64,000 nucleotides of DNA, from assembly GCF_026283925.1 (NCBI RefSeq), contig NZ_JAPDPF010000004.1, forward strand, positions 186,001 through 250,000. The letters are read 5' to 3'. The notes below the pieces were generated by a model that saw only the letters and a list, made by a program, of their open reading frames with translations, had not been told where the DNA came from and made no database searches. Shown piece by piece: positions 1-64,000 of the stretch. Source of the DNA: Dyella halodurans. GTDB taxonomy: Bacteria > Pseudomonadota > Gammaproteobacteria > Xanthomonadales > Rhodanobacteraceae. The translations under genes were made by a program, and so were the position numbers. Each line of letters starts with the position of its first letter. The first letter of the stretch is position 1.

Positions 1-1582
1 CACCAAGGACGTGAACCGGCAGATCCGCGAGGTGCTCTTGAAGGACGCGGCCGTCGATGGCGTGTTCCAGATCGCGGGCTTCAGCTTCGTCGGCACCGGT
101 GAGAACACCGGCATGAACTTCATCCGCCTCAAGCCCTGGGGCGAACGCAACTTCAGCGACAAGCAGAAGCAGGCGAAGGCCGCCCATGACGAACAGGTCA
201 AGGCCGGCAAGGCGACTGAGGTCAATCCGGACATCACCGCCACGGAGTTCATCCAGCAAGCGAACATGAAGTTGCACGGCATCCGCGATGCGCAGATCTT
301 CGTGGTCAACCTGCCCACCATCCGCGGCCTCAGCCAGTTTGGCGGCATCGACATGTTCCTGCAGGCACGTGCCGGCCAGTCGCGCGATGAACTGACCCAG
401 GCACGCAATGTCCTGCTGGGCAAGGCTGCACAGAGCCCGGCCCTGGTCGGTGTGCGTCCGAACACGTTGGAAAGCGCCCCGCAGCTGGATTTGAGCGTCG
501 ATCGCCAGCAGGCGCAGTCGATGGGCCTTTCGGTCAGCGACATCTACAACGCGATCCAGCTGATGCTGGCGCCGGTGTACGTCAACGACTTCTCCTACGG
601 CGGCCGCGTGAAGCGCGTGATGGTGCAGGCCGATGCACCCTTCCGCATGGGGCCCGAAGCGCTGCAGCACATCTACACGCCCAGCACGCTGGCCACGGCC
701 AGCAGCTCGCCTACCGTCAACAACATGATTCCCCTGGCAAGCGTGGTGCACACCAAGTGGGACCTGGCCGCACCGGCGCTGACCCGCTACAACGGCTATT
801 CCGCGGTGGAAATCGTCGGTAACGAGGGGCCGGGGTACTCCACCGGCCAGGCCATGGGCGTGGTTGAGGGCATCATCAACGACAGTCTGCCCAAGGGCTT
901 CGGCTACGACTGGACCGGTCAGTCCTACCAGGAAATCCTGGCGGGCAACTCGGCCACGCTGTTGCTGGTGCTATCCATCTTCATCGTGTTCCTGTGCCTG
1001 GCGGCGTTGTACGAGAGCTGGTCGATTCCGGTGTCGGTGCTGCTGGTGGTGCCGCTGGGTGTGCTCGGCGTAGTGGTGTTCACCATGCTGCGCGGCCTGT
1101 CCAACGACATCTTCTTCAAGATCGGCATGATCACGGTGATCGGCCTTGCCGCGAAGAACGCGATCCTGATCGTGGAGTTCGCGGTCGAGCAACAGCAGGA
1201 AGGCAAGACGCTGCGCGCCGGCGTGATCGAGGCGGCTCGCCTGCGACTACGCCCGATCCTGATGACGTCGATGGCGTTCATCCTGGGTGTGTTCCCGCTG
1301 TTCATCTCCACCGGTGCCGGCGCCAACGCCCGTCACGCCATTGGTACCGGCGTGATCGGCGGCATGCTGTTCGCCACCTTCCTGGGCCTGCTGCTGATCC
1401 CGGTGTTCTACGTGGTGGTGCGTCGCCTGCTCGGCGACAAGCTGGACGAGGCATCGCGCTCGATCCGCGGCAGCCACGGCGGCCCGGCAGCCGAAGGCGG
1501 CAGCGGCGGTACCACGCCACCGCCGCAGCAGGGTCCGGGCGGCATGCAGCCGTTCGATTCGGACCCGCGTCGCGGGGCCTGA
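1..1582 (+). CDS. RND multidrug efflux permease (HAE-1 family), 3' part
   Basis: This is the C-terminal part (about 526 residues) of an AcrB/MexB-type inner-membrane, proton-driven drug exporter. The reading frame is open from base 2, so the start lies outside the window. Visible features are the second periplasmic porter/docking region (to about base 930), then five hydrophobic segments near 955-1020, 1030-1095, 1115-1190, 1245-1310 and 1335-1430 that match the last helices of RND pumps. The conserved GLAAKNAILIVEFA stretch lies at about 1144-1185. The tail after base 1470 is rich in Gly and Pro and looks disordered. A strong terminator follows directly. The membrane-fusion partner would be expected upstream, outside the window. 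The family is certain, the substrate unknown. Confidence 0.93.
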   Translation, partial: TKDVNRQIREVLLKDAAVDGVFQIAGFSFVGTGENTGMNFIRLKPWGERNFSDKQKQAKAAHDEQVKAGKATEVNPDITATEFIQQANMKLHGIRDAQIFVVNLPTIRGLSQFGGIDMFLQARAGQSRDELTQARNVLLGKAAQSPALVGVRPNTLESAPQLDLSVDRQQAQSMGLSVSDIYNAIQLMLAPVYVNDFSYGGRVKRVMVQADAPFRMGPEALQHIYTPSTLATASSSPTVNNMIPLASVVHTKWDLAAPALTRYNGYSAVEIVGNEGPGYSTGQAMGVVEGIINDSLPKGFGYDWTGQSYQEILAGNSATLLLVLSIFIVFLCLAALYESWSIPVSVLLVVPLGVLGVVVFTMLRGLSNDIFFKIGMITVIGLAAKNAILIVEFAVEQQQEGKTLRAGVIEAARLRLRPILMTSMAFILGVFPLFISTGAGANARHAIGTGVIGGMLFATFLGLLLIPVFYVVVRRLLGDKLDEASRSIRGSHGGPAAEGGSGGTTPPPQQGPGGMQPFDSDPRRGA

Positions 1583-1616
1583 TCCGAACGCGGCGACAGC
1601 CGCGCCAAGTAAAACG

Positions 1617-1648
1617 AAAGCCCCGGTCGCGAGACCGGGGCTTTTTCT
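1617..1648 (+). terminator. Rho-independent terminator of the RND gene
   Basis: Perfect 11-bp stem (1618-1628 with 1633-1643), loop GCGA, followed by a T-rich run. It lies 35 nt after the stop codon. Confidence 0.92.
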
Positions 1649-1670
1649 TGCTCAGGATGCGTGACGTGTA

Positions 1671-2639
1671 TCAATCACTGGCGACGACCGCGTTTCTTCC
1701 GCGCTGCTTGGCCTGATAGAGACGTCGATCCACCAGCTCGACAAAGGACAGCCGTTCGTCGCCATGCCCTGGCACGACCGTGCCGACACCGATGCTGACG
1801 GTCAGCGCCTTGCCGGTCATCGAGCGCTCGTGGGGGATCCACTCGCTCGCGAGTAGTTCGCGGCATCGCTCGACGACGCGAAGTGCGGAGGCCGCATCCG
1901 TCTCCGGCAGCACCAGCACGAATTCCTCGCCGCCGAAGCGGGCAAGAAAGTCGTGGGTGCGATTCACGGCGGTGCTCAGCACGTTAGCCACCAGCTTGAG
2001 ACAGTAATCGCCTTGCAGGTGTCCGTAGTGGTCGTTGTACTGTTTGAAGAAATCGATATCGAGCATGACCAGCGACATGGGCTTGCCACTGCGTCGTGCG
2101 TTGGCCCACTCCTCTTCAAAGACGGCATCGAAGCGGCGCCGGTTGGCGATGCCCGTCAAGCCGTCCTTGTACGACAACGCTTCCAGCTCGCGTTGCAGAT
2201 CAAGCAATCGCTGCTCGGTGCGCTTGCGCTCGCTGATGTCGAACATGAAGCCGACCAGTGAGTCGACGGAGCCGTCGTCGTTGCGCACCACGTGCACTAC
2301 GTCGCGAATCCACACGTACTCTCCGTTCTTGCACAGCGCACGGTAGTCGGCTTCGTGATCGACACCGGCTTTCGACTGCGCCACGCAAAATGCCACGGCC
2401 CAGTCCCGATCCTCTGGATGCATGCGATCGGCCCAGTCCTGCACACTTACCCAGCTCGAGGGTTCCCAGCCCAGCAAGGCCTCGATCTGGGGTCCGACGT
2501 AGGCGAAGGCCATGGTGTTCCAGTCGATCTTCCATGGAATGGCCTTGGTCGACTCCAGCAAGGCCTTGTAGACCGTGCCCTCGGCATCCTCGAAGTTCGT
2601 CGCGCCATTCCGCGCGCTATCCAGCACTTGCGATGACAT
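1671..2639 (-). CDS. PAS-GGDEF diguanylate cyclase
   Basis: This 322-aa protein is predicted to make cyclic di-GMP from two GTP in response to a PAS-sensed signal. An N-terminal PAS_3-type fold spans about residues 35-138 (HPEDR at 74-78, a WIRD stretch at 110-113, then FDISERKR). A short coiled linker leads to a GGDEF domain at about 150-320. The active-site motif is GGEEF (236-240), an allowed active variant. An RTHD inhibitory I-site (227-230) sits exactly five residues before it, so product feedback inhibition is likely. There are no membrane segments, so it should be cytosolic. The start at 2639 was chosen because AGGGGGAA lies just upstream; a longer frame to 2759 has no comparable ribosome site. 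It appears monocistronic. Confidence 0.93.
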   Translation of the reverse strand: MSSQVLDSARNGATNFEDAEGTVYKALLESTKAIPWKIDWNTMAFAYVGPQIEALLGWEPSSWVSVQDWADRMHPEDRDWAVAFCVAQSKAGVDHEADYRALCKNGEYVWIRDVVHVVRNDDGSVDSLVGFMFDISERKRTEQRLLDLQRELEALSYKDGLTGIANRRRFDAVFEEEWANARRSGKPMSLVMLDIDFFKQYNDHYGHLQGDYCLKLVANVLSTAVNRTHDFLARFGGEEFVLVLPETDAASALRVVERCRELLASEWIPHERSMTGKALTVSIGVGTVVPGHGDERLSFVELVDRRLYQAKQRGRNAVVASD

Positions 2640-3032
2640 GGTTTCCCCCTGAGCCAGGTGCCAGCTGATGGCTAGCCGTACCCGATCAGGCCCGACAGGC
2701 AGGGGGACAGTCAACTGTCGTGGCCCTTGGCTTGCCGAAAGCAGTCGCCCGAGACGCATGCGGCATCGCTATCGCGGTCGGACCATACCGGTTCGGCTGG
2801 ATGAGCTGCCGGCGAGTCCTGCCAGGCGGACTGATCAGGCTCTGGCAGGCCGTGGCATGGCCTGATGCCTCGATGCGGGCGGTGTGGGCCGATGATTCGC
2901 CATGATGAAACTCAAGGACTTGTCGAGCGCAAGTCGCCATCCTTGGCGGGAGGGCCTGGCTCCCTGGCGAATCGCAAGTATTTACGCTTGCGCGCCCGGC
3001 GTCAACAGCTCCGCTCGAGCCGGCTGGAAACG
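2640..3032. promoter_or_regulatory. Gene-free stretch upstream of the diguanylate cyclase, with inverted repeat GACAGT-CA-ACTGTC
   Basis: About 390 bases without a supported gene. The inverted repeat at 2706-2719 (6-bp arms, 2-nt spacer) lies 67-80 nt upstream of the diguanylate cyclase start and could be an operator. I found no convincing -35/-10 pair or RNA element. Short open frames here are shadows of GC-rich sequence. Confidence 0.35.
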
Positions 3033-3066
3033 AAAACGCCCGGCAGGTCATCCCGGCCGGGCGTTT
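3033..3066 (-). terminator. Terminator of the acyl-CoA dehydrogenase gene
   Basis: Perfect 11-bp stem (3034-3044 with 3056-3066) ending in a T run on the minus strand, 20 nt beyond the stop codon. Confidence 0.85.
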
Positions 3067-3086
3067 CAACACAGCCAGCAGGCCGG

Positions 3087-4247
<1,161 letters not shown>

Positions 4248-4336
4248 GGACTACTCCGGAACTTGAGTCAGCCCGCTATTTTAGCCCGCCGAGCGTGACG
4301 AGCCGTGTGCGGGTGCAGCAAGAACCTCAACGCCTT

Positions 4337-4410
4337 TGTAGGAGCGCACCCTGTGCGCGATCAGGCGTTACCGCTGCGTAGGCTTTTCGCGCACAGGGTG
4401 CGCTCCTACA
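4337..4410. repeat. REP-like inverted repeat with 24-bp arms
   Basis: TGTAGGAGCGCACCCTGTGC... at 4337-4360 is repeated as a perfect 24-bp inverted copy at 4387-4410, separated by 26 nt. This resembles the short interspersed palindromic elements scattered between genes in Xanthomonadales and Pseudomonas. It lies between divergent genes, so it is not positioned as a terminator for either. Confidence 0.85.
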
Positions 4411-4431
4411 TCGAATAGACCGCGGTTCTTC

Positions 4432-4460
4432 TTGACGCATGGCACGGAGGAGCCTAGCCT
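4432..4460 (+). promoter_or_regulatory. Sigma-70 promoter of the methionine-cycle operon
   Basis: TTGACG (4432-4437) and TAGCCT (4455-4460) are separated by 17 nt. Transcription would start near 4467, just before the palindrome at 4473 and 28 nt before the first start codon. Confidence 0.55.
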
Positions 4461-4472
4461 TGCGTATCTCTT

Positions 4473-4482
4473 TATCGCGATA
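4473..4482. promoter_or_regulatory. Palindrome TATCGCGATA, candidate operator for the ArsR-type regulator
   Basis: A perfect 10-bp palindrome in an AT-rich setting, 12 nt upstream of the ArsR-methyltransferase start codon, next to the AAGGATG ribosome site and just downstream of the predicted start of transcription. The position suits autoregulation. Binding by the adjacent gene product is an inference. Confidence 0.45.
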
Positions 4483-4494
4483 TAAGGATGCTAG

Positions 4495-5421
4495 ATGGAC
4501 TTGGCCACCGCCTCCAGTGTGCTGCGCCTGCTGGCGGACCCGACCCGTGTGCGCCTGCTCGCCCTGCTGGAACGCGAGGAACTCACCGTGGCCGAACTGG
4601 CTGCCGTGCTGCATCTGGCGCAACCGCGCGTGTCCACCCATCTGGCCAAGCTCAAGGAAGCCGACCTGGTGCGCGACCGCCGCGCTGGCGTATCGGCGTA
4701 TTACCGCGCCAACAATGAGAGCGACGAACAGCAGCAGGCGCTGCTGAAGTCCCTGCGCGACAGCATCAATGATGCCTTGCTGCGCGAAGACGCCGCGCGC
4801 CTGCCTGGCGTGCTGGCCCAGCGCGCACGCTCGGAAGGCTGGGCCGATACCGTGGCGGGCGATATGGAGCGCCACTACTCGCCGGGTCGCACCTGGGAGA
4901 CGTTGGCGCGCTCGCTGCTGCAGTTGCTGGAAACCGGCGATGTGCTGGATATCGCCTCCGGCGACGGCATCACCGCCGAACTGCTCGCCCCGCATGCACG
5001 CTCCATCGTGTGCGTGGACAGCAGCGAAAGAGTGGCCGAAGCGGCGGCACAGCGGCTGAAGCCCTTCACCAATGTCGAGGTTCGCCACGGCGACATGCAT
5101 GCCCTGGACCTGGGCGAGCGACGCTTCGACCTTGTCCTGATGCTGCACGCCCTCACCTATGCGGAACAGCCCGCCAAAGCCGTGGCCGAGGCCTCGCGCC
5201 TCCTGCGCCCGGGCGGACGACTGCTCGCGGTGACGCTCGGCAAGCATGATCACCGCGCCGTGGTCGAGCCCTTCGATCACCTCAATCTTGGTTTTTCTGC
5301 CGATGAACTGGGCGGCTTCGCCCGTTCTGCCGGACTGGATGTACTGAGCTGTACCCGGCTTAGCCGCGAACGCAAGGCGCCTCACTTCGAAGTGACCAGC
5401 CTGCTCGCGCGCAAGCCTTGA
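4495..5421 (+). CDS. ArsR-family regulator fused to a SAM-dependent methyltransferase domain
   Basis: A 308-aa two-domain protein. Residues about 1-90 form an ArsR winged helix ([15 protein letters not shown] at 11-25, recognition-helix region [19 protein letters not shown] at 42-60). No metal-binding CxC is visible in that domain, so this is not an obvious metal sensor. Residues about 150-260 form a class I methyltransferase fold: motif I is DIASGDG (near 157-163), and an acidic VCVDSSE follows. It begins an operon with metH 13 nt downstream. ArsR-type regulators of methionine-cycle genes that respond to S-adenosylhomocysteine (SahR) are known, and this context fits such a role. Whether the second domain catalyses or only senses SAM/SAH cannot be read from the sequence. 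Confidence 0.85.
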
Positions 5422-5434
5422 ATCGAGAATCCCC

Positions 5435-6514
5435 ATGAGCATGCTGCCCTGGCTACACCCCGAACGCGTCGCCCTGCTGGAGCGCCTACTGCGCGAACGC
5501 ATCCTCATCATCGATGGCGGCATGGGCACCATGCTGCAACGCCATGAACTCGACGAAACCGCGTTCCGCGGCGAGCGCTTCGAGGCGGGCCACGACAGCG
5601 CTCAAGCGCACGACCATCCGGGCAGTTGCGACCTCAAGGGCAACAACGACCTGCTGACCCTGACCAATCCGGACATCATCCGCGGCGTGCACGAGGCCTA
5701 TCTCGAAGCCGGCGCGGACCTGGTCGAAACCAATACCTTCAATTCCACCCGCATCAGCCAGGCCGATTACCACCTCGAACACCTCGCCTACGAGCTGAAC
5801 CTGGCGGGTGCGCGCCTGGCCCGTGCCGCCTGCGACGCGATCGAGGCGAAGACACCGGACAAGCCCCGCTTCGTCATTGGCGTACTCGGCCCCACCAGCC
5901 GCACGGCATCGCTGTCACCGGATGTGAATGACCCGGGCTTCCGCAACGTCAAGTTCGAAGAGCTGGCCCTCAACTACACCGAAGCGGCAAGCGGCCTCAT
6001 CGATGGTGGCGCCGATATCGTCATGGTCGAGACCATCTTCGACACGCTCAACGCCAAGGCGGCGCTGTTCGCCCTCAGCGAGCTGTTCCACCAGCGCGGC
6101 AACCGCGTGCCGGTGATGATCTCCGGCACCATCACCGACCGCTCCGGCCGCACCTTGTCCGGCCAGACCGCCGAGGCGTTCTACTACTCCGTGCAACATG
6201 CGCGCCCGCTTTCCGTGGGCCTCAACTGCGCACTGGGCGCTGCCGACCTGCGTCCGCACGTGCAGGTGCTGGCCAATGCCGCCAGCTGCTTCGTCAGCAC
6301 GCATCCGAATGCCGGCCTGCCCAACGCGTTCGGCGAATACGACGAAACGCCGGAGCAGATGGCCTCGGTGATCGGCGGCTTCGCCCGCGACGGCCTGCTG
6401 AACCTGGTCGGTGGCTGCTGCGGCACCACGCCGGCCCATATCAAGGCCATTGCCGATGCCGTGCGCGACTGCGCGCCGCGCGCACTTTCTTCTGACCATT
6501 CCAAGGCTGCCTGA
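5435..6514 (+). CDS. metH: Methionine synthase, homocysteine-binding module (MetH part 1)
   Basis: A 359-aa homocysteine methyltransferase domain, equal to the N-terminal barrel of full-length MetH (about 1230 aa). It activates homocysteine on zinc. The three expected zinc ligands are present: Cys265 in GLNCALGA and Cys328/Cys329 in [20 protein letters not shown] near the N-terminus is the family start motif. The gene ends 6 nt before the second MetH gene, so the two should be co-translated. A two-gene MetH is, to my knowledge, normal in Xanthomonadaceae and is not a frameshift. The partners must associate for methyl transfer from methylcobalamin. Confidence 0.95.
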
Positions 6515-6520
6515 GCTCCG

Positions 6521-9208
<2,688 letters not shown>

Positions 9209-9240
9209 GGTCTGGGGGAAGGCCCGAGGAAGTAACAGCT

Positions 9241-9268
9241 CGTCATTCCCGCGAAAGCGGGAATGACG
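9241..9268. repeat. Palindromic repeat CGTCATTCCCGC-GAAA-GCGGGAATGACG
   Basis: A perfect 12-bp inverted repeat with a GAAA loop, of the kind dispersed in many proteobacterial genomes. It sits between convergent genes (metH and the LAB_N gene) and may end transcription from both sides, though no long T run follows. Confidence 0.85.
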
Positions 9269-9303
9269 GCTTGTTCAGACCTTCCCTAGAGGCGCTTCTA
9301 CAG

Positions 9304-9645
9304 TTACACCTCGCTTTCGACCAGCGAGCGGCGCTTCACTTCGCGCATGTGCACGACCAGGTTGTAGACCGACACGAACGACGGGAAGAAGTTGGAAAGA
9401 ATGCCGACCGAGTCGTTCTTGCCAAAAATGAAATAGGACAGCAGCAAGGCGCTGCCGATCACCGACAGCCACCAGAACGACAGCGGCATCACCACCCTTT
9501 TCAGCTTGCGCGTGTAGTAGAGCTGCACAAACCAGCGGCTGGTGAACATCACCGATCCCAGGAAACCAACGATCTTCCAGGGGGTGAATTCGAACCGCTG
9601 CAGGGATTCGAGGATGTGGGTAAATTCGTGCTGCAGGAAGTCCAT
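9304..9645 (-). CDS. LAB_N (lipid-A-disaccharide synthase N-terminal-like) small membrane protein
   Basis: A 113-aa inner-membrane protein with three hydrophobic segments. The stretch GSVMFTSRWFVQLYYTRKLK and the following VMPLSFWWLSVIGSALLLSYF match the LAB_N domain (PF07578). Stand-alone copies occur beside lipid A or polyprenyl-phosphate sugar genes; none are nearby here. The start at 9645 (MDFLQHEF) was chosen because homologues begin close to this point and TACAAT, a good -10 element, lies at 9674-9679 on the minus strand. An upstream in-frame ATG at 9684 with AAAGG before it would give 126 residues and cannot be excluded. Function unknown; a role in envelope lipid handling is inferred. 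Confidence 0.75.
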   Translation of the reverse strand: MDFLQHEFTHILESLQRFEFTPWKIVGFLGSVMFTSRWFVQLYYTRKLKRVVMPLSFWWLSVIGSALLLSYFIFGKNDSVGILSNFFPSFVSVYNLVVHMREVKRRSLVESEV

Positions 9646-9733
9646 GAGCCTGGCGCCGCGGGGAAAACGGGCTATTGTACCCATCAACCTTTCAGCCAAC
9701 TGCACGGCCGTCCGACGCCTCCGGGCCGGAGTC

Positions 9734-9762
9734 TTGACCTGCCGCCCCGTCCCCCGTATATT
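9734..9762 (+). promoter_or_regulatory. tRNA-Val promoter
   Basis: TTGACC (9734-9739), 17-nt spacer, TATATT (9757-9762). A GC-rich discriminator (GCGCGCTCTCGG) follows, typical of stringently controlled stable-RNA promoters. The mature tRNA begins 15 nt after the -10. Confidence 0.85.
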
Positions 9763-9776
9763 AGCGCGCTCTCGGC

Positions 9777-9851
9777 GGGCGATTAGCTCAGCGGTAGAGC
9801 ACTGCCTTCACACGGCAGGTGTCGCAAGTTCGATCCTTGCATCGCCCACCA
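9777..9851 (+). tRNA. tRNA-Val (anticodon CAC)
   Basis: Complete 75-nt cloverleaf including an encoded CCA. The acceptor stem GGGCGAT pairs with ATCGCCC, the anticodon arm is CTGCC-TTCACAC-GGCAG with CAC at positions 34-36, and the T arm is GCAAG-TTCGATC-CTTGC. It reads GUG valine codons. Confidence 0.97.
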
Positions 9852-9868
9852 TCGAGATTCAACGACTT

Positions 9869-9895
9869 AGGCCACCCACTCAGGTGGCCTTTTTC
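9869..9895 (+). terminator. Terminator after tRNA-Val
   Basis: AGGCCACC (9869-9876), loop CACTCA, GGTGGCCT (9883-9890), then TTTTC. It lies 17 nt after the tRNA. Confidence 0.9.
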
Positions 9896-10187
9896 GTTTG
9901 CAGTTTCGCCGTGCCAGATAAGTGTCAAAGAGCCCGAGACATCAAAGGCCCTTCGGAAAAAGGGCGATGCTCAACGCTCTCAAATCGCGCTCCTCGCCAG
10001 GACTGGTTGCTGAGGGTCACGGATGCCCATCAGTCCGGCTGACCAGAAGCCCGTCCGCTTCGGGAGATTCGCCACGCCGACGACCGAAATCGCCCAGGTG
10101 CAACGTACGGCATGGCCTCTTACACAGCACTCGAGAGCAGTCTGGACCCGGACGACTTTCACTGCACCGGTCGCTACTACAAAGGCT
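9896..10187. other. Spacer between tRNA-Val and the flagellar-type operon
   Basis: About 290 bases with no supported gene. I see only a weak GGC-CTGAA-GCC hairpin just after the sigma-28 stop codon (about 10175-10187), too small to call a terminator. Confidence 0.5.
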
Positions 10188-10889
10188 TCAGGCCGACTCG
10201 GTCCAGTGGTCACGAAGAAGAAACCTGAGCCGTTCCAGTGCCTGTTTATGCAGTTGGGAAATGCGTCCCTTGGTTACCTTCAGCCTTTCGGCTACTTCGA
10301 CGAACGGAAGGTGGTGGTAGTAGTGCATGACGACTACAAAGCGCTCCTTTTCCGGCAGTAATTTGACGAACTCGGAGACCAGCGCATCCCTCTCCCGTTC
10401 CTCGGCAGCCGTGTACGCGTCCGCGTGAGCCGCCGGCACCGGAAGCGATTGCGCATCCAACAAGAAGCCCAGCCCAAGTCCTACCGCCGTGGCAACGAAG
10501 GCTTCAAGCGGATCGTCATAGCTATCCTCCTGAATGGACATGGCGCGCTCACGTACGGCGTTGCGGGCTTCGTCCTTGTCGCTAACGCGCCCCGAAGGAT
10601 GCAAGAGCTGCCGGAGTCCATTGAAGACAGAGCCACGCACGCGAAACCTGGCATAAGGTTCGAAGTCGACACCGCGGGAAGGATCGAAGCGGTCAATCGA
10701 CTCCAGCAGCCCGATCAACGCGTTCTGGGCGCAGTCTTCCCAGATGTTTGAGGCACCGTAGATGCGGCAATACACGGACCGAGCGACCTGACGCGCCCAG
10801 TCCGAATGGCGGACGACCAGCTCGCTTCTGGCGTCGACGTCATGATGGTCTCTCCAACGATCCCATAGCTGACGTTCGTTCGCGTCCAA
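10188..10889 (-). CDS. fliA: Sigma-28 family RNA polymerase sigma factor (FliA-like)
   Basis: A 233-aa sigma factor of the FliA/WhiG group and the last gene of the operon, 11 nt after fliP. Region 2 is clear (WEDCAQNALIGLLESIDRFDP at about 50-70, then FEPYARFRVRGSVFNGLR). Region 4 is clear near the C-terminus (LLPEKERFVVVMHYYHHLPF then the helix-turn-helix VAERLKVTKGRISQLHKQAL). The central region is divergent: it lacks the DWVPRSVR stretch of classical FliA and carries a glycine-rich hydrophobic segment (about 132-145). It may therefore read a modified promoter. No FlgM anti-sigma gene is recognisable nearby. A distal position in one big operon fits autonomous control of a secondary system. 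Confidence 0.88.
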   Translation of the reverse strand: MDANERQLWDRWRDHHDVDARSELVVRHSDWARQVARSVYCRIYGASNIWEDCAQNALIGLLESIDRFDPSRGVDFEPYARFRVRGSVFNGLRQLLHPSGRVSDKDEARNAVRERAMSIQEDSYDDPLEAFVATAVGLGLGFLLDAQSLPVPAAHADAYTAAEERERDALVSEFVKLLPEKERFVVVMHYYHHLPFVEVAERLKVTKGRISQLHKQALERLRFLLRDHWTESA

Positions 10890-10900
10890 GCCAGGGCCCC

Positions 10901-11638
10901 TCAGTGATAACTATTCAGCAGCGCCTGAGCCAAGAGCGCCCAGCCGTTGACCAAGAGGAATAGAAGAATCTTGAGAGGCAGGCTAATCGTCGTAGGCGGC
11001 AGCATGATCATGCCCAACGCCATGAGAATGGCCGCGACGACCAGATCAATCAGCAGGAACGGCAGGAAAATGACAAAGCCAATCTGAAAAGCCGTGCGGA
11101 GCTCGCTCAGCATGAATGCCGGTATCAGCTGCAGCGCACCAACCTCGTCGATCGATTTTGGCATCGGCACTTTGGCCATCTGTATGACAGCCCGAAGATC
11201 CTCTTCCCGCGTCTGACGCACCATGAATTGCTTGAAGGGCTCGAAACCCTTGGCAAGCGCCACATCGGCGGAAATCTCATGGCGACTGTATGGATCGATG
11301 GCGGACTGCTTCGCCGCCTCGAATACGGAATTCATCGAGAACAACGTAAGGAAAATCGCAAGCGTCAACAGCACGCTGTTCGGTGGCGTCTGTTGCAGGC
11401 CAAGAGCGCTCCTGAGCAGCGACAGCACGACGATGATCCGCGTGAAGCTGGTCAGCGCAATGACCAGCAATGGCAGGAAAGCCAGCGCAGACAGCATCAC
11501 GAAGGAACGCAGCACCGGCGAGTAATCGTCGTTGGCCAGCCGACTGAAGAGCCCGGGCATGGGCTCGCTGTGAAGCACACTGCAGGCAAACAGACAGGTA
11601 ACGCCGCACAGCAGTGCGGTCCAAAAGCGCGGCCTCAT
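10901..11638 (-). CDS. fliP: Flagellar-type export gate protein FliP
   Basis: A 245-aa polytopic inner-membrane protein, one of the three proteins (with FliQ and FliR) that form the export channel. It has an N-terminal hydrophobic signal-like segment (about 7-22), then helices near 45-65, 88-105, 185-210 and 220-240. Family motifs TSFTRIIVVLSLLRSALGLQQTPPN and IGFVIFLPFLLIDLVVA are visible. Its start overlaps the fliO stop by 4 nt (ATGA). Confidence 0.96.
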   Translation of the reverse strand: MRPRFWTALLCGVTCLFACSVLHSEPMPGLFSRLANDDYSPVLRSFVMLSALAFLPLLVIALTSFTRIIVVLSLLRSALGLQQTPPNSVLLTLAIFLTLFSMNSVFEAAKQSAIDPYSRHEISADVALAKGFEPFKQFMVRQTREEDLRAVIQMAKVPMPKSIDEVGALQLIPAFMLSELRTAFQIGFVIFLPFLLIDLVVAAILMALGMIMLPPTTISLPLKILLFLLVNGWALLAQALLNSYH

Positions 11639-12024
11639 GGCGCGCTCTCCTGCCCTTCCTGGGACGAGGGCATCATGTGAATCTGGGCCGTTGCCCCTCG
11701 AACTGACTCCACGACCAGAAATTCCCGGTCACCACGGGCAAGCACATGTACGACCGTGAATGCGCTGACTCGCCTGGAAGCGCGAAGCGACAGCCCCGAA
11801 CGATCACCTGGTGCGGCTGATCCACGGAACGCCATGCCATCGAACCAGCCCTTTTTTCGCGCCACGTAAAGTGCCGCGATCACTGCGACGAGAAGCAACG
11901 ATACGGCGAGCATGGCAAACACGAACCGGTCCATCGAAACGGTCGATTCGGAGCGAAACGGCAACCCGGAAGACGCTGGTGCGGCTTGAATGAGGGCCAG
12001 CCCAAGGCTTCCACTTCGAAACAT
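11635..12024 (-). CDS. fliO: Flagellar-type export accessory protein FliO
   Basis: A 129-aa bitopic protein with one membrane segment (about residues 32-52, FVFAMLAVSLLLVAVIAALYV) and a small cytoplasmic domain, as in FliO, which helps assemble the FliP ring. Its position between fliN and fliP is the canonical order. It follows the fliN stop by one base and overlaps fliP by 4 nt. Confidence 0.85.
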   Translation of the reverse strand: MFRSGSLGLALIQAAPASSGLPFRSESTVSMDRFVFAMLAVSLLLVAVIAALYVARKKGWFDGMAFRGSAAPGDRSGLSLRASRRVSAFTVVHVLARGDREFLVVESVRGATAQIHMMPSSQEGQESAP

Positions 12025-12025
12025 G

Positions 12026-12331
12026 TCAGAGGATCTCCGAGATCTTGACGCCGAACTGATCGCCCACAGCTACCAGGTGCCCCTTGGCCACCACCTTGCC
12101 GTCCAGCCGAATCGTTACTGGCTCGTCCATGCCAGCATCCAGTGCCACCACGTCGCCCTTAGCCAGGGAAAAGAGGCGCTCTACCGAAACGCTTGCTCGG
12201 CCAACGAGCACGTCTAGCTGGACATTGACGTGACCCAATAAGGAAAGATTGCGCTTGATGAGCGGATGGGCTTCCTGGGCTTCCCCTTTGACTTGCGGGA
12301 CCCCGGCAGTTGCAGCAAGTTCTTCGTTCAT
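12026..12331 (-). CDS. fliN: Flagellar motor switch / C-ring protein FliN
   Basis: A 101-aa protein with a complete SpoA domain at about 30-101 (VQLDVLVGRASVSVERLFSLAKGDVVALD, then VVAKGHLVAVGDQFGVKISEI). FliN forms the C-ring base and the FliH docking site. The length is shorter than E. coli FliN (137) but normal for the conserved core. Confidence 0.95.
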   Translation of the reverse strand: MNEELAATAGVPQVKGEAQEAHPLIKRNLSLLGHVNVQLDVLVGRASVSVERLFSLAKGDVVALDAGMDEPVTIRLDGKVVAKGHLVAVGDQFGVKISEIL

Positions 12332-12346
12332 GTCGATTTTCCGAGC

Positions 12347-13096
12347 TCAGATGGAATGGGTAAGCGTGATGACACGCGAGGACTCGCCTTCACCCAGCCT
12401 CGCGAAGGCCACCGTATTAACGCCGGTGACCCGTACCTCGACGGGCGCAGTCAGCAAGGCGTCGCCGACGAGTACTTCACCGATCCGCAGGTCGTCCAGT
12501 TGCGAGAGCTGCGCGCTGCCCAGCGGGATGCAGACTTCCAGCGACACGTTGGCACCGTTGATCGCCTGTGAGCGGGACGTCAAAGCCGCCTTCTCGTAAT
12601 GCTTCGGGGGTGCCAGAAGATCCGCGAATGCCCGGTCCATGGCGAGGGCGAGCGTATAGCTGCCGAGAGACAGCGTGGCCATGTAAGCGCCCAACTCCAA
12701 CCTTTGGTACGCACCGACTCCGTTTTTGTCTTCAGTGACGACCTGGACGGGAGCCCCCGCGCGGCGGCCAAGCCGGCTGGCCAAGTCCGCCAGCGAGCGT
12801 CCGCCAACTCGTGCGGCAAGCGCGGAGGCGTCATCTTCGAGGTGCGCGGCGAGGTGACTCCCCAGGGCAGCTTCACCCTTGTGTGGAATCAACTGGAGTG
12901 TTCCCGCGCCCACCCGCCATGTGGCGGGCGATTCTTCAACGGACGCCCACTCGTCAAGCGGGTACACGTCGATGGCGGCGGCGGAATGCGCCATCCACCA
13001 CTCTCGCGACCATTCGGAGACTTCGCGAACCAGCAGAGCATGCAATTCGATGCGCCGCGACTCGCCCAGCCACCCAAAACGTACTGGATCGATCAT
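12347..13096 (-). CDS. fliM: FliM-position C-ring protein with one SpoA domain, resembling SctQ more than FliM
   Basis: A 249-aa protein in the fliM slot. A SpoA-type domain is visible at about 175-249. Canonical FliM is about 330 aa, starts with a CheY-binding LSQxEIDALL peptide and has a CheC-like middle domain. Here the first residues (MIDPVRFGWLGESRR) show no such peptide and the 1-170 region is not recognisably CheC-like. Size and layout resemble the injectisome protein SctQ/HrcQ. It should still build a C-ring with FliN but may not respond to CheY. It overlaps the flgE stop by one base (TGATG). Confidence 0.75.
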   Translation of the reverse strand: MIDPVRFGWLGESRRIELHALLVREVSEWSREWWMAHSAAAIDVYPLDEWASVEESPATWRVGAGTLQLIPHKGEAALGSHLAAHLEDDASALAARVGGRSLADLASRLGRRAGAPVQVVTEDKNGVGAYQRLELGAYMATLSLGSYTLALAMDRAFADLLAPPKHYEKAALTSRSQAINGANVSLEVCIPLGSAQLSQLDDLRIGEVLVGDALLTAPVEVRVTGVNTVAFARLGEGESSRVITLTHSI

Positions 13097-14262
13097 CAGC
13101 CGCCCCGCGTCGAATCGTAAAGCTGCTGCAGCATGTCGCTCGATACCGTCATGACCCGTGAACTGGCCTGATAGCCGCGCTGAATCACGATCATATCGGC
13201 GAGCTCCTGGGTCAGGTCGACATTCGACATTTCCAGGCTGCTACCGTCGATCTTTCCGAATACCGTCGAGCTTGGCCGACCGACCTGGGCAATCTGGGTC
13301 TGCGGTTGAAGATAGAGATTTCCCTGGATCATCTGCAGGCTTGACTCGTCCTGGAATGTCGCCAGTGCGAGTTGTGGGCCGGCCTTGGTTTCGCCGTCCG
13401 CATAGGCAAGCTGCAAGGTGCCGGTCGTGTCGAAACTTTCCGAAGAAAGACCCACGACGCCGTGGCCGTCCTTGACCTGGGCCGCGAGCGTGGACGCCGT
13501 GCCGGAAAACGTCGTCGTCCCTGACAGTCCGCCCGCCGTACCAAAACTAAAGGCCAAGGCTTGAGGCGTTGGACCCCAGCTCGCATTGGCGGTTACGCTG
13601 GTATAGCCGGGCTGCAAGGTACCGTCCGTAGCGAATCGAATTTCGCCGCTTCCGAGCGACGTTCCCCCGGCATCGGTCACACTCACCAGCCAGCTCCCTG
13701 GCGTCACCGAGGTATTGCTGGTGAGCGTCACCGTGAGCACATGTGAATTGCCCTGGGCGTCATAGACCGTCACGTTGTTGACGGTATCCGAAGGACTGGT
13801 TGGATCGACGTTGCCTGCCATCGAAATACTGCTCGTGGCCTGTGCCGGAAGCTTTTCCAGCGACGAGATATCGATGGGGCCGTAGCTCCCGTTCGTAGCG
13901 TAGCCAAGCACGAGATACTGGTTGACGGAGTCGACCAACTGTCCCTTGTCGTTGAATTCAAACTGCCCGGATCGCGTGTAATACGTGGTGCCCTGCGGGT
14001 CCTGCAGTATGAAAAACCCCTTGCCGTCGATCGCCACGTCGGTGCTGGTGCTGGTTTGCTCGATCTGACCCTCGCTCAGGTCGAGACCGGTGCCAGCGAC
14101 CCGGGATCCGTTGTCATCGAGCACGTTTTCCATGAACGAATCGCTTCCGCGAAACCCGGGCGTGTTCATGTTGCTCACGTTGTTGCTGATCGTATTCAAC
14201 GTCTGAGAGAAGCTGAAAAGGCCAGAAACACTGTTGTAGAGCGCTTGCATGATGCTTGGCAT
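13096..14262 (-). CDS. flgE: Flagellar hook protein FlgE
   Basis: A 388-aa hook subunit exported through the type III gate. The N-terminal rod/hook motif (LYNSVSGLFSFSQTLNTISNNVSNMNTPGF, about 8-37), a FlgE D1/D2 middle with many Thr/Ser/Gly, and the C-terminal signature (SNVDLTQELADMIVIQRGYQASSRVM, about 345-370) are all present. The length is close to the usual 400. The start has GAGG 8 nt upstream; a second ATG four codons in is possible. Confidence 0.95.
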   Translation of the reverse strand: MPSIMQALYNSVSGLFSFSQTLNTISNNVSNMNTPGFRGSDSFMENVLDDNGSRVAGTGLDLSEGQIEQTSTSTDVAIDGKGFFILQDPQGTTYYTRSGQFEFNDKGQLVDSVNQYLVLGYATNGSYGPIDISSLEKLPAQATSSISMAGNVDPTSPSDTVNNVTVYDAQGNSHVLTVTLTSNTSVTPGSWLVSVTDAGGTSLGSGEIRFATDGTLQPGYTSVTANASWGPTPQALAFSFGTAGGLSGTTTFSGTASTLAAQVKDGHGVVGLSSESFDTTGTLQLAYADGETKAGPQLALATFQDESSLQMIQGNLYLQPQTQIAQVGRPSSTVFGKIDGSSLEMSNVDLTQELADMIVIQRGYQASSRVMTVSSDMLQQLYDSTRGG

Positions 14263-14272
14263 AGCTCAGTCC

Positions 14273-14692
14273 TCAAGGGGTTACGAGCTGGATCTGGGAC
14301 AAGCCGACATTGGTAATGACGCTGCTCGTGCCCGTGGTAATCGTCATCTGCACACCACTGCTGGTGTACTGGATACCGGTGACCTTGCCGGTCGTGGTCG
14401 AACCGTCCGCGTTGGTCACTTGGACGGTGTGCGACAACAGGCCGAGCGACTGGTCAGAAGAATCCAGTGTCAGCAGGTTATTGATGCCGCTGACCTCCTC
14501 GCTCTGTTGCTCGATGCTCACGAACTGCGCCAGCTGCGTAAGAAACTGACTATTGTCGAGCGGCTGCATGGGATCCTGGAATTGCAGCTGGCTTACAAAC
14601 AGTTTGATGAAATCTTGCTCGTTGATCCCCGAGTTCGACAGTGTTGACGGATCGGTCGTACTCAGCGCATTGCCGATGGCTTCGACGGACAT
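14273..14692 (-). CDS. flgD: Hook-cap scaffold FlgD, short form
   Basis: A 139-aa protein. The N-terminal FlgD motif (DFIKLFVSQLQFQDPMQPLDNSQFLTQLAQFVSIEQ, about 27-62) is well conserved. The following part fits only a small beta domain, whereas typical FlgD (about 220 aa) has Tudor-like plus FnIII-like domains. It is probably a minimal hook cap. GAGGAG lies 8 nt before the ATG. It lies between fliK and flgE with 10-nt gaps. Confidence 0.9.
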   Translation of the reverse strand: MSVEAIGNALSTTDPSTLSNSGINEQDFIKLFVSQLQFQDPMQPLDNSQFLTQLAQFVSIEQQSEEVSGINNLLTLDSSDQSLGLLSHTVQVTNADGSTTTGKVTGIQYTSSGVQMTITTGTSSVITNVGLSQIQLVTP

Positions 14693-14702
14693 GTGACGCT
14701 CC

Positions 14703-15509
14703 TCAATCGATATTCATGGACGACCAGATCTCATGGCCGTTCCACATGATGCTTTGCAGGGTCATCCCCTGCCCCTTCATCTGTTGGACGAGGCCCGTCG
14801 CCAGCTGGCGCGCCTCATCCTCGGAAAGCATGTAGTCGCGCAACCAGGCAACGTATTTCCCGTCTGGCCGCGCGATCAGTCGCAGTGCTCGTTGATGCCA
14901 TCTGAGCTCGCTCGACGCCCCTGCGCCAGACTGCGGCAGCGCCAAAGCTTCCGGGGCTTCCTGTGACTCGGTCGTGCCGGTCATCGGGACGAACACATTG
15001 GTCCAGCCAAGATCCGCAGCCTCGCCCACCGCGCCCTCGACCGTAGCGAATGTCGTAGCCGCGTCGTCCGGCGATGCATGCTGGATATCAAGATCGCCGG
15101 TACTGATCGCTTCCCGGGTGAGGCGAGGGTCATTTGCCTGCGCACTACGGGCAGCCAGGCGATATTCGGAAAGATAGCCCGAGGCCTGCAGATGGAGACC
15201 AAAGACCCGAGCCGACAAGACCTGCTCCACCGTGGCAAGGTCCGACACGGCGTACGGGTCGCCGGTGGACGCCTCGGCAAGGGAACTCTCACCCTCGCTC
15301 AGCGCAGGCAATGGCGCGTCGCGTGAGGTTTCACCGCGTACTTCGGCGTCCTGCTTGACTGCCTCCTGGGTTGCGTCCTGGCGTGAGGAGTCGGCGGACT
15401 TTCGCGGCGGCTCCTTCTTCAACTCATCGGCAAAATCATTGGCCGACACTTGAGACTGGCTGCTCGACGCGCGCCCCTGCAAGCCGGGGACCGGAGACAA
15501 ATCCATCAT
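14703..15509 (-). CDS. fliK: Hook-length control protein FliK
   Basis: A 268-aa protein with a polar, low-complexity N-terminal half and a folded C-terminal part (about 190-268, WHQRALRLIARPDGKYVAWLRDYMLSEDEARQLATGL). This is the layout of FliK, a secreted molecular ruler that switches FlhB specificity. Similarity is weak and the call rests largely on position between fliJ and flgD. The start ATGATG overlaps the fliJ stop. Confidence 0.65.
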   Translation of the reverse strand: MMDLSPVPGLQGRASSSQSQVSANDFADELKKEPPRKSADSSRQDATQEAVKQDAEVRGETSRDAPLPALSEGESSLAEASTGDPYAVSDLATVEQVLSARVFGLHLQASGYLSEYRLAARSAQANDPRLTREAISTGDLDIQHASPDDAATTFATVEGAVGEAADLGWTNVFVPMTGTTESQEAPEALALPQSGAGASSELRWHQRALRLIARPDGKYVAWLRDYMLSEDEARQLATGLVQQMKGQGMTLQSIMWNGHEIWSSMNID

Positions 15510-15955
15510 GCCTCTTCCCCATGCTGCATCCACAGTTCAAGTGAGTCCGCCAATAGTCGTCCCTCGATTTCTCGGGTCACCTCGTGGCGGCGCTGCGTGA
15601 GTTCCTCTTCGACGCCGTCAGCGAAGCGCTGGGCAGACCCGGCCGCCAATCCTCGCGCGCTCTGTTCGGCTTGAGCCTCTTGCAACACGTCGACGGCTGC
15701 TTCGCGGCGAACCTGCAGTGAATCGTGAAGCTCGGTCAGCATCCAGTATTCGCCGAGATGCAAGCTGCCGTCACTGCTGATGCAGCGCTCGCGGGCAGTT
15801 GAAGCGGCCACACAAAGGGAGGACGCCTGATCGACATGGCTCGAAGCAGCCTGCTCGGCGCGGCTTGCCTCAGCGAGCGCCATCGAAGCCTGTGCGGCCT
15901 TGACTCGCGCGATACGATTCAGAACATCGTAGGAGCGGACCGAAGACTTGCTCAT
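15506..15955 (-). CDS. fliJ: FliJ-like export ATPase stalk protein
   Basis: A 149-aa, almost wholly alpha-helical protein rich in Ala, Glu, Arg and Gln with heptad patterns, as expected of FliJ, the two-helix coiled coil in the centre of the FliI hexamer. Sequence identity to FliJ is not obvious; the position after fliI with a 4-nt overlap and the fold-type composition support it. Confidence 0.75.
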   Translation of the reverse strand: MSKSSVRSYDVLNRIARVKAAQASMALAEASRAEQAASSHVDQASSLCVAASTARERCISSDGSLHLGEYWMLTELHDSLQVRREAAVDVLQEAQAEQSARGLAAGSAQRFADGVEEELTQRRHEVTREIEGRLLADSLELWMQHGEEA

Positions 15956-17280
15956 GCGGCTTCGCCTGAAACGACTTCGCGAAGCAAGCGCATGCTCGAC
16001 TCTCTCGAACAGCGTTCACCGGGCGACTGGCGGATGAACTCCACGATGCGCGGTTGCCGGCGCAGGGCGTCGTCGAGCGCCGGATTGCTACCCGCCTGAT
16101 AGGCCCCCATCTCGACCAAGTCGCGCGATGACTCATAGAGCGCCACCATGGCGCGCGTCTGTCGCATCAAATCCAGCTCTTCGGCCTGGCAAACCTTGGC
16201 CTGCAGGCGACTGACGCTCGACAGCAGATCGATGGCGGGCAGTTGCCCGCGTGCGGCCAGATCTCGCGAAAGCACGATGTGGCCGTCGAGGATGGCGCGC
16301 ATATGATCCGCCACGGGCTCATTCATGTCGTCGCCCTCCACCAGCACGCTATAAACGGCTGTTATCGTGCCGGCACCTTTAAGGCTGCCTCCCCGTTCGA
16401 GGATCTGCGGCAACAGATTGAAGACTGACGGCGGGTAGCCGCGCGACGTGGGCGGCTCGCCAGCGGCCAAACCGACTTCGCGCTGAGCCATGGCGAAACG
16501 GGTGATGGAATCGATCACCAACAGAACATCGAGCCCAAGCTCTCTGAAGTGTTCTGCAACCGCATGGGCCGCATGCACTGCATGTGTTCGCGTCAAAGCC
16601 GGCTGATCGGCTGTGGCAACGATCAGCACCGAGCGCTCACGTCCTTCCTTGCTCAGCGCATCCTGGAGGAAGTCGGTCACTTCGCGGCCACGCTCGCCGA
16701 TCAGGCCAACGACGATCACATCGGCTCGAACATGGCCCGCGAGCATGCCAAGCAAGGTGCTCTTGCCCACGCCGCTTCCCGCGAAAATGCCAACGCGCTG
16801 GCCCTTGGCCAGCGGCATCAGGCCATCGATGACTTTTACACCCGTCTCAAGTCCCTCGTTCAAGGGGGCCCGGGCCATGGGGTTGACGGCCTCGCCATGG
16901 ATGTCGCGCTCGGCCGTGGCGCGAAACGCCGGCTTGCCATCCAGCGGGGCGCCGAAGGCATCGAGCACGCGCCCGATCATCTCCTTGCCCACGGGAATAC
17001 GCGAGCGCCGACCCAGTGCTTCCACCGTGGCGCCAATGGGCATGCCGCGCAAATGGCCAAACGGCATCAGGAGGACCCTGCCTTCGCGAAAGCCGACGAC
17101 TTCGGCCAAGACTGGACCGTCCGAACCATGGCCCGAAACCCGGCATAGTTCGCCGATCAGAGCATCCGGGCCTTCAGCCTCGATAGCCAGTCCATTGAAC
17201 GCCACGAGGCGGCCAAGGCGACGAACCATCGCCGTCTCCGCCAGGGCCGCTCGAAACTTCATCACCGTGGCGGAGGTCAC
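15952..17280 (-). CDS. fliI: Flagellar-type export ATPase FliI
   Basis: A 442-aa F1-beta-like ATPase. Walker A is GSGVGKST (near 168-175); the Walker B region (LDVLLVIDSITRFAMAQREVGLAAGEPPTSRGYPPSVF) and the FliI/SctN signature GSLKGAGTITAVYSVLVEGDD are intact. It energises unfolding and delivery of substrates. It starts with GTG overlapping the fliH stop (GTGA). Confidence 0.97.
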   Translation of the reverse strand: MTSATVMKFRAALAETAMVRRLGRLVAFNGLAIEAEGPDALIGELCRVSGHGSDGPVLAEVVGFREGRVLLMPFGHLRGMPIGATVEALGRRSRIPVGKEMIGRVLDAFGAPLDGKPAFRATAERDIHGEAVNPMARAPLNEGLETGVKVIDGLMPLAKGQRVGIFAGSGVGKSTLLGMLAGHVRADVIVVGLIGERGREVTDFLQDALSKEGRERSVLIVATADQPALTRTHAVHAAHAVAEHFRELGLDVLLVIDSITRFAMAQREVGLAAGEPPTSRGYPPSVFNLLPQILERGGSLKGAGTITAVYSVLVEGDDMNEPVADHMRAILDGHIVLSRDLAARGQLPAIDLLSSVSRLQAKVCQAEELDLMRQTRAMVALYESSRDLVEMGAYQAGSNPALDDALRRQPRIVEFIRQSPGERCSRESSMRLLREVVSGEAA

Positions 17281-17912
17281 GACGACGCCTCTTTAAGCGC
17301 CTGCACCATCGAGCGATAAATGGCATCCAGTCGCGCTTCAATCGACGTCTCGACGCGGCCGCGCGCCGTCAGCAAGGCGCACGCGCCAGGCGCCAGGCCA
17401 GCAATCGATTCGACCCGAATTCCGTCGATCTGACTGGGAAGCAAGGCGAGGTCTGATTCAGCGACTTGGAGGCACAAGGCATCGGAACGATGGTCACTGA
17501 TCACCTGGGTCACCAGGCGGCCGAGCAGTTCGCGATCGCCGGTGTTCTCGCCGAACACCGCGGAAAGCGCCAGCAACGCTATCTCGAAAGCGTCTTTCTC
17601 CATGTTGGCGGCTCGAGCTTGCTCTGCATTCGCCAAGCCAGCGGCGAGCGCATCCCATTGATCGCGCGCCTGCAACAACGCAGCCTCCGCCTCTTCTAGA
17701 CGAATACGCAGCTCAGTCTCCACCTTCTCCAGGCGCACGGCGGCTTCGCGCAGCGCATCCGCCTCTCCTGCCTCGAATCCTTCGCGGTAGCCATCGCCGT
17801 AAAGCGCAGCATCCGCGTCATCCGCAGCAGCGGGTTCTCCGTGCGTCATTGCGACCGGAAGGTGCAGAACGGCGCTGGATACGCTCGCATCGTCGGTCAG
17901 TCGCCGGATCAT
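17277..17912 (-). CDS. fliH: Export ATPase regulator FliH
   Basis: A 211-aa protein. The N-terminal part is acidic and carries a GDGYREGFEAGEADALREAA stretch (GxxxG-type helix, about 44-63) typical of FliH, followed by a long coiled coil and a V-ATPase E-subunit-like C-terminus. It links FliI to FliN. The start at 17912 forms ATGA with the preceding stop; a longer frame exists upstream, but most of it overlaps the fliG-like gene. Confidence 0.88.
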   Translation of the reverse strand: MIRRLTDDASVSSAVLHLPVAMTHGEPAAADDADAALYGDGYREGFEAGEADALREAAVRLEKVETELRIRLEEAEAALLQARDQWDALAAGLANAEQARAANMEKDAFEIALLALSAVFGENTGDRELLGRLVTQVISDHRSDALCLQVAESDLALLPSQIDGIRVESIAGLAPGACALLTARGRVETSIEARLDAIYRSMVQALKEASS

Positions 17913-18358
17913 GCGGTCGTCGCCTCCGCACCATGGGCCATCACCGCAAGCTCGTTCGCCAGGCATTGCGCAAGCGCGGGCGGGAACGAGGGCGGCAGCG
18001 CGTTCAGCTCGCTGCGTATGCCCATGGCGCGCTGGCGGACGCATGCGGCCAGATAGATTTCCGCGTGGTCGGGAGCCGTTCCGGCGATGATTCGCGCAGC
18101 CCAGGATTCATCAAGCGTGTTGAGCGTGCTTATAAAAAGATCCGGCGCGGGCACTTCATTCGACGTGGCAGACGCCTGGTCGGCCAACAGGTCGGCGACA
18201 GCGCCCGGCGCGACCTTCACAAGAGGTTCCACTTCCCTGATGAGCGGACCAAGTTCACGTGCGCTGGACATGGGTAGCTGCGCGAGCAGCCACAGCCGGT
18301 CCGTGGGATGCAACGTCGCCAGATAGGCGGCCGCCTTGCGCATGCCGGTCGAGCTCAC
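17909..18358 (-). CDS. fliG: Truncated FliG-like switch protein
   Basis: A 149-aa protein in the canonical fliG slot between fliF and fliH, with GTGA overlap to fliF and ATGA to fliH. The first residues (SSTGMRKAAAYLATLHP) resemble the FliG N-terminal FliF-binding helix (GxxKAAxLLxxL). Normal FliG has about 330 aa with middle and C-terminal domains; the C-terminal domain bears the charged torque residues facing the stator. That part is absent: the residual 60-149 segment shows no charged torque helix. There is no remnant of a longer gene because fliH begins inside the stop codon, so the short form is the organised state of the operon. Confidence 0.62.
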   Translation of the reverse strand: MSSTGMRKAAAYLATLHPTDRLWLLAQLPMSSARELGPLIREVEPLVKVAPGAVADLLADQASATSNEVPAPDLFISTLNTLDESWAARIIAGTAPDHAEIYLAACVRQRAMGIRSELNALPPSFPPALAQCLANELAVMAHGAEATTA

Positions 18359-19797
18359 GACTTCACCTCGACTGAGGAGACCCACTGCCGCAGACGTTGC
18401 AGCGCCTCCTCGCGCTCCGGCGCCGTCAGCCGTCGCTGCCGGGGACGCGAGCTCAGGGTCACCCCCAGCGAGGCAACAACGAGCACCGTAGCCCCGAGAA
18501 CCAGATAGATCCAGGTCGGCAAGCGCGAGTCGACACTCGCTGCAGGTACCTGGGGCCGATCGTTCTCGACAATTTCAGCGGGTTTTCCTGCAACGGGGGG
18601 CAAGGCATGCGGCGGATTGCTTGCGGCGACCGCCGGCGGCGCAATCGACGCAATATCGACCCTGTCGCCGCGGCTCGCTTCCAGGCCGAGTCCCGCAGAA
18701 ACCACTTCGGAGAGCTTGAAGAGCTCCGCCTCCGGCATCAGGCTTGGCACCACGACGCCCACCGAGATGCGCTCGATGCGTCCCGGCGCCTGCACGATCT
18801 CCTCCTGTTCCCGGCCATGCGCGTACTCAACCTCGCGGTCGCTGCTGGCCGAGCCGGCTTTCGCATGATCGGGATCGGAATCGTCCGCCGCCCTGCCCGT
18901 CGAGCCGGTCTTCTCCCTGACCAACAGGCCGTTACCGTCCTTGCCCTGCGCGATGAGGCGCTCGCGCACCTGCTTTACATGGTCATAGTTGACGCGAACG
19001 TCCACCGAGATCGTGAAGTCGTCATTGGCGAGCGCCCGGTGCAGAAGCGTGGCGACCTTCTGTCGCAGCTGCAGCTCCAGCTGTGCCTGTTCATCCATAT
19101 GATCGCTTGCGGCCGCGGCGCCATCCGCACCGTGTGCGGAAAGCACCGTGCCATTACCATCCAGTACTACAACGGCATCCGACGACAAGCCTTCGACGGC
19201 GGATGCAAGCAGACGCTGGATACCCACGACCTGGCGGGCATCCAGGTGCTTGCCTGGTTTGATCGCGAGCGTCACCGATGCCTTGGAAGCATCGCCATCG
19301 TGCGCAAACAGATCTTCCCGGCGAATCGTCAGGTGGACGCGGGAGGTGGAGACCTCGTCCATGGCGTCAATGGTTCGCTCCAGCTCGCCCTGCAGCGCCC
19401 GCTGAAAATTCACCCGTTGCGCAAACTCCGTGACGCCGTAGTCCGAATCCTTGAACAATTCGAAGCCGACACTGCCACCCTTGGGCACTCCCTGCGAGAC
19501 GAGCTTCATGCGCGTCTCGTAAACCGCACCCTCCGGTACGAGGATCGAGTGGCCACCATCGGTAATGCGGTAAGGCACCTGCATTTGACCGAGCGCCGTG
19601 GTGATCTCGGCTGCATCAGTGTCTTTAAGGTCTCGAAAAAGCACGCCGAAGTCGGGATGGGCCGCCCACCACGCAACACCGCCGCCCACGCCGATAATGA
19701 TCAACGCACCCAGCGCAAAGCCGACCCGGGCTCGGCGAGAGAGATTGGAAAGAAACTGCTGCATACTTGCTCCGGATATAGAACTGTTGCCTGACAC
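18355..19797 (-). CDS. fliF: MS-ring protein FliF
   Basis: A 480-aa protein (usual 550-570) with two membrane helices (about 25-46 and 430-450). The periplasmic ring-building motif region is well conserved (ITDGGHSILVPEGAVYETRMKLVSQGVPKGGSVGFELF, then VNFQRALQGELERTIDAMDEVSTSRVHL). The C-terminal cytoplasmic tail (EREEALQRLRQWVSSVEV) is the FliG-binding element, so docking of the short FliG-like protein is plausible. It is the base for export gate and rod. Confidence 0.96.
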   Translation of the reverse strand: MSGNSSISGASMQQFLSNLSRRARVGFALGALIIIGVGGGVAWWAAHPDFGVLFRDLKDTDAAEITTALGQMQVPYRITDGGHSILVPEGAVYETRMKLVSQGVPKGGSVGFELFKDSDYGVTEFAQRVNFQRALQGELERTIDAMDEVSTSRVHLTIRREDLFAHDGDASKASVTLAIKPGKHLDARQVVGIQRLLASAVEGLSSDAVVVLDGNGTVLSAHGADGAAAASDHMDEQAQLELQLRQKVATLLHRALANDDFTISVDVRVNYDHVKQVRERLIAQGKDGNGLLVREKTGSTGRAADDSDPDHAKAGSASSDREVEYAHGREQEEIVQAPGRIERISVGVVVPSLMPEAELFKLSEVVSAGLGLEASRGDRVDIASIAPPAVAASNPPHALPPVAGKPAEIVENDRPQVPAASVDSRLPTWIYLVLGATVLVVASLGVTLSSRPRQRRLTAPEREEALQRLRQWVSSVEVKS

Positions 19798-19803
19798 TCG
19801 CCG

Positions 19804-20106
19804 TTACAACTGCATGTTGGTCAGGCTCTGATACGCATCGACGATTCGGTTGCGTACCTCGACAGCCATTTGAAGCTTCAGGTGCGCCTGCTCGAAAGCG
19901 ATCATCACGTCATGCACCGGAACCTTGTCGCCAGCCGCCAACTGGCGCGCCAAGGCGTCCGCCTGCGAGAGATCGGCATTGATGCTGTTCAAGCCCGTCC
20001 CGATGGTGTCCATGAAGTTCGGGCCCTGCGTGGCGGACAGCGGCGACATTTCCCGCGCCGCATCCACGCCGCCCAGCGATATCGGATCAATCGGAACCAA
20101 GCTCAT
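19804..20106 (-). CDS. fliE: Rod/export-gate junction protein FliE
   Basis: A 100-aa protein of the usual length for FliE, with the conserved C-terminal part (HDVMIAFEQAHLKLQMAVEVRNRIVDAYQSLTNMQL). FliE connects FliP/R to the proximal rod. ATGA overlap with flgC. Confidence 0.95.
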   Translation of the reverse strand: MSLVPIDPISLGGVDAAREMSPLSATQGPNFMDTIGTGLNSINADLSQADALARQLAAGDKVPVHDVMIAFEQAHLKLQMAVEVRNRIVDAYQSLTNMQL

Positions 20107-20519
20107 GCCCCACCACCCAGATCAAGCGCGTGAAGCGCCATCCCGCGAAGCGTGTTGAAAGCCCGCACGTTGGCCTCGTAGGCGCGGCTGGCGTCCATCA
20201 GCGAGCTCATTTCCTCCACAAGATCGACCTTGGCGTAACTCACCATGCCGTCCTTGTCGGCAGCGGGGTCCGAAGGGTCGTGGACTTTTCGCTCGGCGGC
20301 CTCGGTTTCAACCAGCATGGGCCTCGGCAAATGCCCTGCCACCAAGGATCCGGACGTTCCCACATGCGGCAGAAACGTCGTCGATACACGCATGAGTCGC
20401 GCGGCCTGGGCGGTATCGCTAGGCGTATTGGCGACGGCAATATTGTGGCTTGCCGCCTCCAGTCGCAGGCGTTCGTATTCCAGGCCGTAGCGTGTGGCCG
20501 CGAAAATCTGGTCAACCAT
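20103..20519 (-). CDS. flgC: Proximal rod protein FlgC
   Basis: A 138-aa FlgC with the N-terminal rod motif (RYGLEYERLRLEAASHNIAVANTPS) and C-terminal rod motif (VDLVEEMSSLMDASRAYEANVRAFNTLRGMALHAL). Start at 20519 was chosen for AGGGG 6 nt upstream; an in-frame TTG two codons earlier overlaps the flgB stop. Confidence 0.94.
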   Translation of the reverse strand: MVDQIFAATRYGLEYERLRLEAASHNIAVANTPSDTAQAARLMRVSTTFLPHVGTSGSLVAGHLPRPMLVETEAAERKVHDPSDPAADKDGMVSYAKVDLVEEMSSLMDASRAYEANVRAFNTLRGMALHALDLGGGA

Positions 20520-20521
20520 GA

Positions 20522-20890
20522 TCAACCCCTGCCTGCCAGCGCAAGCTGCATGAGCGAAAAACGTCGGGAAAGTACGGCCGTCATCGTCTGATAGTCGGAG
20601 CTGGCCGCCTCGAGATCGGCGACCTCCCCGTCCAGGTGCACTGCCACGTCGTCGGCATCGGTGGTGGCCACCGCCGACAGGCTCGTACGATTGCCTTCGA
20701 TGCGCAGGTTCGCGCTATTCATTCCCGGGTCGACCGCCGCCTGGTGCAGCAGTCCGATCGCCTGACTGAAATCCGCGCGCTGCGCACGAAATCCCGGGGT
20801 ATCGACGTTGGCGATGTTGGCGCTCGCGAGCTCGGCACGAGTGCGTGCCATCCCCATGCTGAGACGCAATGCTTCGGTGGTTAGATCCAT
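20522..20890 (-). CDS. flgB: Proximal rod protein FlgB
   Basis: A 122-aa FlgB of usual length. The N-terminal motif (RTRAELASANIANVDTPGFRAQRADF) and a C-terminal helix (YQTMTAVLSRRFSLMQLALAG) are conserved. Confidence 0.94.
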   Translation of the reverse strand: MDLTTEALRLSMGMARTRAELASANIANVDTPGFRAQRADFSQAIGLLHQAAVDPGMNSANLRIEGNRTSLSAVATTDADDVAVHLDGEVADLEAASSDYQTMTAVLSRRFSLMQLALAGRG

Positions 20891-20898
20891 GGTCTACC

Positions 20899-22011
20899 TC
20901 ACTGAATCACGAGGTCACCGTGCAGAGCGCCGGCAGCCTTGATCGATTGAAGAATGGTGATGACATCGCGCGTCGAGAGATGGATGGCTCGCAGCGCACT
21001 GACGAGATCGGCGACCGTGGCGCCATTGGGCATATTGACCATGCGTGCCTCGGGGTCCTGCACTCGAATGGTCGACTGCGGCACCACCGCCGTGCTGATA
21101 TTTCGCGAAGGATTGATCAGCCCCTCGGGCTGCGACACGAGGTAGTCGGTCTGTACGGAGACGCGCAGGTCGCCTTGGGAAATGGTCACGCTTCCCAGCC
21201 TTACGTCACCACCGGAGACCACCGTTCCCGTGCGCTCATTCACAACCACGCGTGCGATCGCATCCGGAATCACCGGCACGTTCTCGATCGAAGAGATCGC
21301 CCGCACCATGTCGGCGGGCGGCGAGGAAAATGTCACCTTGACCTTACCCGCATGCTCAGCCACCGCCGATACTCCCGCATTGCGGCGCAACGACTCGGCT
21401 ACGCGCTCGGCGGTAGTGAAGTCCGGTTGATACAACACCACGTCGAGCGTGCGGCTGTCGGTATTGAGGCCCAATGGCGCTTCCCGTTCGACGGATGCAC
21501 CGTCGGGTACGCGTCCAACCGTGGGATGATTCTTCTGCTCGACGCTGCCAAACGAACGAATGTCGTAGCCGCCGACCGAAAGGGCTCCCTGTGCCAGGGC
21601 GTACATCTTTCCATCCGGGCCGTTCAAAGGCGTCAACAGCAGCACGCCGCCCGACAGGCTACGAGCATCGCCCAGGGATGAAACGGACACATCGAGTTTC
21701 TGCCCGGATTCGGCAAAAGCAGGCAAGGTCGCCGTCACGAGCACGGCGGCAACGTTGCGGCTGTTGAGGTCGTCGGGGCTGATGTTCACGCCGAAGTGGC
21801 TCAGCGTGTTCGCCACGGACTGAACCGTCAGGTGATTCTTGCTGGTGTCGCCCGTGCCGGCGAGACCGATGACCAGGCCGTAGCCGGTCAACGGATTGTC
21901 GCGCACACCCTCGATGCGGGCGATCTCCTTGAGGCGCACGCTTCCAGGGTCCGCGTGCGCAGGGAGCAAGCAGGCGCCCAGAAAAAGACCGATGAGTACG
22001 AAATATTTCAT
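20899..22011 (-). CDS. flgI: P-ring protein FlgI
   Basis: A 370-aa periplasmic protein with a clear Sec signal peptide (MKYFVLIGLFLGACLLPAHA). Strong FlgI motifs: ARIEGVRDNPLTGYGLVIGLAGTGD and RVVVNERTGTVVSGGDVRLG. The P-ring is the bushing in the peptidoglycan layer; its presence means the structure crosses the whole envelope. ATGA overlap with flgH. Confidence 0.96.
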   Translation of the reverse strand: MKYFVLIGLFLGACLLPAHADPGSVRLKEIARIEGVRDNPLTGYGLVIGLAGTGDTSKNHLTVQSVANTLSHFGVNISPDDLNSRNVAAVLVTATLPAFAESGQKLDVSVSSLGDARSLSGGVLLLTPLNGPDGKMYALAQGALSVGGYDIRSFGSVEQKNHPTVGRVPDGASVEREAPLGLNTDSRTLDVVLYQPDFTTAERVAESLRRNAGVSAVAEHAGKVKVTFSSPPADMVRAISSIENVPVIPDAIARVVVNERTGTVVSGGDVRLGSVTISQGDLRVSVQTDYLVSQPEGLINPSRNISTAVVPQSTIRVQDPEARMVNMPNGATVADLVSALRAIHLSTRDVITILQSIKAAGALHGDLVIQ

Positions 22012-22598
22012 ATGAGGCGCAACCAACGTGCAATGCGGTAGAGAATGCTTCGACGCTGCGCTTCGGACACATCGCCTTGACCGGTGAACTCGATGTTCGC
22101 CTCACTGATCCGGTTGGAAAGGATCACATTGGTCGTTGAAATGTCCTCCGCACGCACGAGGCCGGTGAGCGCAAAGTGCTGCTTCTCGCCGTTGACCACG
22201 ACGGTTTGTTCACCGCGAACGCGCAGCATCTCGTTGCCTTCGACGGCGATGACGCGCACAGTCAGCTGCGCCTGGAGCATGCCCGCTCGTGTGGTCTTGC
22301 CCTCACCCGCATTGCTGCCGGCCAGACCGACGCCATAGTTGTGTTGAGCGGACCTGTTCTGCGTGTTGGCCGCGAGCTGCACGTTGCTGTCCGAGTCGGT
22401 ATTGGCACTTGCCGACGCTTGTGCCGTCTCGGTGACGACGACGGTCAAGGTGTCGCCCACTTGATGGGCACGTCGATCGGCCGCCAATCCGCGGTAGGCA
22501 TCGGGCTCGATCATCGAACCACTGGATCGCTGTGCATGCAGTGTCGTCGCCAAGACCGCGCACGCCAGGAACAAGAGAATTCCACGTTTACTGGACAA
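22008..22598 (-). CDS. flgH: L-ring protein FlgH, without an obvious lipobox
   Basis: A 196-aa outer-membrane ring protein. Core motifs (HQVGDTLTVVVTETAQASASA and EGNEMLRVRGEQTVVVNGEKQHFALTGLVRAEDIS) are typical. FlgH is usually a lipoprotein; here the signal region (LLFLACAVLATTLHAQ) looks like a type I signal cleaved at HA|Q, and the only Cys lies too early for a normal lipobox. The start is TTG, with GGGAG upstream, overlapping flgA by 11 nt. Its presence argues for an outer-membrane-spanning hook. Confidence 0.93.
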   Translation of the reverse strand: MSSKRGILLFLACAVLATTLHAQRSSGSMIEPDAYRGLAADRRAHQVGDTLTVVVTETAQASASANTDSDSNVQLAANTQNRSAQHNYGVGLAGSNAGEGKTTRAGMLQAQLTVRVIAVEGNEMLRVRGEQTVVVNGEKQHFALTGLVRAEDISTTNVILSNRISEANIEFTGQGDVSEAQRRSILYRIARWLRLI

Positions 22599-23289
22599 CT
22601 TCGACCACTCCCTTATCTGTCACCCGTGCTCGCACAGGTTCATCGGCACCCTCGACGAGGACCGGAACGACGTCTCCCGTATTCCCCATTTCGTTGGCTA
22701 CACCGCGCGTCGCCAGGTGGATATCACCGTAGCTCGCGAGCACACGAACCTTCTCTTGCCGATCAACATCCGGAATCTTTTCGAAATCGCTCCATAAAAC
22801 GGCGGCTCCCGCCTGAACCGGTTTGCGCAGGCGCATTCCAGCGAGTTCCGTCGGGGCGTCGATGGGCTCTTCCTGTAATGCCGCCACGTCCACTTCCGTC
22901 GATTGAATCCGCAGTGCCGAAGCCAGGACGCCGATGGGCGCGTGTTCCCCATAGGTGAGCACCTTGTCCTGGATGCTCACGGCAAACCACACCGTCGCCG
23001 ATCGCATCACCCGACCATCAACCAGCACATCCACCGGCACGCCAACGCGGGGCCGTGGCCACCGGCCACTGATGGGATGCACCTGAAGGCTGACGACGCC
23101 GGCGGGTACACGTACATCCTCTGGCGTACCGATGGGAGCCAGCGACGCCTCCCCGGTGCTCGGCAGGTGCCCGCGCAGCGCATCCTGAGCCGCGCCAACG
23201 AGGCGCGACGCCGCCACTTCCTGCGGGGCATTCGCCGCGAGGAGACGCAGTGGCAACAAGATCGCGAGCGCGAAAAGGAAGTAGCGCAT
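22588..23289 (-). CDS. flgA: P-ring assembly chaperone FlgA
   Basis: A 233-aa periplasmic protein with a signal peptide (MRYFLFALAILLPLRLLAANA). The C-terminal SAF/FlgA part (LRKPVQAGAAVLWSDFEKIPDVDRQEKVRVLASYGDIHLATRG) is clear. It helps FlgI assemble. It follows flgG by 2 nt. Confidence 0.92.
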   Translation of the reverse strand: MRYFLFALAILLPLRLLAANAPQEVAASRLVGAAQDALRGHLPSTGEASLAPIGTPEDVRVPAGVVSLQVHPISGRWPRPRVGVPVDVLVDGRVMRSATVWFAVSIQDKVLTYGEHAPIGVLASALRIQSTEVDVAALQEEPIDAPTELAGMRLRKPVQAGAAVLWSDFEKIPDVDRQEKVRVLASYGDIHLATRGVANEMGNTGDVVPVLVEGADEPVRARVTDKGVVEVVQ

Positions 23290-23291
23290 GA

Positions 23292-24059
23292 CTACTGGCG
23301 AAGATTGTTGATGGTGTCGAGAATCTGGTCCGAAGCCTGCAACACGCGGGCGTTCAGCTGATAGGCGCGCTGTGCGATGACCAACGACGACATTTCAGTA
23401 ACCATGTCGACATTGGAGCTCTCCAACGAACCCTGGAGAATGCTGCCCGTGCCGTTCTCGTTCGCCTTCTCCACGCTCGGGTCGCCAGAAACCTGGGTAG
23501 CGACGAAGTTGTTGCCACCCACGGACTGCAAGCCATCCGGGGATGGAAATATGCTCAGTTCGATGGTGCCCAACAGCGTTTGGGTCGCGCTACCACCCAC
23601 GTTCGCGTAGATCTGGCCGCTCTGATTGATCTGGATTTGCGCAGCGTCGGGCGGGATCTGGATGTTCTGCGCCAGGCGATTGCCGTCGACGGTGGCCAGA
23701 TAGCCTTCACTGTCTACATGCAGCTGGCCGGCACGCGTATAGAGATGGTTGCCATTACTGTCGGCGATCTCCAGAAAGCCGCTGCCCTGAATGCCAATAT
23801 CCCAGGTGTTGTTCGTCTGCGTCATTTGGCCTTGCGAAAACAACGCCGTAGTGGCAATGATTTCCGAACCCGCTCCGGCGCTCTCCGGCGGCAGGCCCGC
23901 TGCCACCTGTGCCGGCGAAATCGTCGTGATGTCGCCAAAGGCGACGCGCTTGGCCTTGAAGCCGGGCGTCTGCATGTTGGAGATATTGTTCGACAGGGTG
24001 TCGATTTGACTCTGCTGGCTCTTCAGGCCGGAGGTAGCGATATAAAGCGCGTCAATCAT
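23292..24059 (-). CDS. flgG: Distal rod protein FlgG
   Basis: A 255-aa FlgG of nearly standard length (260). N-terminal DALYIATSGLKSQQSQIDTLSNNISNMQTPGFKA and C-terminal SSNVDMVTEMSSLVIAQRAYQLNARVLQASDQIL motifs are intact. Start at 24059 is supported by GAGG 8 nt upstream and by homologue length. Confidence 0.96.
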   Translation of the reverse strand: MIDALYIATSGLKSQQSQIDTLSNNISNMQTPGFKAKRVAFGDITTISPAQVAAGLPPESAGAGSEIIATTALFSQGQMTQTNNTWDIGIQGSGFLEIADSNGNHLYTRAGQLHVDSEGYLATVDGNRLAQNIQIPPDAAQIQINQSGQIYANVGGSATQTLLGTIELSIFPSPDGLQSVGGNNFVATQVSGDPSVEKANENGTGSILQGSLESSNVDMVTEMSSLVIAQRAYQLNARVLQASDQILDTINNLRQ

Positions 24060-24069
24060 GGTCGGATCC

Positions 24070-24747
24070 TCAGGCGTTGTCGCCAAGATGGGAAACACCG
24101 CTCTGCATGGCGGCGTCATAGGCTTGAATCGCCCGTTGCACGGACTGTGCGTGTCGAGTCACTTCCATCAGACGCACCATCTCGGTGCCAGGGTCGACAT
24201 TCGACCGCTCCAGCGCACCCTGGTGCAGCGTGCCGTTCCAGTCGTTCGTCGTACCGCTATAGGCATACAGGCCATCGCCGATCTCGCGCAGTCCGTTGGC
24301 ATCCGCAATGCCCACGATTCTCAGCGTATCGACATTCTTTTCGCCGTCCTTGATGGCGCCGTCGGCGCCAATCTGCACTGCGGCGCTGTCGAGCGTGATG
24401 GGGCCGGATTCGCCCATCACGGTGCGGCCCATGGCGTCCACCAGCTGCTTATCCTCATTCAGATGAAACTGGCCGTTTCGCGTCAGCCGCTCCTGGCCAT
24501 TCACATCGACGACGAAGAAGCCTTGCCCCTGTATGGCAAGGTCCAGGGATGCGCCCGTCTTGTCGAGGTCGCCATCCAGCATGCTGAGGGCGCGATCGCT
24601 ACCTGCAGTCGCTGCACGGAAATCAGTCTTGAGGCGCTCCGTGCGATAACCGGCAGTGCGCATGTTTGCTACGTTCTGGCCAATAACGTCGAGTGACTCG
24701 ACGTCACGGCTGAGATAGCTGGCGATACTGGAAATGACGCTGCTCAT
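24070..24747 (-). CDS. flgF: Proximal rod protein FlgF
   Basis: A 225-aa FlgF (usual 250). It has the LDVIGQNVANMRTAGYRTERLKTDF rod motif, the LDLAIQGQGFFVVD element common to rod/hook proteins, and a C-terminal SNVDPGTEMVRLMEVTRHAQSVQRAIQAYD helix. Confidence 0.94.
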   Translation of the reverse strand: MSSVISSIASYLSRDVESLDVIGQNVANMRTAGYRTERLKTDFRAATAGSDRALSMLDGDLDKTGASLDLAIQGQGFFVVDVNGQERLTRNGQFHLNEDKQLVDAMGRTVMGESGPITLDSAAVQIGADGAIKDGEKNVDTLRIVGIADANGLREIGDGLYAYSGTTNDWNGTLHQGALERSNVDPGTEMVRLMEVTRHAQSVQRAIQAYDAAMQSGVSHLGDNA

Positions 24748-24754
24748 GAATTCC

Positions 24755-26815
24755 TCATGGGGACACAGTGACGACGCCGAAGGACTTCACCGCCAGAGAC
24801 GCCGGCACCTCGTTGATGCCAAGCACGGTGATATGGGGAAGGCTGCGCTGTACCAGCGCACGCAGGTGCCGGCGCAGTGCGCTCGGGCAAAGCAGGACGG
24901 GGAGATGGTTGCGCACCATCATGGCTTCGGACTGCTTCGCCAGTCCGCCCAGCAAGGATTCGAGTTGTCCCGCGTCGCTGAGCATCAGGCTCGCGCCTTC
25001 GCGTTGCCTCAGCGCAGCGACAATATTGCGTTCGAGTTCGGCGGCCAAGGTCAGCACGTGCAGCTCGCCCTGCGCATTGCTCACGCGCTGGCAGATCACC
25101 GGGCCCAGGCGTTCGCGCACACGCTCGACCAGCTCATCCGTTTGCTTGTAGGTCTTGCCGGCATCGACAAGCACCTCAAGTATCGCTTCCGTGTTGCGGA
25201 TGCTCACCTGCTCTTTCAACAGCTGCTGGAGCACCTTTTGCACGTCGGTGTAGGACATGACGCCAGGAATCAGCTCGTCCACCAGTGACGCTTGTTGTTC
25301 GCGCACGCGCGCTACCAGGCGCTCCGTCTCTGCCCGCGTCAGCAGTTCCGGCGCGTGCCGCTTCACCACCTCGCCGAGATGGGTGATGAGCACGGTTTCC
25401 GGGTCGACCAAGGTATAGCCCGCGCCACGTGCGAACTGCCGCTGCTCCGGTGAAATCCAGAGCGCTGGCAGGCCGTAAGCAGGGTCCTTGGTTTCCCGCC
25501 CTTCCAGGCGCGGACGCTTGCCGCCCGGATCGATAGCCAGGAGCGCGTCAAAGTGCAGCTCACCCTTGCCAACGCGCGAGCCCTGCACATGAATCTCATA
25601 GCCCCGCTCGGCCAGCGGCGCTTCCTGGATGAGTTTCACCTTCGGCAGGATGAAGCCGGCCTCCAGGGCGTACTGCTTGCGGTACGTCGCGATGCGTTCG
25701 CCCAGATCCAGATTCTTGGCCTTGTACGTCGCCACGATGGCCGTACCGAGATGAATCTCGACGGGCTCGACCGCCATCAACTTGTAGATGTCTTCCTCGG
25801 AGCGACCCGCCACAGGCTCTGGGTCGACCTGCTCGGCGTCCTCCGCCGGGTTCAAGCGCTTGTCCCGCACAGAGAAGAAGATCATGGCGACAACGCCAGC
25901 CAGCACCACGAGTACCGGCCACGCAGGCAAGCCCGGGAGCGTCATCACGCCCATGAGTGCCACCGCAACAATCAGTAGCGTGCGCGAATTGGACAAGACC
26001 TGACGCGTCACCTCGGTACCGAGTTGTGCGTCGGAAGCAGCGCGGGTGATGATGATGCCCGTCGCGACGGCAATCACCAGGGACGGAATCTGCGTCACGA
26101 TGCCGTCACCGACGGTCAGCAGCGTGTACTGATGGGCAGCTTCGGACCATGGAAGGCCCCGCTGAAGCATACCAACCGCCAAGCCGCCAATGATGTCGAT
26201 CAGGATGATCATGATGCCGGCAATGGCATCGCCCTTCACGAACTTGGTGGCACCGTCCATCGCGCCATAAAAGCTCGCCTCCCGCTCCACCAGTGCGCGG
26301 CGACGCTTGGCCTCATGCTGGTCGATGAGACCCATGTTCATGTCCGCATCGATGCTCATCTGCTTGCCGGGCATGCTGTCCAGCGTGAAGCGCGCCGCGA
26401 CTTCCGCCACGCGCTGCGCACCACTGGTGACCACGACGTATTGCACGACGACCAGAATGAGAAACACCACCAGGCCAATCACGTAGTTGCCGCCCACCAC
26501 GTACGAGCCGATCGCATTGATCACTCGCCCGGCATTGCCCTTGTCCAGGATCAAACGCGTGGCGGAAATGTTCAGCGAGAGCCGAAACAGCGTGGTGATG
26601 AGCAGCAACGATGGAAACGTCGAGAAACTCAGCGGCGTCTCAGTAAAGAACGTAATCAGCAGCACCAGGAGCGCCGCCGTGAAGTTCAAAACCAACAAGA
26701 AATCGAGCAGCCCTGGCGGAATGGGCGTGAACAGGATGACAAGGATGCCAACCATGCCCAGCACCAGCGCCATATCGCGCTTGCCGCTCCAGAACTGTGC
26801 AAAAAGCGCGCTCAC
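24755..26815 (-). CDS. flhA: Flagellar-type export gate protein FlhA
   Basis: A 686-aa inner-membrane gate protein. About eight membrane helices in the first 320 residues include the FHIPEP-region sequence (SMPGKQMSIDADMNMGLIDQHEAKRRRALVEREASFYGAMDGA). A large cytoplasmic domain follows that forms the nonameric substrate-docking ring. The start is GTG at 26815, overlapping the flhB stop as GTGA; a longer open frame to 26953 lies inside flhB and would exceed the family length. Confidence 0.96.
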   Translation of the reverse strand: MSALFAQFWSGKRDMALVLGMVGILVILFTPIPPGLLDFLLVLNFTAALLVLLITFFTETPLSFSTFPSLLLITTLFRLSLNISATRLILDKGNAGRVINAIGSYVVGGNYVIGLVVFLILVVVQYVVVTSGAQRVAEVAARFTLDSMPGKQMSIDADMNMGLIDQHEAKRRRALVEREASFYGAMDGATKFVKGDAIAGIMIILIDIIGGLAVGMLQRGLPWSEAAHQYTLLTVGDGIVTQIPSLVIAVATGIIITRAASDAQLGTEVTRQVLSNSRTLLIVAVALMGVMTLPGLPAWPVLVVLAGVVAMIFFSVRDKRLNPAEDAEQVDPEPVAGRSEEDIYKLMAVEPVEIHLGTAIVATYKAKNLDLGERIATYRKQYALEAGFILPKVKLIQEAPLAERGYEIHVQGSRVGKGELHFDALLAIDPGGKRPRLEGRETKDPAYGLPALWISPEQRQFARGAGYTLVDPETVLITHLGEVVKRHAPELLTRAETERLVARVREQQASLVDELIPGVMSYTDVQKVLQQLLKEQVSIRNTEAILEVLVDAGKTYKQTDELVERVRERLGPVICQRVSNAQGELHVLTLAAELERNIVAALRQREGASLMLSDAGQLESLLGGLAKQSEAMMVRNHLPVLLCPSALRRHLRALVQRSLPHITVLGINEVPASLAVKSFGVVTVSP

Positions 26816-27885
26816 GAGAAAATCCTGTTGCCGGAACGGCCCATCAACCAGCGGTAGACGGGTGCCAGCTGGGCGTAAAGATGATCGGGCACGGGTTTGT
26901 CGACGTTGCACTCGCGGAACAACGCCCGTGCCAATGCGGGTGAACGCAAGCACGGCACGCCAGAAACCGCTGCCTTGCTGCGCATGGCAGCGGCGACGGC
27001 GTCCGTGCCCTTGGCCAGCACCACGGGCGAACGCATCGTGCGCGGTCGGTATTGCAATGCCACGGCGAGATGGGTGGGATTGGTCAGTACGACGTCGGCG
27101 TCGGGGACACGGCGAATCGAACGCGATTGCTTCAGCAACTCCACCATGAGTCGCTTGCGCTTATGCCGGATGTCCGGATCGCCTTCACGGCGCTTCACTT
27201 CATCCTTGATGTCGTTGCGACTCATGCGCAATTTGCGCAGGTACTCGCGACGCGAAAACAGCAGATCCATGAGCGCTACGAAGGCCAGTACGGCAAGCAC
27301 CCAGGTCGTGACGCGAACGTAGACAGATCGCATCAACTCGCCCGCAGCGCTGGGTGCGGCAGTCGCCGTGGCCAGCACCTGATGCTGCAGCGACCCGGTC
27401 AACCACCACGCCATGCCGGCCAGCAACGACACCTTGAAGACGAGCTTGAACAGGTCCCAGAGCAGCCGCAGCGAAAAAATCCGTTTGAAGCCCTGCGCGG
27501 GATTCAAACGGGAGAAATCCGGTTTCAGTGGCTCGGTGCTGAACACGGGACCGGTCTGCACCAGGTTGGCAATCACGGCGGTAACGAGCAGCGCGATGAC
27601 CAGTGGGATCATGGCCTGCCACACGGGCCTGAAGGTCGCGGCAATCCACAACACCAGACTGACCGACGGCGACGGCGCGTTGCCGGCCATCAGCATCATC
27701 CGCTGGAAACAATGCGCCCAGACACCTGCCAGCGAATGCGCGATGGCGCACAAGGTGATGCTGAAGACCACCGTCACCAGCAGGCCGGTCACCTCCGTAC
27801 TACGCGGGACCTGGCCCTTGTTCCGGGCCTCCTGCAGGCGGAAGGGCGTGGGTTGTTCCGTCTTGCTCTGCTCGTTCTCGGCCAT
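26812..27885 (-). CDS. flhB: Export specificity switch protein FlhB
   Basis: A 357-aa protein with four membrane helices (about 32-52, 90-112, 143-165, 188-208) and a cytoplasmic domain. The autocleavage motif NPTH is intact at 269-272, so the normal switch from rod/hook to late substrates is possible. This is notable because no late substrate genes lie here. It opens one base after the fliR stop. Confidence 0.96.
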   Translation of the reverse strand: MAENEQSKTEQPTPFRLQEARNKGQVPRSTEVTGLLVTVVFSITLCAIAHSLAGVWAHCFQRMMLMAGNAPSPSVSLVLWIAATFRPVWQAMIPLVIALLVTAVIANLVQTGPVFSTEPLKPDFSRLNPAQGFKRIFSLRLLWDLFKLVFKVSLLAGMAWWLTGSLQHQVLATATAAPSAAGELMRSVYVRVTTWVLAVLAFVALMDLLFSRREYLRKLRMSRNDIKDEVKRREGDPDIRHKRKRLMVELLKQSRSIRRVPDADVVLTNPTHLAVALQYRPRTMRSPVVLAKGTDAVAAAMRSKAAVSGVPCLRSPALARALFRECNVDKPVPDHLYAQLAPVYRWLMGRSGNRIFS

Positions 27886-27886
27886 A

Positions 27887-28654
27887 TCAATGGACCCCGG
27901 CCATCGGCAGCGCAGAGAACGCCCCGCGGAACAAGCGTTCGATCAGCGGTGGCGAAAAGCGAAGCGTCGCCGCCAGTAGCGTGAATCCAGCCAGCACCTT
28001 GAGCGGCAGTGCCACGAAATAGATATTGGCCTGGGGCATCGATCGGCTGGCGTAGGCCGTTCCCAGGTCAATGGCGAACAAGCCGAGGATCACAGGCAGC
28101 ACCACCATCAGGCCCAGCAGGAACTGGGTGGATAGCAGACTCATGAATACCGTTGGCGAAACCACGATGCGGCCGCTACCCAGCGGCACCAGATTCAAGG
28201 ACGAGACCAGCCCTCGCAGCAGGACCAAGTGCAGTCCCAGGGCAAAGAACACCACCATGCCGCCCCACTGGATCACCGTGCCAAACAACGACTCGGTGGT
28301 GTGCGTCGAGGGGTTGAGCAGGCTCGCTGCCGCCACACCCGACTGCATGTCGACCATGCGCGCCGCAAATCCGAGTGCCGCGGTGGGCAGTACGACCGCG
28401 AGCGCAAACGTGAGACCGACCAGGCTCTCGCCGCCCATGGCCAGCCCAAGCAACACCGGCGATTCCATCGTGCCGGCGGCAACGGTAGCCGCTCCCGCCG
28501 CGCCCACCGCCGTCAAAGCAAGCGCAATCACCACGACGATACGCACCGTTCCCGGCACCCAAGCCAAGGGGCCAAGCGCCGGCACCATCAGCAACGGCGC
28601 AAAACGCGCCATGGCCAACAGAAACGTCGCGACATCCCTTTCGAGTACTTCCAT
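27887..28654 (-). CDS. fliR: Export gate protein FliR
   Basis: A 255-aa membrane protein with about six hydrophobic helices. The FliR core (FAPLLMVPALGPLAWVPGTVRIVVVIALAL near the start and the ARMVDMQSGVAAASLLNP region) is recognisable. It belongs to the FliPQR export channel. AGGAG lies immediately before the ATG, overlapping the fliQ stop region. Confidence 0.95.
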   Translation of the reverse strand: MEVLERDVATFLLAMARFAPLLMVPALGPLAWVPGTVRIVVVIALALTAVGAAGAATVAAGTMESPVLLGLAMGGESLVGLTFALAVVLPTAALGFAARMVDMQSGVAAASLLNPSTHTTESLFGTVIQWGGMVVFFALGLHLVLLRGLVSSLNLVPLGSGRIVVSPTVFMSLLSTQFLLGLMVVLPVILGLFAIDLGTAYASRSMPQANIYFVALPLKVLAGFTLLAATLRFSPPLIERLFRGAFSALPMAGVH

Positions 28655-28659
28655 AACTC

Positions 28660-28923
28660 CTACATTCCCGCCACAAGACCAAACAGATGCTGCGTGAACT
28701 CCACCACGACAGCCATCATCCAGGCGCCTGTCATCACAAACATCGCGACCACGACGACAAGCTTCGGAATGAAGGTCAGCGTCATTTCCTGGATCTGCGT
28801 GACCACCTGCACGATCGAAATCACGACACCCACCAGCAAGGTGGCGACCAGGATCGGCGCGCTCACCTTGGCCGCCGTCAGCAGTGTCTGCGCCAGCAGA
28901 TGCATGGCGACATCAGTGTCCAC
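28660..28923 (-). CDS. fliQ: Export gate protein FliQ
   Basis: An 87-aa protein (usual 89) with two membrane helices. The SAPILVATLLVGVVISIVQVVTQIQEMTLTFIPK core is diagnostic. The GTG start at 28923 was chosen because AGGAG lies 7 nt upstream and the length then matches the family. It overlaps the end of the TPR gene by 11 nt. Confidence 0.95.
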   Translation of the reverse strand: MDTDVAMHLLAQTLLTAAKVSAPILVATLLVGVVISIVQVVTQIQEMTLTFIPKLVVVVAMFVMTGAWMMAVVVEFTQHLFGLVAGM

Positions 28924-30067
28924 GCGGGCGCTCCTGTGCCGGACGCAGCAGGTTTCGCAGCGTGTAGACAAACTCCGGCGAGATTGGCGTGCTTCCTTTC
29001 AGGGAAGAAGCCGTCAGCGACTGAATAATCGCCTGGGCTTCTGCTTCCCTACCCTCGTCGAGCAGCAACACGCTCTGTGCGTAGCGCGCCGAACGTCCGT
29101 TCGGATCAAGGCGCAACGCGCGCTTGATGGCTTCACCAGCCGCTTCCTTTTCACCACGCAACGCATGGATCAACGCACGGCCACCGTGGGTTTCTCCAAA
29201 CGTTCGATCCAAGGCAAACGCGTTGTCGAAGCTCTGTTGCGCGCCATCCAGGTTTCCCTGCAGCAGCTGGCACCACGCCAGCGCATGCCAGGTACCGATG
29301 TGCTCGGGCATGTAGGTTGCTGCGCGATCCAGCACGGCCCTGGCGGCGACGATATCGCCCCGCATCATCAAGCCTTCCCCTAGCCCGAGGTAGGCCCTGC
29401 CCGCGTTTGGCTGCGCGGCAATCAGCTGCTGAAACATGGGTACGGCGACATCGTCGCGTCGATCCCATAAGGCCAACGTGCCGCTGACCAAACCGGCATC
29501 GAACTGGGCAGGATCTTCGTTCAAGGCCTGCGTCGCTGCTTGCGCCGCCTCGGCTGTCTGGCCGTCATCAAGCAGCAGCATGGCGCGCAAGCCATGGAAC
29601 TCCGCGTGGCGCCCCCCCTGGGGCACACCGTCCAAAATCACCAGGGCTTCAGCGATTCGCTGCTGGTGATACAGGATGCGCGCCTTCAACAATGCAAGCG
29701 CTGCGGCGGCATCGGCTTCCGGAGATGCTGCCAGAGATAGCGTGCCAAGCGCTTCGTCCAGTTGGCCGAGCCGAAACTGCGCGAATGCAAGGTCGTGACA
29801 TAGTCCGCCAGGCACGGGCCGCATGGTCGATGCAAGCGGTTGCAACAGCGCCACCGCGTTCACGAAGTCGCCGTCCACGAGCGCGCAACGCGCTTCGCGA
29901 AACAGCACGCCAGGCAGGCTTCGCAACGCTAGTGGAGCTTGCTGCAAACGCTGCCTTGCCCGCGCCACCTGCCCTTCGATCAGCAATTGATCGAGCAAGT
30001 CGCAAAGCAGGTCGACGTTGGCCGGATCGCGATCCGCGAAAGCCTCCAGTGAGGCAAGGCGGCTCAC
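28913..30067 (-). CDS. Tetratricopeptide-repeat protein, first gene of the flagellar-type operon
   Basis: A 384-aa soluble protein built of helix pairs with TPR consensus spacing (LAFAQFRLGQLDEALGTLSLA, AYLGLGEGLMMRGDIVAARAVLDRA, WHALAWCQLLQGNLDGAQQSFDNAF, HALRGEKEAAGEAIKRALRLDP). About eight to nine repeats fill the chain. There is no signal peptide. The start is GTG with AGGGG upstream. Because it overlaps fliQ it must belong to the operon. TPR proteins in type III systems act as chaperones or assembly scaffolds, which would fit, but the function is not shown. Confidence 0.85.
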   Translation of the reverse strand: MSRLASLEAFADRDPANVDLLCDLLDQLLIEGQVARARQRLQQAPLALRSLPGVLFREARCALVDGDFVNAVALLQPLASTMRPVPGGLCHDLAFAQFRLGQLDEALGTLSLAASPEADAAAALALLKARILYHQQRIAEALVILDGVPQGGRHAEFHGLRAMLLLDDGQTAEAAQAATQALNEDPAQFDAGLVSGTLALWDRRDDVAVPMFQQLIAAQPNAGRAYLGLGEGLMMRGDIVAARAVLDRAATYMPEHIGTWHALAWCQLLQGNLDGAQQSFDNAFALDRTFGETHGGRALIHALRGEKEAAGEAIKRALRLDPNGRSARYAQSVLLLDEGREAEAQAIIQSLTASSLKGSTPISPEFVYTLRNLLRPAQERPRGH

Positions 30068-30459
30068 AGGTCGCCCCTAAACTTCTCGCGCTGAATACGG
30101 ATAAACACATCAGGCAAGGCAACGCCATGCCCTGCGTCCAGGATGATATCGGTCACGTAAGTCCATTTACGCACGGCAGATGACCGCACGCCCCCTTGCA
30201 TTCCAGCCCCTCAGAACAGCGCCCCCGCACTGTCCAGCAGATCGAAAACAATGACCTGAGCTGCGACGTGGGGAGACTAGGCGTGCTGCGAAGAAACTGT
30301 CAACAAGCTGTATACGACGCATATAATTGCGACATATAGCTTCGTAAAATCAACGCCGTAAGCGTGCTCGCCGCAAGATTTACCGACGACGCAACGTACC
30401 CTTGCGAATGCGCTAGCGTTGATTCTCAAAACGCAGCGTCGAAAGTAGGCATTTCGCTT
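30068..30459. promoter_or_regulatory. Divergent regulatory region ahead of the flagellar-type operon
   Basis: About 390 gene-free bases between the operon (leftwards) and a small gene (rightwards). The part at 30309-30360 is unusually AT-rich and holds near-direct repeats CGACGCATATA and CGACATATA. A weak rightward sigma-28-like pair lies at TATAGCTT (30335-30342) and GCCGTAAG (30355-30362), with 12 nt between instead of 11. I found no sigma-54 -24/-12 element. The real operon promoter is probably here but I cannot place it. Confidence 0.4.
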
Positions 30460-30473
30460 GTGATGGCCATCAC
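30460..30473. promoter_or_regulatory. Perfect 14-bp palindrome GTGATGGCCATCAC
   Basis: Lies 63-76 nt upstream of the start codon of the 130-aa gene, in the region shared with the flagellar-type operon. Perfect dyads of this size are good repressor-site candidates. The binding protein is unknown. Confidence 0.4.
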
Positions 30474-30535
30474 CTTTTATGTGAGTGCCTCATCGCCGTT
30501 ACACTCCGCTCGCCACTTTCCAAAGGAACATCGCC

Positions 30536-30928
30536 ATGAGCTCCGATCGCATCACGCCAGGTTCTTCGTTACTGGAAACGATGCGCGCATTGGCTCAAGG
30601 CAAAGCACAATCGAGGTCGGCCGCGGCTTCCGCTCCCTCGGTCAACGCGACCAGGACCGATCAAGCGTCTTCCATTTCAGAACACTCCACCGCACAGCTT
30701 CGTCAGCGACTCCAATCCTTGGTTGCCGACACCGATGTGGATGATCCCGCGGCGATGGACATGGTGCGGGAGCCCGTACTGCGGGAAATCATCCTGTGGG
30801 AATTTGGTAGCGACTTCCGCCAGAGCACGCACTTCCAGCCGATGATCGAACGCATCAACCAGGCGATGGATCTCGATGAGCGCTTTCGCGCGCAGTTCGT
30901 CGACATGGTGCAAAACCTGAAGCATTGA
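30536..30928 (+). CDS. Unrecognised 130-aa protein, divergent from the flagellar-type operon
   Basis: I do not recognise a family. Residues 1-60 are polar (Ser, Ala, Gln, Thr) and look disordered. Residues 65-130 are helical and better ordered, with paired hydrophobic positions (PVLREIILWEFGSDFRQSTHFQPMIERINQAMDLDERF). The start at 30536 has AAAGGA 8 nt upstream. There is no signal peptide or membrane segment. A disordered N-terminus plus divergent placement beside a type III apparatus would suit a secreted substrate, chaperone or regulator; it does not match FlgM. This is an inference from position only. Confidence 0.7.
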   Translation: MSSDRITPGSSLLETMRALAQGKAQSRSAAASAPSVNATRTDQASSISEHSTAQLRQRLQSLVADTDVDDPAAMDMVREPVLREIILWEFGSDFRQSTHFQPMIERINQAMDLDERFRAQFVDMVQNLKH

Positions 30929-30942
30929 GGCGTGCCTGAAAC

Positions 30943-30957
30943 GGGGCTATTTGCCCC
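30943..30957 (+). terminator. Weak terminator-like hairpin
   Basis: GGGGC-TATTT-GCCCC starts 15 nt after the stop codon, followed by CTGATTTATC; the T run is poor. Confidence 0.4.
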
Positions 30958-31160
30958 CTGATTTATCGGACACCATAAAGCGAGGCAGCCGGTGGGGTGG
31001 CGCCGCGCGCTTGCGAATCGCTGACGCCAATAACAGCTAAACCCCACACGGAAGCCGACTCCCGCACCACGCGGAACGCAGCGCTTCTCAAGCCATGCGC
31101 GAGACTTTTCCGGACGGACACGGCTCGCGCCGCGTGCGAAGGTCCGTGCGTCGGCGGCTG

Positions 31161-31187
31161 CAAAGTTCCCATTCTTCCCGCCGACGC
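31161..31187 (+). promoter_or_regulatory. Sigma-28-like promoter ahead of the 116-aa gene
   Basis: CAAAGTTC (31161-31168), spacer of exactly 11 nt, GCCGACGC (31180-31187). Against the enteric FliA consensus TAAAGTTT-N11-GCCGATAA this matches 6 of 8 and 5 of 8, with the most conserved AAAG and GCCGA parts intact. The start codon is 89 nt downstream. Confidence 0.55.
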
Positions 31188-31276
31188 TCTGCTTGATCGC
31201 AAGTGAAATAGCGCGGGCCGAAAGGGCAGCAACCCAGACGACCCGCTAACCACAACCAACTTGTTAGGAGTTGATC

Positions 31277-31627
31277 ATGGCTACAGTCGATCATACGGCA
31301 GCCGCAGGCCCTTCCGCGCCCAACGCCGTCCCCCGTCCCACCAATCCGCTTTGCCGTCCGTTCTGGACGTTTTCGCGCGCCAAGGACGGCGACAAGTTCC
31401 GCGCCGCCCGAATCGCCGGCTTGTGCATGGGCATCCAGGCGGTGACGCGCATCCTGGTCAATAGCGACACCTTCCGCGTGATCCAGTCGAAATGCCAAGA
31501 AATGGAACCCGGCAACTGGCCCTTGGATAACGAAGTCACCGAGGGTATGTTCGCCGCGCTCTACTTCCTCAGCGAACAGGCAGAACTCGCCTGCAAGGCA
31601 TCGCTGGACGAACTGGGCTTCGAATAG
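31277..31627 (+). CDS. Unrecognised 116-aa protein behind a sigma-28-like promoter
   Basis: No family recognised. The N-terminal 35 residues are rich in Ala, Pro and Thr and look flexible; the rest is a compact helical domain with three Cys (AGLCMGIQ, QSKCQEME and AELACKAS). It has no signal peptide. AGGAG lies 6 nt before the ATG. Taken with the upstream sigma-28-like element it may belong to the flagellar-type regulon, for example as a cytosolic chaperone, regulator or exported protein. The role is unknown. Confidence 0.72.
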   Translation: MATVDHTAAAGPSAPNAVPRPTNPLCRPFWTFSRAKDGDKFRAARIAGLCMGIQAVTRILVNSDTFRVIQSKCQEMEPGNWPLDNEVTEGMFAALYFLSEQAELACKASLDELGFE

Positions 31628-31719
31628 CAAACAGAGCAACACCGAAGCGCCGTCGTCTCGCGACAAGGCAGCAACCCAAGCCATGCGAGCCCGGCCGATC
31701 CAGTCGCTCGCCCATCAAC

Positions 31720-31742
31720 AACGCCCGCGCAATGCGGGCGTT
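31720..31742 (+). terminator. Terminator-like hairpin AACGCCCGC-GCAAT-GCGGGCGTT
   Basis: Perfect 9-bp stem about 90 nt beyond the stop codon. The T run after it is only TT, so termination would be weak or Rho-assisted. Confidence 0.5.
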
Positions 31743-32118
31743 CCTCAATGGCGAACCTCTATTACTCAGCCGGAACGGGGGCAGAACTGCTGAACACGGC
31801 AGGTTGGACTGCCACCCCGTCTTTCCGGATATTCCAAGCCATGGAGAAAAGACTTTGGGACACCCAGTCTTGGCAAGAGTACCCAGACGCCGACTGAATG
31901 GGTCGCAACTCAACTACGTCCGCCTCGTTTTCCACATTGGTGCTCGCGCAAAAAAAGCGTGGTTGGGTCGCCATTATCGACATCAATCATGAGTCATCAT
32001 CTGAGTGGAAACCGTCCTGGAGTAGCCCAGGGTATCAATGGCGAATGAGGAGATTCCATAAACCAGAAATGATTTCAAATGATATGAACTTAGACCTGCA
32101 ACCAAAAGGGAATTTTCT
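31743..32118. other. Gene-free spacer with a degenerate copy of the 34711/35026 repeat
   Basis: About 375 bases. Around 31825-31935 the order of short blocks (ATTCCAAGCCA, GAAAAG, GCAAGAG, CGACTGAA, TACGTCCGCCTCGTTTTCC) follows the repeat found at 34711 and 35026 but with many changes. Base composition shifts visibly towards A+T from about 31980 onward. No gene supported. Confidence 0.4.
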
Positions 32119-33381
32119 ATGCAATCTAAAAAAATCGCATTATTGGTCATGGCGTTGACCCTTCTAACGGCAACGTCCCTACAAGCGGGTAATAACGTTC
32201 TCGTCGGATACTGGGACACTTATGCAGGCCCAGGTGACTATACCGCGGCATTAGCACCATACGCGAACGTGTCATACATAGCTCTTGGGGCGGATACCGC
32301 AGATGTACCAAAAGCAATTACTGAAGCATCAAACTATGGCATGAAGTCGATCGTTTCAGTTCAAGGCGTTTTTTTTCAAAATCAAGGAAACTCCCCTAAC
32401 CTGATTAACGGCTGGGGCACTAATTGGAGCAATTTTGCTCAGAGCATTTCAGCTCAGGTTGCGGCCAATGATGTGGCAGCGTTCTATTTATACGACGAGC
32501 CCGATGGCGCCGGTGTATCAATACAAGCATTGAGCGCAGAAGCCAACGCGGTACGCACCGCTTTTCCCAGCGTACCACTAATGATTATATATCAGCCAGG
32601 AAACTATCTCGGACTCAGCCTCGTCGATTGGGCTGGCATAGACTGTTACAGCAATGGTCAATGGACATGCGCTAATGGCCAGTCCTATTCGGCGGCCTAC
32701 TCTGGACTCAGGAGTCGATTGAATTCAAACCAACGCACCGTTCTTGTCCCCCAAGCTGGCTATCAAAGTAATAGTTTGTGCTGTAATGCGGCCTTGGAAC
32801 AGGAGCTTCAGGCTTACGTTGCGCTATCGATAGGCGACCCTGACGTTGTCGCAATAATTCCGTTCATTTGGCCGAATGCCACCGGATTCCAGGGGTTAAG
32901 CAGCTATAATTCTGGAGCCGGCTCGCTTGGTGCTTACTATACCGCCGTTAGTAGTGCATTCAAGAATGGTTACGCTTACCCATTTTCGACGTCTACTCCC
33001 GCATATGAATTCTATGCTCCCGGCACCAATAATCATTTCGTGACTACTTCAGTCCTCGAAGGGTTGAGCAATGGATTCAACTTACAGGGAATCGCTTGGA
33101 ACGTCCTTCCGATGCAGGCAAGTGGCACCATGCCACTGTATCGCTGCCATATTTCTGCAGGAAATCGGCATTTTTCTTCAACCTCATCAAGTTGCGAAGG
33201 TCAAATCGTTGAGGGAGTTTATGGGTATATATACTCTTACCAGGCAGCCAATACTTCCCCGCTCGTTCGTTATTATGACCCTTATGATGGGGATTTCTAT
33301 GACTCTGTGGCAACAGTGACACCACCGAATTACCAGCGTGTCGGTGTCTTAGGTTACGTACCTAACGTTGGCGTTCCTTAA
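32119..33381 (+). CDS. Secreted TIM-barrel-like protein with C-terminal DUF5648-type repeats
   Basis: A 420-aa exported protein. The Sec signal peptide (MQSKKIALLVMALTLLTATSLQA) is clear. Residues about 25-270 look like a glycoside-hydrolase-type alpha/beta barrel: strand-like FYLYDEPDG near 123 and the VDWAGIDCYS element resemble catalytic-strand ends, but no family is certain. Residues about 290-420 carry DUF5648-type repeats (YEFYAPGTNNHFVTTS, PLYRCHISAGNRHFSS, VRYYDPYDGDFYDS). Codon use is far more AT-rich than in its neighbours, which points to horizontal transfer. The ribosome site AAGGGA lies upstream. A strong terminator follows. Confidence 0.8.
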   Translation: MQSKKIALLVMALTLLTATSLQAGNNVLVGYWDTYAGPGDYTAALAPYANVSYIALGADTADVPKAITEASNYGMKSIVSVQGVFFQNQGNSPNLINGWGTNWSNFAQSISAQVAANDVAAFYLYDEPDGAGVSIQALSAEANAVRTAFPSVPLMIIYQPGNYLGLSLVDWAGIDCYSNGQWTCANGQSYSAAYSGLRSRLNSNQRTVLVPQAGYQSNSLCCNAALEQELQAYVALSIGDPDVVAIIPFIWPNATGFQGLSSYNSGAGSLGAYYTAVSSAFKNGYAYPFSTSTPAYEFYAPGTNNHFVTTSVLEGLSNGFNLQGIAWNVLPMQASGTMPLYRCHISAGNRHFSSTSSSCEGQIVEGVYGYIYSYQAANTSPLVRYYDPYDGDFYDSVATVTPPNYQRVGVLGYVPNVGVP

Positions 33382-33405
33382 GACTGCTCGGAGCCATGAG
33401 TAACG

Positions 33406-33462
33406 ACAGGGATCAGAGTGCACTTTTCAGAAGTTGACTTTGGTCCCTGTTTTATTTCTTTT
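33406..33462 (+). terminator. Terminator after the DUF5648 gene
   Basis: A 14-bp stem (33406-33419 with 33437-33450; two pairs are G-U), 17-nt loop, then TTTTATTTCTTTT. It lies 25 nt after the stop codon. Confidence 0.85.
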
Positions 33463-33581
33463 CGTCCGAGAAATCAGGAGTAGTCCAGCCAGACCCCTTT
33501 CTTGGTTGCCGCCTCATTCGGCAGCCGCCATAGTGGCCCAAGCTGGGCAAGCGGATTGACAAACCTACTTTCGAGGGACTC
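33463..33581. other. Short spacer upstream of the pectin-lyase-fold pseudogene
   Basis: About 120 bases holding the stretch CGAGAAATCAGGAGTAGTCCA, which recurs in similar form near 35425-35445 (AGAAATCAGGAGCGGTCCA). No promoter called. Confidence 0.35.
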
Positions 33582-34715
33582 ATGGAGAGACGACAATTTA
33601 TTGGTTCGATCCCACTCGCAGTGGGAGGCGCATTGATCGCGCTCCCTACTCAAGCTTCAGCACAATCATCCTCACCATCAACCATCTGGACCAACGTAAA
33701 GACATTTGGTGCCGTTGGTGACGGAGTCACTGACGACACGTCCGCGATCCTCGCCGCCATTGCCACACCTCAACAAAACAATGATTTTCGCGAGGGCGTG
33801 CTCTATTTTCCCGCCGGCCAATACAAATGCAGCTCAACGCTAGCTTTCACTGCCTACAGTGCCGGCGTTGTGCACAACATCATTGTCCGCGGGGACGGGC
33901 CACAATGCACTTATCTCGACTTCAGTAGCGCAAGCACCGGGTCTTCAGGAATCGCTTTCAACGCTGGTGCGTAGTTTGGCATTGAAGATCTATTGATAAA
34001 CGGCGCCCCTGGCAATGGTGTTCTCGTGGGCAGCGGAAATGCGGTGGGTACCGGCGGATACTGCTCCTTCTTTACGATCAAAAACGTCCGCGTCCAAAAT
34101 TGCGGCGCCAACGGCTTCTTCTTCGTCAACGCCTACATGGGGACATTGTCAGACTGCTGGTCAGCCAGCAATGCCGGCATAGGATTTCTGTTTGCCGGCT
34201 ACCACACATCTATTGATGTCAGCCGATGCTATGCAAGCAGCAACAAAGGCATTGGCTGGTCACTGAACGGCATGACCTATTCGTCGTTCACTGCCTGCGG
34301 CTCGGATCAAAACGTGTGGGGATATGCCATGACCAATATGGTGGGCGTATCGTTCTTGGCATGCGGCGCCGAAAGCAATCAAAGGGACGGCTGGCTATTG
34401 TTGACCGGTACCTCGACTACGATCGGACTACCCAGTCAGGTCGTAGATATTCATGGCCTGACGTTCACCTCCTGCTCGAGCTACTTTAATAGTCAGCAGG
34501 GACCCAATGCCTACGGCTCGCACATGTCTGCGTTGGCGCAAGACGGACGTCCAATCCAGTTCAAGATGTCGGGCAACACCTCGTTCTGCAATTCAGGCTC
34601 AAATGTGAGCATGGTGTTGAACGGCAATGCAGGCGCCATCACAGCATATGAAGAGCTTTCGTACTTCAACGGGTCGTGGATGACATCCGGCTCCGTCACG
34701 CGCAAAACGCTTTAG
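33582..34715 (+). pseudogene. Tat-exported pectin-lyase-fold (Pectate_lyase_3-like) gene with one in-frame TAG
   Basis: One continuous frame of 377 codons interrupted only by TAG at 33972-33974. The first 130 codons give a twin-arginine signal (MERRQFIGSIPLAVGG...QASA) and the start of a right-handed beta-helix (VKTFGAVGDGVTDDTSAI, then GVLYFPAGQYKC). After the stop the same frame continues without shift (FGIEDLLINGAPGNGVLVGS...) through repeated beta-helix rungs (YCSFFTIKNVRVQNCGANGFFF, YSSFTACGSDQNVWGY, GVSFLACGAESNQRDGW) to a stop at 34715. A single point mutation is the simplest reading, since both halves keep good coding character. A readthrough-dependent or two-chain product is possible but less likely. 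It would be an exported polysaccharide-binding or -cleaving protein. Confidence 0.85.
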
Positions 34716-34999
34716 ACGATTATCGAAAAATAGGCAGGAATGCGGTCCTGTCGGCGCAACGTGAAAGCGTTGCGCCGACATGTACCCTTGCGCGTCTCGA
34801 GAACATAGCATTCGTGCCCAATTAAACCGTCCGAGAGATCGGCGGTAGTCCAATCTGACTCCGCTTTCGCCGGGCCGCGCGATATGCCAAGCCAGGGTGC
34901 AAAGGACCCTAGCCCCCTGTCGTTGTAAGAGCACCAGGGCGACCAAAGCGAGAAGGTGACTGGACGGGGCGCGATTTAACTACCTCCGTCCCGTTTTCG
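34711..34999. repeat. Tandem repeat, copy A (about 290 bp)
   Basis: Runs from TTTAGACGA at the pseudogene stop to the CCCGTTTTCG near 34999. It aligns along its length with copy B at 35026, with many point differences. It contains a hairpin: 12-bp stem 34750-34761 with 34768-34779, loop TGAAAG. A minus-strand frame (34599-34946) crosses it but is not convincing as a gene. Confidence 0.8.
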
Positions 35000-35025
35000 G
35001 TTTTCCCGCTGTCCCGTTTTCCCGC

Positions 35026-35315
35026 TTTAGACGACGATAGAAAGTTGGGGTGGAATGCAGTCCCTTCGGCGCAACGTGAAAGCGTTGCGCCGAAATGTAC
35101 CCTTGCACGTCTCGAGAACATAGCACTCGTCCCGAGCTAAACCGCCCGAGAGATCGACGGTTGTCCAATCTGACCCTGCTTTCGCCGGGCAGCGCGACAT
35201 TCCAAGCCAGGATGAAAAGGACCCCAGCTCCCTGTCGTTGCAAGAGCACCGGGGCGACCAAAGCGAGAAGGCGACTGAACTGGGCGCGATTTACTACCCC
35301 CGTCCCGTTTTCGCG
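35026..35315. repeat. Tandem repeat, copy B (about 290 bp)
   Basis: Second copy of the unit at 34711, offset by about 315 bp. Its hairpin is at 35065-35076 with 35083-35094, loop TGAAAG. The outermost pair is T-A here and G-C in copy A, so pairing is preserved by a double change. No gene in this stretch; the minus-strand frame at 34980-35261 only mirrors the one in copy A. Confidence 0.8.
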
Positions 35316-35351
35316 TTTTCGATGCGTGCCGTTTTCGATGCGTTTTCGATG
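35314..35351. repeat. Three copies of CGTTTTCGATG
   Basis: Copies at 35314-35324, 35330-35340 and 35341-35351, directly after copy B of the large repeat. A small slippage-type array. Confidence 0.75.
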
Positions 35352-35428
35352 TCAGCCGTGAATCGTTGATGCTTTTCCATCGAACACTTCCGTGCAGGGA
35401 TTGTCCTCGCGCTTTGGTGTCCAAGAAA

Positions 35429-35950
35429 TCAGGAGCGGTCCACTCCATCCTGTTTTCCGATGTGTTTCCCTCGGAGCCATGTGTGGAAGCCAAACTCCAC
35501 CAACAGCCATAAGGCCGCCATGGCCCCCGTCGCAGGAAGGAGCCAGACCCGACTCGCGCCACCAAGAAGGATAAGCGGCATTGCCACAAGATAATTTACC
35601 AACGTAAACCAGCGATACCTGGGTAACTTGACTTGTGCAAAGCGCGCCACGATCGCCTCGTGGCGGCGATTCAAACAAAAATAATTCAATGCATAACTCA
35701 AGGGCATTACAAACAAGATCGATCCCCCTCGTGGATCGATCCGCCCGTGCCACCACGCCTGCCACACTTGCTCCAGCGCGGTCCGAAGGCCGGTCAGTGG
35801 TTCAAGTACGTTGAGCAACCAGAAAGAAAGCGCCATAAAATAAAGGAAGCTCGTCCAATCAGCATTCCCCTTGGCATCCGCCACGTCGCCACTTCCTGTC
35901 AACGAGCGTTGGAAAGACATGTAGTACCCGAAGCAGATAAATTGATACAT
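35429..35950 (-). CDS. Small membrane protein downstream of the giant RHS gene, candidate immunity protein
   Basis: A 173-aa inner-membrane protein with four hydrophobic helices (about 35-52, 79-97, 116-134, 138-157) and a basic C-terminal tail. I recognise no named family. The start at 35950 has AAGGGA 6 nt upstream. It lies 77 nt after the stop of the 4713-aa YD/RHS gene on the same strand, where cognate immunity genes of polymorphic toxins are normally found. A membrane-embedded immunity protein would suit a toxin tip that acts on the inner membrane. This is an inference from position and topology. Confidence 0.65.
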   Translation of the reverse strand: MYQFICFGYYMSFQRSLTGSGDVADAKGNADWTSFLYFMALSFWLLNVLEPLTGLRTALEQVWQAWWHGRIDPRGGSILFVMPLSYALNYFCLNRRHEAIVARFAQVKLPRYRWFTLVNYLVAMPLILLGGASRVWLLPATGAMAALWLLVEFGFHTWLRGKHIGKQDGVDRS

Positions 35951-35973
35951 CGCGTCCCTTGGATTCGAAACAA

Positions 35974-35996
35974 CTCCGGTCGCGTTGCGGCCGGAG
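35974..35996 (-). terminator. Hairpin between the RHS gene and its downstream gene
   Basis: CTCCGG (35974-35979) pairs with CCGGAG (35991-35996), with further CGC/GCG pairs inside; on the minus strand TTGTTTCG follows. It may partly terminate transcription and lower the expression of the next gene relative to the RHS gene, or simply stabilise mRNA. Confidence 0.35.
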
Positions 35997-36027
35997 CCTC
36001 TTGGTGTCGCGCATGCCCCCTGACTGA

Positions 36028-39000
36028 CTAACGCTGTAATGTGGTCGGGTTGCTCTGATTGTAAAGCTGATCGATCTTATCGCTGCCGTAGTGATAAAGC
36101 GCACGCCATCCGCTCTGACCATGGTACTCAAACTTGCCAGCTTCGTAATCGATCACGCCCCAGGCGATACCTGCGGCTGCGCCAACCGGACCACCGGCTG
36201 CGCCAGCAATGGCATCAGCAGCAAAAATGGATCCAGCGCTGACTCCCACGTGCCCCCAATCTAGTGGATCACTCCATTTCATGGTTGCGAGCTCAAGTCC
36301 CACAGCACCTCTGGCCAGCACTTTACCCGCAGTTTTCAACGCCGGTGCCACTCCCTTCAACACCTTGGCTAAATCCAGCACCGCACCGGTGTCAGTGGCA
36401 AGATTCCTGCCGATCTGAATCGCGGGCGCGGGGTTTGCAAACGCTGATGCACGGCCACCATTGGCGATCACAGCGGCGGTCCAGCCTTTGGGCACGGACG
36501 CACCCACCCGCACTTGCATGCCCGCTTCGCCAAGGCCACGCACCAGATCCATGGTGCCGCTCAGGATCGATGAGCTCAGGATTCCCTCGTCCTTGTAAGG
36601 AAGGTCGATGCCAACGTTTTGCGACGATGTATCAACCGGTGCGATGGGTCCCGACGTGTTATTCGGCGATGCCACCGGGCCCCAAAGATTGCTATAGGCC
36701 CCTCCCAGGGAGAAGTTCGATGTGCCCTGTAGCGGCTGACCTTGCCAGTACGCTGGGCCAAAGCCTGTTCCAGCTGTCGCTAGCGGATACCCAGCAAGGC
36801 CCCCTCCGGATGATCCCTGGTCTGACCCGGGGCCCCCGGCGCTCTGAGAATAGTTACTCGAATCCCCACTGTCCTCACCGACATAGGTGCGCGTGCGATA
36901 TTCATCGAGCGCCTGTTGCGCGGCCGACATGTCGCGTCCTTGTGCGGTTAGGCGATCAATGTCGGCCTGATTCTCAGCGATCTCCGCGTCAGATTCGAGT
37001 CGCGTGAAGCCGCTCGCTGCCGCAGAACTCGGTCGCACTGTGCCGAATGTGTCGTATACCGTTTGCCAGTCGGAAGCAGCGACCGAAGGACCTCCACTCA
37101 CAACTTGCGCCATCAAGGCATCGGAGATGCCGCTATCTGCTGACGCGGCCCCTTGCGCGCCCACACCCTGCCCGCCCTTCGTAAAGTCGAACTGATAGCC
37201 TTGCTGCGCAATGCCCGGGCTGCTCATCCCCGCAATGGCCGCATTCCCCAACGCATTCCCAAATGCGTCCTCGCCGATCTGACTCCATGTACTGGTGCGG
37301 TCATCGCCCAGCAGTTGCGAGGTCTCTTTGTCCAAGGCACCGGACATCAACCCACCCGCCACATCCCGGGTGAAGCTTCCCGAGCTGTCGCCCAACTGCT
37401 GCAAAGCCCCACCCTTCAACCCCGCCTCTGCAGTCAGCCCTGATGCCACCGCCGACGCCACCACGCCCGCCCAGCTGAACTGGCTCGCCTGTCCCGTGAT
37501 ATGGGCAGCTACGACATTGCTGGCATAGCTGCCCGCACCTAGCAACGCTGCGCCAGCCGGCTTCAATTTGCCTGCTGCGCTCGCCAGCGCCGAAGAGTCG
37601 CTGCCGGTGCTGGCGATCTCGCTGCCGATACCCGCCGTCAACCCAGCGGCCAAGCCGCTGGTCAATGCCTGAGTTAATGAGAATCCGCTACTAATTCCTT
37701 CCGCATCCCCCGTAATCTGACCGGCTACACTACCAACAAATCCTCCAATAGCAGCCGCACCTGCGCCCGCCAAGCCATAACTACCACTCAACGCAGCAAC
37801 GCCCGCACCCCATACCGATCCTGTCGCCCCAGCAAACGCCTCCGCTGCCAAGCCCGCCGTGTAAATGCTGGCCACGATCACCACCGCGACCATGACGATC
37901 TCTGCCACCCCCGAACACCCCGACGCACTCGGCGGCGGCGGTGGCACCGCCGGCAAGCTCGGCGTCGTACTGCCGATGATCTGACCTGGGTTGTATGGCT
38001 TGAACGTAGTCGACGTGTTCGCATGCGTCGTCACCGACGGCACGGTAATCGACTGCCCCACCACCAGCCCGCTATCCCCCGTGAGGCCGTTTGCCGCGGC
38101 AATGATGTACGCCATGCCGCTGTTGCCGTACACCGACTGCGCGATGCTCTCCAGCGAATCGCCCGCCTGCACCACGTACTGCGTCGGGTTGCCACTACTG
38201 AATCCGGTGAGCGTGCCGGACACGTTGATATCGCCCGCTTCATCCATGTCGCCCAGCTGTTGGCCGTTGACGTAGGTGTAGTGATCGGTACCGTTGCCGC
38301 CATTGGGCGTAAACGTGCTGCCGCTGGAGGTGCCGGTGCGACGCTCGACGATGTCGCCGGTGGCGTCGTAGGCAAACGCGCGGGTCTCGTTCTGAGCGGT
38401 GCCCGCACCGTTCTGGCTGGTCTGCGACACGGCAATGCGGCGACCGAAGTCGTCGTAGTAACTGGTGTCGGTGGCCGGCACGTAGCCGGACACGGTCGGC
38501 GTACCGCTGGTGCTCTGCTCCAGGTAACCGTCTTTCTTGATGTAGCTCACGGTGTAGTTGGCGCCGTAGGCCCCGTTGCCTCCGCTCACCGCCGGCTGGG
38601 TGTAGCTGTACGCCGTGACATTGTCCTCGTGATCAAAGGCCGTGTAGGTGGTGGTGGAAGCCATCACCTCGGGACCATCACTGCTGATGGTGGGTACGGC
38701 GCTCTGGCCACCATCGGGCAGCGTGCCATTGCCGTCAAAGTATTGCTGGCCGATTTGGGTCCAGTTGCGCGTCGGCGCGTTCCAGCTCACCTGTTCGGTA
38801 ACCACGCCATCGGCGTTGTAAGCGGTCGCCGAGCCGTAGCCGAGCCAGCCGCCAATGTTGAGATACATGTAGCCGGTTGGCTTGTCGGGCAGGCCGTAAA
38901 TGCTCTCGGTGGTGTTGGAGGCCAGATAGTTGTTGCTACCGACCTGATGACCGTCAGCGTCGTACCAATACTGCGTTTTTACGCCAAGATTGCTTTGGCC

Positions 39001-42000
39001 GATGGTGGTGTCGACGGTGTAGTACGACTGCACCAACTCGTTACGGCCGTCGTACACCATCTTCTGACTCATGGCGTCGCCAGCGCTATAGGTGATGGTG
39101 TTGGGCCCTTCGACGTCCTGGTAGGTCGCCGCATTGACAGAGTTGCGGATGACCACGTTGCCGGCGGCGTCGTACTGGTTGGCGAATGACGGGTCTTCGT
39201 AGGTGCCACCCGTGACCACGATCTGACCGTTCTGCAACGCACCGTTGTTTACGACGGTGCGGTTGTCGGCATCGTAGGTAAACCAGAAGCTCTGGACATC
39301 GGGTGTCGTCGTTTGGGTTGCCTGCAGCGTCTGGACACTCAACGTCTGAAGGCTTGCCGACGATCCGGTTGCCTTGCCCTGATAGCCGATCGTGAACGTG
39401 AGGCTATTGGACAGGCCACTCGCGTCCGTGGCCTTCATCGTGATCGTCCACGTTAAATAGCTATCGCGCAGGATGTTGGGGTTACCCGAGAACTGCTGGG
39501 TGGAGGCATTAAATACGAGCCACGACGGCAATGCGTTGCCATTGGAAAGCGTCGCCGTGTAGGTCAGGGTTTGTCCCTGCGGATCGCTAAACTGACCCGC
39601 CGCATTGATGCCTACGTTTGCCGGATAGTTGTACTCGTAATCGGCCCCGGCGATGGTACCGACGTACTGCGGCGGTTGCGGCACCGAGGCCACAGTGAGG
39701 GTGAACGATTCGCCCACCGAGGCACCATGCGTGTCAGTGGCCCACATCGCCAGCGTATAGGTACCCCCGGAGGGTGGCGTGCCGCTGAATGTGTGCGTAC
39801 TTGCATTGAAGCTTAACCACGACGGCAGGCCGACCCAGGTGGAACCGCTCAACATGCCAGCGCTATAAGTAAGGGCATCGCCGTTAGCATCAGTGGCCGC
39901 AGGTGGCGTGTAGCTGAAATAGGAGTTCTGGGTGGCTGCTAGATTGACGGCACTGCCAGTAAAGACAGGCGGTGCATTCAGCACATTGACGGTAAGCGTG
40001 GTGCTGGTCGAGTTGCCGGAAATCTTGTCGGTCGCCGTGACGGTGATGTAGTAGGTCCCGACGGGAACAAGCGCGTTGTAGACATTGTCGAAGAATCCGC
40101 CGCTGAATGTCATCCAGCTCGGCAAATTGCTCGCGGTGTAGGTCAGCGCGTTGCCGGCCGGGTCGTAGAACACATTGGATGGCATTACATACTGAAAATT
40201 GGCCCCACCCGTAAAGGTCTGCGCCGGCATGGGGTTCGCGACAACAATGGGCGCGTACGTGTTGGTCATCGTGAACGTGCCGGCGGCGGTGCCACCCTGC
40301 CCGTTGGTCGCGATGATTTCGATCTGGTAGCTGCTGTCGGTCTCGTAGACCGGCGTCGAGAACGAGGAAGTCTCATACGTGATCGACTGTGGCACACCGG
40401 TGATCGCACCCGTGGTGGCGTTGACGGTCAGACCCACCTCGCTGATCGGTACCCAAATCGCCGCCACGTTCGTGTCGGTGGGTTCACCCGCCTTGTTGAT
40501 CGTCAAGGTGTGCGCAGGGATAAGCACCATGCCGGTGTAGGTGAGCGCACCACCGTCCGACTCGGTGAAGGCATTGGACGGAAGCGGGATATTCACCGAC
40601 GCGCCACCGATGACGCCGGTGTGGTTGGCAAGGTTACCGTTGTACACCGGCGCCGGCTGCACGTACTGCGCCACTGTCACCGTGAAATAGGCCTCCGCCG
40701 ATTGACCTTGCGGATTCTGGGCCAGGATATAGAGCTTGAAGGTCTGGCCGACGGCGCTCTGCGGCGGCGTGCCCCCGAAGCTGAGGCTCGATGGATAAAA
40801 CGTCATCCAGCTTGGCAACGGCGAATCATTTTCGACGGTGGGCTCGCCCGGAATCGACTGGAAAGCGTAGGTGCCCGACGTGTAGGTCAGCGAATCGCCA
40901 TCGGTTTCGCTGAAGGACGTGCTGGGGAAGCTGAAGGCAAAGGAGCGCGTGCCGTATACCGTCTGATTGCTGATCGAGCCGTTGACGACCGGTGGCGTTG
41001 CCGCCACGGTGAGCGTGAACGTCTCCGTCGACGCGCCACCATTGGCGGCAGTGGCCTTGACCGCCAGTGTGTAGGTACCGACGCTGCCCGGCGCCGGTGT
41101 GCCCGTGAACGTGAGCGTGCTGGCATTGAAGCTCAGCCAGGACGGCAATGCGGCGCCGCTGGACTGCGTGGCAGCGTAGGTCAGCGTTGAGCCATTGGCG
41201 TCCGTCGCCCCTGGCACCGTGAAGCTCATCGCGCCGCCGACGCCACCAATCTGGGCGCTCGCCCCACTGGTGAACACCGGCGCGGCGACGGGCACGGTCA
41301 CGACCACGCTCGCACTGACGCTCTGACCGTTCACGTCCGTCGCGGTGACGGTCACCGTCCAGCTGCCCGCCGCGGTCGGCGTACCGCTAAAGACACCGCT
41401 GCTGTTGAACGACAGCCAGCTAGGCAAGCCGGTAGCGGTGAAGGTCAGGCCAAAGCCGACATTGTCGGTGAACGCACTGGCGATACTCGCATTCCAGGCC
41501 TGGCCCGCCGTCGCCGTCTGGGTACCTACGCCACCCGTGGTCGGCGCAGCGCCGCTACCGGAGATGGGTGCGGCATTGCTGCCATACGCGCTTTGGACAA
41601 AGACAGCGCGGCGATTGCCGGCGGCGTCGTAGTTGAAATCCTCCAGCGTGTTCTCGGTGGAGGTGTCCGGGTTCTCGGTGATGACGGTGCTGATGCGATT
41701 GTGGCTGTCGTACTTGGTGATGGTCTCGGTGTGCACCGTCGCGCCGGCGCCATCCGTGGTGTAGGTGGCATCCACCGACTGGTTGCCATTGGCGTCGTAC
41801 TGGTAGTTGTCCCACAGCGCGGTGGTGCCGCCGGTCTTCTGCAGCTCCTGTTGGACCTGGCCGTCGGCGTAGTACGTGAAGTCGATCTCGCTGCCGCTGC
41901 CCGTCAGGGTGCCCGGGAGATAGCCTGGATTGCTCTGTCCAGCCGGCGTCCAAGTGCTGGTTTCGCTGGTAAGCAGCCCAGAGCTGGGGTCATAGTTGTA

Positions 42001-45000
42001 CGTGGTCTTGGCGCCACTGAGATCGTAATGCCACTGCACGCGACCAAAATAGTCATAGAGCCAGGTCTGCGCATCGCCATTGGCGGTGGTGTCGCTGATC
42101 TTGTTGCCGTTGACATCGTACGCGTACGTTTCCTGCCAACTGTTCTGATGCTGAATCGGCGTCTGGCTGGTCAGTACACGATGCTGACTGTCATAGCTGT
42201 AGTAGCTGGTGTTGCTCAGCGCATCGGTGACCTGGATGCGGTCGCCGCCGGTGTCCAGCACGTAAGTCTGCTGGGCTTGCTGCGTGCGCGCCGTACCGGC
42301 GCTGTTGAGCAGGAAATCGCCCTGCTGCACGACCCTGTTGAGCGCGTCGTAATTGGTGTAGGTGATATGCGCCACCGAACCGGAGGCGGTATTGGCGGGC
42401 GGCGTTTGCTGGGCGACGGCGCGACCCAGCGCGTCGTAAGCGGTGTAGGTTACGTTACCAATACCATCCTGCGCTGCCGTGAGGTTGCCGGCACCGTCGT
42501 ACGTGTTCCAGCTGGAATTGGCGTTTTCGTCGGTGGTTCCCATCAGCTGACCGCTAACGTTGTAGTACCACTCCTTGGACGGCGTCGTCCATGTACGCAC
42601 GCCGGTGGCAGATACGACTAGAACGTTGGGCTCGATCTGCTGGACCACCTGATTGAGGTTGTCATAGTGGTACTGCGTTGTGTTGCCCGCGGCATCCGTA
42701 TAGGACAGCACATTGCCCCAGCGGTCATAGCTGCGGGTCGTCTGCAGACTGCCATTGACGCCGCTGCTGGCACTGTCACTGGGCGTACGCTGCTGGACAA
42801 CATTGCCGGCCAGATCGTCCCAGTTGTGGGTCCAAGTGGTGCTGCTACCTCCGGTAATCGTCGTGAAGTCGGTTTGCTGATGACCGGCCAGGTCGTAACC
42901 ATACGAATGGATGGCACCGGTCTTCGCGTCCGGGGCACTGATGAGATTGCCGGCATTGTTGTAGCCGTAGATGGCCTCGTAACCGTTGTTGTCGCCCTTG
43001 GCGACCACTTCACCAAACGCGTCGTACTTGACCTGGCTGTAGCTGTCGTAGCCGGTCTGCCCAGTGCGCTGAGTGAAGGTGCTTAGCTGCTGATTGTTGG
43101 CGTCGTAGGTATAGGTGGTGGTGACGGTTGCGCCGCTGTTGCCAGCCAGCAGGTAATAGCTCTGGCTGGTTACATTGCCATTGTTGTCGTACGCCGTGGA
43201 CGACCAATTGCCGAGCGCATCCGACTGACCCACCTGTCGATTGAGGGCGTCGTAGAAGAAGCTCGTCGTGGCCGACTGCCCCCCGGCAGATACGGTGGTC
43301 GTAAGCAAATTGCCCAGAGCGTCATAGACGTTGGTCGTGACGGGAATAACCGATGTGTACAGGCTGCTGCTGCTCAGGTCGAGCGAGGGGGTCTGCTGCA
43401 ACAATGTCTGCCAATTGCTCACCAGTGCCTGACGAGCCGGGGCCTTGATACTAGTCACGCGACCCACGGCGTCATAGGTCGTCGAGGTCGTCATGCCATT
43501 GACGGTCACGCTGGTGACGCGGTTCTCGCCATCATAGGTCGTGGTGGTCAGCGAGCTGCCGCTGGCTATACCAGCCGCACCATTGACGTAGCTGTACTCA
43601 CCCGTATCCGTCTGACTGTTCTTGCGGCCAATCAGGTCGTAGCCGTAAGTGGTCGAACGGTCGTAACCCGTCGTCACCGTGCCCGCGGGTGGCAGGCCTG
43701 GAGGCGTGGTGACGCTGACCGCACTGGTGCTGACGGCCGTGGCGTACTGGGTTACCGTCACTACGTCGCCAAAAGCATTGTAACTGGACGTGGTGACGTA
43801 GCCCTGCGGGCTGGTGTAGGCCCCCGTGGGCGACACCGTCATGACAGCCCGATTCAGCGCGTCGTAGTAGGTATACGTCGTTGCCCAGATCGCCGGCGTG
43901 GCGTTGCCGTCACCGGTGGCGTTAGCCGGTTGGATCAAGGTCGATGCACTGGTGACGTTACCGTAGGCATCGTAGGTGTAGGTGGTGGTCGGCGATGCCG
44001 CCGCCATGGCCGTTCCCGCCAGGGGGCCCATGGCCAAGACATAGGCGATGGCCGGCTGTTGTACTTGCGTCTTCTGGTTGCGCTGATCGTAGGTGGTGGT
44101 GATGGTGCGGTCGCTGCCCGAGCTGACCAGGCCGGCTTGCACCTGCGCCACGCTCAGCGGCTGTCCTGCACTCCAGCCACTGATGGCCGTCGTATTCAGT
44201 GCCGTGGCATAGCGGGTCGTGCTGACCTGGTTGCCGTAGGCATCGTACGCGTTGGCCGTCACATAGCCGTCGGCATCCACGCTGTAGGCCAACTCGCCAT
44301 CGGTGTTGTACGCCTTGTACTGGTAGTGACCATCGGCGTCTTGATCCACTACCGCCTGGCCCAGCGCGTTGTAGACCACGTGGGTGCTGACGCTGCCCGG
44401 ATACGTCGTGCTGATCTGGTGACCTGCGGCGTCGTAGGCGTAGCTGGTGGTGCTGAGAACCGTGATGCTGCTGGAGCTCGCTCCGGTGCCCTTGCTGATC
44501 GCGGTGACGTTACCCACGCCGTCATAGGCGTAGGCCGTGTACAGATATTGATTGGCGGCGGTCTGCAGCGTGGTGCCGTTGTAGCTGCCCACCGTCACCG
44601 GCGGGCTCTGTTCCAGCGTCTTGCGGCCCGCCTTATCGTAGGTGTCGTAGGTCCAGTTGCCGTCGCGATCGGCTCGGGCCGTCAGCAGGCCGGTGGCGTC
44701 GTACTGGAAATTGGCGTTGGTACCCAGCGCGTCGCCGGTCGCGGTGATGCGACCCGCGGCATCATAGGTCGTGCTGCTGATACGCGCGTTCGTGGTGCCG
44801 CTGTTGGTGGCACTGATCGCGCTGGCCAGGGTGGTCACGGTCTGCGTGCCCGGCAGCGTGATCGGGTTGGCGTAGGCGATCGTCTTCAGCACACGCCCAT
44901 CGGCGTCGTACTGCGTCTCCGTGACGTGATTGGTCGCGTCAATGGTGTAGCGCAGGCGACCCGCGTTGTCGTAGACGCTGTACGTGGTGTGATTCGGTGC

Positions 45001-48000
45001 ACTGGCCAAGGACTGCGCCACGCTACTGGTCGACAGCTGCGCGCTCAGCGACGAGCTGCTCGACAACGGCAAGCTGCTGCCATAGGCGATCGTGGCGATG
45101 ACCCGGCCCGCCGCGTCGTAACGCTGCTCGCTGACCAGGCCCACCAGCTGGCCGTTGACGGTGTTCTGCTGCACCGTGAAGCGCTCGTGGCTGTCGGCGT
45201 CGTACAGGTGCAACGTCGCTTCGGCCGTGGCGTCGGTATTGCCCGCCCCGCTAACCAGCGAGGCCACCGAGGATAGTGACGTGCTCTGCGATTGCTGGAG
45301 GACCGTCGCCTCGCCCGCCGATACCGTCACCGCTGTCTTATAGGCCAGTACCTCACTCACCCGATCGGCGCTGTCGTAGCGTGTCTCGGTGACATAGCCC
45401 ATCGGATCAATGCTGTAACGCACCTGTCCTTCGGCGTTGTAGCTGGTGTAAGTCACCTGGTCCGCGCTGGTGGCGGTCAGGTCCGCCGTCACCGCGGCCA
45501 GCGTGGGTGCGCTACCCAGCGCGGTGAGCTGCGCGCTGGTCAGTGCCGTGGCATAGGCGTGCACCGAGGTCACCCGGCCGTCGACATCGTAGGTGCGCTG
45601 TGTCACCGCACCGGCCGGGTTAATGCTGATGACCGCTTCGTTCGCTTCGTTGTAGATGGTGCGGGTGACGTTGCCGTTGGCGTTGGTGACGCTGAGAAGA
45701 TTGTTGCTGGCGTCGTAGGCGTAGGTCGTGGTCAGGTGCAGACCCGATGGGTCGACGATTTGCTGACTCAGGCGCTCGAGGTTGTCGTAGACGTATTGCG
45801 TGGTGCGCGCCGCGCTGGTGCCTGCACCGACCGTGACGGTCAGCGTCTTGCTGGCGCCGTCATAGGTGCGGGTCGTGGTCAGGTTGAGCTTGCCCGTGCC
45901 CGCATCTTGGACCTGGGTCAGCACGTTGCCGTCGGCATCGTAGCTGTAGGTCGTGACCGAGCCCGTGGGGTCCGTGACGCTCAGCTCGCGACCCGCACCG
46001 TCATAGGCATACGTGGTCACCAGGTTGAGGCCACCCGGGTCCAGGCTGGTCGGATCGACGGTGCGGGTGAGCACCCGGCCGCTCGCATCGTAACTGTAGG
46101 TGACGACATGACCGGTGGCGTCGGTGGTCTGGATCAGATGACCATCGGTGTCGTACTGGTCCTTGCTGATATTGCCCAGCGCATCCTGCGTCTGCGTCAG
46201 GCGACCGTCGGCATCGTAGGTATAGGCGGTGATGTCGTTGGCGCCATCCGTGATGGAGACGACATCCCCAAAGGCATCCCTCACCGTGGTCATCGTCACG
46301 CCGTCGGACGTGGTGACGATGGTCTTGTGGTTGAGCAGGTCGTACTGGTAGCTGGTGACGTTGTTCAGCGCATCGGTCTGGCTGACCACACGATCGAAGG
46401 CGTCATAAGTCGTTTGCGTGGTGCGCGTCTGGCCTTGCACGGTCTGGCTGCTACTTACCTGGCGACCGAGGTTGTCGTAGCCGTAGGTGACGGTATGGCC
46501 GTCGCCATCGGTGGTGCTGGTGACTCGACCGAAGGCGTCGTAGGTGTTCGAGGTGCTGCGTGCGACGCTCGAACCAACCGCATCGGTCTCGCCCGTGCGC
46601 TCGCCACGCAGGTCATAGCTGGACTGCGTGATCGTACTGTTGGCGGCGCTCAAGGCCTGGCCGGCCTGGCTCAGCTGCTGCTGGGCCTGCGTCACGTCGC
46701 CGAAGGCATCGTACTGATAGGCGGTTTGATAGCCCAGTCCATCGATCGTGCCGGCGACCTGACCATCCAGTGTGTAGCTGTAGGTCGTCGCGATATCCAG
46801 GGCGGGGTTCGCCAGCGCCGTGGCAGCCGTGGCCAGTTGTGCAGCAGTGGCCGTCAGCACATTGAGCGTGATGCCACTACTGCTGCCGCTGGTGGTGAGC
46901 GTCAGCACGCCGGCAAAGCGGCGACTCGTGGTGACCTGACCAAAGGCATTGTAGGTATAGGCGGTGACTGCACCAAGGGCGTTGAGCGTGCCGCCACTGG
47001 GCTGCCCCTGCACGGTGTACGCGACGCGTCCATCGGCGTCGTAGTAGCTGTAGGTGGTATTGCCCAGCGGATCGGTCGCACTCACGCGCTGGCCGAGCAC
47101 GTTGTAGCCGTAATGCGTAGTGGCGTTGGCGCCGTCAATCGTGGTGAGCGTATCGCCAAACGCATCGTACGTGGCGCTGGTTGTACGCGCTGCGCCCTGT
47201 CCGTTGGTGGGCGTGATCGTGGTGGAGAGCAGCTGACCGACCGTGTTGTAGTTGTAAACCGTCACGGTGCCGTCGGGCGCCGTGCTCTGATGCAGGCGAC
47301 CATCGGCATCATAGACATCGCTGCTGACCTGACTACTCGGTGTCGTGCCAAGCAGGGCGACCAGGGCGGCCGTGGTCTCGCCACCGGTCAAGGCGCTCAA
47401 CTGCTGGGATGTCAGTACCGCGGCATAGCGCGTACTGGTGGTGGTGTGCGTCGTTTCGTCGTAGGCCGTGGTGGTCAAGTACCCATCGGCATCGACCTGG
47501 GCGACCACGCGCCCCGCGTCGTCGTAGTAAGTGCGTGTGGTCTGGTCGCTGGCTTGGGTGCTCAGGTCGGCCTGTACCGCAGCCAGCGTGGGCGCACTCC
47601 CCAGCGCAGTGATTTGCGCTCCGGTCAGGGCGGTCGCATAAGCAACGGTCTTGATGACCCGCCCCGCTGTGTCGTAGCTCGTTACCGTGGTGTAGCCGGC
47701 CGCATCTATGCTCGCCACGAGCTGGCTATCAGCGTCATAGATCGCGTGACTCGTGCGGTCATTGGCGCTAGTGGTGAGAACGGCCTGCAATGCGCCCCAT
47801 GTCGGAGCACTCCCCAGCGTACTTAGCTGCGTGCCGCTCAACGCCGTCGCGTAGGCCGTGGTGCTGACCGCATTACCGTCACCGTCATACGCCGTGGTGC
47901 TGACATCGCCCAGCGCATCGATCGCCGCGATCACGCGTCCGGCTGCGTCATAAAGCGTGTGTGTGGTGCGGTCGTTGGCCGTGGCGGTGGGGATCGGCAA

Positions 48001-50169
48001 GCTGGTGGGGTAGCTCGCCGTCAGCGCGCCGCCGCTGACCCAGCTCGCCGTGCTCACCAGGGTCGCGTACTGCGTGGTCGCAACGACGTGACCATCGGCA
48101 TCGTAGGTGTAGGCAGTCACCGCCCCGGTGGGATCGACCGTACCGGCTACGCGCCCGTCGGTATCGTAGAAGGTGTAGCTGACGTTGCCGGCTGGATCGA
48201 TGGTGGCGATTTGCTGGCCGTCAGCGTTGTACAGATACGATGTCACCCGGCTGGTCTGCCCGGTGGCCGACTGGGTGCTGCTGAGCAGCTCCCCGGCGCT
48301 GTTGCGTAGCTGGGTGGTGGTCAGGCCGTTGGCCTGGGTGATCACCAGCTGGTTGCCGCTGTCGGTGTAGACGTAACTGGTGACGTTGCCCACCGGATCG
48401 GTGGTGCTGAGCAGCCGGCCCAGGCCGTCATAGGTGTAGCTGGTGGTCTCCAACGTCGTGCGATTGCTGCCACGTTCGGTCGTGCTGTGCAGCAGGCGGC
48501 CTTGGGCATCGTAGGTGTACGTCGTCACCGAGGCGCCCACATCGCTGCTGAGCGTGCCGACGCCACTGCTGTTGAGCACATCCCACTGGATCGCCTGACT
48601 GAGCTGGCCCCGCACGTCGTAGCTGTAGTCGGTGCGCGTCATCTGGCTAAGCGTGGCCTGCACCGGGCTGCTGGCCACCCAGCTCTGCAGCTGGGCCAGC
48701 GTCGGCGGCGTGCTAGGGCTCAAGCCGGTCAAGCTGTACTGGGTGCCCAGGTACTGCTTGGTGCTGCTGAGCACCGTCAGACCACTGCTGGTGCCGTAGT
48801 CGTGCTCGGTGACATTGCCCAGCGCATCGACCACGTAGTTGAGGCGGTCGCTGCTGTCGTACACGTAATAGGTCGTTTGCGCCCCGCTGGGGGCGACATA
48901 ACCGCTCTGCCCCACCACGCCTTGGGCCGGCACGCTGTAGGTGGTCTGGCTGGTGACCTGGTTGTCGGCGTTATAGGTGTAGGTGATGGTGTGACCGGTG
49001 GGGTCTTCCGCGCTCAGCCGGTTGCCGTTGCCATCGTAGGTATAGGTAGTGACACCGCCGTTGGCGTCGGTCACCTGGGTGAGGTTGCCGTTGCCGTCGT
49101 ACTGGTAGCTCGTGGTGGGGCTGCTGCCGTTGACGGTCGGTGCGGCCACCTGGGTCAGCTGGCCGGCGGCGTTGTAGGTATAAGTGGTGACGTTGCCCAG
49201 GCCATCGGTCACCGTGGTGGTGTCGGTGGTGAGGTTGTAGCTCAGGCTCAGGGTCTGCGCGGCGGCGCCGCTGCCGGTGGTGATGGTGGCGACGCGGTAA
49301 GTGCCGTTGCTGTCTTGGGCGTAGGTGTAGCTGACGGTGGTGCCGTCACTCTGGGTGACCGAGGTCACCCGGTCGCTGGTGCCGTCGTAGCCGTAGGTGG
49401 TGGTGTAGCTCGCGCTGCTGGTGCTGTTGGTATCCGAGGCGAGCGTGGTGGTGACCGTCTGCAGGCGGCCCTGACTGTCGTAGCCGAACTGCACCTGCTG
49501 GCGCACCACGGCGGTGGTGCCACCCGGCGGGATCTCGCTGATCGACAGGCTGGTCAGGGCGTTACCGGTGTAGCCCAGGGTCAGCGTGTCGCCGTCGCTG
49601 GCCGTAATCGTGTTCAGAGCGTTGCTGGTGTTGTAGCCGAAGCTGTAGCTGGCTCCGGTCTCGGGGTCACTCAGGGTTTGCAGCTGGCCGGAGGCACTAT
49701 AGGTTTCCTGCACGCGGCTGGCGCCGTCGGTCCAGGTCCAACTGGACGTGGTCGCGTTCCAGCTCAGGGTGTCGCTCGCCCCGCTCTGGCCCTGGCTGAC
49801 GTACTGGCCCAGGGTGGCGTTATAGGCGTAGGTCACGCTCGAGCCGTCGTCCGCCGTGCGGGTGATCGTGCTGCCGGCGGTGTTGAGCGTGCCGGTGAGG
49901 CCGCCCACGCTGCGGCTGAAGCCGAACAGCCAGCCCTGGTTGCCGCTCAGCTGGCCCAGGCTGTTATAGGTCCGCAGCACGTTAAGCGGCAGGCCGTCGA
50001 CGATCAGGCCCTCGTCGGCGTTTTGCAGCACCAGGTTGCCGGTCGCCAGGTTCAGGTAGGACCCGAGCTGGGCCTGCCCAAGGGCCGCCTGCCCGCCTGA
50101 CGTCTGGCCCAGCTGGGTCAGCGACGTGTTGGCCAGACCCAAACCATTCCCTGCGATGACTGCGACCAT
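36028..50169 (-). CDS. Giant YD/RHS-repeat protein with He_PIG block, LysM and variable C-terminus
   Basis: 4713 aa in one unbroken frame. The start has TAGGGGAAAGG upstream and no signal peptide. Layout: residues 1-70 a conserved leader (MVAVIAGNGLGLANTSL...); about 70-2860 some dozens of YD repeats (xxYDxxGRxxxxxDxxGxxTxYxY); about 2870-3600 a block of He_PIG/cadherin-like beta domains (repeats of LPSWLSFNxSTxxFSGTP); about 3620-3990 further YD repeats; 3994-4045 a LysM motif (YVVQAGDSLESIAQSVYGN); 4084-4330 hydrophobic, Gly/Ala-rich segments; then a linker to about 4523 and a C-terminal domain (to 4713) with more Ala/Gly-rich helices, probably the effector. RHS/YD shells encase toxic tips in contact or type VI weapons. 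No VgrG, PAAR or Tc-toxin gene is nearby. The delivery route is unknown. Confidence 0.9.
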   Translation of the reverse strand: MVAVIAGNGLGLANTSLTQLGQTSGGQAALGQAQLGSYLNLATGNLVLQNADEGLIVDGLPLNVLRTYNSLGQLSGNQGWLFGFSRSVGGLTGTLNTAGSTITRTADDGSSVTYAYNATLGQYVSQGQSGASDTLSWNATTSSWTWTDGASRVQETYSASGQLQTLSDPETGASYSFGYNTSNALNTITASDGDTLTLGYTGNALTSLSISEIPPGGTTAVVRQQVQFGYDSQGRLQTVTTTLASDTNSTSSASYTTTYGYDGTSDRVTSVTQSDGTTVSYTYAQDSNGTYRVATITTGSGAAAQTLSLSYNLTTDTTTVTDGLGNVTTYTYNAAGQLTQVAAPTVNGSSPTTSYQYDGNGNLTQVTDANGGVTTYTYDGNGNRLSAEDPTGHTITYTYNADNQVTSQTTYSVPAQGVVGQSGYVAPSGAQTTYYVYDSSDRLNYVVDALGNVTEHDYGTSSGLTVLSSTKQYLGTQYSLTGLSPSTPPTLAQLQSWVASSPVQATLSQMTRTDYSYDVRGQLSQAIQWDVLNSSGVGTLSSDVGASVTTYTYDAQGRLLHSTTERGSNRTTLETTSYTYDGLGRLLSTTDPVGNVTSYVYTDSGNQLVITQANGLTTTQLRNSAGELLSSTQSATGQTSRVTSYLYNADGQQIATIDPAGNVSYTFYDTDGRVAGTVDPTGAVTAYTYDADGHVVATTQYATLVSTASWVSGGALTASYPTSLPIPTATANDRTTHTLYDAAGRVIAAIDALGDVSTTAYDGDGNAVSTTAYATALSGTQLSTLGSAPTWGALQAVLTTSANDRTSHAIYDADSQLVASIDAAGYTTVTSYDTAGRVIKTVAYATALTGAQITALGSAPTLAAVQADLSTQASDQTTRTYYDDAGRVVAQVDADGYLTTTAYDETTHTTTSTRYAAVLTSQQLSALTGGETTAALVALLGTTPSSQVSSDVYDADGRLHQSTAPDGTVTVYNYNTVGQLLSTTITPTNGQGAARTTSATYDAFGDTLTTIDGANATTHYGYNVLGQRVSATDPLGNTTYSYYDADGRVAYTVQGQPSGGTLNALGAVTAYTYNAFGQVTTSRRFAGVLTLTTSGSSSGITLNVLTATAAQLATAATALANPALDIATTYSYTLDGQVAGTIDGLGYQTAYQYDAFGDVTQAQQQLSQAGQALSAANSTITQSSYDLRGERTGETDAVGSSVARSTSNTYDAFGRVTSTTDGDGHTVTYGYDNLGRQVSSSQTVQGQTRTTQTTYDAFDRVVSQTDALNNVTSYQYDLLNHKTIVTTSDGVTMTTVRDAFGDVVSITDGANDITAYTYDADGRLTQTQDALGNISKDQYDTDGHLIQTTDATGHVVTYSYDASGRVLTRTVDPTSLDPGGLNLVTTYAYDGAGRELSVTDPTGSVTTYSYDADGNVLTQVQDAGTGKLNLTTTRTYDGASKTLTVTVGAGTSAARTTQYVYDNLERLSQQIVDPSGLHLTTTYAYDASNNLLSVTNANGNVTRTIYNEANEAVISINPAGAVTQRTYDVDGRVTSVHAYATALTSAQLTALGSAPTLAAVTADLTATSADQVTYTSYNAEGQVRYSIDPMGYVTETRYDSADRVSEVLAYKTAVTVSAGEATVLQQSQSTSLSSVASLVSGAGNTDATAEATLHLYDADSHERFTVQQNTVNGQLVGLVSEQRYDAAGRVIATIAYGSSLPLSSSSSLSAQLSTSSVAQSLASAPNHTTYSVYDNAGRLRYTIDATNHVTETQYDADGRVLKTIAYANPITLPGTQTVTTLASAISATNSGTTNARISSTTYDAAGRITATGDALGTNANFQYDATGLLTARADRDGNWTYDTYDKAGRKTLEQSPPVTVGSYNGTTLQTAANQYLYTAYAYDGVGNVTAISKGTGASSSSITVLSTTSYAYDAAGHQISTTYPGSVSTHVVYNALGQAVVDQDADGHYQYKAYNTDGELAYSVDADGYVTANAYDAYGNQVSTTRYATALNTTAISGWSAGQPLSVAQVQAGLVSSGSDRTITTTYDQRNQKTQVQQPAIAYVLAMGPLAGTAMAAASPTTTYTYDAYGNVTSASTLIQPANATGDGNATPAIWATTYTYYDALNRAVMTVSPTGAYTSPQGYVTTSSYNAFGDVVTVTQYATAVSTSAVSVTTPPGLPPAGTVTTGYDRSTTYGYDLIGRKNSQTDTGEYSYVNGAAGIASGSSLTTTTYDGENRVTSVTVNGMTTSTTYDAVGRVTSIKAPARQALVSNWQTLLQQTPSLDLSSSSLYTSVIPVTTNVYDALGNLLTTTVSAGGQSATTSFFYDALNRQVGQSDALGNWSSTAYDNNGNVTSQSYYLLAGNSGATVTTTYTYDANNQQLSTFTQRTGQTGYDSYSQVKYDAFGEVVAKGDNNGYEAIYGYNNAGNLISAPDAKTGAIHSYGYDLAGHQQTDFTTITGGSSTTWTHNWDDLAGNVVQQRTPSDSASSGVNGSLQTTRSYDRWGNVLSYTDAAGNTTQYHYDNLNQVVQQIEPNVLVVSATGVRTWTTPSKEWYYNVSGQLMGTTDENANSSWNTYDGAGNLTAAQDGIGNVTYTAYDALGRAVAQQTPPANTASGSVAHITYTNYDALNRVVQQGDFLLNSAGTARTQQAQQTYVLDTGGDRIQVTDALSNTSYYSYDSQHRVLTSQTPIQHQNSWQETYAYDVNGNKISDTTANGDAQTWLYDYFGRVQWHYDLSGAKTTYNYDPSSGLLTSETSTWTPAGQSNPGYLPGTLTGSGSEIDFTYYADGQVQQELQKTGGTTALWDNYQYDANGNQSVDATYTTDGAGATVHTETITKYDSHNRISTVITENPDTSTENTLEDFNYDAAGNRRAVFVQSAYGSNAAPISGSGAAPTTGGVGTQTATAGQAWNASIASAFTDNVGFGLTFTATGLPSWLSFNSSGVFSGTPTAAGSWTVTVTATDVNGQSVSASVVVTVPVAAPVFTSGASAQIGGVGGAMSFTVPGATDANGSTLTYAATQSSGAALPSWLSFNASTLTFTGTPAPGSVGTYTLAVKATAANGGASTETFTLTVAATPPVVNGSISNQTVYGTRSFAFSFPSTSFSETDGDSLTYTSGTYAFQSIPGEPTVENDSPLPSWMTFYPSSLSFGGTPPQSAVGQTFKLYILAQNPQGQSAEAYFTVTVAQYVQPAPVYNGNLANHTGVIGGASVNIPLPSNAFTESDGGALTYTGMVLIPAHTLTINKAGEPTDTNVAAIWVPISEVGLTVNATTGAITGVPQSITYETSSFSTPVYETDSSYQIEIIATNGQGGTAAGTFTMTNTYAPIVVANPMPAQTFTGGANFQYVMPSNVFYDPAGNALTYTASNLPSWMTFSGGFFDNVYNALVPVGTYYITVTATDKISGNSTSTTLTVNVLNAPPVFTGSAVNLAATQNSYFSYTPPAATDANGDALTYSAGMLSGSTWVGLPSWLSFNASTHTFSGTPPSGGTYTLAMWATDTHGASVGESFTLTVASVPQPPQYVGTIAGADYEYNYPANVGINAAGQFSDPQGQTLTYTATLSNGNALPSWLVFNASTQQFSGNPNILRDSYLTWTITMKATDASGLSNSLTFTIGYQGKATGSSASLQTLSVQTLQATQTTTPDVQSFWFTYDADNRTVVNNGALQNGQIVVTGGTYEDPSFANQYDAAGNVVIRNSVNAATYQDVEGPNTITYSAGDAMSQKMVYDGRNELVQSYYTVDTTIGQSNLGVKTQYWYDADGHQVGSNNYLASNTTESIYGLPDKPTGYMYLNIGGWLGYGSATAYNADGVVTEQVSWNAPTRNWTQIGQQYFDGNGTLPDGGQSAVPTISSDGPEVMASTTTYTAFDHEDNVTAYSYTQPAVSGGNGAYGANYTVSYIKKDGYLEQSTSGTPTVSGYVPATDTSYYDDFGRRIAVSQTSQNGAGTAQNETRAFAYDATGDIVERRTGTSSGSTFTPNGGNGTDHYTYVNGQQLGDMDEAGDINVSGTLTGFSSGNPTQYVVQAGDSLESIAQSVYGNSGMAYIIAAANGLTGDSGLVVGQSITVPSVTTHANTSTTFKPYNPGQIIGSTTPSLPAVPPPPPSASGCSGVAEIVMVAVVIVASIYTAGLAAEAFAGATGSVWGAGVAALSGSYGLAGAGAAAIGGFVGSVAGQITGDAEGISSGFSLTQALTSGLAAGLTAGIGSEIASTGSDSSALASAAGKLKPAGAALLGAGSYASNVVAAHITGQASQFSWAGVVASAVASGLTAEAGLKGGALQQLGDSSGSFTRDVAGGLMSGALDKETSQLLGDDRTSTWSQIGEDAFGNALGNAAIAGMSSPGIAQQGYQFDFTKGGQGVGAQGAASADSGISDALMAQVVSGGPSVAASDWQTVYDTFGTVRPSSAAASGFTRLESDAEIAENQADIDRLTAQGRDMSAAQQALDEYRTRTYVGEDSGDSSNYSQSAGGPGSDQGSSGGGLAGYPLATAGTGFGPAYWQGQPLQGTSNFSLGGAYSNLWGPVASPNNTSGPIAPVDTSSQNVGIDLPYKDEGILSSSILSGTMDLVRGLGEAGMQVRVGASVPKGWTAAVIANGGRASAFANPAPAIQIGRNLATDTGAVLDLAKVLKGVAPALKTAGKVLARGAVGLELATMKWSDPLDWGHVGVSAGSIFAADAIAGAAGGPVGAAAGIAWGVIDYEAGKFEYHGQSGWRALYHYGSDKIDQLYNQSNPTTLQR

Positions 50170-50222
50170 GGACCTTTCCCCTAGTAAGCATTTGAAGGGG
50201 CCCTTCAGTGGGCCTTCTTCCT

Positions 50223-50249
50223 TTATCCAGGGGGGCAGAAAAAAGTTTA
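50223..50249 (-). promoter_or_regulatory. Sigma-28-like promoter ahead of the giant RHS gene
   Basis: On the minus strand TAAACTTT (50242-50249), exactly 11 nt, then CTGGATAA (50223-50230). The -35 matches TAAAGTTT at 7 of 8; the -10 matches GCCGATAA at 5 of 8, lacking GCC. Transcription would begin about 45-50 nt before the ATG at 50169. A GGCCC-rich hairpin lies in the leader (about 50194-50216). Confidence 0.45.
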
Positions 50250-50842
50250 GGGCCCAGGGTGAGCGCGATACTCGATCGCAATTTGGGCGTTGCCTCTGGT
50301 CATCCCATATGGCTTGGTCGTACGCTCGACCTCGGCACGGCCACGGCGGACGAGGCCAAGCGCCCGAATGTTGGGCTCTCCCGTAATAAAATGCGGCCGT
50401 GTTTGGTGCCCCGGTCGATGATGAGGGGGTGCGGCCAACTCGCTGGAAGCTACGTGATCAGCGCCGCACCAGAGCTGGTGTCACAAATTCGATCCTTGTA
50501 CCGCCCTGCCCCAATCCCTCCCCCTCCGCGCACCGATGGCGATGAACGAAGATCGCCCTGACCTGCCCCCGCTCTCCAGCGCGACGGACAAGCCACGTCG
50601 ACGCGGTCGCCGAGAACTTTGCCGCCTTGCTCGACACGCCGGCAGGCGCGGTAAGTCGGCATGACTGAGTGGCATTGCAAGATGCGCGATGGACGGGCGC
50701 GAGCACTTGTATGCCAGCCTGCCTAAGCGCAACCTGACTCTTCGTCCGAGCGGCCCAGCCTGCTGCGCGCCGCTCGACCCGCGTGCTGGATGCCTGCGAG
50801 GCGTGGGTGTCGCAAGCACGCGGATTCAGGTGGAGGCCGACG
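50250..50842. other. Gene-free stretch with a degenerate tRNA 3' half
   Basis: About 590 bases with no supported gene. At 50477-50506 the sequence GGTG-TCACAAATTCGATCCTTGTACCGCCC has the length and layout of a tRNA variable loop, T arm and acceptor strand: T arm ACAAA-TTCGATC-CTTGT (one mismatch at the usually invariant closing pair) followed by a 7-nt ACCGCCC. There is no CCA and I see no matching 5' half. It resembles the 3' part of the intact tRNA-Val at 9777. It may be a scar of tRNA-directed integration. Confidence 0.45.
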
Positions 50843-51226
50843 ATGGAAGTGCAGAACATCCGCATGGCGCTCGATCGACATTGGGCTGCATCCGCTTCCG
50901 GTGATCTGGAAGCCGAGCACGACATCTATCACGACGACGCAGTATGCGAGTACCCGCAGTCCGGCGAGGTCATTCACGGCCGGCGCAACCTGCAAGCGCT
51001 ACGTGGCCACCACCCGGGAAAACCATCGGGGTTTGCGATCCGGCGCATCACCGGCGAGGGCAATCTCTGGGTGAGCGAGTACGTCATTACGTACGAACGT
51101 GGTCACGCCTACACGGTCAGCATCATGGAATTTCGCCATGGCAAGGTGGCGCACGAGACCCAGTACTTTGCCGATCCGTTCGAGGCGCCTGCCTGGCGTG
51201 CGCAATGGGTCGAGCGAGACACATGA
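50843..51226 (+). CDS. SnoaL-like (NTF2-fold) protein
   Basis: A 127-aa protein with the NTF2/SnoaL pattern: an N-terminal helix (IRMALDRHWAASASGDLEAEHDIYHDDAVCEYPQSGEVIHGRRNLQALR), then beta strands (WVSEYVITYERGHAYTVSIMEFRHGKVAHETQYFADPFEAPAWRAQWV). This fold includes small isomerases, dehydratases and binding proteins, so the reaction cannot be assigned. Start with GGAGG 6 nt upstream. It stands alone; no polyketide genes are near. Confidence 0.82.
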   Translation: MEVQNIRMALDRHWAASASGDLEAEHDIYHDDAVCEYPQSGEVIHGRRNLQALRGHHPGKPSGFAIRRITGEGNLWVSEYVITYERGHAYTVSIMEFRHGKVAHETQYFADPFEAPAWRAQWVERDT

Positions 51227-51393
51227 TCCATGGCAATGCGCTTTCTCGTGGTGGATGACATTCAACGAAGGCGCTCAGTTCACATAACGTCGCTCGACAT
51301 CAAGCAGTGACGAGCGTAGCGTCCATGGGATGGCGAGGCGCGGGATGAAAAAACGCGCGGCGCGCGCAGCGCCAGCCTCCCTGCGGAGGACGT

Positions 51394-52878
51394 ATGAACG
51401 AAGCCCATCGTGACGCCGTGCGTGAACTGAGTCATTTCATCGACAGCCGACGCGTCGCCGGGACGAGTGGAAGGTTCGGTGACGTATTCAATCCGGCACA
51501 AGGCCGCATAGCTGCCCGCGCGCCGTTCGCCAGCGCCAGTGAAGTCGACGCCGCGGTGGCTGCTGCGAAGGCTGCGTTTCCGGACTGGAGCGAAACCGCG
51601 CCCCTGACGCGCGCGCGCCTGATGTTCAAGTACAAGGAACTGCTTGAAGCGCATCTGGACGAACTCGCCACGCTCATCACAAGCGACAACGGCAAGCTAC
51701 TTGCGGACGCGAAGGGCGAAGTAGTGCGCGGCATCGAAATCGTCGAATTCGCGTGCGGCATTCCCAACCTGCTCAAGACCGATTTCACCGATCAGAGCGT
51801 CGTCGGCATGGACAGCTGGAACCTGCGTCAGCCGGTCGGCGTGGCCGCAGGCATCACGCCGTTCAATTTCCCCATGGTGGTGCCGTGCTGGATGTTCGTG
51901 ATGGCCGCTGCGTGTGGCAACACCTTCGTGCTCAAGCCATCGGAGCGCACGCCATCGGCGTCGATTCGACTGGCTGAACTGTTCCTGCAAGCGGGTTTTC
52001 CCAAAGGCGTCTTCAATGTCGTGCAAGGCGACAAGATCGCCGTCGATGCGCTGATCGAACACGCCGATGTAGCTGCGATCTCGGTCGTCGGTTCGACGCC
52101 GGTTGCCGAATATATCTACCGCGAAAGCGCGCGGCGCGGAAAGCGCGTGCAAGCCTTGGGCAGTGCGAAGAACCATCTCGTCGTCATGCCCGACGCCAAT
52201 CTCGATCAGGCCGTCGACGCCCTGGTCACCTCATCGTATGGCTCGGCTGGCCAGCGCTGCATGGCGACCTCGGTCGCGGTGGCGGTAGGCCGTATTGCCG
52301 ATGAACTCATCGAGCGCCTGACGCCCCGCGTACGCTCGCTGCGGATCGGCGGTGGCATGGAACCCGATATGGACATGGGCCCACTGGTCACCGCGGCGCA
52401 TCGCAGCAAGGTGTTGGGCTATATCGAGGCAGGCGTGGCGGCCGGTGCCAGACTCGTCGTCGATGGCCGCGGTCATACCGTGCCTGGTCACGAGGCGGGC
52501 TTCTTTCTCGGCGGCTCGCTGTTTGATCAGGTGAAACCCGATATGAGCATCTATCGGGAAGAGATTTTCGGGCCTGTCCTGTCGGTGGTCCGTGTGCCTG
52601 ACCTGGCCAGTGCCATAGCACTCGTCAACGCGCATGAACTGGGCAACTGCTCATCGCTTTTCACTTCAGACGGGGCTGCGGCCCGCGCCTTCACCCGGCA
52701 GATCCAGGTAGGCATGGTTGGCATCAACCTGCCCAGTCCGGTGCCGGCGGCCTGGCATTCGTTCGGGGGCTGGAAGCGATCACTGTTCGGCGATCAGCAC
52801 GCCTATGGCCAGGAATCCGTGCGCTTTTACACGCGCTACAAGAGCGTCATGCAGCGCTGGCCCGACAACCCCGCCTGA
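51394..52878 (+). CDS. mmsA: CoA-acylating methylmalonate-semialdehyde dehydrogenase
   Basis: A 494-aa aldehyde dehydrogenase of the MmsA branch, which oxidises (methyl)malonate semialdehyde to propionyl- or acetyl-CoA in valine and myo-inositol breakdown. Visible are the cofactor loop [16 protein letters not shown], catalytic Cys289 in [10 protein letters not shown], and the family C-terminal motif ([19 protein letters not shown]). The start has GGAGG upstream. No other valine-degradation gene is adjacent, although the distant acyl-CoA dehydrogenase at 3087 could act in the same kind of pathway. Confidence 0.93.
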
Positions 52879-52942
52879 GGCCCCGAGTTCGCGATGCCCA
52901 CGGCCCGCTAGGCCGCACGGCATAGCTTCCTCGACAGCGGAT

Positions 52943-54127
52943 CTACTTCGCTCTGACGGCCATGTTCGTTTGAATAATCTGCGCCACCTGTTCGTCGGCG
53001 TGTGACAGCTGCTGCTGATAAACGTCCGTACTGAAGGCGGGCTTCTTGGGTACCTCATGCGCCAGCCTTGGGCCGCTCTCGTCATGCAGGTCCACTTTCA
53101 CGTCCAATGACATGCCGATGCGCAGCGGATCCTGGTCCAGCTGCCTTGGATTGGTGAACACCACGCGCACCGGCATGCGCTGCACGATCTTGATCCAGTT
53201 GCCGGTGGCATTTTGCGCGGGCAGCAGCGAGAAGGCGCCACCGGTCCCCACACCCAGCTCCAGCACCTTGCCGTCATACTTCACCGCGTGACCATAGATG
53301 TCGGAAGTCACCTCCACCGGCTGGCCGATACGCATGTGAGCGAGCTGGGTTTCCTTGAAGTTGGCATCGATCCATACGTCGTGCAGCGGCACGACCGCCA
53401 TCAGGGAGGCGCCAGGTTGCACGCGCTGGCCGACCTGCACGATGCGCTTGGCGACGTAGCCGGTGACCGGCGCCAACAGGGTCGTGCGTACCTCGCTGAG
53501 GTAGGCGGCACGATACTGCGCGGCAGCGGCCTTGACGTCCGGATGCGACATGACGACGGTGTCGTCCACGAGCACCTTGTTGGTCTGCAATTGCTGCTCG
53601 GCCGTCGTAAGCGAGCTTTCGGCGGAGGTCAGCGTATCTTTGGCGTGTGAGAGTTCTTCCGCCGAGATCGCGCCCGAGCTGACCAGGTCGACACGCCGAT
53701 CGTAATCCTCCTTGGCTTTCTGCAGTGCCGTCTGCCGCACCAGCACATCGGCCTGCGCGCCCGACACCGTGCTGTACAGGCCACGCACCTTGCGCACCGT
53801 GTTGGCAAGGTTCGCCGCCGCGTTTTCCAGGGCGACATCCGCATCCGCCTTGTCCAGCGTGACCAGCACCTCCCCCTGCTTGACGAAATCGCCATCGTCG
53901 GCACCGATGCTGACCACGGTGCCGATGATCTGCGGCGTGATCTGTACGACATTGCCATTGACGTAAGCGTCGTCGGTGCTTTCGTACCAACGACTCAGCA
54001 GCACGTACCAGACCGCAAAGACGATGACGCCCACCAGGACGCATGCCCCCAGGACGCTCAGCATGAATTTCCGCCCCTTCTTAGGCGGCGCGGCGGCGCT
54101 GGAATCCGCAGGGATTTGAGTAGACAT
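52943..54127 (-). CDS. emrA: EmrA-like membrane-fusion protein
   Basis: A 394-aa HlyD-family adaptor. One N-terminal membrane anchor (about 25-45), a biotinyl-lipoyl-like domain (VQITPQIIGTVVSIGADDGDFVKQGEVLVTLD), a long coiled-coil hairpin (about 85-200), the second lipoyl half (LLAPVTGYVAKRIVQVGQRVQPGASLMAVVPLHDVWIDANFKETQL) and a beta-barrel. It bridges the EmrB-like pump to the outer-membrane NodT-type channel. Start at 54127 has GAGG 8 nt upstream. It is the last of three operon genes. Confidence 0.93.
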   Translation of the reverse strand: MSTQIPADSSAAAPPKKGRKFMLSVLGACVLVGVIVFAVWYVLLSRWYESTDDAYVNGNVVQITPQIIGTVVSIGADDGDFVKQGEVLVTLDKADADVALENAAANLANTVRKVRGLYSTVSGAQADVLVRQTALQKAKEDYDRRVDLVSSGAISAEELSHAKDTLTSAESSLTTAEQQLQTNKVLVDDTVVMSHPDVKAAAAQYRAAYLSEVRTTLLAPVTGYVAKRIVQVGQRVQPGASLMAVVPLHDVWIDANFKETQLAHMRIGQPVEVTSDIYGHAVKYDGKVLELGVGTGGAFSLLPAQNATGNWIKIVQRMPVRVVFTNPRQLDQDPLRIGMSLDVKVDLHDESGPRLAHEVPKKPAFSTDVYQQQLSHADEQVAQIIQTNMAVRAK

Positions 54128-54137
54128 GATGGCTGCC

Positions 54138-55622
54138 TCAAGACCGATGATGGATAAGAGCCGGGGATTTCGCATCGGCAGCGACGGCCGGCGGGTCAGG
54201 CACGTTCTGTCCCGGGCGGAAGCCGCCGCCGAGCGCCTGGATGATTTGCACCGAATAGTCGATCTGCTCCGCCTGCAGCGCCGCCATGCGCTCCTGATCG
54301 ATCAGCAACTGCTGGCGCACGATGAGCGCTTCCAGATAGCTTCCAATGCCGGCCTTGTAGCGTTTCTCGGCCAGCGCCCACGCATCACCCGCGGCGGACG
54401 TCGCGCGCTGCTGCGCGTCGATCTGGATCTGCAGCGAGCTGAGTGCATCGTTGAAGTCGCAGACTTCGTTGACGGCGCGCACGAGCGTGTTGTTGTAATG
54501 CGCCACGGCCAGGTCGAATAGCGCATCCGTGCTGTTCAAGTTCGCGCGGCGGCGGCCGCCATCGAAGATCGGCAGGCTGATCGCCGGCCCCACCTGGTAG
54601 AAGCGGGACTCGGCCGTGAACAGATTGCCTCCGCCGAGCATGACCAGACCCGCCATGGCGCTGATATTGACGTTCGGAAGGAACTCCGTCTTGGCCGCGG
54701 CGATCTGCTTGCCGGCAGCTTCCACACGCCAGCGGGCGGCAACGAGGTCGGCGCGATGTCCCAGCAGCTCGACCGGCAGATTCGCTGGCACATGCAGTAC
54801 GTCCGGCGACATCAGCTTTGGGCGGGCGATCGCCAGGCCGCGATCGGGGCCCTTGCCCAACAGCACGGACAGCGCCGATTGCGCCGCATCGATCGCGCGA
54901 TCCGCCTGTGCCTTGCGCTCCTGGGCACCGGCGACTTCTGCATCGCTCTGCTTCAGCTGCACCTGACTATCGATACCCGCGCCAAGGCGTTTTTGCGTCA
55001 GCTTGAGCACATCGGTGGCCCGGCCGAGCTCGGCCGTTGCCACATCCTGACGGGCGTAGGCGTAGCCCAGCTGCACGTATGCGCGAGCCACATTGGCGGA
55101 AAGTTCGATCCGCGCCGCCTGGGCATCGACCTCCTCGGCGCGCTGTTGCCCGAGAGCGGCCTCCCAGGCAGCCCGCTTGCCACCCCATAGATCGAGATCC
55201 CAGCTGAAACGGGCGTAGACATTCTTCGCGGTGCGGGTATGGCCCTTGCCAATCGGTGGCAGCGTGGTCGGCACGCGGACTTCGTAAATGCCTGCCCCGG
55301 CGTTCACTTCCGGTTTGCGCTCGGCATCGGCCTCCGATGCCTCGGCTTGCGCCTGGCGCGCACGTGCGTCGGCTTCGTCGAGACTCGGGTTGTCATGCAA
55401 GGCTTCGGTAATCAGCGCATTGAGCTGACTGTCACCCAGCGAGGTCCACCAGTCGGCTTCGGGCCATGCGGCGGGCGATAGCTTTGCGTTGGCGAGGGTG
55501 CGCGAGGTCGCGAGCGAGTCGGGGCTGATCGGGGTGCCGTCCGGATGCAGGCCACCACTGGTGGCGCAGCCGGCCATGGCCAGTGTCAATCCGATCGACG
55601 CTGCCGCGGGAAGAGCACGCAT
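54138..55622 (-). CDS. NodT-family outer-membrane efflux lipoprotein
   Basis: A 494-aa TolC-like channel. A lipoprotein signal (MRALPAAASIGLTLAMAGC, lipidated Cys19) is followed by two OEP repeats with long helices (about 65-260 and 280-470) and the family pattern GPAISLPIFDGGRRRANL. It lies 10 nt before emrA and 82 nt after emrB. Gene order pump, channel, adaptor is unusual but all three parts of one tripartite exporter are present. Confidence 0.93.
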   Translation of the reverse strand: MRALPAAASIGLTLAMAGCATSGGLHPDGTPISPDSLATSRTLANAKLSPAAWPEADWWTSLGDSQLNALITEALHDNPSLDEADARARQAQAEASEADAERKPEVNAGAGIYEVRVPTTLPPIGKGHTRTAKNVYARFSWDLDLWGGKRAAWEAALGQQRAEEVDAQAARIELSANVARAYVQLGYAYARQDVATAELGRATDVLKLTQKRLGAGIDSQVQLKQSDAEVAGAQERKAQADRAIDAAQSALSVLLGKGPDRGLAIARPKLMSPDVLHVPANLPVELLGHRADLVAARWRVEAAGKQIAAAKTEFLPNVNISAMAGLVMLGGGNLFTAESRFYQVGPAISLPIFDGGRRRANLNSTDALFDLAVAHYNNTLVRAVNEVCDFNDALSSLQIQIDAQQRATSAAGDAWALAEKRYKAGIGSYLEALIVRQQLLIDQERMAALQAEQIDYSVQIIQALGGGFRPGQNVPDPPAVAADAKSPALIHHRS

Positions 55623-55704
55623 GGTTTTGGCCTCGCTCAGTGGGTGGACCGGTCGAAACGCGCTCAGAGGTCCCTACGCTTCGGGCTCGCGTGGATGTCT
55701 TTCA

Positions 55705-57270
55705 TCATGCTGCTCCCGCCCCGACGTCCACGTCCTTGCTGGGATGCGTGACCCAGATCAGCGGAATGATCAGCACAAAGATGATGGCGGATACCCAAAA
55801 GACATCATTGATGCCGAGCATGGCCGCCTGCGCGCCCAATCCGCGCTCGACGAAGGCGAACGCATTGGACGCACCGATCTCCAGCGTCGACTGCGTCTGT
55901 GCAATCGCATCCGTGAGGTTCGGGTTATAGCCGTTCACCTGCTCGATCAGTCGCGCGTGATGCATGATCGTGCGGTTGTTCCAGCTGTTCGACAGCAGGG
56001 ATGTTCCAACCGCGCCCGCGAATACGCGCACGAAGTTGGACAAGCCCGCGGCGGATGGGATCTTGTCGGGCGGGAGGCCCGATAGGATGATCGCCGTCAA
56101 GGGAACGAAGAACAGGGCCGTGGGAATGCCCTGCAGCAGGGTCGGCAGGATCAAGGTGTATCGATCGATATTGGTGGTGTACAGCGAGCGCATGAAAAAG
56201 ACGATGGCAAAGCCCACGAAGGCCAACGTCGCCAGGACGCGTGCGTCCAGCTTCATCATCAACTTGCCCATCATCGGCGCGAGGATCACGGCGAATATGC
56301 CTAGCGGGGCGGTCACCAGGCCCGCATCGACGGCCCGATAACCGAGGTACACCTGGATCCACTGCGGCAGCAGCACCAGGTTCGCGAAGAAAATCGCGTA
56401 GGCCACGGAGATGGCAATCGTGCCGCCGAGGAAGTTGCGTCCGGCGAACAGCCGCAGGTCGACGATCGGCTTCTCTTCGGTCAGCTCCCACACCACGAAG
56501 AACGCGAGGCCGATCAGTGCGATCACGCCGAGCAGGCAGATGACGGGGGAGTTGAACCAATCCAGGTCCTTGCCCTTGTCGAGCATGACCTGCAGTGCGG
56601 CGACCCACACAATCAAGGAAAGCAGGCCGACCGTGTCGATCGGGAGACGACGCGTTGCCGTTTCACGGCTACGATAGACCGTCCACACCACGGCGGCCGC
56701 GAACAGACCCACCGGTACATTGATATAGAAGATCCAGGACCAGCTATACCTGTCGGTGATCCACCCGCCCAAGGCTGGGCCGACGATAGGACCGACCGTC
56801 GCTGTCATGGCCCACAACGACAGCGCGCTGCCGCTCTTGTCCTTGGGAAACGTGGTGAGCAGCAAGGCTTGCGACAACGGTATCAGTGGGCCGGCCGCCA
56901 CGCCCTGAAGCACGCGCGCCGCCAGCAACACCGGCAGGCTTGGTGCCATGCCACACAGGGCGGACGCAATCACGAACAGCAGGATCGCTCCGGTGAAGAG
57001 CTTGACCTGGCCAAGGCGCTGGGTCAGCCAGCCCGTGAGCGGGATCGACACCGCGTTGGCGGCGGAGAATACGGTGATCACCCAGGTGCCTTCGTCCACC
57101 GACACGCCAAGATCGCCGGACAGGGTCGGAATGGCGACGTTGGCGATGGACGCGTCGAGCACGTTCATGAAGGTGGCGAGCGCCACGGCGAAGGCGCCAA
57201 GAGCAAACCGCATGCCCGTCAGCGGAGCTGGATTGGCGGACGGTACGGCGGCGGGATCGGATGGGTTCAT
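55705..57270 (-). CDS. emrB: EmrB/QacA-type (DHA2) drug:proton antiporter
   Basis: A 521-aa inner-membrane pump with about 14 hydrophobic helices. MFS DHA2 motifs: LDASIANVAIPTLSGDLGVSVDEGTWVITVFSAANAVSIPLTGWLTQRLG, and the motif C-like GPIVGPALGGWI. With the NodT channel and EmrA adaptor it should expel hydrophobic toxic compounds across both membranes. Start uncertain: the ATG at 57270 was preferred, but ATG two codons earlier and a TTG at 57300 are in frame and the ribosome sites are weak. A candidate operator lies upstream. Confidence 0.93.
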   Translation of the reverse strand: MNPSDPAAVPSANPAPLTGMRFALGAFAVALATFMNVLDASIANVAIPTLSGDLGVSVDEGTWVITVFSAANAVSIPLTGWLTQRLGQVKLFTGAILLFVIASALCGMAPSLPVLLAARVLQGVAAGPLIPLSQALLLTTFPKDKSGSALSLWAMTATVGPIVGPALGGWITDRYSWSWIFYINVPVGLFAAAVVWTVYRSRETATRRLPIDTVGLLSLIVWVAALQVMLDKGKDLDWFNSPVICLLGVIALIGLAFFVVWELTEEKPIVDLRLFAGRNFLGGTIAISVAYAIFFANLVLLPQWIQVYLGYRAVDAGLVTAPLGIFAVILAPMMGKLMMKLDARVLATLAFVGFAIVFFMRSLYTTNIDRYTLILPTLLQGIPTALFFVPLTAIILSGLPPDKIPSAAGLSNFVRVFAGAVGTSLLSNSWNNRTIMHHARLIEQVNGYNPNLTDAIAQTQSTLEIGASNAFAFVERGLGAQAAMLGINDVFWVSAIIFVLIIPLIWVTHPSKDVDVGAGAA

Positions 57271-57300
57271 GGGCATCCGGTGCGGCGATGCAGATGCCAA

Positions 57301-57674
57301 CGCAGTGCTTCGCGGGTCACCTATCTAGCGCAGATAAATCAGTGAAAGATCAGCGAACCGTTTGCCCGACAGCCGCTTGAGAGATGGTCACCCGTCTTTG
57401 CTTTGGTCGCCGGCACAAGCAGCGCTGTTGACGATCGATATCGCGCTGGTCGAGCACTGACAATCCTATCGAGCGGATTTGAATCCTTTGGGGCCAGCAA
57501 GTCCATAAGACGAAGGTGTCGATGAGTTACGGCGGGCACTGCGAATTGCAGCGTATGCGGAGCACCGTCCAGTGTCCGCATTGCCTGCTTCAAAGGCGGC
57601 ATCGCGCTGGTCGCTGACAGCGACGTCGTCGACGCTTTTCGCCATGGGTGTATGGAATCGACATCACCCTGAGC
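57301..57674. promoter_or_regulatory. Spacer upstream of emrB with inverted repeat TATCT-AGCGC-AGATA
   Basis: About 370 bases. The inverted repeat at 57322-57336 lies 52-66 nt before the emrB start and is a plausible site for a TetR, MarR or LysR-type repressor, although no regulator gene is adjacent. Minus-strand frames here look like shadows. No terminator for the GH94 gene was found on its far side. Confidence 0.4.
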
Positions 57675-60600
57675 TTACGAGGCCTTGTCGCCACCGAGTA
57701 CCACGCGCACCGCATGAACTTCCCCGTCATCGACCAGGGGAATGAGCGTATCGGCGGCGGGCAAGACGGCAGCATCAAGTGCGACCGACGCAACACCGCG
57801 ACAGACGCCATCGGGATTCTCTACCGCGATCTCATAGCGGGTGATTCGTGAGGTGGGCCCGCGGTACCGATACGTCATGCGGAAGCCTGGCCAGGACGCT
57901 GGTATGCACGGATCCAGCAGCAGGTGATCTCCCCGTCGCCGCAAGCCGAGGATGGCGTCCACGCCTGCGCGATACAGCCAACCAGCCGAGCCGCTATACC
58001 AGGTCCAGCCACCGCGCCCTATGTAGGGATCGACGGAATAGACATCCGCACAGGACACGTAGGGTTCGACCTTGTAGCGATCAACTGCCTGGGGCGTATC
58101 GCTGTGGTGGATCGGGTTGAGCATGTCGAACATCGCCATGGCGCGCTCCCCTTGCCCCAGCTTCGCGTAGGCGAAGATCGACCAGGTCGCGCCATGGGTA
58201 TATTGCCCGCCGTTCTCGCGGATACCCGGTGGATAGCCCTTGATATAGCCAGGGTTCTCGCGTGTGCGGTCGAACGGCGGCGCCAGCAGCAGGGCGATTT
58301 TTTCCTGGTGCATCACCAGATACCGATCGACCGCGTCCATCGCCTTGGCGGCATGTTCGACCTGCGCCACGCCGGCGATCACGCTCCACGACTGGGCGAT
58401 CACGTCGATCTTGCATTCATCGCTTTCATGCGAGCCCAGCGGCACGCCGCTGTCGTAATAGCCGCGCCGATACCAGTCGCCGTCCCACGCGGCGTTGCTG
58501 TCGAGCACCCCGCGCAGGCCACTGGCGTAGCGGTGCCATGCAGCGACACGATCCTCGTCGCCGCGCGCAAGCGCCAGGGGCTCGAACGCCGCCATCGTGG
58601 CGAGCAGGAACCACGCCAACCAGATGCTCTCGCCTCGACCTTCGGCGCCCACCAGGTTCATGCCGTCGTTCCAGTCGCCATGACCCATCAGGGGCAGTCC
58701 ATGGGCGCCCTGGGTCAGGCTTGAATCGAGGGCGCGTGCGGCATGTTCGTAGAGACTCGCCTGTTCAGTCGAAGTGCCGGGCTGGAAAAAGGCATCGGCG
58801 TCGCCCGGCTTGATCGCCGGCCCCTCCAGGAAAGGCAGCACCTCGTCCAGTACGGCGGTATCGTTGGTGGTGGCGACGTAGTGCGCCGCCACATGGGGCA
58901 GCCACAGGCGATCGTCGCTGATGCGCGTACGGATGCCCTGCCCCGCCGGCGGCAGCCACCAGTGCTGCACATCGCCCTGCACGAACTGCCGGCCCGCGGC
59001 CCGCAGCAGATGCTCGCGAGCGACCTCAGGGCAAGCGATGCACAAGGCCATGGCATCCTGCAGCTGGTCGCGATAGCCGTAGGCACCACTGGACTGGTAG
59101 TACGCCGTCCGTGCCCACATGCGGCAGACCAGCGCCTGGTACAAAAGCCAGTCGTTGAGAAGCACGTCCATGGCGCGACTCGGTGTTTGCACCTGCACGG
59201 CGTCGAGCACGTCATCCCACCGCTTGCGTACGTCACTCAGCACGGCATCCAGATCCGCCTGGCGATACTTCTCGATCAGCGCGGATGCGGCATCATCCGA
59301 GCTGGCTTCGCCCAGCATGGCTGCGATGTCGATGCGCTGGCCCGGGGCGATTTCCACCACCGTCTGCAGCACGCCACAAGGAGAAAGACCGGCGCCGATT
59401 CGCTCCTCCAGTCGCGCACCATCAACAAGCGCGGCGGGACGGGCAACGCTGCCATACCTGCCAAGAAAGGCCAGGCGATCACCGCTACCGGAGCAACGCC
59501 TGCCTGCAAGATCGATAAACGCCACTCTGTCAGCAAACTCGGCCCGCCAGCGGTTGCGGGCCAGCAAGGCGCCCGTGGCCGGATCGCGTGAGGTGATCAC
59601 GAACGGTGCCGAAACCGCGCCATTGGCACCCAGCGCCCATTCGACATACAGGGTTATCGCCAGGCGCCGACGCCGCGTCGACCCGTTGTGCAGCCTTAGC
59701 TGGGACAGCTTGACCGGATCGTCGGGCGGCACCAACTGGACCAGTTCCACACCAATGCCATGCGCCTCATGATTGAAGCGGCTGAATCCCTTGCCGTGCT
59801 CCACGACATAGCGTTGCCTCGGCACGCGAATCGGCGCCGCCGTGGCGCTCCATAGCTCGCCGCTGTCTTCATCGCGCAGATAGAGAATGTCGTGTGGCGT
59901 GTCGCTGACCGGGTCGTTAGGCCACGGCGTCAAGGTGTTCTGCTGGCTGTTGTCCGACCAGCTGTAACCGCCACCCTCCGCCGACACCAGAAAACCAAAA
60001 CCCGCATTGGCGATGACGTTGACCCATGGCAAGGGCGTGCAACGCTCATCGTCAAGCGTGATGGCGTAGCTCCGACCCGAGGCGACGAAGGCACCGGTAC
60101 CATTGCTGAACTCGCCCCCTTCGACGGGCAAGGATGCGCGAACATCATCGCCGCTCCGAGCAGGTTTCCCATGTTGATGGGCTCGATCGCCGCCCGGCAC
60201 GCTGGTGATCACACGTGACGCCGGTTCCGGCAGTCCTTGCGACGCGTCAAGCACGATGCGCGCGGCAGTCATCAGGCCGGTGCGCAGGGCTTCGGGTAGA
60301 TCTTGGGCGGCCAAGGCAAATGCCTGGGCCGGCGCGGCACCGGCCGTGGCGGAAAGCAGCGCGTTCTGCGCCTGCGCCTGCTGCACGAGCTCGGCGAAGC
60401 ATGCGTCTCGTTCGGCGTGACCCGCGTGGAGCAGGACGACATCCACGCCCAATCGGCAGGACTGCCAGTAACGTTGAGCCAACAGGCATTCGGCCACACC
60501 AGCACGCGCCGATTCGCCCGCGATGTGCAGAAGCACAATGGGCCGGTCGCCGGAGATGCCAACGCTCCACAGTAACGGCGCCCCACCCTGGGCAAGCTCC

Positions 60601-61592
60601 AGCACGCTCGGCGGCGCCCTCCACGGATTGCATGCATACAACACGGCACCGACGAGGTGGTCATAGCGGGCCGCTTGCGCAGGATCGGCGCCGAGGCGTC
60701 CAAGCCCTGCATCACGGCGGGCCTCGGCTCGGGCGAGCAGATCGTCGCCTGCCTGCCCCTGTTTCGCCGATGACAGCAGGTCCAGCACGGCGTCTCGCGA
60801 GTGGGCGACCGCGGTCAGGAAGGTCACCGTGACGGTGTCGCCAGGAGCCAGCCTCACCGAACGGCGCAAGCTGAAAATCGGGTCGAGCACACAGCCATGC
60901 GTGCGCGATAGCGCCTGCCCGGGTTGCATGGCCAGGGCGTCACGCAGCGTGCGCCCACGACCAAGAAAGCGCATGCGATCGGTCTCGTAGTCGCAGGCCG
61001 GATCCTTCGTCGTGGCGACCTGCGCCAGATGCCCCGCCCAGATCTCCTGTTCGCCCGGAGAACGTCGACGCCGTGTGGCAAGCAGCAGCTGCTCCCGCGG
61101 CAGCCATTCGGTCTGGACGAACATCTTGGAAAAGGCCGGGTGTGCCGCATCGGCACCAGCCGGACCCAAGACCAGTTCCATGTAGGAAGTGACGCTGATC
61201 GCACGCGGACGATCACCTGCATTGGTCAGCGTGACACGGCGCCATTCGAGATCCCCATCGGGATCGACGACGATCTCCAGCGAACTTTGCAGCGCATCGT
61301 GTTGATGGGCAATGCGCACATGACTGCCCGACCGTTCGGTCGTATAGGGTTCGGCTCCGGCATTGTATGGTTGAAGACTGGCGGACCACGCGTCGCCACT
61401 TTCCTCATCGCGCAACAGTACGTAGCTTCCCCATCCGTCGCCAACCGGATCCTCGCGCCAGCGCGTCACCGCGACATCGCGCCATTGGCTGAAGCCGGAG
61501 CCGGCAGCACCCACGGCCACGGTGAGGTTGCCGTTCGACAACAGCTGAACCTGCAATGCGCTATCGAGGCGTGATGACGGATGGGCGGACAT
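57675..61592 (-). CDS. GH94 glycoside phosphorylase with two Glyco_transf_36 modules (NdvB C-terminal type)
   Basis: A 1305-aa cytosolic protein. Two beta-sandwich modules of the GT36/GH94 N-terminal type are visible. The first starts near residue 12 (LLSNGNLTVAVGAAGSGFSQWRDVAVTRW...GSYVLLRDEESGDAWSAS). The second is near 510-600 (WVNVIANAGFGFLVSAEGGGYSWSDNSQQNTLTPW...YLRDEDSGELWSAT). A GH94 catalytic (alpha/alpha)6 barrel covers about 800-1230, with AYGYRDQLQDAMAL and GHGDWNDGMN, whose Asp976 is the likely general acid. This is the arrangement at the C-terminal end of cyclic beta-1,2-glucan synthase and of beta-1,2-oligoglucan phosphorylases. No GT84 domain or membrane helices, so phosphorolysis of beta-1,2-glucan is more likely than synthesis. 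The start at 61592 has no good ribosome site. Confidence 0.85.
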   Translation of the reverse strand: MSAHPSSRLDSALQVQLLSNGNLTVAVGAAGSGFSQWRDVAVTRWREDPVGDGWGSYVLLRDEESGDAWSASLQPYNAGAEPYTTERSGSHVRIAHQHDALQSSLEIVVDPDGDLEWRRVTLTNAGDRPRAISVTSYMELVLGPAGADAAHPAFSKMFVQTEWLPREQLLLATRRRRSPGEQEIWAGHLAQVATTKDPACDYETDRMRFLGRGRTLRDALAMQPGQALSRTHGCVLDPIFSLRRSVRLAPGDTVTVTFLTAVAHSRDAVLDLLSSAKQGQAGDDLLARAEARRDAGLGRLGADPAQAARYDHLVGAVLYACNPWRAPPSVLELAQGGAPLLWSVGISGDRPIVLLHIAGESARAGVAECLLAQRYWQSCRLGVDVVLLHAGHAERDACFAELVQQAQAQNALLSATAGAAPAQAFALAAQDLPEALRTGLMTAARIVLDASQGLPEPASRVITSVPGGDRAHQHGKPARSGDDVRASLPVEGGEFSNGTGAFVASGRSYAITLDDERCTPLPWVNVIANAGFGFLVSAEGGGYSWSDNSQQNTLTPWPNDPVSDTPHDILYLRDEDSGELWSATAAPIRVPRQRYVVEHGKGFSRFNHEAHGIGVELVQLVPPDDPVKLSQLRLHNGSTRRRRLAITLYVEWALGANGAVSAPFVITSRDPATGALLARNRWRAEFADRVAFIDLAGRRCSGSGDRLAFLGRYGSVARPAALVDGARLEERIGAGLSPCGVLQTVVEIAPGQRIDIAAMLGEASSDDAASALIEKYRQADLDAVLSDVRKRWDDVLDAVQVQTPSRAMDVLLNDWLLYQALVCRMWARTAYYQSSGAYGYRDQLQDAMALCIACPEVAREHLLRAAGRQFVQGDVQHWWLPPAGQGIRTRISDDRLWLPHVAAHYVATTNDTAVLDEVLPFLEGPAIKPGDADAFFQPGTSTEQASLYEHAARALDSSLTQGAHGLPLMGHGDWNDGMNLVGAEGRGESIWLAWFLLATMAAFEPLALARGDEDRVAAWHRYASGLRGVLDSNAAWDGDWYRRGYYDSGVPLGSHESDECKIDVIAQSWSVIAGVAQVEHAAKAMDAVDRYLVMHQEKIALLLAPPFDRTRENPGYIKGYPPGIRENGGQYTHGATWSIFAYAKLGQGERAMAMFDMLNPIHHSDTPQAVDRYKVEPYVSCADVYSVDPYIGRGGWTWYSGSAGWLYRAGVDAILGLRRRGDHLLLDPCIPASWPGFRMTYRYRGPTSRITRYEIAVENPDGVCRGVASVALDAAVLPAADTLIPLVDDGEVHAVRVVLGGDKAS

Positions 61593-61925
61593 GCAATGGC
61601 CGACGCTGGGTGGCGGCCGATATCGGCGCGCGAGTGACCCTGGTTCGCGAGCATACCGACAACGCCGGCTAATGCTTCGTGAAATCAACGGGCATGCCGC
61701 GTGTGCTTGCGATCTCCGCACAGGCAACAAGCATTCGTTACCTCTTCTACACGCAACACATGCACCTCGTCGCGTCATCATCGCGCTTGCCGGGCATGCT
61801 GATGGCGATTCGCGCTCCCGTGATGGCGCCTGGAGCGCACCTGGAACCAGATTTTTTCGCGCTCCACGCAAGAACTTCCGGCTTGCCATAGCCCGCGAGA
61901 AGCAGCCCGAGGCCGGCCGAACTCG
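61593..61925. promoter_or_regulatory. Divergent spacer between the two beta-glucan genes
   Basis: 333 bases separate the start codons of the GH94 gene (left) and the GH144-like gene (right), so both promoters should lie here. I see no clear -35/-10 pair or long dyad. Confidence 0.35.
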
Positions 61926-63269
61926 ATGCCAAAAATACTGCCGATCAAAACATCTACCGCGCTGGTGGACGACGCCTGGCTTGAACGTCTGCAGCGTGCC
62001 GCCTTCGAGTACTTCCCGAGCAATACGAACCCGTCCAACGGACTGGTGGCCGATACGTCGCGCGATGGCTCACCCGTCAGCATTTCGGTGGTCGGTCTGG
62101 CGCTCTCGTGTTACCCGGTGGCCGTCGAGCGGGGCTGGATAGGACGCGACGAGGCCGTGCAGTACTGCCTTGCCGCGTTGCGCTTTTTTTCCGCCAGCGA
62201 CCAGAGCGGCGGCCCATCGGCCACGGGCTACCAGGGCTTTTATTTCCACTTCCTCGACATGCGCACCGGCGCGCGAGTGTGGCGATCCGAGCTATCGATG
62301 ATCGATACCGCGCTCTTGATCGCCGGCATGCTCACGGCGCAACGCTATTTCACCGCGACAACGCCGCAGGAGAGCGAGCTGCGCGAGCTCGCCGACGCCC
62401 TTTATCGTCGCATCGATTGGCACTGGGCGCAGGATGGCGGCGACACCATCCGGCAGGGATGGAAGCCCGAATGCGGATTTCTTCATTACGGCTGGGAGGG
62501 TTACAGCGAGGCTATCGTGCTGTACGCGCTGGCCATGGGTTCCCCAACCCACCCGATTACCGGGGAGTGCTACCAGTCGTGGACGGCGACCTACCAGTGG
62601 GAAAATCTGTACGACTTTGATTTTCTCTACGCCGGCCCGCTGTTCGTGCATCACTACTCGCATGCGTGGATCGATTTTCGCGGCATCCGCGACAAGTTCA
62701 TGCAGGAAAAGCGCTCCGATTATTTTGAAAACACGCGACGCGCCACCTACATCCAACGCGAATATGCGCAACGCAATCCCTATGAATTTGCTGGCTATGG
62801 CGAAAACTGCTGGGGCTTGACTGCATGCGACGGCCCCACCGAGGAAAACAGTGGCGCGGCGCGTGGCACACACCGCGTGTTCGGCTACGCGGCGCGAGGC
62901 GTGCCCTATGGACCCGATGACGGCACGCTGTCCTGCCCTACGGTGGTCGCGTCATTGCCGTTCGCGCCCGACATCGCGGTCGAGGCGATGCAATACATGC
63001 TCGCGCGCTATCCGCAAATCATTTCCGACGGACGCCTGGCCAGCAGTTTCAACCCGACGCTCGCCGATGGCGAGGGGCGTCCCTGGGTGTCGGCTGGGTA
63101 TTACGGCCTCGATCAGGGCGTCATGGTGATGATGATCGAGAACTACCGCAGCGGCTGGCTGTGGGCGCTGATGCGCAATTGTCCCTATCTCACCCAGGGG
63201 CTGCGCAATGCGGGTTTTGCCGGAGGCTGGCTGGACAAACCAGCCGCCAGTGAAGCGGGGACGCGCTGA
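61926..63269 (+). CDS. Glycoamylase-family / GH144-like beta-1,2-glucanase
   Basis: A 447-aa (alpha/alpha)6-barrel enzyme of the Glycoamylase (PF10091) group, which includes GH144 endo-beta-1,2-glucanases and the middle domain of NdvB. Typical elements: LQRAAFEYF near the N-terminus, ASDQSGGPSATGYQGFYFHFLDMRTGARVWRSELSMIDTALLIAG, GWEGYSEAIVLYALAMGSPTHP, PLFVHHYSHAWIDFRGIRD and NCWGLTACDGP. No signal peptide is present, although characterised bacterial members are usually exported; a cytosolic role on imported glucan would fit the GH94 neighbour. Its stop overlaps the next start (TGATG). Confidence 0.85.
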   Translation: MPKILPIKTSTALVDDAWLERLQRAAFEYFPSNTNPSNGLVADTSRDGSPVSISVVGLALSCYPVAVERGWIGRDEAVQYCLAALRFFSASDQSGGPSATGYQGFYFHFLDMRTGARVWRSELSMIDTALLIAGMLTAQRYFTATTPQESELRELADALYRRIDWHWAQDGGDTIRQGWKPECGFLHYGWEGYSEAIVLYALAMGSPTHPITGECYQSWTATYQWENLYDFDFLYAGPLFVHHYSHAWIDFRGIRDKFMQEKRSDYFENTRRATYIQREYAQRNPYEFAGYGENCWGLTACDGPTEENSGAARGTHRVFGYAARGVPYGPDDGTLSCPTVVASLPFAPDIAVEAMQYMLARYPQIISDGRLASSFNPTLADGEGRPWVSAGYYGLDQGVMVMMIENYRSGWLWALMRNCPYLTQGLRNAGFAGGWLDKPAASEAGTR

Positions 63270-64000
63270 TGGCCAAGTCATTCGACGCATCGGTAGTTCC
63301 GAGCGAGGATATTTACGAACGCGACCGCGCCGCCAACGTGCGACCGCCGTCCTGGGTCAATCCGCAGCCGGCCGCGCGCTATCAGCTGGCGGTGATCGGC
63401 GGCGGACCGGCCGGCCTGGTCGCCGCCAAGACGGCAACGGCACTCGGTGCCAAGGTGGCCCTGATCGAGCGCGAGCGCATTGGTGGTGCTTGCCTCAATA
63501 CCGGCAGCGTGCCCTCGAAAGCGATGATTCGCACGGCCCAGGTGTATGGCGACATGCGCGATGCGCAGCGCTTTGGCGCGCAGGTTCCCAAGGGCATCGA
63601 GTACGACTTTGCCGCGGTGATGGAACGCGTGCGCCGCATTCGCGCCCATATGAGTGGCAACGACTCCGCCCAGCAACTGGTCGACCAAGGCATCGACGTG
63701 TTCTTCGGCGAGGGTAGTTTCGTCGCCGCTGACGCGATCAAGGTCGACGGCCAGGTCATTCGCTTCGGCAAGGCCGTGATTGCCACCGGCGCGCGCGTGG
63801 GCATCCCCGATATTCCGGGTCTTGCCGAAGCCCAGCCGCTGAACAGCCGCACGGTGTTCGATATCACCGAGTTGCCACGGCGCCTGCTGATCATCGGTGG
63901 CAGCCCGATCGGCTGCGAACTCGCCCAGGCGTTCTGCCGCCTCGGCTCGAAAACGACGATCGTGCAGGACATGCCGCTGTTCCTGGGCAACGAAGAGCGG
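63269..64000 (+). CDS. Class I pyridine-nucleotide-disulfide-reductase-family flavoprotein, 5' part
   Basis: The first 244 codons of a FAD- and NAD(P)-dependent oxidoreductase that runs off the window. The start ATG overlaps the GH144-like stop. A non-conserved leader of about 35 residues is followed by the FAD Rossmann motif (LAVIGGGPAGLVAAKTA), the redox-helix region GGACLNTGSVPSKAM, the ATGAR element (VIATGARVGIPDIPG), and the start of the NAD(P) domain (LLIIGGSPIGCELAQAF). In mercuric reductase and dihydrolipoamide dehydrogenase the redox motif is CxxxxC; here the second Cys is Ser (C-LNTG-S). This resembles transhydrogenase SthA, which has CTHWGT. A disulfide-exchange mechanism is therefore unlikely, and annotation as mercuric reductase would be misleading. 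Confidence 0.85.
   Translation, partial: MAKSFDASVVPSEDIYERDRAANVRPPSWVNPQPAARYQLAVIGGGPAGLVAAKTATALGAKVALIERERIGGACLNTGSVPSKAMIRTAQVYGDMRDAQRFGAQVPKGIEYDFAAVMERVRRIRAHMSGNDSAQQLVDQGIDVFFGEGSFVAADAIKVDGQVIRFGKAVIATGARVGIPDIPGLAEAQPLNSRTVFDITELPRRLLIIGGSPIGCELAQAFCRLGSKTTIVQDMPLFLGNEER

What the first reader, a model, noticed from the sequence alone, without database searches (positions are those of the whole stretch)
10188..30067. Self-contained flagellar-type export/rod/hook operon with no filament, stator or chemotaxis genes
Twenty-five genes in one minus-strand block encode gate, ATPase, MS ring, rod, rings, hook, hook cap, ruler and a sigma-28. Flagellin, FliD, FliS, FlgK/L/M/N/J, FliL, MotA/B and CheY are absent from the block and from both flanks, which carry unrelated genes. 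Near-continuous overlaps show the set is organised, not decaying. It may be a secondary flagellum using parts from elsewhere, or a hook-basal-body used as a secretion or contact device.
Basis: partly seen in the sequence, partly recalled or inferred. Interest (0 to 1): 0.8.

Follow-up and report, generated by a model that had tools for sequence, protein, structure and literature searches.

The report
Filamentless flagellar exporter with giant partner
A Dyella genome carries, beside its ordinary flagellum, a second flagellum-like machine without filament and motor genes, which in related and distant bacteria mostly occurs together with one kind of giant repeat protein that may be its cargo.

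Summary
The block is real: 26 tightly packed minus-strand ORFs (10188-30067) encode a flagellar-type export gate, ATPase, MS ring, rod, P/L rings, hook, hook cap and a sigma-28-like factor. Its switch is reduced: FliG is 158 aa instead of about 336, FliM is 249 aa and starts where the FliM middle domain starts, FliF has a short tail. The same gene order is in 23 of 233 family genomes, in Legionella ('PFS2', in print, unresolved), in other Gamma- and Betaproteobacteria and on three plasmids. Three complete-grade carriers have no flagellin, FliG-C or MotB, so it does not depend on a borrowed filament. The flank is not unrelated: a 4,713-aa RHS-repeat gene (36028-50169) begins with a conserved head. 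In the family all 21 genomes with that head have the machine; the two machines without it are in fragmented genomes. Of 22 distant carriers 20 have it; a complete one does not. Ten of 12 upstream regions in hand score as sigma-28-like. Best reading: a hook-basal-body secretion machine, probably not rotating, whose late substrate in place of flagellin is a giant, variable-tailed, polymorphic-toxin-like protein. Export is untested, and the head also occurs in genera that I could not search for the machine.

The parts
10188..10889 (-). sigma-28-like sigma factor
   Evidence: Pfam Sigma70_r2/r4; nearest NCBIfam FliA/WhiG, below cut-off
10901..11638 (-). FliP gate
   Evidence: Pfam FliP 8.5e-72
11635..12024 (-). 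FliO-like
   Evidence: NCBIfam FliO E 0.006 and position
12026..12331 (-). FliN
   Evidence: Pfam FliMN_C 4.8e-19
12347..13096 (-). reduced FliM: middle domain plus SpoA, no N-terminal segment
   Evidence: AlphaFold pLDDT 84; Foldseek to FliM 1.5e-8; model residues 1-7 align at FliM 40-46
13096..14262 (-). FlgE hook
   Evidence: Pfam FlgE_D2, Flg_bbr_C
14273..14692 (-). FlgD hook cap, short
   Evidence: Pfam FlgD 8.1e-17
14703..15533 (-). FliK-like ruler candidate
   Evidence: position only; no Pfam or NCBIfam match
15506..15955 (-). FliJ-like candidate
   Evidence: position only
15952..17280 (-). FliI ATPase
   Evidence: Pfam ATP-synt_ab 2e-83, T3SS_ATPase_C
17277..18044 (-). FliH/SctL-like; true start probably downstream
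   Evidence: NCBIfam SctL 2.4e-7, below cut-off
17909..18385 (-). reduced FliG (158 aa): FliG-N plus one further ARM-type domain
18355..19797 (-). FliF MS ring, 480 aa, short cytoplasmic tail
   Evidence: NCBIfam fliF 1.7e-63; tail alignment
19804..20106 (-). FliE
   Evidence: Pfam 4.3e-22
20103..20525 (-). FlgC rod
   Evidence: Pfam Flg_bbr_C 1.2e-11 and position
20522..20890 (-). FlgB rod
   Evidence: NCBIfam FlgB 2.2e-12, below cut-off
20899..22026 (-). FlgI P ring
   Evidence: Pfam 1.3e-118
22008..22598 (-). FlgH L ring
   Evidence: Pfam 4.5e-41
22588..23289 (-). FlgA chaperone
   Evidence: Pfam ChapFlgA 1e-15
23292..24119 (-). FlgG rod
   Evidence: Pfam FlgE/F/G D1 8.7e-21 and position
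24070..24747 (-). FlgF rod
   Evidence: Pfam FlgE/F/G D1 7.6e-13 and position
24755..26953 (-). FlhA
   Evidence: Pfam FHIPEP 4.7e-239
26812..27885 (-). FlhB with NPTH motif
   Evidence: Pfam 1.5e-103; motif
27887..28654 (-). FliR
   Evidence: Pfam 2.1e-40
28660..28971 (-). FliQ
   Evidence: Pfam 5.8e-24
28913..30067 (-). TPR protein that recurs with the system
   Evidence: Pfam TPR; NCBIfam SycD and SctY matches below cut-off among other TPR models; recurs
30536..30928 (+). small protein (130 aa) that goes with the sigma factor; anti-sigma or substrate candidate
   Evidence: in 25 of 27 loci that show the sigma factor, not seen in Legionella loci or G495, which show none; no Pfam family
35429..35950 (-). 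small ORF right after the giant gene; possible immunity gene
   Evidence: position only; no Pfam match
36028..50169 (-). giant RHS-repeat protein (4,713 aa) with conserved N-terminal head; proposed late substrate
   Evidence: Pfam RHS_repeat 17 stretches, He_PIG 6, LysM 1; co-occurrence
50223..50249 (-). sigma-28-like site upstream of the giant gene, TAAACTTT-N11-CTGGATAA
   Evidence: 12 of 16 to the textbook consensus, P 0.005 per random 200-mer

Best explanation
It is a filamentless flagellar-type type III secretion machine that probably does not rotate. Shown from sequence: complete gate, ATPase, MS ring, rod, P and L rings, hook and hook cap; shortened FliG, FliM and FliF tail; conservation in genomes with no flagellin, FliG-C or MotB; strong co-occurrence in its family with a giant RHS-type protein that has a constant head and a highly variable end; a sigma-28-like score upstream of most of those genes in hand; NPTH in FlhB. 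Inferred: the reduced FliG/FliM/FliN ring serves as a sorting platform, not a rotor. After hook completion FlhB and the FliK-like protein switch specificity. The cluster's own sigma factor then drives the giant gene, as FliA drives flagellin. The giant protein is exported through, or displayed at the tip of, the hook and delivers its variable C-terminal part on contact.
For: Same gene order in the 22 genomes found by FliG', in Legionellaceae, Methylophilaceae, Trinickia, five sampled genomes of the class, G147 and three plasmids. FliF of 29 such systems against 28 canonical: one split, 100/99. FliG' aligns to FliG residues 5-150 only and has FliG as its fold relatives; FliM' aligns to FliM from about residue 41. 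No flagellin in 3 of 22, no FliG-C in the same 3 of 22, no MotB in the same 3 of 8 tested. Head of the giant protein: 20 of 22 FliG'-positive against 0 of 211 FliG'-negative family genomes at E <= 1e-50, Fisher 5.8e-27. Ten of those 20 supplied rows of the profile; without them 10 of 12 against 0 of 211, 9.7e-16. A weak true head (G147) lay beside a divergent machine that the FliG' search had missed. 20 of 22 distant carriers have the head, two of them rows of the profile. The three plasmids with the FliF nearest to the system, of 100 listed matches, have the machine and a giant head: two by search, the third by eye. 17 of 33 heads in family carriers lie within 28 kb of the machine, about 0.5 expected; in 8 of 22 genomes one starts under 0.7 kb from the sigma gene. 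Last 130 aa match in only 16 of 1770 pairs of giants. NPTH in 39 of 43 FlhB.
Against: No export, structure or phenotype was measured. A substrate of 4,700-13,000 residues for this channel is unprecedented to my knowledge. The head also occurs in Xanthomonas, Stenotrophomonas, Lysobacter, Duganella and Caulobacter, whose genomes I could not search for the machine, and on plasmids of Undibacterium KW1 and Eleftheria terrae with no machine within 20 kb in the two read. G980 (100% complete) has the machine and no head match; so do G158, G210 and G264. In 13 of 13 Legionellaceae the head is on a contig of another length than the machine's, so not adjacent. The likeness of FliG' is weak (hhalign probability 45-56%, Foldseek E 0.067), and several fold alignments place its second domain on the FliG torque domain rather than the middle domain, so loss of torque is not proved. 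Promoter: 2 of 12 regions reach only P 0.16, the G495 site fits in its first half only, relatives are not independent, and the main FliA could read the sites. Two Legionellaceae loci show genes in split frames (L136 FlhA and FlgI, L139 FlhA and FlgG).
Confidence: 0.66

Rival explanations
1. A true secondary flagellum that borrows flagellin, hook-associated proteins and stators from the primary set and rotates.
For: Own genome has three Flagellin_N matches and MotB; hook, hook cap and a sigma-28-like factor are present; 19 of 22 carriers have flagellin; the second FliG' domain can be aligned to the torque domain.
Against: Three complete-grade carriers have no flagellin, FliG-C or MotB; FliG' is half length and aligns by profile only to FliG 5-150; 15 of 20 genomes of the genus have the canonical FliF without this cluster.
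Confidence: 0.07
2. A filamentless secretion or contact device, but the giant RHS protein leaves by another route and is only an associate; the real substrates are others.
For: The head occurs in genera where no machine was seen, though not searched for; in Legionellaceae head and machine are not adjacent; G980 lacks the head; the size of the giants argues against passage.
Against: Co-occurrence also without adjacency in 13 of 14 Legionellaceae; a head predicted a machine that had been missed; sigma-28-like scores upstream, best in flagellin-free G170 and G256.
Confidence: 0.2
3. A hook-basal body used mainly for attachment or surface display: the giant repeat protein is anchored at the hook tip as a fibre and is not injected.
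For: FlgE, FlgD and a FliK-like gene are kept; in Undibacterium the head is on a 38.8-kb 'tandem-95 repeat' gene.
Against: Variable C-termini and a Scabin-like end in Dyella tabacisoli point to toxin delivery.
Confidence: 0.2
4. A decaying flagellar relic.
For: Short FliG, FliM, FliF tail and FlgD; split frames in two Legionellaceae loci and FlgI in two pieces on pUYM01.
Against: Same order with open frames in 22 family genomes, one FliF branch, NPTH kept in 39 of 43 FlhB.
Confidence: 0.02

Closest known systems
Legionella second putative flagellar system ('PFS2'; L. fallonii, L. micdadei and others), PMC4256840 and PMC5655016
   Same: Basal body, export apparatus, hook, no flaA or fliD. Legionella loci found here have the same gene order, a short FliG-like protein and a short FliF tail; L. 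worsleiensis, L. quateirensis and L. drozanskii are named in the review and found here.
   Different: The papers leave open T3SS or second flagellum. The passages I read name no substrate, no reduced switch and no occurrence outside Legionella. The Legionella stretches read here show no sigma factor or small gene, and the giant gene is not adjacent.
Flagellar T3SS of a non-flagellated predatory bacterium (Fulano et al. 2020, PMC7688988; title and a citing sentence only; the paper is not held)
   Same: According to the citing paper, a flagellar T3SS that secretes antimicrobial toxins in some strains. I recall the organism as Lysobacter enzymogenes.
   Different: Could not be compared: I saw neither its genes nor its substrates. 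Whether it belongs to the clade described here is open.
Bacterial flagellum (hook-basal body)
   Same: Homologous gate, ATPase, MS ring, rod, P/L rings, hook, hook cap, sigma-28-like factor.
   Different: No filament, cap, hook-associated or stator genes in the cluster; shortened switch proteins; a giant RHS protein as partner.
Non-flagellar T3SS (injectisome), including the Myxococcales form, PMC3459982 (passages)
   Same: Secretion without motility; reduced FliG/FliM comparable to a sorting platform (inference).
   Different: P and L rings, rod and hook instead of secretin and needle.
Polymorphic toxin systems with RHS repeats, PMC3482391 (two passages)
   Same: Long repeat body, constant N-terminus, variable C-terminus. 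[quoted passage not shown]
   Different: A distinct N-terminal head that goes with a flagellar-type machine.

Membership tests
Bacterial flagellum (motility organelle) | Flagellar export gate, ATPase, MS ring, rod, hook | tested here: met
Bacterial flagellum (motility organelle) | Flagellin available to it | tested here: not met
   none in 3 of 22 carriers, 99-100% complete
Bacterial flagellum (motility organelle) | FliD, FlgK, FlgL | tested here: inconclusive
   absent from the 26 ORFs and 13 flank ORFs scanned; not searched in whole genomes
Bacterial flagellum (motility organelle) | Full-length three-domain FliG | tested here: not met
   158 aa; no FliG_C match at its place in any of 22 genomes at E <= 0.001
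Bacterial flagellum (motility organelle) | Torque domain in FliG | tested here: inconclusive
   profile alignment covers FliG 5-150 only; fold alignments fit the second domain to FliG-M or FliG-C
Bacterial flagellum (motility organelle) | MotA/MotB stator | tested here: not met
   MotB_plug absent from the 3 of 8 tested carriers that lack flagellin; MotA not searched in whole genomes
Non-flagellar T3SS (injectisome) | Outer-membrane secretin | tested here: not met
   no secretin among the 26 ORFs; FlgH and FlgI instead
Non-flagellar T3SS (injectisome) | No FliE/FlgB/FlgC/FlgE rod and hook | tested here: not met
   all present
Legionella PFS2 | Basal body, export apparatus and hook genes, no flagellin or FliD in the cluster | tested here: met
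   definition from PMC5655016 section 6
Polymorphic toxin (giant partner) | Constant N-terminus, repeat body, variable C-terminus | tested here: met
Polymorphic toxin (giant partner) | C-terminal toxin domain with adjacent immunity gene | tested here: inconclusive
   Scabin-like domain in 1 of 5 ends scanned; toxin-type Pfam accessions in the listing (their names recalled); immunity by position only
Sigma-28 regulon (giant gene) | TAAAGTTT-N11-GCCGATAA upstream | tested here: inconclusive
   10 of 12 regions at P <= 0.033 per random 200-mer; which sigma factor reads them is unknown

The most novel reading that the evidence does not exclude
A third kind of type III machine beside flagellum and injectisome: a torque-less, partly plasmid-borne hook-basal body in Gamma- and Betaproteobacteria whose dedicated late substrate, under its own sigma-28/anti-sigma pair and in place of flagellin, is a 3,000-13,000-residue RHS/repeat polymorphic toxin with a diagnostic N-terminal export head.
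Probability: 0.48. Interest if true: 0.92.

Novelty: new variant of a known kind. Interest (0 to 1): 0.82.

Why it matters
It bears directly on a question left open in print for the Legionella cluster (T3SS or second flagellum?) and extends it to soil bacteria and plasmids. It would be a hook-basal body kept for protein delivery rather than motility, and it suggests a testable route for a class of RHS giants whose start does not look like a signal peptide. The head sequence already led to one machine that a direct search had missed.

Tried and rejected
Rejected: secondary flagellum borrowing a filament; decaying relic; the small gene as a known FlgM (no Pfam match). No PDB sequence relative of FliM' or of the giant head at a meaningful E-value. 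No sigma-28-like site upstream of the small gene: 2 of 26 regions at P 0.033, the rest worse. In Pfam scans of 21 FliG' members at E <= 1, MgtE_N (a related fold) matched 14, FliG_N 2, FliG_M 1, FliG_C 1. Hits G470, G931, G922 and G699 of the FliG' samples had no cluster around them and were dropped; with G495, G574, G539, G980 and G942 kept, that is 5 of 9. Of six weaker rows (G030, G140, G142, G147 twice, G235) only G147 matches columns 1-36; the other four genomes match the general RHS/DUF6531 part and were counted as without head. One of 34 strong rows was a second piece of the same place (G109:C16) and was left out of the 33. The tree used 57 of 98 collected FliF rows (12 of 22 family, 9 of 9 Legionella, 8 of 8 others, 18 of 34 and 10 of 25 canonical); injectisome proteins were not included. 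Lists that were capped: 80 of 309 relatives; 120 of 373; 120 of 2973; it names Methylophilaceae, Pseudomethylobacillus, Paucimonas and Thiodiazotropha FliF of similar length, not examined further. Limits reached: the genome search 12 of 12, structure jobs 2 of 2. Literature: ten searches; in their listings I saw no paper linking RHS giants to such a machine and no follow-up of PFS2, but most listed papers were not opened and most subscription papers are not held. Read: PMC5655016 section 6 and passages; PMC4256840 passages; PMC3459982 passages; PMC3482391 and PMC13288982 passages. PMC7688988 not held.

Full report
WHAT IS THERE. The window lies in a 4.69-Mb, 25-contig genome of 100% estimated completeness. 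The block 10188-30067 is 26 ORFs on the minus strand, read from the TPR gene (30067) down to the sigma gene (10188): TPR, FliQ, FliR, FlhB, FlhA, FlgF, FlgG, FlgA, FlgH, FlgI, FlgB, FlgC, FliE, FliF, FliG', FliH, FliI, FliJ?, FliK?, FlgD, FlgE, FliM', FliN, FliO, FliP, sigma. FliJ and FliK are named by position. The genome has a separate primary flagellum on contig C6 with three Flagellin_N matches, a 564-aa FliF and a 336-aa FliG.

DISTRIBUTION. FliG' is found in 22 of 233 genomes of the family, 9 of 26 genera, with the gene order above (the few genes not detected are listed in the observation check). A pattern scan of the species-genome collection with FliF gave 309 relatives, of which the best 80 were kept. 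Besides Dyella, Rhodanobacter and Oleiagrimonas they include Legionellaceae, Methylophilaceae bacterium 11, Gammaproteobacterium 45_16_T64 and Trinickia terrae with the same order; the lower-ranked ones look like ordinary flagella. Samples of the class and phylum gave 4 further genomes of 369 and 5 of 398 at E <= 0.001, of which 5 of 9 have the cluster. The 70 FliG' proteins found are called hypothetical or uncharacterized where named, and none has a Pfam domain. FliF of 29 such systems is one side of a 100/99 branch against 28 canonical FliF, ten of them from the same order. Among 72,556 plasmid records I looked at the three best of 100 FliF matches. All have the cluster: Undibacterium sp. 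YM2 pUYM01 (no TPR match in the stretch, FlgI in two frames), Variovorax sp. PDNC026, and Burkholderia ubonensis pMSMB2035, typed as conjugative (FliM' and FliN not separately annotated).

NOT A BORROWED FILAMENT. Flagellin is absent from 3 of 22 carriers (G170, G197, G256; 99-100% complete; Oleiagrimonas citrea, Dyella sp. S184, Rhodanobacteraceae ZG21-1). The same three have no FliG_C and no MotB plug (3 of 8 tested). Among 17 distant carriers Legionella maceachernii and a Tatlockia MAG have no flagellin. Conversely all 20 genomes of the genus have a canonical FliF and 5 the cluster. FlhB keeps NPTH in 39 of 43 sequences (in two of the other four the pattern caught another site first), which fits a machine that still switches substrates.

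THE PARTNER. Comparing flanks showed two recurrent genes. One is a giant RHS-repeat gene, in the window 36028-50169 (4,713 aa). Its first 36 residues or so (MVAVIAGNGLGLANTSLTQLGQ...) are conserved, followed by a DUF6531-like stretch common to RHS proteins. Of 120 listed giants 98 show the motif, and 72 of these have no Lys or Arg in the first 30 residues, unlike a Sec or Tat signal. In the family the head profile matches 20 of 22 FliG'-positive genomes at E <= 1e-50 and 0 of 211 negative ones (Fisher 5.8e-27; 3.0e-22 if the five weak genomes count against it). Ten of the 20 supplied rows to the profile; without them it is 10 of 12 against 0 of 211, 9.7e-16. Related genomes are not independent, so these numbers are guides. 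The two carriers without head (G158, G210) are fragmented, 90-91% complete. G147, FliG'-negative, had weak head matches at the very ends of two contigs; the neighbourhood of one holds the machine in the same order (FlgA, FliJ and FliK not detected), which the FliG' search had missed. That success also shows that 'FliG'-negative' is not proof of absence. Outside the family 20 of 22 carriers have the head (G495 and G942 were rows of the profile): 13 of 14 Legionellaceae, one copy each, on a contig of another length than the machine's; Methylophilaceae (two copies, either side of the machine); Trinickia (same contig, about 14 kb); G495, G539, G574, G942 near the machine; 45_16_T64 on another contig. 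G264 and the complete genome G980 have none. In family carriers 17 of 33 heads lie within 28 kb of the machine, about 0.5 expected, and in 8 genomes one starts less than 0.7 kb from the sigma gene on the same strand. On plasmids the head search found 5 of 72,556 records; two of these are among the three with the machine, and the third, B. ubonensis, has a 14.7-kb gene beside the machine whose product starts with the same kind of head, judged by eye. The other three records (Undibacterium KW1, two of Eleftheria terrae) showed no machine: none within 20 kb in the two read.

ITS ENDS VARY. Among the first 60 giants listed, the last 130 residues match in 16 of 1770 pairs. The end next to the Dyella tabacisoli machine is Scabin-like (3.6e-21, with weaker matches to two other ADP-ribosyltransferase families); the window's and three other ends matched nothing. 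This is the pattern of polymorphic toxins.

REGULATION. Against the textbook sigma-28 consensus (recalled), 10 of the 12 upstream regions in hand reach P <= 0.033 per random 200-mer, all 12 best sites lying at -80 to -98; two reach only 0.16, and the G495 site fits only in its first half. The sites of flagellin-free G170 and G256 are the best (14 of 16). The second recurrent gene (30536-30928, 130 aa) accompanies the sigma gene in 25 of 27 loci (the two exceptions end near a contig end) and on the three plasmids, and is not seen in Legionella stretches or G495, which show no sigma gene. An anti-sigma role is a guess.

LITERATURE. The Legionella cluster was noticed in 2014 as an additional flagella operon (PMC4256840, passages) and in 2017 as PFS2, without flaA or fliD, T3SS or second flagellum undecided (PMC5655016, section 6). 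A 2020 paper on the flagellar T3SS of a non-flagellated predatory bacterium is cited as showing secretion of antimicrobial toxins (PMC7688988, seen only as title and citing sentence in PMC13288982). Secretion through a flagellar apparatus without filament is therefore not new as an idea; whether that apparatus belongs to this clade, and whether its cargo is an RHS giant, I could not see.

VERDICT. Machine without filament genes, independent of flagellin: well supported. Loss of rotation: likely. Giant RHS protein as its dedicated late substrate: likely, untested. The most serious open point is the head in Xanthomonas and other genera whose genomes I could not search.

Noticed in passing
L246 17546-18678 (Undibacterium pUYM01): FlgI is annotated as two adjacent coding sequences, so that plasmid's copy may be broken or mis-sequenced.
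   Followed up: no
L251 1784-40630 (Undibacterium pUYM01): A 38.8-kb gene (about 12,950 codons, 'tandem-95 repeat protein') carries the head; by a crude pattern its last 2,400 residues show no RHS-type repeats.
   Followed up: partly
L250 (Burkholderia ubonensis pMSMB2035): The machine and a giant gene lie together on a plasmid typed as conjugative.
   Followed up: partly
window 35429-35950: Small ORF of unknown family right after the giant gene; a small gene also follows the giant gene in Eleftheria (L249).
   Followed up: no
G106:C23:243125-243442: A second FliG_C match there, and second MotB matches in G002, G106 and G108, hint at further stator or flagellar sets in some relatives.
   Followed up: no
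L043 6808-7707: C-terminal end of the giant protein of Dyella tabacisoli is Scabin-like (ADP-ribosyltransferase class).
   Followed up: partly
L136 and L139: Some cluster genes appear in split frames in these two Legionellaceae loci (assembly error or decay not told apart).
   Followed up: no
window 32119-34715: DUF5648 and pectate-lyase/beta-helix type ORFs between the machine and the giant gene; relation unknown.
   Followed up: no
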